Assembly (NCBI RefSeq): GCF_000004075.3
Contig: NC_026660.2
Coordinates: 620,001 to 684,000, forward strand
Source: Cucumis sativus
Taxonomy: Eukaryota; Streptophyta; Magnoliopsida; Cucurbitales; Cucurbitaceae
Length of the DNA: 64,000 bases
Direction of reading: 5' to 3'
Shown here one piece after another: positions 1 to 64,000 of the stretch. The translations under genes were made by a program, and so were the position numbers. The notes beneath the pieces are model-generated. The model saw nothing but the letters and a program-made list of their open reading frames with translations. It ran no database searches and was not told where the DNA came from. The first letter of the stretch is position 1, and the number at the start of each line of letters is the position of its first letter.

Positions 1-1173
1 TAATTTCATTTATTTTTTAAAAAAAAAGAAACTATGTATATGGTACAATAAAGCATAATGAATGACATAGAAGTATCCAATAAGATTAGTATAGCATAAA
101 AGTTAATGGAGTCTACACGAATTGGTCCAATTAGATTACACCATGACGCATGTCACTAGAGATGAATTAATTCAATCATATATATCTTCAACTCAAAAGA
201 TAACCTCTCAACTCCACGTATCGTTGAACAAACATATAACGTATAGATTCAATTAAACATTAAAAGAATATAGGAGACATTGAAAGGCATGGAAACAAAT
301 TTACCTGTATTTATACAAGAGATCAAGAAGATTTTATTTTTCTCCTCTAAATTGGAATTGGAATTAATTTACTCATAAATGCAATAAAGATTTGTAGTAT
401 GTAGACTCGGAAGTCTTGTTTGATCAACTAGAGCAATATTCTAACAAGATCACTTGAATCGAACCGAACTGTGGACACATTCAAACCGCGTGCTCTACAG
501 AAGCCCAGAAATGACCTAAAAAGAAGAGAAGGGGAGTGGTGAGCCACACCTTAGACAGGCTGGTATAAGGCAGTGAGGTGGCCATGTGTGAGGTAGGGCC
601 AAAACTCCCAAATGGTAAAATAGAAACAGACCATTTTCAACTCAAAATCTCAACAAAGCAACCCAATGGAGACATAAAAGAAAAGATTCGTAATCACAAG
701 ACACAACTGTCCAAATGGGGACAGTCCTCAGCTCCTTTTCACAGTAAACACACAAATCGGATCTTTAAATAAAAAAATGGCATATTCTCTTTTCTCCGTA
801 TAAACAAGAAGTTCAAAAACGCCAGTGCTGTAGATTCTAAAAACAGGGAAGTTCAAGTTCAAAGAAACCCAGATCATGGATTGGATTTTATATGGCAAAT
901 TTTCATTCAATTCAAAAGTTCAGCAGAGAGAATTGAAAGGCAAATTTATAGTAATCAAATAAAAGAACCAACAAGAGGAAGCTGAGTGTAATGTTTTTTC
1001 AAGCAGTTCAAACATATCCTAAAAGGCCCATAATACGAAAAATAACAGTAAGCCCATAAAAAATAAGCAAACAAAAGGGAGGAAAAAAAAATCAAAAAAG
1101 AAGAACCTGCTGCCGTTCTTGAGAAATCTAGATAAGAACTATGAAGAATCTGACCTCATCTTCAACTTCATCT
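1..1173. other. Left edge; 3' flank of the desaturase gene
   Basis: No protein gene can be supported here. The part next to the desaturase stop codon (roughly 900-1173) is probably its 3' untranslated region, since that gene reads leftwards. Short open frames around 578-910 have no recognisable domain and overlap on opposite strands. A minus-strand splice-donor-like site near 305 could belong to a gene further left, but no coding exon accompanies it. Confidence 0.4.
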
Positions 1174-2517
1174 TCATCCATGAGTGTTCACAGCTTCCCA
1201 GAGCAAGTTCTTAGGAACAGGATTGGTCAAATCTCTAGCTTGCAAAGCAGCTGTTCTAAGAGTTCTAATGGTGCGGACATTAGCATCCCAAAATGACAAG
1301 CTTCTGTATGGAAGATTGTGTTTCTTGCAAAGTTCGACCACAATTGGAGAGATTTTCCTCAACTGGCATCTGGGCATCCTTGGGAATAAATGATGTTCTA
1401 GCTGAAATTGCAATCCACCAAAAAACCAATCCATCCAAGTAGAACAAGAGATATCCAAAGTCCCACTTGCTTGCTTCTCAAACCAATCATTCCCAGTGGG
1501 CTTCCCAACATAAACATTAGCAGAGAAATGGTTGAGGCAGAATTGGATGTGCTGTAGAGAACATACAGCAAAACTTGCAAGAACAAACATGACTCTCTCA
1601 GGCCAATTAGGGAGATAAGAAACTAGAAGAGGAAACCATGTCCAAAAGACAAGAATCCCCATTATGTTCAATGCTCTATCAGGAACTTTTCTAGTGGAAA
1701 ACAAGAGCAACAACGTCTGCACAAAGAGATTCACTCTAGCCACACACATCACAGGGTAAAATGTGAAATGCTGGTAGCTAACAAAGAATCTAGCCAAGGA
1801 ATCAAACTCCAGCTTCCTACCATAGAAATGAGATGTCAAAGTCCGGAAGAAACTAGTAGAAACAGCAAAAACAGGGATGTGTTGAAGATCTGGATCGTGG
1901 TCAAGGCTATTGCAGGAGATGTGATGAGCATTATGAGTCCATTTCCACCAGGCTATACTAATCCCCGTCAAACAATTTCCAGACAAAATTTGAGCCAATT
2001 TGTTAAATCCACGACTCGACATTACATTAGAATGTCCAGAATCATGACCCACATAAGCACTTTGGATCCAAAGCATACCCAAAATCATAGCACAACCCAA
2101 ATGAACCAAAACGCTCTCCGATTTCAAGACCCCATAAACCACAAGAAACATCATCACAGCAACAGAAATCAAAGAATACATAGTAACATGCCCCTTCTTC
2201 TCAAACAAACCTTGTTTGGAAAATTCAGACGCAAGCTTTCTGTAATCCTTAGAAATCTCCGAGACCTGAAAATCCTTGAGATGAAATCCAGTAAACAACC
2301 GATCCAAATACGCCCAAGCGGTGCCAGGATGATAAGCAATGAATGCATCGGTCACATCATGACCCGCTAAATTGATAAAAGGCGTATCACCACCAGGATG
2401 TTCTTTAGCCCATTCTGTGACATTATAGACCTTACCCTGAATAGAGATCCATAGATCTCCTGGTTTGTTGTGCTTGAGAAGCTCCTCAGAGGTAATGTAC
2501 TTCTTCTCCACCTCCAT
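1174..2517 (-). CDS. SLD1: Delta-8 sphingolipid long-chain-base desaturase (cytochrome b5 fusion)
   Basis: This intronless gene encodes 447 residues, the usual length of plant SLD proteins (about 449). The family introduces the delta-8 double bond into the long-chain base of ceramides in the ER membrane, taking electrons through its own cytochrome b5 domain. Visible features: N-terminal cytochrome b5 domain with HPGG at 40-43 and the second haem histidine near H63; hydrophobic segments around 115-155 and 280-325; three histidine boxes, HDSGH (158-162), HNAHH (195-199) and QLEHH (372-376). Gln in place of the first His of box three is typical of front-end desaturases. The start is the ATG at 2517-2515; the frame runs only two codons further, to a TTG. 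The leader contains a long A tract on the coding strand. The nearest gene, the xylosyltransferase, is divergent and about 11 kb away. A delta-6 fatty acid desaturase would look similar, but in a non-borage eudicot the sphingolipid role is far more likely. Confidence 0.95.
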   Translation of the reverse strand: MEVEKKYITSEELLKHNKPGDLWISIQGKVYNVTEWAKEHPGGDTPFINLAGHDVTDAFIAYHPGTAWAYLDRLFTGFHLKDFQVSEISKDYRKLASEFSKQGLFEKKGHVTMYSLISVAVMMFLVVYGVLKSESVLVHLGCAMILGMLWIQSAYVGHDSGHSNVMSSRGFNKLAQILSGNCLTGISIAWWKWTHNAHHISCNSLDHDPDLQHIPVFAVSTSFFRTLTSHFYGRKLEFDSLARFFVSYQHFTFYPVMCVARVNLFVQTLLLLFSTRKVPDRALNIMGILVFWTWFPLLVSYLPNWPERVMFVLASFAVCSLQHIQFCLNHFSANVYVGKPTGNDWFEKQASGTLDISCSTWMDWFFGGLQFQLEHHLFPRMPRCQLRKISPIVVELCKKHNLPYRSLSFWDANVRTIRTLRTAALQARDLTNPVPKNLLWEAVNTHG

Positions 2518-2616
2518 ATCCAAACCAGACCTTCAAAGTTTGGTAAAAGGAGATCAAACAAAGAAAACAGGAGAAACCCAGATGAGAATAAAAGCAATTT
2601 TTGGAAGGTTTCTTCG

Positions 2617-2635
2617 TTTTTTTTTTTTTTTTTTT
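2617..2635. repeat. T19 homopolymer in the desaturase leader
   Basis: A run of 19 T on the plus strand lies about 100 bp upstream of the desaturase ATG. It would be an A19 tract in the 5' untranslated region if the transcript starts further upstream. Confidence 0.7.
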
Positions 2636-2839
2636 CTTATCGTGGAGTTGCTTTGGATGGAAAAATGCAACCCACTATTCGGAGAAGAGAGGGGGGGAAG
2701 TTGGGTTCGATTGATTCAGAATCTAGAATAGTGTGAACCCCTCTTTCTGAATTGCATGTTGCATTTAGGAGACTTTAATATAGAAAAGAAGAAAGGGATT
2801 CGAATGAATGAACAGAGAAGAATGAGAGGTCGTGATTGT

Positions 2840-5800
2840 TAACAGCGAAGTACACGGTACAAAAACCAACCTGGGCTTTAGGCTTTAGGTGCCGTTTCCC
2901 CCGCATCTCAAATTGGCTTCCCTCCTTTTAACCTCACCCGCGGCTCACTCAAATATATCCCCTCTTCTCTTCTTTTTTCCTTTTTCCAAAATTACAAATG
3001 ATGTTTAAATTTTCACTTTTGTCCCTCTTTTTTTAATACACTTTCTTTTTTAAAATCAAATTAATCTTTTAACAAATATACTCCTTTTATACCCAACTTA
3101 AACCCTAAACCAATCATTTCATTAATTAAAATTACTAACTTTCCTTAAACATTCTATTATACCAACTAAATTCTCAAACTTTCATAAATTAATTAATTCA
3201 ATTTTAAATTGGCATTTCCCATTTGGCAAAGTCTACCGAAAAAATTAGTTTTAGTATTATCGGTTGTAAATAGTTTGTTCTTTTTTTTTCTTAATATTAG
3301 AAAAAATATTACATAATATTTTAAACTTGATCTCTCCCCTCTAAGTTTTTGTTTAATTGAATACTTCTTTTGTGAGTTGAACCGGTGGTGGGGTTTTGAT
3401 TTTCTCATTTTCTATTAGCAATGGATTTAACAATTCATAAAATGAATGTGCATTTTATGCACCCAATGTGAATAAATAATAATAAAGATAAACCATTTAG
3501 TTGGTATTTACATTTACTAAATGACTTAAATAATGGGTTTTTTAAATAAATTCTTTTATCAAACATATCTATAGTTACTCAAAATTCATTATACATTGAT
3601 GTTATCTGTGGTCTAATTGCAATCTTTTTATGATATTTTGATGCTTAGCTAAAAAATAAGAAAGAAAGAAAGAGCTGAACACAATGTTTAGATTTGTTAA
3701 CTGTAATTATTTACTTCTTATACACTTAAATCCCCATTCGAGGTTGTGAAGATAGTTCTTTTATTAATACTATCTCATTTTTATACGAAAAATTTTCTTT
3801 ATCACTCTAATATGCATTGAATTATATGAGAAAAAAAAATTCAAAACTATTTCCATTTATCATCATCACATGCTTATTAGATATCATACTAGTTTTAGAT
3901 AAATTTTCTTAAGAAAAAACCTAAGTAAAATAATTTATATTTTATTAATCTATTTATAATTTGAATATAATCCAATTAACATAAAAATTGCTCTATCAAT
4001 TATTTCATTTGAGATCACAACATTGGCGGTATTATTGTAGGGTAAAAATGGAGGAGGAGGAGGAGGGAAAAGGGAAGCTTTATTATTGGATGGGACGCAC
4101 AATTATTAAATTAAAGGGGAAAAAAGGGATATACGGAGTTTAAACGGAAAGAGCGATTAAAAAAAACAAAAAATATAAACAATAAAAGAGTCGGTTAAAG
4201 AAATATAAAGAAAAAGAATGAATTTTCCGTAACGTGTAGCGTCATGCGTAGTGAGTGAATGACGGGTGGAAAAACGACCCCGTCAAGGTAAAATCGTGTG
4301 GACATGGATTAAAAGAATGGACGGGTGAGATGCGAGGGAAAAGAATATTACTGTGGACGAACCACATGTCGTTTTTTGTTTTTTTTTAATTTTTGGGTGA
4401 ATGATATTTTGTTTCTTTTTTTAAAATATGAATATTTCGAGAGATATTTTTGGAGGAGGTGCCAGTCACTCACAGCTGTTTCTCTTTCTTTTTTTAATTT
4501 CTTCTATTTTTTAAGACACTTATTTATTTTATTTGTATAAAATTATATAAATTCATCAAATTAAAGAGGGAAATTTTGTTTATTTTAAGTGTTTGTATTG
4601 TTGTGAAATTCTAGCAATAGTTTTAGTTTTTTTCTATGTTTTGAAAAATCTCTATTTTTGTAAATTTTGTCAATGGGAATTTAACCAATTTAGAAGAAGA
4701 AATTTACGTTTTTCCTAATTTTCATTACATATTTCTTAAGAAGTAAGATTGTATTTTTTCTTTCTTTTATAGTTAGTTTGTTTTCAAGGATGGTCTTTAA
4801 TGTCAATATAACTTAGTAAGTAAGTCTATATATATAAACTTATTAATTAAGAGATGTGATACAAATTAAAAAATTATAAACAAAATGAATAAAAACGTTA
4901 TTCAACTGACAACGATTTCAAATTTCGTAAACAACTATGATTTGTCTTTTAGTATGAAAATTACTTTGAAAAGTTTAGTCAATCTTTTTGACATAAATAC
5001 TTTTGGACTAGTTTGTTTATTATTTTTTTCTAGAGAAATTTTACAATTTTTTAGTTTCTATAACATTTATTTTAAGAATTATTTAAAAACACCAGCCAAT
5101 TTTCTAGTTTCTATATGTTACTGAAATGGTTTTTTATTTTTTATAACACTTAATTTGAAGAAAATATGTTTCTTTTAATGCTAAACATTTCCCGAAAAAA
5201 ATGTTCATTTTATTTAAAATTATTTTAGAGTCTTAACTAGTTTTATTTTATATTAAAATATCATTTTGGTTGGTACCATTTTGGAACTTTTATTTATTAA
5301 TTTATTTTGTTGAAAGCTCAATAAAGTAAAGAGGGTGTAAAACAGTGGCACGTGTGGCATAATTTACGAAGTTTCAATTGTGTTTTCTTAACTTTCATCT
5401 ATTTGATTTGTGTGATGAGGAACTCTAATCTTTTATATTTTTTATGGTCTACTTTTACGTTGAAACTTTTATGGTATTTAAAATCATATGGGAGTAAGAT
5501 TAAAATAATATTAAAATTGTGTTTGTTTTCAATCAAGGGTCAAATCAATGCAAGGCAATTAGATTGATTTACTACTTTTGGACTTGATTCGAAAAGCTGC
5601 TCCTTACCAACTTATTTTCTAGCTAGTACACAAGTAAAGAGTTCAAAACAATTATAAAATTGTAGATGAGAGGATTGAAGTATGAGCAAGTATGATTGAC
5701 TAGCCTAATCATAACTCAATTAGAGGTTATGGGTTGGAATCTCGTACATTTTACTTATTGTTGAATTAAAAGAATAGGTATGGTCAATACTAACACAAAC

Positions 5801-7015
5801 ATAACTCAATTAACATATGTTTGTATTAAAATTAAAATTGTTGACATCTTGATCAATGGTACACATTAATTAAAATCAATTCGAAAGTTATTCACAAAAC
5901 TATTATTATTTTGTATTAATACAATTAAACAAGGTGTTCATACACACTGGAGACTCTATGTAGTTCAGCTAAACTGAAGTAAATAGATGGAAAGAAGTGG
6001 TTTAGTGAGGTTAGGTAGGATTTGAAATAGATGGGAAAAGAAAGAGAGAGAAAGGAAAAGGATGGTCTCTCCCTAGGGGGAGAGGGAATGGGAAGAGACA
6101 GGAGGAGGTGGTGGGACTCACGTGCCTTTTGAAATGGGGCGAATTGGGCTATAAACAAAAGTAAAGGGACTGGACCACAAAAATAAATAAAAAAGATGAT
6201 ACCAATATGATGATGAAGTAGAACATGGAATACAATGCGTTTGCCACCTCAGATATCCAGCTGGATCTATTTTGTGGCTGTTGCATTTCCTTTTCAACTC
6301 ACCCTTTAAATTAGCCTTTTCCTTTTCTTTCAATTCTTCAAATATCAACGGGTTTTTCTTTTTTTCTTTCTTTTATTCCAAAAATATCTTTTCAACCTTT
6401 TCAATTTTAAGTACTTCCAACGTTAGTAAATTTTATTTTATGATAATAAGATTTATCTCATTATATTTTCTAAATTGTAAAACTATAACTTCGATTATCA
6501 TTGGATAGTCTCATGATTACGTATCATAATCATCTATATAACTAATTTTGTTATATTTACATATGCATATGCAAAAAATAAGTGTCACGAACTGATTTTT
6601 TTAAAATAATTTTATCATTTAATGCAATTTATTTTTATATTTTGGATATAGTTTTCATTTCACTCGAAGGTTCCTAAATATTATATATTATTTTGGTACT
6701 ACAATTAGAATATGGGATTTAAATCATAAACTCCGTGGTTATTGTCCAAGATGTTACATTTTTATTTGTTTAAGATTTGAATTTATTTCTTAGATTCAAA
6801 ACTTTACTAGAAAAATTGAGTTTAATTTTAGTTTAAATTATGACTTTTAGATTTATGCTTTTAACCTCTTAAGTAAGAATAATTTTTGAAGTAAAAATTA
6901 TAAATTAATTTTAATTTCGATAAAAATACATTGAAACTAAATCAATTGTCAAGTAAAAAGAAATATATATTCAAATTGTATTAATAAGAACTTGTATTAA
7001 CGTTCCTCACAAAAT
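2840..7015. other. AT-rich intergenic region
   Basis: I see no coding region. The DNA is AT-rich with scattered homopolymers. Exceptions are a GGA-repeat tract near 4050-4075 and a purine-rich stretch at about 6030-6110 that contains a short near-palindrome (CTCTCCC TAG GGGGAGAG, about 6066). The part next to 2840 is the likely promoter of the desaturase. Confidence 0.5.
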
Positions 7016-7088
7016 GGGGATGTAGCTCAAATGGTAGAGCGCTCGCTTTGCATGTGAGAGGTACAGGGTTCGATCCCCTGCATCTCCA
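7016..7088 (+). tRNA. trnA-UGC: tRNA-Ala (anticodon UGC), copy 1
   Basis: A 73-nt cloverleaf. The acceptor stem pairs GGGGATG with CATCTCC and A is the discriminator. The D-arm carries the A box (TAGCTCAAATGGTAGAGC). The anticodon loop TTTGCAT has TGC at 7049-7051. The T-arm has GGTTCGATCC. There is no intron. The anticodon stem has one G-T wobble, which copy 2 lacks. A CAA motif lies just upstream, as is common for plant nuclear tRNA start sites, and T runs downstream fit a Pol III terminator. Confidence 0.95.
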
Positions 7089-9747
7089 TTTCTTTTATTC
7101 TTTTTTTTTTTGTATGTTTAAAGTAGTGATACAAGAGTATGGTTATTGGTTAGGCATAAGAGAATAAATAATCATATACATTTTCATATAAAATATATTC
7201 GCATGTATCATATAATAAAAGATTATAATATAATAAGGTTAACATGAGGTCAACTAGGAATTATAATTCTTTTAATAACAAATCTCAAATTAATTTAATT
7301 GAAGAGAATGTGGTTCCCACTTCCACGCCTTTTGCAAATTTCATTCATTAAAGATTGAAGCATGCTTTTGAATAATCAATCTCTATTAGTTTAATTCTTT
7401 ATTTTATTTATTTTATGTCTTATTACTTTGGATTTTAAATTGGACCAATTTCTTGAATTATTTTTTAAGTGAATTAAATTCAACTATATATATTTGCTAA
7501 GTAAACCTTATAATTTTCTAAAACTAAGAGAAAAAAAAGTTTTTAGACTTTGTGTTTCTAATATTAAATATATTTAAAAAGAGCGGATATTACTATACTA
7601 TATAAAGTCAACAATATTTTGATTTTATTGAACTTAAAAAGAAAATAGTTTATGATATATATATATAGATAAATATAATTCTAAATGGCCTCAAATTAAA
7701 GATTTGAACTCTAATTTTGGATCGGAGAGAATCACGAAACACTATGAAAGTTGCATTAACGTTAGCTTATTAACTTTAGTTTAATAATATGGACTTTATA
7801 AATTATATTGAACTGTGAAAGTAACAATATTGTTTCTGTATTTGGAGATTTGCTCAAATGTGTTTAATAGATAAATAATTGTCATTCTAAATATATTAAT
7901 GGTTTGATTATATCTTTTATATATGGTTAAATCTCTTCCATACCATACCATGATGCACCCCATAATTACATATCCAAGTATTATACACTCATGAAGAGAA
8001 AAAAATATATGTAGTTTCTGGATGTTTTTCTAAATCAAAATTTTGATATACTAAACTGAAAACGGATTAAATTTTGAAAAGAAAAAAGAAAAAGAAAAAT
8101 ATCAAGTATACTTTATTTGATATGTTATTAATTTTACATGACAGAAGTTTTTTAACAACAAATATTAATAATACTTGATGTTACTTGATGGATGAACGAC
8201 TTTTTCAAAACGTAGATATCTAAACAAGAAATTATAAACTAAATTAATGAAAAACAAAATTTTAATATAGATAAGAGGGTCTAGTTGCCCACAATATATA
8301 ATATATAATATATATATAAATATATATATGACCATGAGGATTTGATATTGGTAGTATATTTGTATGGTATTATTGTTATATGGTATCATAGAATACAATA
8401 CAGTAGAGTTGCATATAATATATAGAATATGACATTTGATAATAAAGTAAAGTGTGTTAGTCATGTATAGGGTATTACATACTTTAAATCTGGAAGTACT
8501 TAATGCAATATAGCGTCGTAGTCAAAGGTTGGATGTTGGTCCTCTAACCATATGTATGAAGAAAAAAATGGCTCTCCAACTTTTCAACACCCTAGACATT
8601 TTAAATGTTGAGAGTGATGCCCATTATCTTCCACAACTTGTAATTAGTAAACACACAACAAAAATAAATAAAATGGAAGATTTTTATTTTCATTATTATT
8701 ATTTTGTTTGGAAATAATCGTAAAATAATATTATTATCGTTTATCTCACATTACACAATTTGAAAACTCTTCTAGAGGTTCGAAAAGACGAAAATTTAAA
8801 TAATAAAAAGAAATAAAGACAGAGACAAGTTCCAAAAGTCCGTACCACTTATTCATTATGAATATAACTCCAAACAAACCTCAATTCGTCTCTTTTGAAA
8901 TGGAACTCCATAAACAAAGGAGGGGAAAATAAATCAATTACTTCTAAAACATTTCTCATGATGTATTAGTTTTGATTAAATAATTAAATGATAAATTTAG
9001 GATTGATTATTTACAAAATAACGTGGATAGTTGTATTTGTTTATTATTCTAGTAGTAGTTGTTAGCTAGTTGCTAAATCACGGATTGATTATAATAAGTG
9101 TTTTATGCTTGTTTTGAAGTTGAATATAAGTGGAAATGGAGGATTCAAAACTTTGATGACCAAGTCTCGAATTCTCTTTTGAGTCTTTATTTGTTAGTGC
9201 ATTCAAACTTTTTTGCTTTGAAATAGAATTTCAATTTTTTTAAATAAAGAAGAGATAGATAACGACTACTTATAATGTACCATTCTAATTTTGAACTTTG
9301 AAATGGTGACTGCAATGAAGATGTCATGAAATTACAACTTTCTGAATAGCTTTAAACTCTAAAATGAAGAAAGAGATTTGAGAATTAGAATCGAAATGCA
9401 CATGACACGTTTCAAATGTACTTTAGTTCATTCGAGTTTTCCTTCGACATACTTTATGCAAAACACTAAAGTTTATCAAATATCTGTCCAGTGTCTTCAA
9501 ACTTCAAATTGCATTTGACTACCTAGATTGAACAACAATTTTTGGTTTCAAACGATTTCAGGAGCTTGATCGAGTGATGCTTGCCACACAACTTCCATTA
9601 CTTAAGTTAGTTCGAAACTATTTAGAAGAAGCAAGAGGTTAAAGAATAAGAATTCACCTGCTTTTTATAGAGTAACAACCATGTATATATATATTAAACT
9701 TTTTAAATTTTTTATAATAAATTATAAAATATTTTATTTCTCAAATT
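7089..9747. other. AT-rich spacer between two tRNA-Ala genes
   Basis: No gene can be supported. The stretch includes low-complexity TA-rich DNA at about 8288-8330 and small open frames without domains (8165-8464 minus, 8529-8717 plus). The spacer shows no second tRNA-like segment. Confidence 0.5.
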
Positions 9748-9820
9748 GGGGATGTAGCTCAAATGGTAGAGCGCTCGCTTTGCATGCGAGAGGTACAGGG
9801 TTCGATCCCCTGCATCTCCA
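9748..9820 (+). tRNA. trnA-UGC: tRNA-Ala (anticodon UGC), copy 2
   Basis: A 73-nt cloverleaf identical to the copy at 7016-7088 except for one base in the 3' anticodon stem, which here gives a fully Watson-Crick stem (CTCGC with GCGAG). The anticodon TGC is at 9781-9783. CAA lies just upstream, and T6 directly downstream acts as a Pol III terminator. It has the same orientation as copy 1, 2.7 kb away. Confidence 0.95.
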
Positions 9821-12790
9821 TTTTTTCATATACATCATTTTTATTTTCATGTTAAACTTCTTTTATGTCTTATGACATATTATTCATCATATCTTAATAT
9901 TTACTAGTGTTGAGACTATATATATATATATTATAATTAACTATACATGTACATTCAAATAGTCATATCTTAGTTTAAATAACTTGATATCAATTATACC
10001 TATCAACTTAATAAATGTTCACACTTTCTCTTATTTCTACATTCTAATTTTAAAATTGAAAATTTTATTTTAAATAACAAAAATATTTAAAACTATTTAA
10101 AAATATAACAAAATAAAATATTATAATTAATATTTGTAGATTATAATAGATGAAAAGAAGTTACTTTAAACGTTGAAGTGATATTTTGTAAATATTTTGA
10201 ATAATATCTAATCTCTTTAATTTAATTTTTACAACTCTAATACGTTTGAAATGTGTAATATAGTTTCAATTTGTCCGTGTACTAAAAAAACAACTTTAGT
10301 TTTATGGTAGATTCCAAATTGATATGTTTAAAATTAATTGTTAGAACATAAATAAAAAATGAACTTTTATGTTTGATAGTTTTCATTGATTATGTACGTA
10401 TTTAGAATTTTAAGATTTTGTATTAAAATGTAAGTTTGGAAACATCGAACCTTTTGATCTCGAGGTTTATTATAAATTTAAACCATGTGTTTGTTGAGCT
10501 ATATTTAGTTTAATAGTCTAAACATAAATATAGATGGGTATACACACCTAAATATATTGGAAATAAAAACAAAACATTACTATATTGGTACACAAATATT
10601 ACTTTCCTCTAGGTAACCTCGATCATGTGACCATCCATATCAGTGAGGTGAAAACATGATTAGATTCTTAGACAAGTGGGTTTACAGGTAAAGAAGAGTA
10701 AGCCAAGTGGAATTTGTAGAATATATTACATGCCAATGGGAACAATAATATAGCCACAAAAACCCTAGATAATGTTCCACGTATTTGAGATCATAGTATC
10801 TTTACTTGAATACAACAATGTTATCCTTTCTATAAAGAAGAGAGAATTTAATTAAACTAGAATATTAACTACACAAAGATAAGATGGAATATATTAATTA
10901 TCTTTACACATGAATGCAATAATTTGAAAAGAACTTATTCCCATCATACAATTTGACTATAAAATTTGAAAGAAAACAAATATAAGAAGTGGAAGCTAAA
11001 AACAATATTGTTATCCAAATAGATAGGATGACCTATTTTACCAAATTTATTATAAATTTATCCTTTTTTTCGTGTGGAGAATTTAGAAGAGAAACGTTAA
11101 GTGTGTTTTAGTGAATGAGTCCACCACTCAATGCATTTTGTTTCTATTTGGAGCATCGTATCTAAACTAGGTAGTGATTATATAATTTAACTAAATAGAG
11201 TATTGGTCCATAACATGTATTTTAGTTTTGAGCTCGAAATATCAGTCATTCTAGTCTACCACTGTAAACAGAAATATTGATTTTACATAAAGAAATTTAG
11301 AAGTCTATTTCTCAAAATTTGTCAACAAAAGAATATATGATGGACTAAAAAAATGGTAAAAATAGTAGAATAGTATAGTGGTTGAAATGGTTATAGAGAA
11401 AAGTTTGCACAATGAAAAAAAGGAAAAGAGATTCTAAAAAGAACAAATACGATCAAAGGGTTTCCTATTTCATTCTTTGATATCATTGAAAGGGTTTTCT
11501 TGTCTTTTTATTTTCAATGGAAATGCCCCCAACCCCACCACTTTGAATGGAAGAAAGTTTTTAAATTTCGTGTCGTAATCTACAAAATTCCAGCAATTTC
11601 CAGCAAATTAAAGGACTTGTGGTCCTCAAACTTCTAAGCCCTTCCTTGCAATTGCCAAATGGTAGGTCACTCCACCCCTAAATCAAAAAAATATCACATT
11701 AATAACTTTTGGGATATCATGTTGTTGTGGCTGTGCCTCTCAACTCTATATGCATTATTCATATCATAAAGAACAAACCACTTTCTTTCTTCTCCATGCT
11801 TAGAATTTTCTAGAGCTCTTTTCCCCTTTTTGATACCTTTTCGTGTATTCTCATTCTTGAGATTTTAAAAACGATTTAATCCAAATGGAATATTTAACAT
11901 CATGTATATAGGTTGAGCTTTGATCAAATTCACTTGATGCACTAGTGATGATCAGTTAGTTGATATAGAAAATAACGAGATTTGTACGTTAATATCTAAT
12001 TACTACATTAGTTCTAATGTTTAAATATAAAAAAATTAGGAAGTAAACAAGGATAATACATGGATGAAAGAATATATAGTATAGAAGAAGAGATGAGATA
12101 GTTCCATGACAACTATGAAAAGAAGTCAAATCCTTAAAATTTTTTGGACTAGAAGGGTGAATTGCCCTTGAAAACATTTGGGTCTGTCTTTGAGCAAACT
12201 ATGGAGGAGTGAATTTGTACTTTCAATTACAAAATCTTTGATTTATGTTTGGAAGAAGAAGAAAATGGATGGGTTAAATAGCACTTATGTATATATGCTT
12301 TATTTGTCCACTGGACCCAATTGTTTTATGGTGTTTTCTGTTGGACCTTGGTGTTGGTGGGCTTTTGCTTCTTGTATCAATAATTCAATATTGAACTATC
12401 TTACTTTAATAGGAGAAAAAAAATTGAACTATCCAAATACAAAGGATAGCACCAAATAGGGATCGAATTTTTAATCCCCGATTAATATAATTTTTTTTTC
12501 ACTTTTGTCCACCATTATAGAAAAAATGACTGAGAAGTAACTTATTGGTTAACGACATTCTTCTATTTATATAAAAAAAAAGTTATGATTTCGCTAAATT
12601 AGATAAATACACTTAGTTGAACTATAGCTGAATTGTAATTCCTCTAGATTTGATTCACAAATTCAACAATGTTACAATTAAAAATCTAAATTTGTAATTA
12701 ATTTTATAATGTACTAAGAACACAATATTATTTTCAGAAAACCCCCTAGAAATGATCATATTGTTATAATTAGCCCACATCTCCTCTATT
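9821..12790. other. AT-rich intergenic region upstream of the xylosyltransferase
   Basis: No gene can be supported. An open frame at 12178-12459 (93 codons) has no recognisable domain and no splice or codon evidence. Confidence 0.45.
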
Positions 12791-13378
12791 TTCTTTTGCT
12801 TATTAGTTAATGAACCGCTAAAACAGCTCCCCGCCACCGCTTGCTCTATTACTCCCCTTCTCAGATCCTCACTCTTCACACTCCAACTCCCTCCAGTCTT
12901 CAACAACCGTCGGTGGAGCTCCACTTTCCGACGATAAGGTAAAATTTCTAACAAATTTTGATGTATAAGTCATGTGCCTTCTTTGGTTACTTTTAGCTTA
13001 CCAATTCATGTTCTGAATCATGCCCATCCAATTTCAGATCACATTGTTTCATTGGAATTTCCCCTGGTTAACTGCAGCTGATCTGTATGTCATTGCCAAT
13101 GCTGTTTTGTTTTCTCTAGTTTCGGGTTGATCCGATTAATCGGCAGGGAAATTGTGACGTCTGGTCTGCAGTCATTTAGAATTGGCCGTTGATTGGTTTT
13201 TTAAGCTTGAGTCTAGCTTCGAGATGGAATGGCCCTAATTTGCTGATTGATTTTGCAATTTGTTTCTTGGACGAATGATTTGTGGGTCGTTTTAATCTTC
13301 GTCTCTCGGGTCAAGGTTGTAGAGATTTACTTGAAAACGGTTTGTGACTGTTCTGGGTTTTCTTTCTTACGCAAGAAA
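12791..13378 (+). promoter_or_regulatory. Probable 5' UTR with leader intron of the xylosyltransferase
   Basis: A GC-richer, C/T-rich stretch at about 12820-12938 ends in a good donor (GATAAG|GTAAAA, GT at 12939-12940). A pyrimidine-rich stretch ending in AG at 13374-13375, three bases before the start codon, could be the acceptor. This arrangement fits a 5' UTR intron. It is inferred from splice-site appearance only. Confidence 0.45.
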
Positions 13379-16300
13379 ATGCCGTCGGTCTTGCACCAAA
13401 GATCCACTCACAGCTCACTTGCAAATTCATATCCACTTTCTCCTCGTTCTTCCTCGAGTTCTGAAAGATCATTTTCCATATTCAGTCCTATAAACCTACT
13501 TGCTCTGCTTTCTCTCATTGTGATTCTTGGAGTCTTCTTGCCCTGGATGAATATACAAGAGAGTATTTTCTCAAGCTCCAAGGTCTCAAACTCTAAATGG
13601 CGAGAGTACTCATTGGCTGAAGCTGCGTCGTTCGTTGCGAGGAATGGGACTGTGATTGTTTGCGCTGTCAGCCAACCCTACTTGCCCTTTCTCAATAATT
13701 GGTTAATTAGTCTTTCTCGGCAGAAGCACCATGAGAAAGTTCTTGTTATTGCTGAGGACTATGCAACGCTCTATAAAGTGAATGAACGGTGGCCAGGGCA
13801 TGCAGTGCTCGTCCCACCAGCTCCTGATGCTCAAACCGCTCATAAATTTGGTTCTCAGGTATGCTTTCATGAATTTTTTTGCTATCAGTTTTGATTGGTT
13901 TTTTCTATTTGAAATGATAATTTTGATTGCTATATAAACTTATAATCAGTCTTTGTTGCTTCTCTGTTAAATATTTCATCGCATTTAACATTGCCTGGGC
14001 AAAGATGTTTTGTTATTGCAACACTAGTCATAACATTTCGTACTTGAATGTGTTTTCTAAACTTAAGATTATTTCATAACTTTTATATCCGGTCTTAATT
14101 TATGATTATTAATATTACTACTGTATAACTTTCATATAATGCCTTAAATTTCAATTGATATTATGTGATGGCATTTCTGTAGTGATACTTACCCCATGAA
14201 GTATAGAAGCTTCAATTTTATTGCTCCTTCCATCACTTACTAATTTGATCTTCAAGTCATCAACATCATCTCTCTCTTTGTTCTCTTTGTATGAAGCATT
14301 TTATAGAACTCAAGAAACTCTTTCTTGAAGCATTTCTTTGGCCATCGAGAACATGTTCACTCAATTTCCTTCCCATCAATCCTGCTTTGCCCTGTCTCCT
14401 AATTTAACTTCTCCCTTCTCATGCTCAGTTCTTAGATGTATATGTTTGATCTTTAGCCAAATTCATTGCCTGTATGAAATGAAAATGATGGCATTCACTT
14501 TGTAGGGATTCTTCAACTTCACATCCCGGAGACCACGACACCTACTACACATTTTGGAGCTTGGTTATAATGTTATGTACAATGATGTTGATATGGTATG
14601 GCTGGCTGATCCATTTCCTTATCTGCAAGGGAATCATGATGTGTACTTCACAGATGACATGGCTGCAGTATGTACAACTTTTCTCTCTCCTCCTCCCAGT
14701 GCAATGTTTGTGGAAATGGATTGCTTGCATGCTTGCATATAAACTCTAATTTATTATCTTTTTGTTCTTTGGGCAAGAAAGAGAGTTCATATAAGTCTGA
14801 GATGTTTAAATGCAAATGGTGGAGGACTTTAGCTTCCTGATGAAAATTTGTACATTTGCTTATTTCTTTGATCAATCTATAGATTTGACTTGAACATGTG
14901 GTACTTACAGATCTCCAGTTTAATAGTTTGAGAACTTGAGAAATATGGTGACACTACTTCTTAGATTTTGATGAAAAGTGTTTGCATTGTTGTTCAACAA
15001 CGTGCACTAGCTTCCTTTTAATTTTGTCCTCACCTCGTTACAGGTAAAACCATTGCACCACTCTCATGATTTGCCACCTCCGGGGAAAAAGGGCCGCACT
15101 TACATATGCAGCTGCATGATTTTCCTACGTCCCACCAGTGGAGCAAAACTGGTCATGAGGAAGTGGATTGAGGAACTTAAAGCTCAGCCATGGTCCAAGG
15201 CAAAGAAGGCAAATGATCAACCTGCTTTCAATTGGGCACTAAATAAAACTGCTGGAGAGGTTTGTTTTTCTAGTCTTCTAGTTTTCAATATCATATCCTA
15301 ATTGAGCTGCTAGGATCCCATATGATAGCAATTAAGCTTACAATACATGCATATATATAATGAAAGGAGCATAAAATTTACACCATGCGAGAACAACAAA
15401 GGAAAGTGAATTGTCAAATTATCAAATGATTACATTAATTTAGTTAAAAGTTGCAAACTATGATACTTCCAGTTCCAATAGGTGAATATAAAGAAAGATT
15501 TTGCTTTGTCTTAGTGAATGCACCGTGAAAACCGTAATGATACCAGTGGTCATACCAGCTTGTTGGGGCTACCCAAAGGATGAAAGTTTGGAGAGTCGAA
15601 TAGAAACTGAGGTTCATTTACTGAATTTCAGCTTCCAAACTGAGTCTTCTCAAGTCAAGACCCATGTGCTTGATCTTAGTTTTTAAAGACCAAGCTTTTC
15701 ATTTTACAATTTCTTGGTCTAGATCTTTAACCTTTTAACAACTTTTTAAAGCCTACAGAGTATAAGTTTTTGGCTTATTCTGTTTCACCCTTCAAAAGTT
15801 GGTTAATCTCCAAACGGGTTTCTGCCTGAAACTCAGATCCTTACATTCTTCGAATTGGCAGTTGAAATCTATCTTAAAAACTTCCAAAGGGGACTAAATT
15901 TGCAGTGGGGACTGGTCGAGACACAATTTTTTTTTCCTTTTCTGAGGGCACATTGAATGGGATATTGTCCTCCCCCATTGTATTTTCCTAGTTTAGACTT
16001 TGGTTGCTGGACTTCTAACATCCATCTTCAACTTTTGGAGCTCCTCTCACTGCTCTTTATTGGTGCAAGTGTGATAAATTAAACGCCCTTTCACAGATAT
16101 GGTATTTCTTCTTTGATTTTCAATTTGGGATCTTTCACGTTGGTTAAGTCTGTCTATTTAATTTCTCTACCAAATTGCTTTTTTCTTTTCTAGAAAGAAG
16201 AAAGAAAAATTATCACGTACTTGGAACCTTTGAAAATGGAAATCCTAGAGTAGGGGTTTTCGCTTGACGCTCCCTTCCGTTTATTTCTAGGATGAACCAG

Positions 16301-17486
16301 ACAATTAGGGACTTTCTTATATCATCCTTTTTTCTATAGGCATTATTGATGAAAGTGGGGTGGATAATCCCTCATCTTTCATTTGGTATGGAAAAGTTTC
16401 CAAGTTCCCCCAAAATTACCAAATTCTCCGAGTTCCCCCAAAGTGTTGCATTTTCTTGTGAGAGTTTGTTCTTGGCAGGATTAGCAATTTTGTCTTAGAG
16501 AAAAGACGCCATTTTCTTTCCTTCTTCCCTGGCTGGTCTTACCTGTGTAAACAGAATTTGGAGACTCACTCAAGAGTCAATACCATATGTTCCTCTCATG
16601 CCCTTATGCTCGTCTTATATGGTCATAGTTATTGCAGATTCTTAGCATCTCCTCCCTCACAAATTGACAAGTTTGCTTCCCATTTTCGTAGGAGGTTTTC
16701 CTTTAAAAAATTAGAAGAAATTCCTGTGGCTTCAACTCGGGTGGGCAAGGGATTTCTTTTGGTTAATTTGGTTAGAAAGAAGCAATGAGAAAAAAATTTA
16801 AAGGCTATTTTTAGGAATAGTTCGTTGTTTTCTGCTTTCTTGGTGTAAATTCTGCGTTCCTTACAAAAAGTTTAATTCTCTCATTGCCACTTGGAAGACT
16901 CTGTAGTAACTTTCTTTGATTGGGGCTTCGGGCTTGGCTTTCCTCCCCTTTTTTTATTTTTAATTTCTTATTTTATATGAAATGGTATATTGCTTTAATT
17001 TACAAAACTATTAATATATAAAATTTTGGTTAGGATTTTGAAAGTAGATTATTTCCATCTTTTAGTCAACTAAGCTGCTAAAACCAACTGATCCAGTAGT
17101 TTGTTCATACAAGGCCCTTATTACTTGGATTAGATCTCTTAGCTATTCCATGTATGAGGGAAGAATCCTTCAATAATTTTTAGTCAATATGAGACAATGT
17201 ATATTAAATTTTCTTATGAAGAGAGACTGTGCATTTTAGATAACTACCTAAAAATGGTTACATTGATGATACACAGGTGGATCTATACCTGCTGCCACAG
17301 TCAGCATTCCCAACAGGTGGATTATACTTCAAGAACGAATCATGGGTTCAGGAAACCAAGGGAATGCATGTTATTATACATAATAATTATATCACAGGGT
17401 TTGAGAAGAAAATTAAACGTTTCCGAGAATTCAACCTGTGGTACGTGGATGATCATACTCTCGAGTCTCCTCTTGGTCGAATATGA
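13379..17486 (+). CDS. MGP4: UDP-xylose:L-fucose alpha-1,3-xylosyltransferase, MGP4/RGXT type (GT77)
   Basis: Exons are 13379-13858, 14506-14667, 15044-15259 and 17277-17486, all joined in phase 0, giving 355 residues; Arabidopsis RGXT proteins are about 360. The family adds alpha-1,3-xylose to fucose in the side chain of the pectin rhamnogalacturonan II in the Golgi lumen. MGP4 is needed for pollen tube and root growth. Visible features: serine-rich cytosolic tail (1-35), a single signal-anchor membrane segment (about 38-58) typical of type II Golgi enzymes, the metal-binding DVD motif at 187-189 (NDVDMVW), and the conserved NDQPAF motif in exon 3. The start is the first in-frame ATG; the frame extends 44 codons upstream without one. 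Intron 3 (15260-17276) is long and carries a decayed LINE tail. The GT4-like gene follows in the same orientation. Confidence 0.93.
16120..16960 (+). mobile_element. Decayed LINE 3' end inside xylosyltransferase intron 3
   Basis: Pieces in shifting frames resemble the reverse-transcriptase-associated zinc-binding domain at the C-terminus of plant LINEs. There is a VKSVYLIS-like piece near 16145, a QYHMFLSCPYARLIW piece near 16580, and an LLSWCKF...LIATWK piece near 16830-16905. They lie in the expected order on the plus strand, interrupted by stops and frameshifts. No 5' half, poly(A) tail or target-site duplication was found. It is related in type to the LINE at the right end of the window. 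Confidence 0.5.
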
Positions 17487-17909
17487 GAAATTAATAGATG
17501 TTATCACAATTCTTCCCGCAATACAAGGTATACTCTCTTTTAGAACTGTTTAACCTTAGGAAGATTTAGTTCAATTTCCTTCTTCCTGGAATAGTTTTGG
17601 GAGTGCGTTTAGGTTGGTACTATATTTCATTCACAATTTGTTATCATGACAACACTGTAGCAACACATAGTAAGATTATTATTATCATCATTCATTGAAC
17701 ATTAAGTATTGATTATTGTAATTTTGCTCTGAGAAGTTCCCTCAGTCTCATTTATCAAATTCCTTTGAAATATTGTGTATAGTAGTTATATACTTGGAAC
17801 TTTAGGGAGGTGCTTTCTATTGGAGCATAGGAATTTCTAACATTCTTGGTCAAATTTTTACCATGTTACTCCATTTCTTACTAGAATCTGAAAAAATGAA
17901 ACATAAGGT

Positions 17910-18128
17910 ACCATTTAGTAACTGTTTTTGGTTTTTATTTTTAATAAACTAAGTTTTCCTCTCAAAGTTTAATTTCTAGTCAAATTTAAAAAACAAAGAC
18001 TGTTTTTTACGTTTTCAAACTTCCGGTTTGGTAAAAAGTTTATAACAAATCGAGAATTTAGAGGGATGGGTGCTTTTAGACTTAATTTGAACCCAAAAAA
18101 AAAACAAAAAACAAAAAATCTAAATGGT
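17910..18128. mobile_element. Candidate MITE with short terminal inverted repeats
   Basis: The segment begins ACCATTTAG and ends CTAAATGGT, which are exact inverse complements. T-rich DNA follows the left end and A-rich DNA precedes the right end, extending the inverted symmetry imperfectly. Its size (219 bp), lack of coding content and AT-rich interior fit a non-autonomous DNA element. I could not identify a clear target-site duplication, so the class is unassigned. Confidence 0.35.
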
Positions 18129-19114
18129 TATAACTCCACAATTATTTGAGGTACTTGAACTTTCCGCCTACACAAATGCGTTCATATTCGTATGCTCATA
18201 ATATTATGACATACCTTCATCTTTTTTACTCATTCCTAATAAGTTCTTACATACTATTTTTTAGCTAATTTAAAATTTGAAAAAAATAGAGTGAAACTTA
18301 TGTTGAACTATCTTAGAGATCAAACGATGGATCAAGTCTTTTGTTTCTAATTTTGACTCCACTTGGCTTTGAGATCTAGTTTTTAAACTTAACCCTCTAT
18401 TTGATTAGGATAAATTTTGTTTCTCATTCATGATTTGAATGACTTCGCAGATCAAATCCTACGGGTAAGCTATCCTCAACCACAAACTATTATCATGGCA
18501 AAGAATTTTAGCTGAGATAACTCAAATGGCCTCAATGTTATTTCAATCCAAATTGGTTCCTGCAAGAAGAAACGGATTTTATACAAACCTTCAAATGACC
18601 CAACAAATGTCTAATAAGTAAATATAAAGGTGTAACTTCCTAATATGTCAAATTACATAATGGGTTACTAGCTCGAGTAATCTAATAAATGTGTATAGAT
18701 GAAACATTTTGGTCGAGGAGATTGAACTTCTTACATAGCAAGCGGCCAAAGTCGGTTCGATATAAGAGGAAATTTTCGATAGATTGGACATCTTTATTGA
18801 TATGGGTACTTTTTGTGAAACCAAATGCAAAAGTTATGAGAGTTTGTGGTTGTAGTAAACAAGATGGGAATATATCGAGTTTTTGTTGTTTTTAATATAT
18901 GGTTGAGTCCGGAAGAGATCTTAGATTAAAAGAAAAAACAAGGAGATCCTGATTAACATAGTAACTAGATAAGGAGCGGAATCGTGAGTTGTGAGAAACA
19001 ATTATTTCCATCACAACAACATTTTGGATGAAAAAAAAAACAAATGAAAAAAGAACAAAGCAAGGAGTAGTTACGTCCAAGGACGACCATGTTGGATACT
19101 TTGAAAAGTATTAT

Positions 19115-19229
19115 TTTAGTTGAATTAAACCGTGTGTATTAGAAGCTTGATTTGCACTTGACTTCATTTAATTTTTAGTTGAACTAAAGAGTGTGGTAGA
19201 AGCTTGAATTGCATTTGACTTCATTTAAT
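19115..19229. repeat. Imperfect tandem duplication, two units of about 57 bp
   Basis: Two adjacent units (about 19115-19173 and 19174-19229) share TTAGTTGAA, AGAAGCTTGA and TTGACTTCATTTAAT in the same order. The DNA to the right (19233-19340) carries further, weaker echoes of the same words (GATTAAGTT, AACTTTACA, ACTTGACTTCAA). Confidence 0.6.
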
Positions 19230-21916
19230 GTTAGATTAAGTTTTAACTTTACACACTTGACTTCAACATGAATTTATCTCAATGAAAGATTAAGTTCTAA
19301 CTTTACATTCATTCAACACCACTTGACTTCAATATCAATTCATCATAAATGAAGTTAGAGATGCTCTTAACTTCATGAGTTTACTATTAAAAACTATTAA
19401 AATGAAGTTCGAATTGATTTAATCAACTCTCTTATGAAATTAAAGCATTTTTATAATAGATAAAATATATCTAATTTTTTGTAAAAGTCGAATTTTAAAT
19501 GTTGAAAAATCACATAATTAAAATTAAGAATTGTTTCAAGGCCTTGGTTCCAGCTGTATGATTTGATCTCATATAAGTGGTTTTTAATGGAGTTGATTAG
19601 TGACCATAGACTATGTTTTCTCCCAACCAAATCCACCTAATATTTTGCCCATTTAAATAATTCAATCTTTTATTTTCTAAAAAAAAATTAACCAAATAAT
19701 CTATCTTTTTTCTTTTTTGTTTACACGTGAAAGATAAGTGAGTTAATAAAGTTCTTACTTTCGTATTTAGTGTGAAAATGACGTCCAGGTATTTTAATTT
19801 AAAATTTAGAATAAATATCTAAACCTAAAATGTTATGTCTTATCCTTGTAGAAAAAGTGTTCATGTTTACGAATATTTAACTATATTCATATTTGAAAAG
19901 AAATAAATTAATACTGTGATGAGACTAATTTATAAATTAATATTGTGATGAGACTAATTTAAAATCAAGTACAAAATAACAATATTTATAAGCAATAACG
20001 TTCAACTTTACTGGTATTTTTGTATGGACATAGTTAAAATAAGTGCGATTTTGACTGAACTTATCACTTATAGTTGTAAAAATTATATTAATTGACAAAT
20101 AATCGAAAGAAACTTGGTCGTAAAGCTATGTATCCTTGATGGTGACGATTCTCTTTAATTGCCAATTACATAACCACATACAAGTGTTCCTCTCCCTCCA
20201 ACATGAAAACATAAATAGTCCTCTCACTTTACCTACCAAGAAACTCGAGATTTCATAAAAAGTGGTTTTTTTTTTCTAACCCATCTCACAATCTTATTAC
20301 CAAATACAACAATTTGAAGTGGAACTATTCATACTTCAAATCTCTTTGTTCAAATTGATAATTTATGTTTCATTAAACTATACTCTCTTGTGTTTTAGTT
20401 CATAGTTAATACTGTACAATTGAAATTAACGTATTTAGAAAACAATGAATATCAACTATACTTTGATTAAAATGTCAACTACAATGATCGGATATAAATT
20501 TAGATTGACTTATAATAAAATAATAAAAATAAAGTATTTTTTCCTTTTATTTCTTATGTTTTAAAATATCCATTTTTTGTTATTAAACATTATAAATAAA
20601 TATACATTAACATTTTTTTCAGTTTTTATTTTTATTTTTTAATTTGGCTCATGTAATTATTTTAGCATAATATAATTTTATTTATTTATTTATCGAAATT
20701 AGCTCAATAAAAATAAACATACATAGAAAATTACTTTTGAATAAAGACCATTTTTCAAGGCAATATATCAATACAATAATAATAATAGCAATTTAAACTT
20801 TTCACTTTCTTACACTCTTACCTATTGTACTAAGAAAGATAGTAAAAATGGTAAAGTAGCAACTTGTTCGCTACAAATAATTACGTTAAGACGGGTCGAA
20901 AGAAAGTGTTATTTAAAATGTTAAAATAATTGTGATCACGATTAAAGGATTTGGATGATAATTATTTAAATTTGTGTAATAAAAAAAACTATTACTCAAA
21001 TACAAGGATAATTCAACTAATATAAATATGTACCAAAAAATTTGAAACTTTTAATTCTTCAATAAATATTTTATTAACAAGGAAAGAAAGAACAGTTAAA
21101 CTAAAGGTTTTGTTGAGTTTAACCATTTTAATCCGAAAATTAGGATAAGATAAAATCATTACAAAGACATAAAAACTCGCTGTCTACTAAAAAACAAGAA
21201 CTAAAGGTGGTTAAACTCAATGGATATAAAATTTACGGGTAACGGCTAGATCCTTCCATTTTCTGCCTATGGTAAATATGATTCTTTTGTCAAGATGAAT
21301 TTATAATTAATCACGTGGTTCTAAGAGTTAGAATTTAGTATTTATGAGTTGATAAACTTGGATGGAGGCCACCTATAATTTGATTAAAACGAGATTATTT
21401 ATGATGATTTTATAGATGATTGAATTATTTTGAGTGAATTATCGTACAAAATTCATAAATTAGGGTTGAAAGGAAAAAGAAGAAAAATCCAAAATCCAAA
21501 AAGTGTATTTTCTTAATGAACAACCAAAATTTGGTTAAGCAATAAAAAAAAGAAAAGAAAAAATTTCTTGTTTAGTGAGGGAGATTATATGATGGTTTAC
21601 GTATGTTAATCTCTAAAAGAAGTTGGATACGATCTAAAAATGGAGTGTTGTTGAAACAGTAGTACACTAGAATCTTTCAATTTCAAGAACGTTACTTCAA
21701 AAAATAGCTCTTCATTTGTTTTACGTAATCACAAATTAAAATTCTTTATTTGGCAAACCAAAGAAGAGAAAAGAACCCACCATTGCCTGTAAAATCTTTG
21801 AAAATCTTTGATCTTTAAGGAGACCCATTGGAGTTGAAGTTTGACGATTCACGACGATGCTTATATCCACGTCAACATCTTTTCTTCTCTCAAACCTCGC
21901 TCCCTAACTTCACCAA

Positions 21917-21943
<27 letters not shown>
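21917..21943 (+). repeat. (TC)n microsatellite in the GT4-like gene leader
   Basis: A 27-nt run of alternating T and C lies about 245 bp upstream of the start codon. CT microsatellites of this kind are common around plant core promoters and 5' UTRs, so it probably marks the transcription start region. Confidence 0.6.
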
Positions 21944-21950
<7 letters not shown>

Positions 21951-22178
21951 TCAACTCACAAGCATCTTCTACTTATTTGCTTTCAATTTACTGCTTCTAC
22001 TGTGCTAAATCTGTCTCAGTGACAGACCCATTTAAGCAATTGTCGGCGATTACTGGGTTATTTGTTGCTTTTCCATTCTGAATCTCGAATTTCCCATCTT
22101 TTGGTTGTGAAATTGGTGTTATCTGATGCGATTCATTGTGGGATGTTGAGTTGATGCGTTTTACTTTACTGTAATTGG

Positions 22179-22256
22179 ATGGAAGCAAATGGGTTCACTG
22201 GAAAATGGATTTCCATTGAAGAGAGACCCACTTCTTCGTTCTTCATCGAGTGTTAG
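22179..22256 (+). other. Upstream ORF overlapping the GT4-like gene start
   Basis: An ATG 10 nt before the presumed main ATG (22189), in another frame, opens 25 codons that end at TAG 22254-22256, inside the main coding region. A scanning ribosome would meet this ATG first. A downstream shift in translation efficiency is inference. Confidence 0.5.
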
Positions 22257-25200
22257 AGGGGAAAGATACCCATTTCTGCAGAGACCCAGATCGAGGTTTT
22301 CACGGTTTTTGTTTTTCCGGAAGATTGATTACCTGCAATGGATTTGTACTGTGGCTGTGTTCTTTTTCTTTGTGGTTCTTTTTCAAATGTTCTTACCTGG
22401 ATCAGTCGTGGAGAAGTCTGAGGTTGCTCTTAAAGATGTGGAGAAAAGTTTAGGGGATTTGAAGTTTTTAAAGGAGCTGGGCATGCTGGATTTTGGGGAG
22501 GATATTCGATTTGAGCCGTCGAAGCTTTTGGGGAAATTTAAGAAAGAGGCAAGAGAAGCGGACTTCTCATCTTTTAATAGGACAAGAAGTCGTTTTGGGT
22601 ATAGAAAACCTCAGCTTGCACTGGTAAGTTTGCTACCACAATCTTAGCTATATTCAGGAATTAGTTCAAATCTTGAGCTCTTGCCATTGTTGTTCTCATT
22701 TAGTTGTTTTCTCTGTTAATGCTTGCTTTAAGTTCTTCCATGGATTCTGAATTCATCTCTCTTACTTCATTGTCTTGTGTAGATTTGACAGTACATATGA
22801 GTCTTATACTTCAATTGAATATTACTCAATTCATGTCTGATGTCGTTCATATTAAAATTCCTTTTAATGTCATTGTCTCTTTTGTAGGTATTCTCAGATC
22901 TTTTGGTCGATTCTTATCAAGTGCTAATGGTAACCATTGCATCTGCTCTTCAGGAGATAGGATATGTATTCCAGGTAATTCGTTTTTGTAAAGACCAGAA
23001 TGTAATAGTTGTTACAGATTGTCTTCTTTAATCCCGATTCACCTTCTATTATGTAGTTTAGTTTTTGTGGGATTTGTTGGTTAGGAAAGGAGTAAGCATG
23101 CAGTATTCCTGGAATTCCCAACTTCAAATATCTTGATGCTGTTAATACTTGATACTGTTGATACTGCTGTTCTTCATACATCTTTAGAATTTCCTCACAA
23201 TTGTTACTGCCTCGCTGGCCATTCTTATCTTTGATTTTGTTACTCTATTTGTACTTAATAGGATAATAAATGAGAAACACTGTTGGTTTTTTTCTCTCTT
23301 GAAATCCTATGGATGAACATAAGTTGACGCTATCGAACAATGCAACATCAAAATATAAAGGTTGTATCGTTGTAGGCTACACTTTGCTGCAGGATGTTGA
23401 CTTAAATATTATTGTGAAGGCATTTATGAATTTGTTCACCGTTCTATACTTGATACCCCCCCTTATTGCTATATCATACCTTATCCTCTTCGTCTTCGTA
23501 GATGCATATTTGAAACTACATTATTTGCTCAGAATTCAAATATTATTTTTCTTGTTTTGTTGACTTGCCAAATTAGAAGTCTAGAACTAACTTCATCAGC
23601 ATAAAGTTGCCTTATTTACTTTATATGACATCTGCCATCATCTGCCATGGAAATTATATACACAAGCATATAATTGGACAATTCAACTGTTTGCTCTACA
23701 GGTTTATTCTCTTCAAGGCGGGCCAGCAAATGATGTTTGGAGGCAGATGGGAGTCCCAGTAACTCTAATTCAAAGTTGTGATGAGACTGAGGTCATGGTT
23801 GATTGGCTAAAGTATGTTAGTGCTACTTATCTCAATATTTTGACCGAATGACATTTATCTCTACAACGTTATATTAAATTAGTTATGTCTTGTTTCTTTT
23901 TCTAATTATTTTTATGATGTTTTTTTCCAGCTATGATGGCATACTTGTGCACTCTCTTGGAGTGAAAGATGTCTTTTCCTGGTAAGAATGAGTTTGGTCT
24001 CTCCCCTTTCCCTTTTTCTATTTCCCCACCAAGAATGAGTGTAGTCGTTTGATTGTCATGAAAAAGTATACTGCTTCATAAAATGTTGGATTGGTGTTGC
24101 CATTGCTTTAATAGAATTACCATGAGTTACATTCAGAAAAGATGGTTCTTCGAAAAGATGGTTCTTCGAAAAGATGAACTTTGGTTTCATAATTGGGGGA
24201 GAATTTCCGTAGTCTTCTGTTCATTTGTGCCTATTCTAATAGAATTACCATGAGTTTTACATTCACATTCAGTAAAGATACCGATTCCATCCTTGCCAAG
24301 ATACCCAAAATAGGCCCTTGCAAAGTTAAACCACAGGACTTCCTTTTCTTTGCTGAATCAAGAGATTCCATCTGCCTTAGAGGGCCTGTTCGTAAGGCGA
24401 CGGCCCAACTAAAGTTAGATAAGCATGGTTTCCAAAATAAATCAGCAAAGGTGCATTGTACAAAAAGATGGCTGATTGATTCTTCTTCACTATGTTGGAG
24501 AAGGACAGAAATTGGGAGAAATAAAGACCCAAGGACTGTGCCAGTGAGGCCAAGACTAAGCTCCCATAATTTTTATTTTTTTATTACTTGTTATTATTAT
24601 TTTTGAAATGAGATTCTTTCTGCAAAGAGTTGTAGAAAGCCTCATGAAGTTAGTTCCGCAAAGAGTGTTCACACAAAACTGGGAGCTAATGACTAATAAT
24701 ATGTACCGTTTTAAACTAAATTTGATGACTTAGGGTTAAATCATCACTTTTTGAAATGCCAAAACTGAAATAGAACCTTTTCTAATCACTCAAAGGACTA
24801 AAAGGGTATATTCTTTTATTTTTTGAACTAAGAAATAAATTTTGTTCATGTTCCCTTGATTTTTATAGTATAGTTCATTTTTCCTTTCTGTTTTATTGTT
24901 CTCTGTTTACCTTTTTGCAGCTAAATTTGTCTTCTTATTCCAAGAATTGCATATAATATTTCCATCATCAATCCATCTTATTTGTACTAATAATTTGGCA
25001 ATATGCAAAACTCTATTATTTATTTCAAGGAGTGGTGTTTCTTGTCGCAGCTATCTGCAGGAACCTTTCAAATCCTTACCACTCATCTGGACCATCCATG
25101 AAGAAGCCCTTGCCATACGATCTCAAAACTATGCGTCAGATGGGTTACTTGATATTTTAAATGATTGGAAGAGAGTATTCAACCATTCAACTGTTGTCGT

Positions 25201-28200
25201 CTTTCCTAATTATGTTATGCCGGTAATGGTTTGCTTAACTGCTGATTAATATTAAGATTAAACACAGAGATGAACCAATTGACTAACCTGTATATTGAGA
25301 AATTGTTGGTTAGGATTCATGCTTTCAAATGTTGCACAATTCAAAATAAAGATTTTCCAAATGACTTATTTGGTATGAAATTTGTCATTCGTATTGTGTA
25401 TGCCATCTTAAAACTCATTGGGTTTTCAACTAAAAAATCATTTTTCATATATTATTAACCTGTGATGTAATGAAATTTTCAGTTCTTATTAATTGGTTTT
25501 ATTATATCTAAAATTTCCACAGATGATATACTCTGCATATGATAGTGGTAATTTCTTCGTGATTCCAAGTTTTCCTGCTGAAGCATTGGAAGCAGAAATT
25601 GATGTCACCTCAGATGCTGATAATCTACGTGCAAAAATGGGCTATGCAAATGATGACTTGGTTATTGCCATTGTTGGAAGCCAATTTTTATACAGAGGCA
25701 TGTGGCTGGAACATGCGATGGTTTTGCAGGCCATGTTGCCACTACTTCATGAGTTTTCTTTCTATGAACATTCCAATTCTCGTCTCAAGATATTTGTTCT
25801 AAGTGGGGATTCAAATAGCAATTACACGATGGCTGTTGAGGTGCATGTCTTCTTTGATTTACATCTCTTGTTGATGAATTGCTAGCTTTTATTGACTCGT
25901 CCGGTTTCCCTTAGGCCATTGCTCAGAGACTGGAATATCCAAGGAGTGTTGTGAAGCATTTTCCTGTTGCTGCAGATTCAGACAAAGCTCTAAGTATGGC
26001 TGATCTTGTTATATATGGTTCTTGTTTGGAAGAGCAATCTTTCCCAAAGGTTTTGGTAAAAGCCATGGGAATGGGAAAACCAATCATCGCCCCAGATCTT
26101 GCCATTATTAGAAAACACGTATGTTTTTAATTTCTTATTTCCTACTGTCTGGTAACATGATGCAGACAGGATGATGCTTGTTCATATTCTCACCAGTTCT
26201 AACATGTCATACATTTGTTTTTCTTACATATTAAAAAAATCATAAGTAAGAACCAGTATACAACAGAATGGAAAGATCGGATAATCCTTGGCGAAGCCAA
26301 AGTCAAATGAGATTGGAAGCAAGCTTCAAATTAAAATTATTGTAAGTCAAAGTATGGCGTAATTACCGAAATCTTAGGCACTTAACAGGACAGGAAAAAA
26401 TAAGAGTCCCATGAAGTGTCAAACTTCTGTCTTCCCCTAAGAAAAGTTTCTCTCTATCCCTAGCTATGCTAAATTCCAAAATGAAGCCTCACAAATTCGA
26501 ACCTCAGAATATATGAAGCACCAAAACAAGAGATGGATCTTAGATCAATGCAATAGTATCATAGTATGTATGCAACTTATTTCTTTTTAAATCAGCCATC
26601 CACAACTTATAGTCCATGAGCCAAGTCTAAAGGATGAAATTAACATTTTCCTAGGTGATTTCTTTCCAAAGCACCTTGTAGAATTCCACGTAGAGAACCT
26701 CATCTTATCGGTTATGGTCAAATTAGTAAACAGGAATGTTACAAGAAAAATGGTATGCAAGAACCAATTTCAAACTGATAGGTGGCATCTGAAGATGCAA
26801 ACCTCCAAGAATTAGAGTCAGCCTCAATCACTCTTCCACCACCCATCATTGACGTTTCATCTCAAGAGCAAGTGTTATCCTTCAGGGTTTTAATAATTGT
26901 TGGAGTACAAGATTTGTTAACAGTTAGTCTAGGCAGAGGAAAAAAAATTCCACAATTGTTTTTGAAGTTTGACCATTTGTTCAAATCCTGTTCATAACAT
27001 CCTTTACTTCAAGGAAGCTAACCCATGGAATAGTCACCTCAATCCTATGCATATACATCAAGTTAAAGCTAATCCATAGTTGATAAACTAGCTTTACACC
27101 TACCATGCACACAAATCAAGATAGTATGACAGAGGATATGTTCTTTCTCTGTGACTACAATAATGAACAAAGAAATTCATTTAAAAATTCTTCATATATT
27201 GACCCTTGATTCAGAAGTTGGAATTTTGAGTCTGAACAATGTGATGTTTTATCACTTAGAGAAAAGGGTAAAATGTATTGAACCTGCTTTTTCACCCTCT
27301 CACAATTGAATGTTTATAGACTAGCTCTATCATGCTCTTTTTATGTGCTTGACTTGATACTGGTTTAAGACCTCTCTTTGGAGATTCTGTGTTCTTGCTT
27401 ATATGAGCATATTTTTGGTTCCTTGTTTCATCTTCCCTCTCTTCTCCAAATTATCCCAAAGACTGTAGCATCAGTGTTCTCTCAAGGAGGGACTTTTGGA
27501 GGATGTTTGGAATGTGGGTTAGTGTGACTGTCTTTGCTACCCCTCTAAATTGCTTAGGATTTCAAATTTTTTATTAATGACAATTGGAGTTAAAACTTTT
27601 TCCCATTTTCACAGTCCTTGTAGTTGGTTGAAGTCTTTTCTGTGTAGTATCTTCCTTCCTTTTGTACTTGTATGATGCCTTATTTTTGTTTTAAAAGAAT
27701 ACATTTTTAATATGTGCAAATCCTGGGCAAAGTACTGACTGCACTGGCAATAACAACTAGGTTGATGACAGGGTAAATGGCTATCTGTTCCCCAAGGGAA
27801 ATTTCAATGTACTTTCCCAAATTATTTTGCAAGTGATCTCGGAAGGGAGATTATCACCACTGGCTCAAAGTATTGCTTCAATTGGAAGAGACACTGTGAT
27901 AAACCTGATGGTTTCAGAAACTGTGGAGGGATATGCCTCACTACTTGATGCTGTTCTTAAGCTTCCATCAGAAGCGGCACCAGCTAAGGAAGTTGCAGAA
28001 ATCCCATCCAAATTGAAAGAAAAATGGCAGTGGCAGTTATTTAAAGGGGTATCAAATTTGACTGTCCTGCAGAGGAACGAAAAAAGTTTCACAGTTTTAG
28101 ATGAATTTGAAAAGAATTGGAACCATACTCCAAAAAGGAAGCCTGGTAGTTCTTTTGCTCTTAATGAGTCATTTATATATGGTATATGGGAGGAGGAAAG

Positions 28201-31042
28201 ATATACTGTGATGTCTAATATCAAAAGGAGAAGAGAGGAAGACGAGGTAAGATTAAAAGCAGCACATCTCCAGTTCTCTATAATTTATAACGATTTTTTT
28301 CTCTTCAATATTGATTTTCTTTCTTCTTGTTGTCTTTATTACTTGAATTTGGTAGATAAAAGATAGAACTGAACAACCTCATAACACATGGGAGGATGTG
28401 TATCGAAGTGCTAAGAAGGCTGATAGGTCTAAGAATGATTTGCATGAGAGGGATGAAGGGGAGCTTGAAAGGACCGGACAGCCATTATGCATTTATGAAC
28501 CTTACTTTGGCGAAGGAGTTTGGCCTTTCCTGCACCGTTATTCTCTTTATCGTGGAATTGGGCTGGTGGGTTTCATGAAAGATTTATCCCTGCTTTTTTT
28601 TCTATGTGCAAATCTGAAGCTGAGATATTTTCTGTAACTACCATTCCATGACAACTTTGTGCATTTCTGCATTATGAATCATTATAATGATTTCTTAAAA
28701 CTTCAATGGGATTCCGATGTCAACTGTTAACATTGATTCTGCTTAACTTCAATGATTTTCAAGATCCGGTGTTGATTGATACTTGACTAATTTAGAATAT
28801 AATAGAGAATGAAGTCTATGTTAATCGTTCTTATGTAATCTCTAAATGTTGTTTTGAAGTATTTTGGTTTTTGCCTCAAGATGGAATGTCTTACGTAGAG
28901 AGTTTTGTAATTGTTTTCCAATTTCTATCCATGTCAATTTGGAAGTCATCGGGTTGTAGTTTCTATCCTTTCAACTTCTTATGTCTTTTCATCAATCAAA
29001 TAAATGTTTTCTAATTAAAAAAAAAGTAAAAAGGGGAATTGTTGAATGTGTGCTGGATTTAAGGTGTTGGGGGTAATTTATTATCTTCCCGTAGTTTCTC
29101 CTGTTTCTTTTCCCCTTTCTCTCTTTAGTGAATGTTTCTTTACTAAACAAATATATGCTTGATGAAAGTTCAATGCACTTTTCAAATTTATGAAAAGAAC
29201 ATTTTATTTTTGCATCAAAAGCTACTCTATTTACCATCTTAATATAGACGTTCAAATGTTATTGTTGCAGTCTAGTAAAGGCAGGCGATCTGGGATAGAT
29301 GATGTTGATGCACCTTCACGACTTCCACTTCTCAATAACCCTTACTATCGTAATGTACTTGGTGAATATGGAGCTTTCTTTGCAATTGCTAACCGGGTCG
29401 ACCGCATTCACAAGAATGCTTGGATCGGTTTTCACTCTTGGAGAGCAACTGCCAGGAATGTATGTGACATTTCTCCATTCAAGTTTCTTTTGAAGTTTTG
29501 TATCTTGAACTCACTTTTACATTCTGTAGTTCTCTTCTACTGAAAATAAGAAACAGACTACTTGAACTTGAAACAATTGCTAAGGTTTGTGTCCATGCAT
29601 TAGCTTGGTAATTGGAAGTTGGAAAGCTAGGCTGCTGGCATGATCTTTAGATTATTTACACAAAAGAAGTGCACGTTTACACTGTCAAATAAGAGATTAC
29701 AAAACTATATCAGCAGATACCTCCCATTATCTTTTCTGCATGAGCGTGAGGCAAGGAAAATCCTCATTCTTGCGATCTTTCTGGATTGCAGAACAACTTT
29801 TTGACAAAGAAAAGCAAGTCTTTTGTCTAACCAATGGTGTGGTTCAACAGGTATCACTGTCAAAAATTGCAGAAACTGCATTATTAGATGCAATTCAAAC
29901 ACGAAGATACGGAGATGCACTCTACTTTTGGGTTCGCATGGATTCGGATCCAAGAAACCCACTACAGCTTGATTTTTGGTCATTTTGTGATTCCATAAAT
30001 GCTGGAAATTGCAAGTAAGACATGAGAACTCATGGCCCAATCTTTGTACAGATTCATTTGAACTCTATGCATGCATCAGATATCAATTCTTTTTACTAAG
30101 CCATTTTTGGTTGTAGGTTTGCATTCTCCGAGTCTTTGAAGATGATGTATGGTATAAAAAGTGATCAGGAATTTCTACCGCCCATGCCTGCAGATGGATA
30201 TACGTGGTCTGCTATGCAGAGCTGGGCTCTCCCAACCAGATCTTTTTTAGAATTTGTCATGTTTTCAAGGTTTGCTAGAGATCTTTCTCCTATCTTCACT
30301 GTGCTATGGCTATAGTTCATTCATTTGTTCGCCATTGTTCTATTGTTTAGGTTTTTTTTTCTTTCTGGTATTTGCAGAATGTTTGTTGATGCATTAGATG
30401 TGCAGATGTACAACGAACACCATTCAACTGGACGATGTTATTTGAGTTTGTCCAAAGTAACTCCCCTCTGCATTTGTGTTTCTCATATGTGAACATGGAA
30501 CCATGAGCATTTTTTAGCACTTGCCGTGTAGATAAATTTCAATTGTTATGTTGAAATTCCTAGAGTTGAACTATACTTTTTTGCAGGACAAGCACTGTTA
30601 CTCCAGGCTACTTGAGCTCCTTGTAAATGTTTGGGCATATCACAGTGCAAGGCGTATTGTGTATGTGCACCCCGAGACTGGCGCAATGCAAGAACAACAC
30701 AAGTTTGATATACGGAGAGGCCAAATGTGGATCAAATGGTTTTCGTACACTATGATAAAGAGCATGGACGAAGACTTGGGAGAGGAAGCAGATGCCGATC
30801 ACCCCACGAGACGGTGGTTGTGGCCGTCAACAGGTGAGGTTTTTTGGCAAGGTGTGTATGAGAGAGAGAAGAATTTACGATTTCGGCAGAAAGAGCACAG
30901 AAAGCAAAAGAGTAAAGCTAAACTAGACAGAATGAGACACAGGAGACACCAAAAGGTGATAGGGAAGTATGTAAAGCCTCCACCAGAGATGGAAAATTCA
31001 ACCACAACAAATGGTACAGAAACTATTTTGCAAACTAATTAA
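22189..31042 (+). CDS. GT4/group-1-like glycosyltransferase, membrane-anchored (At4g01210-type)
   Basis: Fourteen exons: 22189-22623, 22888-22974, 23702-23811, 23931-23981, 25051-25222, 25523-25840, 25915-26118, 27761-28246, 28356-28565, 29271-29459, 29851-30014, 30117-30269, 30378-30456, 30587-31042. All junctions have GT..AG and keep frame, giving 1037 residues. I recognise it as the large plant family containing At4g01210, whose substrate I do not know. Visible features: basic N-terminus, one membrane segment (about 49-69), a GT-B-like N-terminal half, then the group-1 signature near 430-452 (EEQSFPKVLVKAM...GKPIIAPD). The second acidic residue usual in this signature is Lys440, so catalysis by the standard mechanism is uncertain. 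A plant-specific C-terminal half (about 640-985) is rich in Trp and Tyr and ends in a very basic tail (about 985-1020). The tail of the gene converges on BAG6. Golgi localisation is inference. Confidence 0.92.
24109..24272 (+). repeat. Short direct repeats inside intron 4 of the GT4-like gene
   Basis: The word TAATAGAATTACCATGAGTT followed by ACATTCA occurs at about 24109-24136 and again at 24238-24272, about 130 bp apart. Between them a 16-bp unit, GAAAAGATGGTTCTTC, is repeated two and a half times (24136-24176). This looks like local duplication of intron sequence. Confidence 0.65.
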
Positions 31043-32002
31043 CTTGATGGAAATTGGAGGGTTAGTCAAAAGTAGAGCCTAATCTTAAATTCATTTCATT
31101 TTTAACATCTTTTTTTTTTCTTATCATTTTTTCTGGAAGGATGTCTTTGGGTTTTGTTTTTACCTCCTTTCTTTTGGTTCAAATTTTATTGTTATTATGT
31201 AAAAACTACATCCTTCTTGACTGGTGCCATTGTATCTTTATTCACATGTATTATATCGTGTTGTTTTTCCTGTTTAGTCCATTTTTATGGCAGTTCACTC
31301 CTAAATGTAATATATACTCTTTGGAAGTGAGTAAATTCGGGTTTTTCTTATCTTGATCTATGATGAAAATATTATTGGAAACTTATATTTTTCTCCAAGC
31401 TGTGTGAATTTGGTTTATCTTTGAAAAAACAATTGTGGTATCTTTTTATCCTGAAGCTACTTCGTTCTTTTTCCGGGATTTGTTATGTCAAGATTATTCT
31501 ATAATCTATTTGTCTCGTTCAACAAGTATTTAGACAGGGATAAACATGGTTTAAGATCATAATCTATTATCGTGTTTGAATTTTCAACAAATTATTACTT
31601 TACAAAGCCATTTGATTGGCATGGATATAATTCAACCATCAAATGTTCTAAACTTATGAATGCAAAGTTTTTGTTTCTAAGTAGGCAATATTTTTGCTTA
31701 GAAATTTTTACTGTCTGAACGGGGCACGCACTCTTGCAGCACACCTCAATGAATGTATGGTGAATAGAGGAAATTAATTTGGATAATTGTGAACAGTAAG
31801 TTGGAAAGATACTTATGAACAACAATGACTATCGATAACAAAGATACATTTTATTTTTATATCACAAAGATTCATAGCGGGATGAAATATCACAAAATAT
31901 GGGACTTCACCACAAACATACATGAATTCTATCTCTCCGATTTACTTGAATTGATTTTGAGAACTTTATTTCCTTACAAATGAGAGATATCACAAAGTAA
32001 TA
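31043..32002. other. Convergent intergenic spacer between GT4-like gene and BAG6
   Basis: No coding region. It holds the 3' untranslated regions and polyadenylation signals of two genes that face each other, with stop codons 960 bp apart. Nothing else is recognised. Confidence 0.5.
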
Positions 32003-35000
32003 TCAAGCTTTTATGCGACCATTCAACGTATGATGTCTTGACATAGACACGCCACATCCCCGCCTTTGTTTCTTCTTCCTCGCCAGCCTTTTTTCCAAGT
32101 CCTTCACTCTTCCACTCAGTTTAGATATGATGGCTATCTGTTCTTTGCCAGCCTCCATCAACTTATCCACCATCTCTCTCATTTTCTCATTTTCTTCAAC
32201 CAGTTTTTCGTCCATCTCTCTGTCTCTTACCAAATCATGCTTGTCCACCGTCTCCCGCTGGGCATTCGGCAAAGCAGGTAGGGACACTTCACCCATCTCA
32301 ATAGAGGTTGCTTCCCCAGTAGCATGTAACTCGTTAGCCTGGTTATCTAACTTGCAGGATGGGATATGTTCGAGTACACATGGGTCTTGTAGCACGTCTT
32401 CTGCCATTTTATTTTTCGTATCTGCAGTTTGTTGTTCATTTTCATTGGTTACCATCTCGTTTTTTATGTTCTCATTACGGTAGGATTCTGATAATTCCCC
32501 TAGCGATTCTGCAGATTGATCACATGCTCGTCTAGCCTGGTGGTTGTCCCACTCATCTTCCAGCACCTTCTCCACCTCATCTGTCTGTTGTCTGTCTTCA
32601 TCGGTTAACAATTCGTTTTGGATGATCAGGTCATCATTAGAGTTTGATTGCTCCCCTGGCAGTGCTGCAGATTCATCAGGTGCTCCTTGCTTCTCAGTAG
32701 GGCTTCCGTCACTATCTAGTTTGACTGCTAAATTATGTGAATTCTCTTCAGCCTCTGATACCCCTCTCCTCATCTCAACGTGCTCAAGCTTGTCAGTTTC
32801 GGGTTTATTTGAATTGCCATCCTCTCTCATTGGAAGTTCCATATCTGCAGCCTTTTCATAAGGTGTTGAAATGGTTATCTTATCAATTGCTTCAGGTGTT
32901 TGTCCTGCTTGTGCTCCCACTTGATCATCAGAATCGGGGCTCAAAACATGAACTTCCAAAGAATCTCTTACAGGATGGCCATCTTCTGAAAAATATCGGT
33001 GATGATGTAAAGTTTCTTCATTCATGTCCATTTGAAGAACTTCATCTACATTTTCCTCTGCATCATTGACCAGCTTCACATTCTGTTCCATCTCAGCTCC
33101 TGATTCATCCTCATCTGCTCGCTTTTCCCCCATTAGCGAAGGCATAACTTCTTCACCCTCGATTTGGTTGGAGAAGTATTGAGAAGACAATCCGGAGGTA
33201 TCTTCATTTTGACACCCATGTTCTCTCGGTTTTGCAAGTTGTTCTGCTTCAGACATGGTATTTTGATCGATTACTTCCTGTAACTTGCCATGTCCATCCC
33301 TTGTCGGCTCAAGTTCTTCGCCTGTGGAGGCCTTCATGCCTGCAAAGCCAGCCATATCGTCAACTCTGACAAGAGTTTGAGCTTCATGCGACTCCCCCAA
33401 AAGACTGTCGCTTTCATTTACCCCCTTGGGAAAGATTTCACCGGTTGATACTACATCCTTCTGCTCCTGCTCCTCCTTTATGTCGTCATGGGTTTCCACA
33501 TCAAAATGCTCAGTAGGTTTTTTTATGGAGGCTTCAGGTACTACTTCTGTAGGCTTGTTAATCACCATGCAGTCAAGTTTTTCCTCAAGAGCTACAAGTT
33601 CTTTTGCCAAAGATTTCCGAAACTCCCTTATACTTGGATGCAGACCCTATTGAACGCAAAAGTAAAGAAGATAACTTAGGATAGGCCTTCAAATCTATAT
33701 TTTAGTTTCAATTTAACAAAACGTAATTGATAAAGGATAGAGAGGGAATCTTAAATTTTAAATCTACTTCAGCTCGAACTGCGTTTAACCATGGATGGAA
33801 GAGAACTATACATTCTAAAACCACAGATATGTTCAGACTAAGATTTTCAAGATTTTAACAAATTTATTTTCACATCCATGGCCAGCAATAACTACTCTAC
33901 ATTTTAGAAAGATAAAAGTTACCACTAAGCAATAAAGGAAGCCAAGGCATTTTGCAGCAGGAGTTTCCAAATATCGTTTATGCAATCATTTTTCTAAAAA
34001 AGGAAAAGTAAAAATTGAGCGTTGATAAAATACCTGTATGGTGTCAAGTTTTAGCAACAGTCTCATTATCATTTCTCCAACAAACAATTGTTCTTTCTCA
34101 TCTTGAGGAGCCAATTCCAGAGCTTTCACTCGATTTTGAACCTCTATGACCTTTTGACGAACTTCAACAAGTTGCTTCATTTTTTTCAGAAGTTCCCATT
34201 TCCTAACTCCATAACCACGGTAAGCTGACTGAATAAGCACGGCTGCTTCATTATCTGACAAGTTAGGTTTTTCAAGTTTCCCTTCTTCCTGAGCTGAGCC
34301 CCCTGAGCTTACCTCCAATCGTTCATCGACTGCCTTCTCAGGAGATGCTTTGCTTATTGCTTTGTCTTTCTCTCCATATTCTTCCCTGTGACTTTCCTCT
34401 TCTTCTTTGCAGAGCTTGTCAGCAGACTTCTCTTGAGACTTAGACTGCGTTGGCAAGCTTAGTGGCTCTCCAGTGCTAGAGACACTCTCCTTGTCCACTT
34501 GGTGATTACCATCAGGGGTCTCATGGGTTTTCACCTCTACAGTCTTGATGATCTTTTCACCATCTGGCTCTCCAGTAACATTATTGATCTTTGAATCCAG
34601 TTGAGAACTTCCCTTCACAGCAGTCGATTGTGGAGAACTCGACCTTGAACTGCCGTTGCCATTTTTTTTCTTTGCAGGAGGATCCACTCTAAGACAAACA
34701 GGGGGCAATCTTGATTTCTTTGGCGAGGATGAAGATCGTCCTTTCACATTATTTCTAGACAGTTCCTCCTTTTCCTCATTATTTTTTACAGCCTCCACAG
34801 GGATGCATCTCCTTTCTTTATTTTTCTTGGTGTCTTCAGTTTTGTGAATCATATCCATTTCAGGAATATTGATCTGATTTACAGTCTTCACAACTTCAGG
34901 ACCTTCACTTGTAGCATCATCTTTTTTCAGCATATTTGTTGGCACCAACTTCCCAGCATTAAAAGGTTCATCACTAGGTCTTGCAGGAGCATCAAGATTT

Positions 35001-35851
35001 TGAACATCAGCTTTTCTAGCAGCCTCCTCTCTACCAAAAGCAGGCATCCAAATAACAGGAAATGGAAACTCTTTCTTTATGTCCTCCTGTTGCTTATTTT
35101 GCACACTTTGGTCCCCCATGCCTGCTGCATCAGGCAAGAATGATCCAAGGCGACTCAAATCAGACAGAGGCCAACCACTACAGAGCTTCGGAGCCTGTTG
35201 GAGAGATTTCAAATTCTCCGTCAAATTCAAGCCACGGCGTTCCTTCTCCTGCTTTCCATTTCCAGTTTCAGAAGGCTCTCTCTCTTTTTCACTCCCCACA
35301 TGGTCAGGCGGAATCCACACAATTGGGGGCTGGTTATTTCCTAATTGAAATGGAACCAATGACCCCTTCCTTTGACTGTCCGGTTTCTCCTCCTCAATCT
35401 TCACACAATTCTCTCCCTTCTGGTTCTGCCCACACAAACTATTAGGACAGCCACAGCAGTGACGATTCCTCATCATGCTCTTATCAAACTCATATCTGGG
35501 CTGCTCAACGTTATAATGCGTGGGAGGAACATACCGGACATAATACGGTTCGGGGCAAGGTGGGTAGCCACCGTAGCAGTGCATATGCTGATGGGGTGGA
35601 ACAGGAAGATGCGATGGTCTAAAATTACAACAACCAGGGAGGAAATTACCACTATTACAGCAGGAATAAGATGGCATTGGGTACCCACAATGCCAATAAT
35701 TACGCCCAGAATCATGAGGAGGCATACATGATTTAGTTGGATCCATCATCGAGTAAGAAGGGATAGTTTCCATGCTCGGATACTGATAAGTGAAAGGTGT
35801 TGTACTTTTCTGGAATGGATTTGAGTCCATGTACCTGTACATGGGAATCAT
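32003..35851 (-). CDS. BAG6: BAG family molecular chaperone regulator 6-like (IQ + BAG domain)
   Basis: Two coding exons, 35851-34034 and 33646-32003 (phase 0), give 1153 residues; Arabidopsis BAG6 is about 1043. BAG domains bind the Hsp70 ATPase domain and act as nucleotide-exchange co-chaperones. Plant BAG6 also binds calmodulin and is linked to heat response, immunity and autophagy. Visible features: Pro/Tyr/Cys/His-rich N-terminus (1-160), long low-complexity middle, IQ motif (IQSAYRGYGVRKW, 540-552), and a BAG helix bundle (about 556-635) split by the only intron in the coding region. A very acidic tail with an internal duplication (about 929-962 and 981-1014) follows, then a C-terminal coiled coil (about 1075-1130) and a basic end. 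The start used is ATG 35851 (MIPMYRYMDS...). A leader exon at 36593-36800 is also open and in frame and could extend the protein. It converges on the GT4-like gene. Confidence 0.93.
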
Positions 35852-36592
35852 TTTCTCTATTTGATCTGAAGTCCACAAAAAGATCCAATAGGCTTACAGG
35901 ACAAATAATAAGCCTGCTCAGCTAACACAATCCTTAAAATTTTTGTTATTCCTGTAAAAGTGAATTATCAAAATCACATTTTAGAGAGACGTTATGAATG
36001 TCCAGGCAATAAATATACTCAACAACAAAACATTATCATACGATGCAGATTGTCGCCCCTGGACCCGACTCGCTGACCGGGCAGCGAGACCCGTACTTGA
36101 TAACAAATGGATTCATAGCATTCCAACATCATTTTTCTGTTAATGTCTTTAAGAACAGAATAGAGAGTAATTTTGATCTCATTCCATGAGTTTAAAGCCT
36201 TTAAATTGCAACTAATACCTTCTCAAGTCCGGGATAGAAAATTGTTCATGACAACGAGTAACTCACCCAAATTCAAGTAACAATGAAAAAAAAAAAAAAA
36301 CCCAATCAAAAGAAAGCTAAAGAAATGGAAACTTGCCAGACTGACTCATAAAAGGATAGGATGGGTTGGATATAAATTAATCGCAGCACTATTCAGGATC
36401 ATCAATTCACATTGAATTTATAAGAAAGAAAAAAAACAAAGATTCAAATCCCATTTTGCATTTGGATAACAAAAGGGCGCGATTCAAGTTCCACATTTCA
36501 AATTGGAGAATTTCGAGAAATGAAACATGAACTACACAACACCCAATTCAAAACAAAAAACGATAGAGAAAATAAAGAACAGTATAACTCAC

Positions 36593-36800
36593 CACCCAGT
36601 CTAGGGTTTGCAGAAGAAGTACGAAACAGTAAGTAAAATCCAGCCAGTCGAATCCAACACAATCCAGATGACTTAGATTTCGGCGCGAAAACGGCCCACC
36701 AACCCAGAAAACAGAAATTTGAATTTGCTTTGTCGCTTAAAAGACGATCAGAAATACTCGGCGATACAAGAATTGATTGTTCTTGGGAACGCTGAGCCAT
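36593..36800 (-). other. BAG6 first exon, open and in frame with the main CDS
   Basis: On the minus strand an ATG at 36800 (MAQRSQEQS...) opens 69 codons to the donor GGGTG|GTGAGT (GT at 36592-36591). Splicing to the acceptor CTTCAG just before 35865 completes a GAT codon and continues DQIEK into the Met at 35851 without a stop. It may be only a 5' UTR exon, as known BAG6 proteins, as far as I recall, begin near the Met at 35851. The frame match nevertheless makes an N-terminal extension of 75 residues possible. Confidence 0.5.
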
Positions 36801-36885
36801 TTTATACATCGGGAATGGAAAAACTCTCCGGTGTGTTCGAGATTGTTCTGGTGTGTCTGGCCGGAAATATCTGGAAACAGAATAC

Positions 36886-36903
36886 CACGTGTATGATGAC
36901 GTG
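36886..36903. promoter_or_regulatory. G-box and TGACG element upstream of BAG6
   Basis: CACGTG lies at 36886-36891 and TGACGTG at 36897-36903, about 90-100 bp upstream of the first ATG of the BAG6 leader exon. These are binding sites for plant bZIP and bHLH factors. Their use here is inference. I saw no clean triple heat-shock element nearby. Confidence 0.4.
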
Positions 36904-38561
36904 AGCTAATTTGGGTCCTAAAGCTAAAACTAAAAATGTCCTATTATTTTTATTTAAATTTCAAAATTATTATACTATAACATTATTTTAACATTTATTG
37001 ACAGACCTATTTTTAAATATAGAAATATTAATCAAAATATTTTTTAAAAAATATCTCAATATCAATGTCTATACTATATGCTATTACATTACATTTATAA
37101 GTGTTTATATTTTAAAAAGTTTTAAAAAATTGTCATTTGATATAATTTCTGTGTGAATATTTTTACCTATTGTATTCCTAGAAAATAATTATATATTTTA
37201 TAGGATTGTTTTGAAATGCAATCTAGTAGAATTAATCATTGATGGAACCAAATTTTAGTGATATTAATAGTGATATTTTATAAATATTTTAAATAATTTT
37301 GGTATATAAAATAATTATCTTTGTTTTTTTCAATTTTAATATAAATTAACTTTGAAGAATTTAATTTTAATATAAATTAACTACGAACATTTATATTATT
37401 TATAAAATTGTAAACTTATTCAAAGTTGAGATTATGTACTAAAACTAAACCATGGAAAGTATATAAATTAATAAAGGGATCAAAATAGTCCTTTAATATG
37501 TTATTTACAAGTTTAAAATAAAGACTCAGATTTTTTTTAAAAAAAATATTATTTTGATTTAAACTCTTGAGAAAATGTTGAAAAATATTTTAAAAACTAT
37601 TTTGGGTTGTTATTGTCAAACACTCTAATTTCTTCAAAATGACTTGTGTTTAACAATTTTTATAAAACTTATTTTGGTATGAATTTAATCTAAGCCTTAA
37701 TAATTTAGTTCATACATGTTACATTATGTAACGTCTTAGCCTCTATTATGTGCAACATTATTAATATTTAATAAAGTAGATAAAAAAATGAGCTGTTGTA
37801 CACAATATACATAAAAGAAAAGTGTGTAATTAATATTGACATTCAATATTTAAATGAGCATAACTCAATTGACATATTATTTATGCTATTATGTAGAAAG
37901 GAGGAGTTTGATTTTTCCACCTATATAGTAAAAAGATTGACACTTGATTTTCTATTAAATAAATTGTTACAAACCCAAAATGAATAAATGAACCAAATTG
38001 CAAACCAAAACTTAAGGCAAACAAATGTGTTTCTCAACAATAGTAAAAGTGAACATACCAAACAAAGTCGGGTGACCTTTAACATTAAGCTACTATTTTA
38101 GTTTGTGTTTCAACTTTCGTCTTTGTATTTTCCAAAATTAGTCCATGCAGGTCAATAAACCGTAAAAATAGTTTGGAATTGGTTCAACTAAAAAAATCTC
38201 CATGAGCATTTTTTTTATATTTGATTAAAATACATTTATATTATATTTTGTTGCATGAAAATTAATATTATTTTCTTTAACAAATGAAAAAAGAAAATAA
38301 GTTTGAAGATATAAAATTAAGATTTAAGGAAAATATGTGAACAAATAAAAAGAATACAATCTAGTCAAAATTAGTTAAATAAAAGATATAATTTTTATAC
38401 ATGTGCGTATTTTCTTTTTTGGTAAACAATTAATTTTTTTTAGAAGCACTTGAAAACGACTATTAGGGTAAAAGTATATTTATAATCGATGTTGCTTTTA
38501 ATTACGATCATGTATAATCAAATCAAAATAGTATTTTGGGAAAAAGAAAAAGTGTTTGAAA

Positions 38562-38633
38562 TGCGTTTGCCGGGAGTCGAACCCGGGTCTATTGCTTGGA
38601 AGGCAATTATCCTAACCGTTGGACTACAAACGC
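38562..38633 (-). tRNA. trnG-UCC: tRNA-Gly (anticodon UCC)
   Basis: A 72-nt cloverleaf on the minus strand. The acceptor stem pairs GCGTTTG with CAAACGC and A is the discriminator. The D-arm has TAGTCCAACGGTTAGGAT. The anticodon stem ATTGC/GCAAT encloses the loop CTTCCAA with TCC as anticodon. The T-arm has GGGTTCGACTCCC. There is no intron. T-rich DNA follows on the minus strand, fitting Pol III termination. Confidence 0.95.
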
Positions 38634-39000
38634 AGATGCTTAAAGAATAATAATTAGTTCTATAAATCTAATTTTTGAAAATGGAAATGAAAATATTTGA
38701 ATATATCTACAAAACAATAGAAAATGTTTTAGAGTTCAATAATTGTTGGTGTAAGATCAAATATTCAAATTTTAAAATGAATAATCCATGTATTATTCAC
38801 CAAGTGATGTTGACTAACAAGGCAAATAGTTAACCTTATAATCGCATGCTAGTTATAAAATTGATAGCTCCAAAAATACGACATTTAATTTTAATAATGC
38901 TCACGAATGGTAAAATAATCTTTAATTTAAGAAAAAAATGTTATTTAGAATTTATTTGATAGAGTGATTATAATTTGTGGCAATCTTAGAAATAATAATG

Positions 39001-39202
39001 AAGTATATAGCAACATTTTAAAAAAATTGCAAATATAACAAAATTTATTCGTGACAGACTCGTATTATTGATAAACTCGTATGATCTATTAGTAATAGAC
39101 TAATATTTACAATATGGTTTATTAGTGATAGATTTATATCCTTGATAGATATCGAAAGATTTTACCATATTTGTAAATTTTTAAAAATGTTGCTATATAC
39201 TT
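39001..39202. mobile_element. Fold-back MITE-like element
   Basis: The segment starts AAGTATATAGCAACATTTT and ends with its inverse complement. The terminal inverted repeats extend over about 44 bp with roughly six mismatches. The interior has repeated words such as ATTAGTAATAGA and ATTAGTGATAGA and no coding capacity. Related but one-sided pieces occur at about 52900-53050, 56090-56240 and 58240-58350. A clear target-site duplication was not identified. Confidence 0.6.
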
Positions 39203-41438
39203 AATTATTTTGAATCTAATTACTATATTTATAACTATTATTTATTTATTTATTTTTTAAGTTTTACTTATTTATTAAAAATAAAGGTGCAATTTCTTTT
39301 TGTATAAATTTAATTTTCAAAAACTAAAAATGAATGAGGTGAATTGTTAGTTTTTGTTTTGTTTGTAGAGCATACAAATATCCCATCTAACCCTAAATTT
39401 CTTATTTTTTTTTATACATAGGAAGTGCAAAAATAAAAGTAGTTTTTAAAAGTTTGTTTTTTATTTTAGAATTTGGCTAAGAATTCAATTCTTTCATGGG
39501 GAGAAAAATATATAGGATATTTTAAGAAATTGATAGAATATAATGTAGTTTTAAAAAATTAAAAACTAATAATCAGAAGAAAAATGGTGAAAAATAAAAC
39601 ATTTGACAAAATATTTACACCTTATAAAAAATCAAGTGTAATAAATTTTATCTTTGGATTTATGAAAGGAAATAATAACTTATTTGATTTATATGTTTTG
39701 CCTTCCTCTAGTTTTACTAGTGTTTTCAAAGTCAAATTTGAAATAGGAAAACTAAAAGAGAATATATACGTGAATAATATGTTTTATACCTATTCATTTC
39801 TACTATAAAGTTGATTAGTCTTTCTAGGTCAAAATTTGAGTAATTTATTTTGAAATTCAAAATGTAGTATAAATTTAACCGTAATAAACAAGGAATCACA
39901 TTCCAATTCTCTAGGTTACGAGAATGGAGAACTCAAAAGGGGATGAGGAATGAGATCCCGACCTTGTCCATCCCACCCAATAGACAACTCAAAATGTCAC
40001 ATCATACATGTGTTTTTTTTTTTTTTTTTCTCTCTATTTGTTCCATCATTTATAGACCATTTCAACCCAAAGAAAAATAAAAATAAATCAAATGATATTT
40101 TCAAAAATAATTTTGAACATCCAAAGCTAATTTATATATTTATATATATAGACATTTAAAACATACTCCAAATGGAAGAGTAAGCTTTTTTTTTTTTTTT
40201 AATCCTACCAATTTTATAGTTGATGTCTAAAATATAATAAAAAAAATGATAGATTGCATAAAGAGTGCTAATACTTTATTTCAAATTAATTATTTTAATA
40301 CAATATATACAATAAGCCTAAGAATATTCAAAATATTTAGCCCTCAAGAGGACATAACATTATTTTAGTTTCTTAATTTTTTGATCAAATTTATTTGAAG
40401 TACTTTGTTTGACCATAATTACATCCATTTATTTATTTAACTAATGTTTTATATTGATCATCCGTTCATTGATTTCTGCAATAATATTGGACACTTTCAT
40501 TGGTTTGTTTTATACCCATCTCTTTAGCCCATTGGTTATTTTACTAGATTTAATGAACATAAAAAGTAGAAGAATTAAGACAAAATATCAAAACAAACAA
40601 TATACTATTAATTTCTTAGAAGGTGGAGATGAACCAAATTATACAAAACAATACTTTCACAAACCCCTCAAAGTTGACCACTTGACTTTGTCTAAGTTTC
40701 CTTTCAAATTCATGCAATTCTATACTTCAAATAGTTCCCTACATTTCTTAGTTATTTTAAAGATTACATATAACAACCTACTTTCCCTTCCTTGTATTAA
40801 ATCAATTTTAATTTGATTTCTTCAAATATATATTCATTATTTTCACTTTCAATTTGTAAACCATAATCATTATATAATATATTACAAGAACTCTCACCCT
40901 ACACACATTTTAAATTATTTTTGAACTTTTATTTATGTAAGGAAGGGATTTGTGTAAAAGACTACTTAGACTAAATGATTCGTGACTTTTACTAACCCTC
41001 CAATGTACGTTAGCTCTAAAAAGTAATCATGGATGGTTGAGAAATTGAAGGAATAAAAGTTGTGATTCTCATATGGTTGATAATCTCAATCCCATAGGAC
41101 AACCTATTGTTGTTGAATTAGATTTGTCCAGTAATAAATGAGCTTGACTTACTTGAAGCACAAAATATAATTTCCAGAGTGTTTGTTGTTATATATCTAA
41201 CAATATATATCTTTTATTTTAAACAATAAAAATAGTTAACAAATAAGAAATATATACATTTTCTCCAAATTCAGTGCCATAATTAAAATTTATACAAAAA
41301 AAAAATGGTTAACCACAAGTTAAGTAGAAATTGGGATGAGAAAAAAGGAATTCCAACATTGAATAATAAATACATTTAAAATCAAAGTCAAATTTTATGA
41401 GATTGTAAATAGAACAATTAAATATACAAATTGATAAC

Positions 41439-41441
<3 letters not shown>

Positions 41442-41471
<30 letters not shown>
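41442..41471. repeat. (TA)15 microsatellite
   Basis: A perfect 30-nt alternating TA run lies about 400 bp upstream of the BTB gene start codon, within or just upstream of its promoter. Confidence 0.9.
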
Positions 41472-41475
<4 letters not shown>

Positions 41476-41875
41476 TTAAGAATAATAAAATTTATAATAA
41501 CGTGGAAAAGGATAAAAAGAAAAGGGAAAGGAAAGGAAATGGTTAATTAGCTAAGAAATCTGGTAAAGTCAGTGATGAGCAGCCGCGAGTAACAAAGACA
41601 AAATTAACAAACCAAACGGAAGCTGAGCGGATGTGGGGAGAAATGGAATGGAGGGTTTTAATTTTCAATTCAACCCAACCAAATCTTTCGTCTTCTTCTT
41701 CCAAATCTATCTCTCCCAATGTATAAATTCTCTATCTCTTCAACCTGAATTTCTGATTTCTTCCTCCTCTTCTTCTCTTACCTCTTTTCCTCCGCTTTCC
41801 TCCTCAGGGTTTTAGGGCCTTCTAGATTAACCCTTTCTCTTGATTTCATCTGCCTTTCATTTCCTTCCACCAGAT

Positions 41876-44800
41876 ATGAAAGATCCCAACACTGATTTGT
41901 TCGACCCCAGAGCCACGATTGACTCCGATTATCTTCTCAGTGCTTCCACTTCTTCCCGGGATTCTGATTTTGGGTTCGCTTTTGACGATAGTAACTTCTC
42001 TGATCGTTTGCTTAGGATTGAAATCGTTGGTGGGTCTGATGAAACCGACCCGGAATTTGGTGGGTGTAGCAGTGTCCTCGATTGGGCTCGTCGAAAGAGG
42101 AGGAAAGAGGAAAAGAAAACGGAAAATGGTGAGTTTTCTACTTATCTGTTTTCGTTTCCCTTTTTGTGTTTCGATAATTATTCTTTTTTTGCTATATTTA
42201 GACTAGTTGGATTACTGTAGCTAGCTCCATTACCGATTCTGTTTTGTGAGGAACCTTGAAGAATTTGTGAAATCTATTTCTTTCTAAAAATAATTGTGGG
42301 TTTTAGGGCTGTTTCTACTAAAACACCAGAGTTTGTTAACTCAAATCTATCTGGGTTTATGGATTTTCTTATGTGGGTTAGACCATGTAGAAAATCATTT
42401 TTCGAATTCAGAATCTTGGTTATATGAGTTCCCGTTGGATGCACGTTGAGCTGAGGAAACGAAAGAGGAAATGTACGAATTTAAAGTCTACGCTGTTAAT
42501 TTTAATCACACGCTTCTGTTCTTTGGCGAATAACAGATTTTACCACGGTCCATGTTCTTTATTTTATATTCTTTATGTAAAGAACACTTATGTTGGAGTT
42601 TTTAATTTTCCAGTTGCCACGAATGGCAATTTTTTTCATTTTTTTGTTCATACTGTACACAGTTTTGTACCGGGTTTCTAATATTAAAATGTTGGTGTTG
42701 AATGGTTATAATGGTTGATGCTTCCTGAAAGAATAAATAAAGAATAAGGGAATTGGTTACTTTGATTTTAGTTGTCTAAGGAAAACTGGAACTTTTCTAC
42801 AGTCTCTTTAAATGTATAAAATATTGGAACATCGAGAGATCAATTTATGTTTTCAGTGTGGAGGTTTTTTATTCTCTTCTAATATTTCAGTTGGGATTAC
42901 TTTCTTGATGCATTGATGGTTTAACCTTTCTTTTGACCATTTCTTGCATAGAAAAATTGACTGGAAAAATTAATTCCTTTTCCTTTTTTCATTCAGCTTT
43001 GGATCTCAGTAAATGCCCACAGCAGCAAGTTTTAACCTGTGATCAGCCTGATATGGTCGATGTCTTGTCCTTCGAAAATCCAGATGAGGGACCTGTCGCA
43101 ATGATTGAAGAATCACTATCAGGTAATGGGAAATCTGTTTAGAATTTCAGCAGTCGAATACGAAGTTGATATGATCAGGTTCAGGCTTTTATCCAAACTT
43201 TCGTTTGATTCATGGAAGTGTTATTGTAGGTGATGAAGGTGCCAATACCAATGATTTAAATTTGGATTCTTCTACAGTGATGAGGGTGAAGACTTTGCAT
43301 ATTAGCTCTCCTATTTTAGCGGCCAAAAGCCCATTCTTCTATAAGGTAAAGGTTAATTGCCTTTTTTGGTCTTGTTTCATAACCATCGTGCATAACAATC
43401 CCAAGACAGTTTCTTGCTCACTCCATCTTTAAACTTTTAGCTCTTCTCAAATGGCATGAAAGAATCAGATGAACGGCTTGTGACCTTACGGATCAATGCC
43501 TCAGGTGAGAAACAACATAAAAAATTTCTTTCCAATTGAAAATTGTTGATTGATTGTTTTTTGGTTTTGTTATACAGAGAAATCTGACTTTCTATATGAT
43601 CTTTTTTTACTTGGAACAGAGGAAGCTGCTCTGATGGAGTTGTTGAACTTTATGTACAGCAATAGCTTATCTGTTACCACAGCTCCTGCTTTATTGGATG
43701 TGCTAATGGCTGCCGATAAATATGAGGTTTCTTCATGCATGAGGTATTGCAGTAGACAATTGCGAACTTCACCTATGACACCTGAGTCTGCACTGCTCTT
43801 TTTGGAGCTTCCTTCCAGTGTTTTAATGGCTGAAGCCGTCCAATCACTGACTGATGCAGCAAAACAGTACCTTGCCACTCGTTATAAAGACATAACTAAG
43901 TAAGTTCACATTTCACCTGAAGATCATTTTTTAAAAATTATAATTATTGTTTTTCTCGGTATTTGATGCTCTGTGATCTATTGGTTTAACCCTAAGGTTT
44001 GTTCTCTGTTACTTTAGTTATTTTTTTGTTGTTTCTCCTTTGTGATCGTTTGTAGGTTGTTTTCCCTTTTGTGCTACTCGAGTTCATCTTTGTTTAGTTT
44101 GTTTGGATGATATTGTCTTTTGTTTATTTTGCTCTTAGTATAATACTATTGTACTTTGAGCATTAGTCTCATTTATTATTAATAAAGGGACTTGTCTTCA
44201 TTTCAAAAACATCTAGATTGACGCACGTTTGAAATTTATGACCTATCATCGTTTATTCCATCCATTCTTCTATAGTCTTATTTGCGAACTATAAAATGTT
44301 AAAATCTACCACTGAACTGTGATTTTGACTTGTCTGTTATTTTCTAAACATCAATGTCAATACTTTTCAAGTTTTGTAACCTCTTAGACATAAAAGTTGA
44401 ATGTTTTGGGCCACCTATTGGACACTTTTTCAAATTTAGGAAACCATGCATACGCAAACTTGAAAGTTTAGGGTCTAAACTTGTAATAACTTAAAATTTT
44501 CAATTGAAAATTTGAGCTGGTCCGGATATCAGAGAAGTCAATCTGAATAAGTAATCCTGAGACATTGTGAATTTGAATTTCCTCCTAATGTAGATCATAT
44601 TATTACTTGGAAAGGACTATAGGTGTTACTTGAATCGTACTCTTTATGCCTTCTTTTGATGTTACATTTTATGCGGCACGTAATCTTTTTGGTACTAAAT
44701 CCATTGGGTATGTAACAGCGGCAAAGTTAGATCTTTCCATAAGGAGACAAAATTTCACACTTTGACTATAATGCATATGTCAGGCACCAAGAAGAGATAT

Positions 44801-45597
44801 TACTGTTTCCGCTTTCTGGGATAGAGGCAATATTATCTAGCAATGATCTTCAAGTAGCTTCAGAGGATGCAGTATTTGACTTTGTTTTGAAGTGGGCGCG
44901 GGCACATTATCCTTTGTTAGAGGAGCGGCGAGAAGTCCTTGGTACTCGTCTTGCTCAATTCATTCGCTTTCCTTTCATGTCCTGCCGGAAGCTTAAGAAG
45001 GTATTGACATGTATTGACTTTGATCATGAGGCTGCTTCCAAACTTGTGCTTGAGGCACTCTTTTTCAAAGCTGATGTTCCACACAGACAGCGAGCCTTGA
45101 TTACTGATGAGTCTACTTCTTCAAACCATCGGTTCATTGAGAGGACATACAAGTATCGACCTGTAAAGATCATTGAATTAGAACTTCCTCGACAACAATG
45201 TGTGGTATACCTGGACTTGAAAAGAGAAGAATGTACAAATTTGTTCCCATCTGGACGAATTTATTCTCAAGCATTTCATTTGGGAGGACAAGGATTCTTC
45301 TTATCTGCTCATTGCAACATGGACCAGCAGAGTTCCTTCCATTGTTTTGGATTGTTTTTGGGGATGCAGGAGAAAGGTTCTGTGAGTTTTGCTGTCGATT
45401 ATGAATTTTCAGCGCGATCAAAGCCGAGCGAAGAGTTTCTCAGTAAATATAAAGGCAACTACACATTTACAGGTGGGAAAGCAGTCGGGTACCGAAACTT
45501 GTTTGGTGTACCCTGGACTTCCTTCATGGCTGAAGACAGCGTTCACTTCATTAATGGCATTCTTCATCTAAGAGCAGAGCTTACCATCAAGTCATAA
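41876..45597 (+). CDS. POB1: BTB/POZ-BACK protein, POB1/LRB type (CUL3 ubiquitin ligase adaptor)
   Basis: Six exons, 41876-42128, 42997-43122, 43230-43345, 43441-43504, 43620-43899 and 44784-45597, keep frame and encode 550 residues; Arabidopsis POB1 is about 561. LRB/POB1 proteins are nuclear substrate adaptors for cullin-3 ubiquitin ligases; in Arabidopsis they act on phytochrome/PIF signalling, and relatives restrain cell death. Visible features: acidic N-terminus, basic nuclear-localisation cluster [11 protein letters not shown] (71-81), BTB domain (about 135-245, including [18 protein letters not shown] and [12 protein letters not shown]), BACK domain (about 265-380), and a C-terminal domain with repeated Trp/Phe/Gly motifs. 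The upstream open frame lacks an ATG, so 41876 is the start. Intron 4 has a second, in-frame acceptor at 43577 that would insert 14 residues. A pyrimidine-rich leader precedes the gene and a long palindrome lies 400 bp after the stop. Confidence 0.94.
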
Positions 45598-48500
45598 CCT
45601 TCTCTTTTGTTTCTCATCCCACATTTTCTATATCATAGCTCATGATTGAAGGATTTATTTTCATGCTTAGTCCTTTTTAGATATTTTATGTATGGCAGGA
45701 AAAAGAAGAAAAAGAAAAAAAAGAAAGAAAATGTAGGCGTCAGTTTTATACTCCATCCTATAACTTTAGAAAGTGTACTACTTTTGGATGTGTTCAGCAA
45801 TTCAAGAGAATATCTTCTTTGACACCTTAACAGCGACATTACCTCCGATTTTAGGTTGATGAGGAGAACTCTTATAGATGTTATCAACAAGTTTTTTACT
45901 TGTTTTAATTGGGTGGAGCCAAAGTTTTCCACTAGGGGTAAAATCTTATCTTCTAGTTATATGTGGAGAGAAGTGTAATCTCTCCATGTAGAAATATAAA
46001 CTCTATTTATTTCTTGAAATAATTTGGTCTTACACAATATAATCTTAGATTATATTGTGTAAGACCAAATTATTTAAAGAAATAAATAGAGTTTGAAGGA
46101 GAAAATGGAGATATATCAAAATTGCCCAAATCCAAATTAAAAAGTAAAAATAATTTAAATTAATAATTAGTTGTTTTAAAAAAGTTCTTAATTTCAAATG
46201 AAGTAATTTCGATATTATAAAATATGAAAAATATGGAACAAATGTTAAAAAAAACTAACTTCAACTTCAAAAGCAAAATATTAATGGATCAGTTGAGATT
46301 AAGTCATAGTTTAGTTTTAAAAAATTTGAGTATTATTTTGGTATATAAATTTTGAAAAAGCTATCACTTTTTGTTTATTTATTTATACAAGTTGCTCAGT
46401 AGATTAGATAACCAAGCAATGCGAGACAATATTTGAAACCACTTGTAATTGTTTTGTTATATATCTAAGTTTCAAAATAGCCTTAGGATTATGGAAAAAT
46501 GATTACTAAAAGAAATTATTAAAATTTAAAGGATTTTTCTTAAAATAAAATAAATTAAAATAGGGGTTTATGCAAAATTGAGGGATTGAATATAAAAGAA
46601 AGTATTTAAATTGAATATCGATTGATTTTTCCTAAAGGAATACTGGTTGATCTTAATAATTGAAATTGATAATTAACATGACTTGTTTTCTAATTTGTAT
46701 GAGACCAATAATTATATTTTTTACGTATTATAAAATATTTTTATCTAATCAAGGAAACTACACTATATATATATATATGATTAATTTTCATAATATTTAT
46801 TATCTCGACAATAAAATCAAAATATTTATGATATTTTCATAAATTTCAGGTTTGTCCGACAATATTTTGAACGATTTTTCATACTCTTTTTTTTTAATCT
46901 CTTTTTCATATTATCACTTCTTCCCCATATTCTCACTTGTCTTAGGTTCGTGATTTCTTCATTTTCTTCTCTAGATTTTTTTTTTCTCTTTTCACTTCTT
47001 CAAATTCCCGGTTCGTAAACGATTTACATTATATCTCATATGTTTTTCTCTTTCATATATAAACGATCTTGGTTTAAATTCTTGCAGGTTGACTAAGACA
47101 TTTTTTTGTATTCCCCATTATGGGCCTCCATTTTTAAATTTATTTTATGTAGTGCAAATATTTGTTCGTTTGTTATATTTTTGAAAAAAACTATGTATAT
47201 TTTAAAAATAAAATAAAATAAAATTGAAGGAAGATTTTTATTTTAAAAGAAAAGATAATTATATTAGGTAGATAATGATAAGTGATGTTCAATAATGAAT
47301 GGGTTTCCATTACAATGTATATAATTATTTAGGGTTAGTTGGTGTCGTTTATTGATGATGAATAAACAATTTTATGATGTAAAGGGAAAACCAAAACAAT
47401 TAAAGAAATTATCAATAATGATATATATGGAAAATTTATTACTCATATATATACAACAATATATATGGCAAATATTTCATTATTACCCTATATGCAAATA
47501 TTACTCATAAGTTTTTAAAAAAGTAAAAAATTAACTACAAGAGTAGTTTAAGAAAATAATAAATACTATTGTTATGTTATTAATTAATTAACATGCTATT
47601 TAACTAGCCAAACTATATTCAATATTCATCATTATATTCTCGGTTTCATTTATGGTGTGAGATATGAAGAATATAGAAAGCAATTTTAATTAAAGTAATA
47701 CCTTTTTCCTTTTTGTTATATTTGTTAATATTGAAAAATAAAAATATTTGGAAGATTGTTTTAAACCGTAAAATTGTTAGAATAAATTTACAAATGAGAG
47801 TCAGTAAAATTTGATGACAAATGATGGAAAGTGTAATTTTAGTATTGGTATAAATAATTAGCTGGTTTTGCTATCTTCAAAAATATATCAAAATATTAAT
47901 TAACCTTACAATTTAAGCATAATTTAACGTAAAAATATTACTAGCTTTCTTTATATATATATATATAACATCTCATCTCTTAATCGAGCAAACATGTTTC
48001 CATGTCAGTGAATGTTAACTTTATTGTAATTAATTTGAGTTTATGATATGCATATCTTAAATAAAAATATAGTTGTAGTGAAAAAAGTAATTTAAAAACA
48101 CTTTTGTTTTTGTAAATATTAATGAGGAACGATATAATCTATATACTATAAATTTATAAAACAAAATTTAAACCATAATAAAAAACAATTTAGTTTGAAA
48201 TTTATAACAATTTAGTCAAATTGATTTGGTCAAATTAGGTCAAAGAAAAGTATTATGTAATAATTAATAACCATTGAAGGTATGTGAAAGGATGAAAAGA
48301 GTATAAAATGGTGAGCCACAATGTGAGCGAAGGGCATGGACATAACGTATCAAATGGCCCTCCTCTCTTTTTTGCCCCAACCAACCCCAACTTACTAGGA
48401 ATGGAATCAAAATACAATTCAAAGAAAAAGAGAGTACCATTAAAACAACTCAAAAGGCGAAGCAAGTTCTTCTTTTCAATGGGTGCCAGGCTAACATGGC

Positions 48501-48756
48501 TTCTTCTTCCTATAATTTCATAATCATAGAATATATATGTGTGTGTATATATATATATATTCAACCCACAAGTTAAATTAATCCTTCTCAAATCCCATTA
48601 GTCCCAATTTCTTTAATACCATTACTCTTCTGGGAATCATCACACCTCTCTCCAATTTAACACACCCCACCACCGTCCACGGCGGCTCTCGACGACCATA
48701 CTCCGATCGAGGTGATTTTTCCTTCGGTTCCCCAAACAACCCATTTGGTTTTTTCG
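45598..48756. other. AT-rich intergenic region with a long palindrome
   Basis: The start is the 3' UTR of the BTB gene and the end is the promoter and leader of the DUF1191 gene, including a TG/TA microsatellite near 48530-48560 and a GC-richer leader from about 48660. Apart from the palindrome at 45998-46094 no feature is recognised. Confidence 0.5.
45998..46094. repeat. Near-perfect 97-bp palindrome (48-bp arms)
   Basis: The two 48-bp arms are inverse complements with a single mismatch and flank one central T at 46046. The left arm begins AAACTCTATTTATTTC and the right arm ends GAAATAAATAGAGTTT. Weaker symmetry continues outside (TCTCCAT on the left, ATGGAGA on the right). The mismatch is a G opposite the expected T in a TTTCTTGAAAT word. 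It lies about 400 bp past the BTB stop codon and may be inside the 3' UTR. Confidence 0.95.
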
Positions 48757-48852
48757 ATGAAACCCATCATCAATTTTGCCCTTGAAATCAGAAATTCTGG
48801 TTTGCTTTTCAAGAAACAGCTTATTTGATTCATGGGTTTTGCTTCTTACTGA
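48757..48852 (+). other. Two leader uORFs of the DUF1191 gene
   Basis: uORF 1 (48757-48828) encodes 23 residues. uORF 2 (48832-48852) encodes six residues, MGFASY, and its stop overlaps the main start as TGATG (TGA 48850-48852, ATG 48852-48854). The layout would allow termination and re-initiation at the main start. Whether both lie in the transcript is inferred. Confidence 0.5.
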
Positions 48853-49748
48853 TGGAACTAAGGAGAAACTGGTACGATTCTAACATCTGGGTGGTGTTTT
48901 TTTGTTTATTGATGTTGATCTCTTGCTCTGTTTCTTTTGAAGATGTGGATTCTTTTAATGGGTTTGTTCATAAATATGCCAATAATTCTTTGTCAAAGCC
49001 TAGAACAGGGATTGTATATAACATCTCACTGCCTTCAAATTTTTCTGGGATTCAAGTTTCTTATATTAGATTGAGGAGTGGTAGTTTTTGGGTTAGAGGA
49101 GCAAATTTGAGATGGATATCTATTCCTCCAAGACTTACTTCTGTTCCATATGTAAAGAGACTAGCCATAATTTTTGAGAATTTAGGGAATTGGTCTTCAA
49201 CTTTCTACAAAATACCTGGTTATACTCTTGTTGCTCCTGTGATTGGGTTCACTGTTTATGATTCTTCTACGAATTCAAGCACATTAAGCAATAAAAAACT
49301 CCATTTAATCATCTTGGGAAGAAAGCCCATTTTAGTAATGTTTCCTAAAGTTGAAAATAGTGGGAAGAAGCCACAATGTGTGAAGTTTGGAGCTAATGGA
49401 ACTTATGAATTGAAGAACATGACAGGACCAAATTTTTGTTCTGCAACTGATTATGGTCATTTTTCTCTTGTTATTCCAACTCCTTCAATTGAGAAGGAGG
49501 AGAAGAAGAAGAGGATGTTGTGGGAATGGTGGGTGGTTGGATTTGGTTGTGGTTTGCTTGTGTTAGCTTTGATGGTTGTAGTTTTAATTACAGTTTTGAG
49601 GTTAGTGAAGAAGAAAAGCATCAAGGGTATGGAGAGGGAAGCTGAAAGAGGAGTGAGTTTTGATAATGTTTGGATTGGTAAAAGTAGAATGCCTTCTGCT
49701 TCAATGGTAAGAACACAACCATCTCTTGAAAATAGTTATGTTCCTTGA
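48852..49748 (+). CDS. DUF1191 family type I membrane protein
   Basis: An intronless gene of 298 residues. I recognise the plant DUF1191 family (for example At4g01140, At3g08600), whose molecular function is not known to me. Visible features: a signal peptide (about 1-28), an extracellular domain with conserved words GIVYNISLPSNFSGI, RLRSGSFWVRGAN, VPYVKRLAIIFENLGNWSS and PVIGFTVYD, several N-glycosylation sequons (NIS, NFS, NWS, NSS, NGT, NMT), one membrane segment at about 226-252, and a short basic cytosolic tail with Ser/Thr. The topology suggests a cell-surface protein. The start is ATG 48852; the open frame extends only nine codons upstream, to a TTG. The gene converges on the GDSL esterase gene. 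Confidence 0.9.
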   Translation: MELRRNWYDSNIWVVFFCLLMLISCSVSFEDVDSFNGFVHKYANNSLSKPRTGIVYNISLPSNFSGIQVSYIRLRSGSFWVRGANLRWISIPPRLTSVPYVKRLAIIFENLGNWSSTFYKIPGYTLVAPVIGFTVYDSSTNSSTLSNKKLHLIILGRKPILVMFPKVENSGKKPQCVKFGANGTYELKNMTGPNFCSATDYGHFSLVIPTPSIEKEEKKKRMLWEWWVVGFGCGLLVLALMVVVLITVLRLVKKKSIKGMEREAERGVSFDNVWIGKSRMPSASMVRTQPSLENSYVP

Positions 49749-50890
49749 TTCTTTCTTCTTTTTGGGTGGGGCATTTTTGTTTTTGTATATCTGTTCTAAT
49801 GTTTACAGCTCTAGATATGTTCATCATTTCAATAAGATCATTCATACTAGTGTTTCATCTGCTAAACTATACCGATTTCTTTGTGTTTTATGTTCTTTGT
49901 ATCGTTACGATGTAATCGAGAGAATAGAAAAAAATCAAGGTATGTTTGAATCGAATGACGAGCAGTCTCTTAGCTCTTTCTTATTTGTTAGAGAATCTAT
50001 TTGGTTGAAGTTTAACATATTATAGAAAACAGAGTGGATGTAATTTAAAAGTTCGGTAGAACAGAACAGGTTGAGCTGAAATTAATAAAGACTGGCAGAA
50101 AGAATCATCCAAACATAAGAAAATGCTAAGAAACAAACTTCCACATGGGAATACAATATTATTAAGACAAACCAAACATTTTCTCTTGGAGCTTACTTTT
50201 GCAGTCAATGCATGAAGAGGATTTTGACATTTTCAGTATATGATGAGAGAAACGCAAAAGGGAGAGGGAAGAGCGCGAGAAAGAACATTATTTAAACGTT
50301 CTACGAAGTATTCAACTAGCTTTAATTCGATCTATGTTGTTTGAAAGATTTCATTTTGACTTTTGAACTTCAAAGTTACATGAAAAAATCCTTTCTCAAC
50401 TTCCCCTATAATAATACAAATATTATAGAATCAATAAATAAAGAAACAGAGAATCGACACATAAATTTAAATAAATGTTCCCGTAGAGTTAGAAAGTTTA
50501 ATTATGTTGTGCACTCTTTAAAACTCTAGAGTTAAGATTGTAAATAACATAAATATAGTAAATACAAAGCACCTAATATCAAGACATTCGAACAATAAAA
50601 AAGAGTACAACTATACAATTGGCTGTAATTTCTCTTTACTCTTTTCTGTTTGCTCAAACAAAACCTAAAAACATTGTGTTTAAGATTTAAAGCATATTAA
50701 CGAACAACATTGTGCTATTTAGAGCAAATGCCAACACTTGTTACTTGTGATGAATTTCTTAAAAACAACGTAAAACGGACATTCAAAAGGAGTACGATTG
50801 AAACCAAGGACATCTTGGTTCACATCTTATTCCGAGAAAAGGGAAATCTTTGTTCACATCAAATAGGTTTTATTTAAGATGGATTATTGA
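49749..50890. other. Convergent spacer between DUF1191 and GDSL genes
   Basis: It holds the two 3' untranslated regions. Short open frames have no domains and overlap on both strands. No other feature is recognised. Confidence 0.5.
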
Positions 50891-53578
50891 TCAATCTAGA
50901 GGTTGGAGATGACAAAGATTTTGAAAGGAAAAGGGAGGGTCAGAATAAGAGCCATTAAGAATAGCCAATGCAACAAGTTTGTTTGCAGCTTCTGTGGCAT
51001 GAATTCCATCCCAACTTACATAGTTATATGGATCAGAGCAAGCTGTTGCTGTTAAGATTTTATTGTTTATCTTCTTACTATTTCCACAAAGAATTGTTGG
51101 GTCAAAATTATAGGGTCCTCCACCATGACCACAACAAGCTTTGGTACTATATTTAAGACCTGCTACCCATCAAATAAAAGCAACAACCTTATGTTAGCAT
51201 GTTTGATAATGATTTTAAACAAATCAAATTTGAAAACTGTGAAAATATTGTTGGTTTAAAAGTGCGAAATGAAACTTTTTTTTTAAAATGGAAGAAGTAT
51301 TTATGTAATTTTTTTTTCTGACTTATGTGCTTCACTTGAAAAATAATTTTCTTTCGAACAAATATACCTTAGAATGATACCGGAAGAAAATACCTTTTAA
51401 ATAAAACCACCTTTTTCTTAGTTAGCATCTTCGAAAAGAATTTAAGTAATTTATAGTATCTCGAGTAAAACCATTTCTTCGTGAAAGAGATTGATAAGAT
51501 ATCAAAATTGATAATTTTTAGTAGTTGGATACATCGATTCTCGAGAGGAAACACAGTAACCCATTTTGGTAGTAGAAGCACAACTTTAAAACAATTTTCC
51601 TAAAAGATGTAACCTAATGCATAATTAAAAGCATTTCAAGGAAAAAAAGATGATAAACCAAAAGATATTCCAAAACTTGCCGTTATTGTTTGTTGGGTTT
51701 GAAAAAATATATATATATATACAGACATGACCTAATCAAAGTTGTTCTACTTGATCCCAATAATTTGAATTAAGTGATGAGTTTAACTCAACCTAACCCT
51801 ATTAATAACCATATTAGTATATACTTTGGAATTGGATTAGGTCTGTAGAGTATTATTATTATAGTTTTGAGAGTAATATTTCTTTCCTTTCAAGACCTAC
51901 CCTAAGCAATAAATCAATGTTATTAGCATTATTATAGTTTTTTTGAAATATAATTTTTTTAGAACATGGTTTGACTTTTCACATGTTTAATTGAAGTCTT
52001 GATCTATATAGTTTGAATTTGTTTATATATATATATATAGAAAAAAACTTTTTTGAATAACTTTTCCAAAACATAGCTTGAATCTTGAAAGTTATCTCAC
52101 ATCACTAGATTTCTCAACCACCCCACCCTCCATATGAGTAGATACATGCTCTAAAACTGATTCAAAACGCGTAAGGTAATTGGAGAAAAAAGAGAAACAA
52201 GAATCCATATACGTACCATAAGAGTTGGGATGTTGAAAGAGTTGCAACAAAACAGAGTGAGTATCGAAGTAAATGAGTGAAGCTTTAGGGAGGGTGCTTC
52301 TTGCTCGCTCCAGCTCTTTCTTAAGCATGGCATTATAGTCTGTTACAGCTTTATTGTAAGAGATAAAGCAGCCATATTGATCAATGTCTGAGCTTTCAAG
52401 TGGAAGCTGAACCAAAAGGGCAGGATAACACCCCACCGGAGCCATATTCATTACTAGAAACGTTTCTCCTCCCAACTTGTATAGCTCCTGAATTACAAAC
52501 TAACAAATTAAACTTAAGTAACAATTATAGTTCACTTCATCCAAGATAAATTGGATATGGTCAAAGACTTGGTAGTAAAATTTCGAAGTGCATCAAAAAA
52601 ATTGAAAGTGAGAAATGACATGATGGAGAAAAAGAAAAAAAGAAAAAAGATAGACTAACCTTGATGGTATCAATAATTTGGGAAACAACTTGAGGAAGAT
52701 ATTGGTTAACACCTTGAATTCCAATAGCTTTTAAGTTGGAGGTGAAATCATTTTGACCAATGTAGAATGTATACAATGCCTTTCCAAAGATGTCCGGTGC
52801 TGGAAGTTGGCTCCATCCTTCATCACCTACATAAACATTATCAACATCTACCTATTAGGAATGAATTAAAAATAATAATTAAGATATAGCTACCAAAATC
52901 AAAATCTATACGTGATAGATAACTTTTTTTTTTTTTGCTAGTAAACTCTTATAATTTATGAGCGTTATACAAATATTTACAACATAGTCTATCAACATCT
53001 TGTCAAATTTTGCTATATTTACAATTATTACATATATATTTTTTAAAACGTCAAAAAAAAAATTGTTTTTAATTTTGAAAAAGTAAAAAATCATTTTCAA
53101 GTACTTATAATGAATGATAGTGACTATAATTTGACATACGATACAATAATGGATGAGATATTTCATTTAAAGACTATTTTTGTTATGCTACATTGGGGAT
53201 ATATATACCCAATAAGTTATTATTATTATTATTAATACAAATTTTAGTAGAAAATTTGAAGTACAAATCTCTTGGTTCACAGTACATGCATACAAATGTC
53301 AATTGAGTTAAACATTTGTTGGTATCGTGGATATCATCGTGTTATTAATTCTTACTAGTCTTTAAACAACATGTCATATCAACATTTTGGCATAATGCAG
53401 TTAATAACAACAAAGATCTATTCCAATTTCAAAGTCACGACTATTTTTTTAAAACCAATGATTATACAGGCATAAAACTAATTAATAACTTAAATAAACA
53501 AAGTATGTATTAGAAAGTGAAGAGAAAAGAAAATGAGGATCACCTTTGAGAAAGGAAGAAGAAGAAGAGGAAGAACAA

Positions 53579-53610
<32 letters not shown>

Positions 53611-55140
53611 ATAGTATTCATCAACTCTAAATTTGAATTCCTTCATTTGGTTGAGCTGAATGGCCAAAGAGAAGGGGCTAATTCCAGTGACAAATAAGGA
53701 AGTGTTTGGCAATAACACTGTTGAAGCCAATGTTGCAAAGTTTGCTCCATGTTTGAAATCTGAACCTATTGCTTTCAGATATGGGCTTATAAATGGAAGT
53801 CCAAGCGAGTTAGCTGCACTTCAACCACTCAAATAGGTTACAACTTGAAACAAGTTATTTGAAATCCCAGAAAACAATAAAGATTGATAAGAGATTTAAT
53901 TACATGCTTTACAAACGAAAGAAGAAAGAAGAGATCACTCTTTATTATTAGAAAAGAAGAAGTATCATAAAATATAGATTACAAATTCATCAATCGGAAG
54001 AAAGAAGTTTATATAAAGCATATTTGATCTAAATAACCTCAAGTCCTAAATTGTGTAAGTAACACATAAACAAATACAAAGTAGATTTTAGGGGCATTGT
54101 TGATCATTTAGAGCAATATATATAATATCACACATCCAAGACATTTCAATTACATTGTTATAAAAAGTAACAGAAAAAAATAACATGTACGACTAAACTA
54201 GTTCAATAAATATACATGCACGACTCATCAACAAGTTGAATGTTCGAGTCTCTCGCTTGACTTGTACTAAAACTCACAATTATATCACAAATTTTATAGT
54301 TTAGTAGTTATATTAAATTATTAATAAACCATTACATCAACTCACTAAATATCTAAGTTGTTATACTAGACTATTATAAAATTATCAAATTGTGAAGAGA
54401 TGTGTAGCATGATTGGAAAATTTTCATTTAATTGTATTATAAGTTTATGATAATGATCAGATCATATGAGAAAGATAAGAAAGATGTGAAATAAGTCCAT
54501 AGGTGTAGGACCAGATAAGGTTCAAAAGTTCCTCATTGGCCATTTGAATTTGATGGTCAAATTGGCAAAGTACTCTTCTTTTTAAACTCAATACCTTTAT
54601 GTGGAACGATGTGCTTGCCAATATTCTCAAAAGCATCTTCAAGCAAAAAGAAACCCACTACCTTTTTTCTCAATCTCTTTCTTTGATAAATTAAACAAAG
54701 ACTAATTAATTATCATCTTTAGTGTCTGTAATATGCATATATGGTCTCTTTAAAACCTCCCTAGAAACCACAGGAATCAAAACAGTCATGGGAAATTTAT
54801 GTTTGTTAAAATAAAAAGAGTCGCGGTTAAACATTTGGGATTTGTTTGAAAATAAGATCACTAGAAGAATATTACCAAGGAAATCGATAATGAGCCTTCC
54901 GTCGGTGGCACGGCCGGTGGGCTTCTTGAAGAAGGTCATGCCATTAGGTTCATGTTGCGGAGGAAACACTGCCCAAAACCCGCCGGTGTCGGAATTAGAG
55001 TCACCGAAATTGAAGATGGCTTCAAATTTGCATTTCGAATGTGGCGTGGCCGCCGCAGATGGTGCTGTAACGGTAAGTAGAATAAGGAGAAAAATGTTGA
55101 AAAATGGAGGGGAAGATTGGGACGGGAAAAGGAAAATCAT
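50891..55140 (-). CDS. GDSL esterase/lipase (At4g01130 type)
   Basis: Five exons on the minus strand, 55140-54876, 53813-53544, 52826-52660, 52487-52217 and 51159-50891, keep frame and encode 413 residues. GDSL/SGNH hydrolases cleave acyl esters; plant members are usually secreted to the cell wall. Visible features: a signal peptide (about 1-31), block I FNFGDSNSDTGG with nucleophile Ser48, block II GANFAT (111-116), block III GQND (202-205), and block V WDGIH with Asp375 and His378. All catalytic blocks are intact. The C-terminal region has CCGHGGGPYN and many cysteines, as in ENOD8-like members. The extra length over the usual 380 residues is largely a run of 18 Ser and one Cys at 157-175, encoded by a GAA-type microsatellite on the plus strand. 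The gene is divergent from the S-protein homolog, with 541 bp between start codons. Confidence 0.93.
52900..53050. repeat. Partial relative of the fold-back element in GDSL intron 2
   Basis: Contains GTGATAGATAAC, AATATTTACAACATAGTCTA and TTTTGCTATATTTACAAT, words shared with the interior and right end of the element at 39001-39202. Complete inverted ends were not seen. Confidence 0.4.
53554..53610 (-). repeat. In-frame trinucleotide microsatellite coding poly-serine
   Basis: Mostly GAA/GGA/ACA-type triplets on the plus strand, read as TCT/TCC/TGT on the coding strand. They give 11 Ser, one Cys and 7 Ser in the GDSL protein (residues 157-175). Confidence 0.9.
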
Positions 55141-55681
55141 GATGTAGTTGTAAAAGAGATATAAAGGAGAAGAAATTGGGGAGCAGAGGAGAGATTGATT
55201 GGTGAAATTTGTTTGTTAGATCGCTAATGGTCTTTAAGACTTGGGGGTCCATCTTTTTTTGTCTCGTCGGCAACTTCACGCATGCAAAAGAACTTATTGA
55301 AAAATCAATTGAACTTAAACAAGAAAAAAAAAAATGAAAAGAACCTATTTTTTCCTAAAGTTAATAGACTATACGTTTAAAAGTTGGCCAAGAAAAGGAA
55401 AAGAAACCACTTTCACTTTCATTTATAACCCTTTGAATTGAAAGTTGGCCAAATTGCTGTTAAATTATAAAGAGATCATTGTTCATACAGTTTCTAAAAA
55501 CGGTAATATTAATTTATAACATATTTATGAATTGTTCGTTACAACGTCTTTTTTTACCAAAGATAACAATGTGCCCTTTGAATTCTTAACTATTAAAAGG
55601 AAGACGAGAACAGTATAAATACGTCCTACAGAAAACATATTTGAAAACAAAAATACACCATTGAAGAAGATCATATAGATC
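55141..55681. promoter_or_regulatory. Divergent promoter region, GDSL gene (-) and S-protein homolog (+)
   Basis: The start codons are 541 bp apart and point away from each other. TATAAATA at 55614-55621, 60 bp before the ATG at 55682, is a good TATA box for the S-protein gene. The side next to 55140 is C/T-rich on the minus strand, fitting the GDSL leader. Confidence 0.5.
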
Positions 55682-56939
55682 ATGGAGGCTCTCAAATCTT
55701 TTGCCCTTTTGATTTTGGTTTTGGCATTTGCAAGCAAAGTTGATCAATCTTATTGTGGTATGTTTACGTTATTATTATTATTTAGTGGCATAGAAATTTT
55801 TTGATTTAGATAAAAATAAAATTAAAGTGGAATCGATTGGGTGGTATTGATATGTACACAATTGTGTCTTTAGCTGTTAATTGATTATAAGTTATATAAT
55901 TCAAATTATGCATTCATACATTTTCACTGCTCACAAGAACACAAGTGCTATGATTTCTTTTTCACATTTGAAAAATATTCCTTTTTAGGCAATTTGTTTT
56001 TAGTTTCTTTAATTTGTTTTCCATTCTATCTTCGTGGCCTTTTAAATTATTTTGATAGTTGTTTTTAAATAGAAGAATTTTCAAAAATAGTAAATTTTAC
56101 AAAATTTTTATTTATTTTGTTATTTTTAAAAATCCTCCTTTTAAATATAACAAAATTAATTAACCAATTAGCAAGATTAGACACTGATATCTCTATTAGT
56201 AGTTCTCTCTAAAATTTTGCTATATTAGTAAACATTTTCATCTATAAAATAATTTCCCTTGATTCATATTGTATTGTTGATCAAAATGAAAAAATTTCCT
56301 AAAATAAATCTTCTCTATTATATTCTTTCTTTAGATCTAATTAAGTTTTCATATCAATTTTTACCTTAACTTTTTTCATATAAAAAACAATCCTTCCTTT
56401 TTGAAATCTCATATGTATATGAGTTATTTATAGGGTTTATATCTCCTATGATTCGACATTTGGGTACTTTATAACCAAATATATAACTCATTTCTCTTAT
56501 AATAATCCATTGGGACGTCATCCTCATAAAATCAAATAATTATCCATATTTTATTTTTGTTGCAGGACGAGATTCGAAGTACCAGCTTCCATTGACGGAT
56601 TGGACAGTAACGATTATAAACTATCAAATAAATGCATCTCTACAGGTTCATTGCAAATCAAAAGACGATGATTTAGGCGTACACGTTATACAGAATGAAG
56701 GAGAGCATTATAGCTGGGGATTCAAGGAGAATTGGTTGCAAACAACTAAGTATTGGTGTGACTTTCAAAGCAAATTAGGGCATGCTTCGTTTGAGGTATT
56801 TTGGCCAGAGAGAGGAACTTGGTTTTCAGATCGTTGTGGTAGTAATTCAAATTGTGTCTGGGTTGCTGCCCATGATGGCTTCTCTTTGCTTAATGCTCCT
56901 GCAAAAACTTTGGAGTTTCAACATCCATGGCTACACTAG
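55682..56939 (+). CDS. Plant self-incompatibility S1-like protein (S-protein homolog)
   Basis: Two exons, 55682-55757 and 56566-56939, keep frame and encode 149 residues, the usual family size. Family members are small secreted proteins; the poppy founder (PrsS) is the stigma determinant of self-incompatibility, but most homologs in other plants have no known role. Visible features: a hydrophobic signal peptide (about 1-23), four conserved cysteines in the mature part (C55, C90, C116, C122), the WTVTIINYQ strand, the conserved HYSWGFKENW motif (73-82), the YWCDFQ motif, and one N-glycosylation sequon at N48. The intron separates the signal peptide from the mature domain and contains a piece of the AT-rich repeat family. 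A TATA box lies at 55614. It is divergent from the GDSL gene. Confidence 0.92.
56090..56240. repeat. Partial relative of the fold-back element in the S-protein intron
   Basis: AT-rich words TTTTCAAAAATAGTAAATTT, AAATATAACAAAATTAATTA and AAAATTTTGCTATATTAGTA resemble the ends and interior of the element at 39001-39202. The two sides run in opposite sense, as in the full element, but are more diverged. Confidence 0.35.
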
Positions 56940-59900
56940 AATAACAATATATGTATAATAATTTCCTATTTACTATAAATAAAATAACAACCCTACTAAA
57001 CTTCTTTGCTTTATATTAAGATCATACCATGAAGCCAAGAAACTTCCTTTTATTCAGCTTTGGCAACCATGCATGGCCCCTGGTTTCATTGATATATCTC
57101 TCTCATCTCTAGCCGTCCTTAATTATTTTGTTTCGGTTTCGTTATCAAATGGACTTCTTCTTTCTTTTTCTTTTTGAACTTTTTCTTTTTTACATGTTTT
57201 TGAACTTCAAGTTAAACATATTACTTAGCTTGCGAACATAATTTTAATTTATTGAATACTATTACACCATATATTAAAAACAAATTGAAACATCGTCAAT
57301 AATGCATTTTGACTAAACGGTGTAAATTTTTGGAGATTTTGTGTGTGATACCATTAATGAAAGTTTGTCCTCTTGAACGAAAAAGAATGCTTATAACTAA
57401 TGAAAAAGATTTGCTTGGTAGGACTTGTATTCAAAACTGTAGGGCCAATGATACTAAAAAACAAAGAAGATCACATTGCATATATGATATATGGTGCATG
57501 TGGGCATATATTGTTGAAATTTTGCACTTTGGTACACTTTCTTAATCAAAGATTAAGAGATAAGATTGGAAAAGAAAAGGGTTGATTAAATATTCAATAA
57601 TCCAAAAAGTGATGTCTACTTTATATATATTTTAAAGTTGGATTTACAAATAAATAGTCGAGAAATGTACGTAGTCATCTAAAGCAAATATATATCACTT
57701 ATCTATACGTATATACTTTACCTTTGTTTAAGCAAAGAGTTATGTTATGTGTGAACTTAAATTTAATGATGTTATAAAACGTAAACGGAGATTACTTGAA
57801 AAAGAGTTTTTCCTTTTTTATTTTACAAGACAATGGTGACATTGATTAAGACATCATGTAACCATCGAAAGTTCATAATTTGATTCTTGAACTAATATTA
57901 TATAAACCATTAAATATATTTAAAAAATATAGTTTTGGTATCCAATATATAGATGGTAAAACTAGTTTCTATTTGGTTTATAAGTTTTGAAAGGTAAAAC
58001 TTTTAAATTTGATTTCAATTTGAGGCAGAGGTGCAATGGATGAGATTTGAGTTATTCATTCTTCACGCTGCTTTGATTTCTTTACCAAATATTCACTTTA
58101 GTTTTTGGAGTTGTTTATTAATTAATTTACAAGAATTAACAACAATTCTACTAGAATTTTGTCACTTTTTATTGATCCATGCACATAAAGAAATCATACA
58201 TATATCTTTTGGCCATTTAAAAAAAAAATATATATATAATAAAATACCACCACGATAGATTACTCTATAGTCTAGTTACTCTATATAGTCTCTTGTAGAT
58301 AAGATTATGTGATATATATTTTGCTATATTTATAAATAATTTTAAAAAATTCATGTCGGTTGAAATAATTTTTAAATATTTGATTATATATACATATATT
58401 CCAAAATTGAGGTTCATCGTGAGATATAAAGAAATAAAAATAAATATAATGTTTAAATCTTGTTGAATTCAATATTTTGCAGCCAATAGAGTCAACTACG
58501 TACTAACTTTGGTCTTCATATAAAAGTTAATTAAACATCACTTTTAGTGGGGAATCCTTTGCATAGTGTACATAAATGGACTTCAAATAATTTTTAATTT
58601 GTTCGAATCATATATGATTTGGTATTTGTTTTCTTTTCTAATTTCTAAACTTTATAATGTTGTCTTCCAGTTTTTCTCTAAATTCCAAACATTTCAGTAA
58701 AATACTACATTGTCTTTTGCCAATTAGATTTTGACACAAATTTATTTTCTAAATCCATGAAGTTAAATATAATTTTCTTTTTAATGCTATGATCTAATAC
58801 TACACATTGTTGCATTGAAAAAAATAAAATGTTAAACTTGAAAATTTAGAAACTAAACTCTAACTTTAATTAAATATGTATTTATTTATTATACTTTACG
58901 TACAAAATTTATAATATGGAAAATGGACTAATTAGGTTTATTTTTCAAAGTTTCTATTAGATTGTTTATTAAGAAGTTGAATAAAGAGCTAACATGAATC
59001 TTTCAACATAAAGGAAGCAAAAGAATGATTACTACTTGCATATATGTAAATTAAAGATACATCTTGGATTTTTTTAGGAGAATTATATAAAATAGTCTCC
59101 AAAGGAATTTCCTTTTGAAACATTTCTGTTTAGTTATTAATCTTATAAAATTATCAATATTACTCCTACATTAAAATTTCTTTTAGATTATTTTGTATAA
59201 ATTTCTCAAATTTTGTTAAAAAAATCTACAATGATTAAGTTGATTGTTTTATTGACATAATTGAACAAGTGTAATTCTTATCCTACTTATCACATACATA
59301 AAATTTTATACGAGTAAAATCAAATGAATTTATATATAAAAAAATTCATAAGTTCCAAAAATGACAAGATATCACATCTCTTAAACATGTCTACAAAATT
59401 CATGGGTTACGTAGCAAATGATATACGTGTAGTAAAAGAAATTTAAGCGAGCCTAACTCAATTCATAAAGTTTCACTAATTTGACTTAATTCAATCTATA
59501 TAAATTGATAACACAAATTAAATTGTAGATAGATTGAATTTGAGTGTGGGAGTCATCAATTATTTTTCTTTTTTGATTTGGGAAATATTCAACCCTAAAA
59601 TAAGATTACATATTTATAAAATTTGGTGCCCCTCTTGCCAAGCCTCCTCGACCACCCCTAGACAGAACACTAAACTCTTTAATTAACTTTTCTTCATATT
59701 TGACTCTTAATTTGGAAGAATAATAACCTAACAAAAATGCCATACATTAAAAATTATTTGCCACGTCATTGGCTGCCCAAAATGTAAATATTAAAGAAAT
59801 AAATTCCGTAAACAATAAGTACTACGGTGTTTTGAAGATTACTATATAATATATATATATATAGTACTATACACACATACTATATACTAATATACTGTGA

Positions 59901-60053
59901 ACAATAAAATCAATTAAAGAAGAAAAGAAAACATACCTATCGCTACATGACATAATCAACTAATTTATATTTATTCAACTTCCATTGTAGTCTCTGTTAT
60001 CCTTACTCTCTCACAAATCTCCATCTCTTTCCTCTTTCCTCTCCATTTCTCTT
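56940..60053. other. AT-rich intergenic region before the SAUR gene
   Basis: No gene is supported. Open frames at 57309-57585 and 58031-58258 have no domain. A fold-back-like repeat piece lies at about 58240-58350. A TATATAA word at 59843-59849 and C/T-rich leader DNA at about 59985-60050 belong to the SAUR promoter and leader. Confidence 0.5.
58240..58350. repeat. Partial relative of the fold-back element, intergenic
   Basis: Contains CGATAGATTACTC, CTTGTAGATAAG and TTTTGCTATATTTATAAATA, matching the interior style and right end of the element at 39001-39202. Only one side is recognisable. Confidence 0.35.
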
Positions 60054-60584
60054 ATGAAAAAGCTCCGACGCTTTAAGCTTCGAAAGCGTCTTATTCTTTT
60101 CTCGAGGTGGTTCGGTCGAAATATTCGACCCATGACATCCTTGTCATCGGTTAGATATTACAGACTGACCCAGGAGGCTAACTCGTTGAAAGAACCCAAG
60201 TTGTCCTCAAAGCTCCTCAGTTGGGGTCGCCAGCTGAGTTTTCTTCGACAACGTGTGTCGACCGAGGAGAAGCCTGATCACCTAGTGCCGAAAGGTCAGT
60301 TGGCCGTGTACGTAGGAGAAAGCGGAGGAGGATTGAGCCGGGTTTTGGTGCCGGTGGTGTATTTCAAACACAGGCTTTTCATCGAGCTACTAAGGGAGGC
60401 AGAGGAGGAGTATGGGTTTAGACATGAGAAAGGGATTACTTTGCCTTGTGGGTATTCGGAGTTTGAGAGGATTCAGACTAAGATTCGGGATTGTCGACGG
60501 AGTTGGGCGCGGTGGAGAAGCTCCGGCAGCTGCTGCTCGCCGGAGAGGGGTGATGTTGATTTGTGGAGGCTCTTGGAACTTTGA
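60054..60584 (+). CDS. SAUR-like auxin-responsive protein
   Basis: An intronless gene of 176 residues. The SAUR domain spans about 78-143: VPKGQLAVYVGE, VLVPVVYFKHRLFIELLREAEEEYGF and GITLPCGYSEFERI are typical. SAUR proteins inhibit PP2C.D phosphatases and so promote plasma-membrane proton pumping and cell expansion. The N-terminal extension (1-77) is basic and long for the family, and the C-terminus is Arg/Ser/Trp-rich with two adjacent cysteines. The lack of introns fits the family. The start is the first ATG of the frame, directly after a C/T-rich leader. I did not see the canonical auxin response element in the proximal promoter, so auxin control is only a family expectation. Confidence 0.92.
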   Translation: MKKLRRFKLRKRLILFSRWFGRNIRPMTSLSSVRYYRLTQEANSLKEPKLSSKLLSWGRQLSFLRQRVSTEEKPDHLVPKGQLAVYVGESGGGLSRVLVPVVYFKHRLFIELLREAEEEYGFRHEKGITLPCGYSEFERIQTKIRDCRRSWARWRSSGSCCSPERGDVDLWRLLEL

Positions 60585-61157
60585 TTGAAAAGATCAAGGG
60601 ATGAGTGGTTTTTGACTTTTCTTCTACAGTGGATGGTTTTGGACGTTTTTTCTTTTTCTTTTTTGGGTGTGGATGTGATGTAAATTAGTTTTTTAGTTTA
60701 TACTAAAAAATAATATTAATCTTTTGAAAAATTAATACTTGCTTAGTGGGACTGCTTATATGTGGTTTATTTGTGTCATCATATGCTTCTTTCTCTTGCA
60801 CATGGAACTTGATAATATAAATTTATTTCAAATTAACTTCTAATTGTTCAAAAAAAAAGAAAAGAAAAGGAAGAGACTAAAATTGGAAATAAAGTAAGCG
60901 GTTGGTATCTTGGACGGTCAACTTATAACTGCCTACTCTCAATAGCATCTCGCTTACAACTACGTTTTCTTCCTCACTCAATCTATGCTCTCTTCTTCTT
61001 CTTCTTCTTCTTCAGTCCATTCTCAAGCATTCTCGCAGAAGCATCTCTCTTTGATGCTATAAAGTCACGCAAATCTGCTTTCTTTTCGTTTTTGGTTCTT
61101 CTTTTCTGCACATGCATGAAGTCTAACTTTTATGGATATGGCGGCCTATTTCCATGA

Positions 61158-61391
61158 AGGGATTTTTTCCCCTTCCTTTTGATTACAGGAGAATTTCGAT
61201 TTTCCGTTGCTTCATTGCTTTAATTTTTGATCGATGGGGGTTTGGGTTTGTTATATCTAATCATTTAGTTTTGTGTTTAAGGGATTTCCACCATTCTTTT
61301 CGATTACTGGAGAATTAGGTTTCCCGTTGATTCTCATACCAATTTTATTTTTTGATCGATGGGTTTTGTTGTATTGAATCATTTAGTTTCT
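61158..61391 (+). repeat. Imperfect tandem duplication, two units of about 115 bp
   Basis: Unit 1 (about 61158-61272) and unit 2 (about 61279-61391) share, in order, AAGGGATTT, GATTAC, GGAGAATT, CCGTTG, TTTTTGATCGATGGG, TTTGTT and AATCATTTAGTTT. They differ by many substitutions and small indels. Confidence 0.75.
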
Positions 61392-61548
61392 TTTTGCAAC
61401 TGGGGTTTCTAAGAATGTGCTTTATTGTTCTGAATTTTCTCTTGCTAACTTTCGTCTAGGCTTTGACCACGAGCGATGTGAGAGATATGTACTAGTGCGT
61501 GGATCAATTACTGAGATTTATTTGAGCACAAGACAGAGTAATGGATGT

Positions 61549-61680
61549 CAATTTGTTGAAACTGAAGGTACTTTTACCACCATATATTCTTTGTTTGGTA
61601 TTCGGTTCTTCTGGATTGAAGCGTGATTATTTTGCATTTGGTCCATTTAACCAATTTGTTGAAACTGAAGGTACTTTAAC
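61549..61680 (+). repeat. Direct repeat pair flanking about 75 bp
   Basis: The word CAATTTGTTGAAACTGAAGG with several more matching bases occurs at 61549-61576 and again at 61652-61680. The second copy sits 20 bp before the long G run. Confidence 0.85.
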
Positions 61681-61697
61681 CAACCAGCCGATGGGCG

Positions 61698-61698
<1 letters not shown>

Positions 61699-61739
<41 letters not shown>

Positions 61740-61746
61740 GGGGGGG
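61699..61746. repeat. G40 homopolymer plus T plus G7
   Basis: Forty consecutive G at 61699-61738, then T, then seven G. It lies exactly where host-like sequence gives way to retroelement sequence. Such a run is very unusual in this AT-rich DNA and may be a sequencing or assembly product. Confidence 0.9.
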
Positions 61747-62620
61747 TCGAAATGGTCCAGAGAATCCCCGTCATGAAATACCTTCAGCCTGTGCCCATTT
61801 ACCTTAAACACTTCGCCAGTTTCAAGACTCTGAACTTCCGCTGCACCATTTTCCACTAATACAAAAAGGGCCTGTCCATTTAGAATGAAGTGTACGTGGC
61901 ATAAGCTTCAATTAAGAGTTGTAAAGGAAGACTTTTTGCCCAACTTCAAACTCTTTCGATGCTTTCATCAAGGAATCTTCAAAGGATTCCAATTTAAGCT
62001 CCTTAAGCTCGTGCAATTGAAGAATTCAACCTTTGCTGGTCACCTTTGGATCTCAATTAGATTGTTTAACAGCCCAATAAGCAGGATGCGATCTCCACAA
62101 GTAGGTGACAAGCTTTCCCATAGATCATCCTATAAGGAGTCATCCCTATGAGAGTCTTGATATGCCCACAGTGCATCATCCAATCACAAACTCCAACCTC
62201 TCCTGCTAGGGTTCACCACCTTCTCTAAGATAGATTTCACTTCCCTATTAGAAACCTTCACCAGCCCATTTGTCTGAGGATGGTATGGAGTGGCAATGCG
62301 GTGTTGCACACCATATTTCTTTAGGAGAGCTGCAATCACCTTATTGCAAAAGTGAGTACCCTGGTGCTGGTCACTAATGATAGCTCGTGGAAAACCAAAC
62401 CCATTAAGGATGTTAGATTTCAAAAAACTGCAACCACTTCAGAATTATCAGTAACAGTGGCTTTTGCTTCAACCCATTTGGAAACATAGATCACAACAAG
62501 AATAATATATTTAAATTCACAAAATTGCATAGGGACATGAGACATTTCATTCCTACGAGACAATCCCTCAAACTTCTGAGATCTTTCACATGTTTTGCAA
62601 TAAAAACACGCATATCTAAA
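61747..62620 (-). mobile_element. Ty3/gypsy LTR-retrotransposon fossil (integrase part only)
   Basis: On the minus strand, parts of a Ty3/gypsy integrase are recognisable in order: the end of the zinc-binding region and start of the core at about 62430-62600, the integrase core with ISD, THF and TPYHPQTNG words at about 62184-62423, and the C-terminal end with GEVFKVNGHRLK words at about 61760-61860. It resembles the Tat/Athila branch. It is broken, with several breaks, and has lost gag, protease, reverse transcriptase and both LTRs within view. It is probably old, though no LTR pair is present for dating. Confidence 0.75.
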
Positions 62621-62644
62621 AAGTGTGTCTCAATACAATCCTGA

Positions 62645-63900
62645 AACTATGGCATTTTGAAGGTTTCATGGTTGGAAAGGAGAATATCCACATTCCCATC
62701 CTTCATTATGCCAATGACACACTCCTGTTTTGCAAGTATGATGAGGATATGCTCTTCAAGCTAAAGGAAGCTATTAGATTGTTTGAATGGTATTCAGGGC
62801 AGAAAATTAATTGGGATAAATAATCTCTCAGTGGAGTTAATGTGGATGATGAAGTTCTGTCTCAAATGCCCGGGAAATTAGGGTGTAAGGCGGAAAAACT
62901 TTCATTTTTGTACTTTAGGACTTCCCTTGGGAGGTTATTCGAGGGAAATAATACTCTGCAACTAGTGATTGACCGGGTTCACAAAAAACTGGATAGAGAG
63001 AAGAAAAGGTTTAATATCTCAAGAGGATGAAGGCAAACTTTATGTAAATCAGTTTTGGCTAACCTTCCCACTTATTACTTGTCTCTCTTTGCCATCCCTG
63101 ACAATGTGGTTTCTTCCTTGGAAAAACTAATGAGAAACTTCTTATGGGAAGTACATTCGGGAAGTAAAATAAATCATCTGGCGACTTGGAACAAAGTTAC
63201 ACTTTCTCAGCTTGATGGGGGTCTTGGCTTAGGAGGCATCAAAATTCAAAACACAGCTCTTCTTGCTAAATAGGGCTGGAGAGTCTTGATGGAAGGTAAT
63301 TCATTATGGAGGCAAGTTGAAGTATTCGTGGTAAAGAGCCTTTTGATTGGACATGGTGGGTAAATCAGGTAATAGTTTGAAGAGTCCCTTGGTTAGAATT
63401 TCAAGAGCTTGGAGGAAGGTGGAAATTTTGGCTTTGTTTAAGCTTGGTAATGGAAGAAGAATTGCTTTTTGGACAGACTTATGAATCGGTAACATCCCCC
63501 TCAATCTTCAATTCCTTTCGCTCTTCAGATTGCATTGTTGCCTAGTGATTTTGTTGCTGCCCAGTGGGGCAATTCCACTATGTCTTGGTCAATCTTATTT
63601 CAAAGACTTTTAAAAGAAGACGAAATCCCAGATTTTCAATCTCTGTTATACCTACAGAGGGTGCTAAATTCGGATGATAGAAGACATTGGTCGCTCACTA
63701 TGTCGGGCAGATTTTCAGTTAAGTCCCTTTCGGCCCATCTTTCTCCATCTTCCCTGTTGAGAGGAACATTCAAAGCTCTCTGGAAATCCAGCAGGCCAAG
63801 GAGAGTTAATATCTTGATCTGGTTTATGGCTCTTGGCCTTCTAAATTGCTTCTCGATTATGCAAAGAAAGATACCCATTTGTTGTCGAACTGGAGATTTT
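62645..63900 (+). mobile_element. 5'-truncated, inactive LINE (non-LTR retrotransposon)
   Basis: The plus strand reads through the end of a LINE reverse transcriptase. YANDTLLF (normally F/YADDTLLF) is at about 62707-62733, so the second catalytic residue is Asn. It continues with SGQKINWDK, the LPTYYLSLFAIP and MRNFLWE words, and the zinc-binding domain FSVKSLSAHL...LWKSSRPRRVNILIW (about 63712-63835). In-frame stops at about 62819, 63028 and 63271 and at least one frameshift interrupt it. The 5' half (endonuclease, most of the reverse transcriptase) is missing, typical of truncated LINE insertions. It abuts the Ty3/gypsy fossil on the left. The last 100 bases of the window are not recognised. 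Confidence 0.8.
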
Positions 63901-64000
63901 CCCTCCTTGATTGGGTTAGGTACCCCGTAAGTTTTTTTTGCTAATCAAGTCGTTAACTTGTTGCTTAACAACTCTGTATTTGAACTGTAGAGTCCTAGAA

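Follow-up and report, generated by a model that had tools for sequence, protein, structure and literature searches.

A cucumber gene neighbourhood whose counterparts appear to be spread over several Arabidopsis loci

Gene content of the window

The window analyzed here is a stretch of 64,000 nucleotides of the Cucumis sativus genome, C6:620001-684000 on the 31.1-Mb contig C6. It carries seven genes in the order SLD (-), MGP4 (+), GT4-like (+), BAG6 (-), POB1 (+), DUF1191 (+), and GDSL (-). Gene models were built with a simple home-made splice-aware predictor that was trained on the long open reading frames of the window, and some of the models were refined. All seven families were found by Pfam, each above its cut-off, using models or exons from the window. 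The original prediction had placed these genes in this same order, with outer coordinates of 1174 and 55140; order and place are borne out by models and Pfam for 7/7 genes, and both coordinates match gene models. The MGP4, GT4-like, and GDSL proteins submitted to Pfam were trimmed by hand, by which MGP4 and GDSL lost doubtful exons, and exon ends are approximate in MGP4, GT4-like, BAG6 (first exon), GDSL, and POB1.

At the left edge, a single-exon gene for a sphingoid long-chain-base delta-8 desaturase (SLD) is modeled on the minus strand at 1174..2517, with Pfam matches to Cyt-b5 and FA_desaturase. The interval from SLD to MGP4 is gene-poor but holds two tRNA-Ala (TGC) genes, at 7015-7089 and 9747-9821, which are alike at 74 of 75 bases. 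The MGP4/RGXT-like xylosyltransferase gene follows on the plus strand (13379..17486; models and Pfam Nucleotid_trans), and its middle exons are uncertain. The GT4-like gene encodes a large glycosyltransferase and is made up of many exons at 22189..31042 of the plus strand, as judged from an open reading frame, a model, and a Glyco_trans_1_4 match for which the first 466 residues served as the Pfam query. Its 3' end is approximate, as the open reading frame reaches 31042 and the predictor model adds a doubtful exon to 31777. The BAG6-like gene on the minus strand consists of two long exons supported by open reading frames and models (32003..35878 or slightly past) and an uncertain upstream first exon. 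Both Pfam domains, IQ and BAG, lie on one of the long exons, and the other is without a Pfam match. A tRNA-Gly (TCC) gene is found on the minus strand at 38561-38634, between BAG6 and POB1.

The POB1/LRB-like BTB-BACK gene is modeled on the plus strand at 41876..45597, with Pfam matches to BACK and to part of BTB. Only the second half of the BTB domain was detected; two small exons of the BTB region are absent from the model, and the frames of both are visible in the sequence. The order is completed by a single-exon DUF1191 gene (48852..49748, plus strand; Pfam DUF1191) and a GDSL esterase/lipase gene, for which the models give six or seven exons (50891..55140, minus strand; Pfam Lipase_GDSL). 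Past this last gene lie an S1-type self-incompatibility-like (SPH) gene (56559..56930, plus strand; Pfam Self-incomp_S1) and a SAUR-type gene (60054..60584, plus strand; Pfam Auxin_inducible). The end of the window, 62072-64000, contains retroelement-like fragments. On the minus strand, an integrase-like piece matches Pfam rve below the cut-off; it is adjoined by reverse-transcriptase-like pieces on the plus strand, which were named by eye. Five other pieces of this stretch returned no family from Pfam.

Genes flanking the window

In the 100 kb on each side of the window, coding-like stretches were listed and named by eye, and some pieces were run through Pfam. On the left, malectin-like, protein kinase, BPS1/ROH1-like, aminotransferase, LEA_2, and reticulon families were matched above the cut-off. 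The top match of the kinase exon among solved structures is MPK4, and the aminotransferase is read as an ACC synthase. Pieces of the left flank named by eye as RIC1-like, LCB kinase, golgin, and RING gave no Pfam match or one below the cut-off, and so did flank pieces named RRF and ARPC5. The Pfam matches of a left-flank HMA piece are all below the cut-off and lie in its low-complexity part, and a DUF2358 match on a flank piece is likewise below the cut-off.

To the right of GDSL, the S1-type gene, the SAUR gene, and the retroelement-like fragments are followed by genes for a UDP-glucosyltransferase, a GT47 protein, and a selenium-binding protein. Further right are an AMP-binding enzyme, an amine-oxidase family gene, ankyrin, Rad21/Rec8, and COP9 subunit 3 genes, and DUF7950 genes; the AMP-binding enzyme is read as AAE15/16 and the amine-oxidase family gene as PPO2. 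The selenium-binding protein and AMP-binding (AAE-like) genes stand close together, from C6:694001-704000 rightward.

Arabidopsis counterparts

Extracts of the literature give SLD1 as At3g61580 and SLD2 as At2g46210 (PMC3900917), MGP4 as At4g01220 (PMC12168206), LRB1, LRB2, and LRB3 as At2g46260, At3g61600, and At4g01160 (PMC12965291), and a GDSL-motif lipase as At4g01130 (PMC10592298; PMC6726743). At4g01210 and At2g46240 occur as bare codes in a list (PMC4714525, in part), as does At4g01140 elsewhere (PMC6428040, in part). For families of the left flank, similar extracts give MPK4 as At4g01370, MPK11 as At1g01560, and MPK12 as At2g46070 (PMC4511077), BPS1, BPS2, and BPS3 as At1g01550, At4g01360, and At2g46080 (PMC5793164), and RTNLB5 as At2g46170 (PMC2996939). 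Of the ten locus numbers in the original prediction, seven are printed with a matching function in these extracts and three as bare codes. We take these three to be BAG6 (At2g46240), DUF1191 (At4g01140), and the GT4-like gene (At4g01210), LRB2 to be POB1, and AT2G46270 to be GBF3. Further counterparts of the left flank are presumably ACS1 (At3g61510) and ACS2 (At1g01480), the golgins At2g46180 and At3g61570, the LEA gene At2g46150, RTNLB6 (At3g61560), and the RIC1-like gene At3g61480.

With the paralogues presumed here, the At2g codes printed in these extracts rise along C6 in 5/5 cases (46070, 46080, 46170, 46210, 46260), and the At4g codes fall in 5/5 (01370, 01360, 01220, 01160, 01130). The At3g (61580, 61600) and At1g (01560, 01550) codes of the same extracts agree, with two codes each, for which a one-way run says little. 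The counterparts RTNLB5, At4g01130, BPS1-3, and MPK4/11/12 are presumed ones, with a possible bias towards a fitting order, and with paralogues chosen in this way the one-way runs are no independent test. GDSL, DUF1191, BTB, reticulon, and glycosyltransferase genes all belong to multi-member families and the Arabidopsis paralogues are presumed ones, so that the whole could be a chance neighbourhood of gene families with locus numbers that match by coincidence or through biased choice. We hold this to be extremely improbable in view of the one-way runs in At2g46 and At4g01, with five codes each among those printed in the extracts. For either run, five codes would fall in a one-way order by chance in 2 of 120 cases, a figure that is too favourable to the degree that paralogues were picked to fit. 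The neighbourhood itself seems to reach ~85 kb further left of the window, where the MPK and BPS1-like genes seem to add a fourth Arabidopsis locus, At1g01.

On the other side, extracts give SBP1 as At4g14030, SBP2 as At4g14040, and SBP3 as At3g23800 (PMC9962204), and AAE15 as At4g14070 and AAE16 as At3g23790 (PMC4722043). As the SBP and AAE locus codes fall in both At4g14 and At3g23, the cucumber selenium-binding/AAE pair fits these two places. To the right of GDSL, close to the edge of the window, the order shared with Arabidopsis seems to run out, and the change in content, if there was a single one, falls between window position 55,140 and C6:699,772. A gene near C6:761 kb that was read by eye as ARPC5, with no Pfam match, runs counter to a clean break. 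Its counterpart would presumably be At4g01710, and the SAUR gene, on our assumption, might go with At2g45/At3g60.

Related places on C3 and C5

The genome searched comprises 226,625,048 bases in 88 contigs. Its only paralogue of the last POB1 exon lies on C3 at 7.094 Mb and is 82% identical. Two GBF-type (MFMR) pieces are found on C3, 17 kb from this paralogue, and none of the seven genome matches to GBF lies near POB1 on C6. In Arabidopsis, LRB1 (At2g46260) and AT2G46270 adjoin by number, according to extracts of two papers (PMC12965291; PMC4811886). The top BPS1-like paralogue is also on C3, at 7.310 Mb (54%), together with the second-best of eight non-self reticulon matches, at 7.206 Mb (53%), and the POB1, GBF, RTNLB, and BPS1-like matches on C3 all fall inside 217 kb. 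The probability that a best paralogue comes by chance to within 217 kb of one particular site in a genome of 226.6 Mb is ~0.002. Between POB1 and GBF, a coding-like stretch on the minus strand at C3:7097648-7098343 has a weak match to a mitochondrial ribosomal L28-like protein, below the cut-off.

The best non-self match of the reticulon is on C5 at 1.402 Mb (53%), and that of the MPK gene on C5 at 1.526 Mb (89%), the latter from a search in which 150 of 635 candidates were scored, many of them other kinases, and from which no match other than the top non-self one was taken into account. These two matches are 124 kb apart, and the C5 place consists of these two genes only. No MPK match was found at the C3 place among the 150 candidates scored of 635. 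The genome search gave no match for BPS1-like or POB1 at the C5 place, and none for DUF1191 at either the C3 or the C5 place. C3 and C5 have only the reticulon in common. By itself this gene is weak evidence, as several of its eight non-self matches come close in strength to the two at these places. Anchor genes pair C6 with C3 through POB1, BPS1-like, and RTNLB, and C6 with C5 through MPK and RTNLB. The same genome has partial sister places of this neighbourhood, on C3 and, more weakly, on C5.

The remaining genes have distant or partial relatives elsewhere. Five other matches to SLD cover just 45-81 residues of the cytochrome b5 part. The first 286 residues of MGP4 have two distant partial matches (29-31%), one GT4-like exon has two partial matches (42%), and the 237 residues around the BAG domain of BAG6 have one distant match (36% over 72 residues). 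DUF1191 has three other copies of 31-38%; C4 carries two of them and C5 the third, at 2.17 Mb. An 80-residue golgin piece has no match elsewhere in the genome. SLD and BAG6 are without a close paralogue and POB1 has one; extracts for Arabidopsis give two SLD and three LRB genes (PMC3900917; PMC12965291).

Age of the copies

The C6/C3/C5 pairs are old. Synonymous divergence between copies is saturated or, on short alignments, 1.7-2.5, with bootstrap ranges that run into saturation. The last POB1 exons of C6 and C3 show 0.80 synonymous differences per site, and the BPS1-like pair has a dS of 1.86, for which the bootstrap range begins at 1.2 and reaches saturation. For the MPK exon pair of C6 and C5 the dS is 1.66, and the full MPK models, which are approximate, give 0.78 synonymous differences per site; the reticulon values, on 55-64 codons, run from 2.4 to saturated. 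A cucurbit tetraploidization was reportedly described by Wang in 2018. An extract of a further paper ascribes to cucurbits both a tetraploidization of their own and the eudicot hexaploidy (PMC6856369). Because of saturation, synonymous change gave no date for the copies and did not separate tetraploidization from hexaploidy.

The great age of these copies bears on two readings of the shared order. Order that appears to have lasted to the point of saturated synonymous sites between cucumber copies might have been kept by selection, for example through shared regulation of neighbours, and not by passive retention alone. This is quite improbable, as no function shared by the gene products is evident from Pfam, the strands of the genes are mixed, and Arabidopsis has separated the genes, going by the locus codes in the extracts cited. 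The second reading, a variant of the explanation preferred below, concerns which duplication is seen. It is possible, but not probable, that the At2g46/At3g61 and At4g01/At1g01 pairs are sisters from gamma, the core-eudicot triplication, without a later duplication in the Arabidopsis lineage. On this reading only one of the pairs would have the window as its direct counterpart, and, just as tentatively, the window would look interleaved because cucumber lost fewer genes from that copy. The related C6, C3, and C5 places with saturated or near-saturated synonymous change are in keeping with this, and so is MPK4, which is marginally nearer the C5 copy than the C6 copy. The MPK4 entry in the structure collection, presumably the Arabidopsis protein, differs from the C5 exon at 8/114 residues and from the C6 exon at 10/112, a difference too small to decide. 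Pointing the other way, a single apple gene, MdbZIP35, is described in an extract as syntenic to both AT2G46270 and AT4G01120 (PMC4811886), which fits a later split but is no proof of it. Interleaving alone does not tell the two cases apart.

A probable ancestral neighbourhood and its copies

The preferred explanation, which we consider very probable, is an ancestral neighbourhood that was duplicated in the Arabidopsis lineage and then fractionated, with a fuller copy kept in cucumber. The window region and the Arabidopsis At2g46, At3g61, At4g01, and At1g01 segments would share a common ancestor, which whole-genome duplications in the Arabidopsis lineage would have copied, with a split of the Arabidopsis pairs at either beta or gamma. 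Each Arabidopsis copy would then have lost different genes, so that the survivors are now dispersed, with the old order preserved at every place. In cucumber, one copy, consisting of the window and ~85 kb to its left, would have kept a fuller gene set and may be regarded as a relatively complete retained copy, with the sister places on C3 and C5 having kept other subsets. The shared order would have broken off beyond the GDSL gene, on its right side, and a shared function of the neighbours would not be required. We infer the duplication history, as well as the common descent with Arabidopsis, the latter from locus numbers, some printed and some presumed. We regard this as a real but ordinary case of fractionation.

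The original prediction had seen in the window a gene block split over three Arabidopsis loci and retained in its pre-duplication order. That several loci are involved agrees with the printed codes in the extracts (7/10) and with the apple bZIP synteny, but with the left flank they seem to number four and not three. The order is pre-duplication relative to Arabidopsis only, as cucumber itself has the sister places on C3 and C5. Nor is the window an intact pre-duplication segment: GBF pieces accompany the C3 copy of POB1, but of the seven GBF matches none is close to the C6 copy, an absence that reflects either loss or later movement. We find it doubtful that the four Arabidopsis segments represent two different core-eudicot triplication copies and that C6, C3, and C5 are remnants of all three. 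In that case almost the entire pre-triplication gene set would survive in the C6 copy.

Comparison with known systems

The locus offers a compact illustration, open to checking, of an ancestral neighbourhood that may have been dealt out over several Arabidopsis places. It would help in assigning one-to-many counterparts between cucurbits and Arabidopsis for SLD, LRB/POB1, BPS, and the MPK4 group, and it marks a place where shared order seems to break off; the general view is unchanged. The apple gene MdbZIP35 provides a parallel, as one gene there ties At2g46 and At4g01 loci according to the extract, although it concerns the neighbouring GBF gene, which in cucumber was seen beside the C3 copy of POB1 but not beside the C6 copy (PMC4811886). 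The cucurbit-common tetraploidization, described in an extract for wax gourd and other cucurbits, has left old paralogous segments, as C6 has with C3 and C5, but the ages of the C6/C3/C5 pairs are not distinguishable here from gamma (PMC6856369). There is also a likeness to the fractionated whole-genome-duplication blocks of Arabidopsis, in which one outgroup region corresponds to several segments that each hold an ordered subset of its genes. These blocks are named alpha, beta, and gamma. The present case is of the same kind; it seems to involve four segments, and its outgroup region is itself a duplicate.
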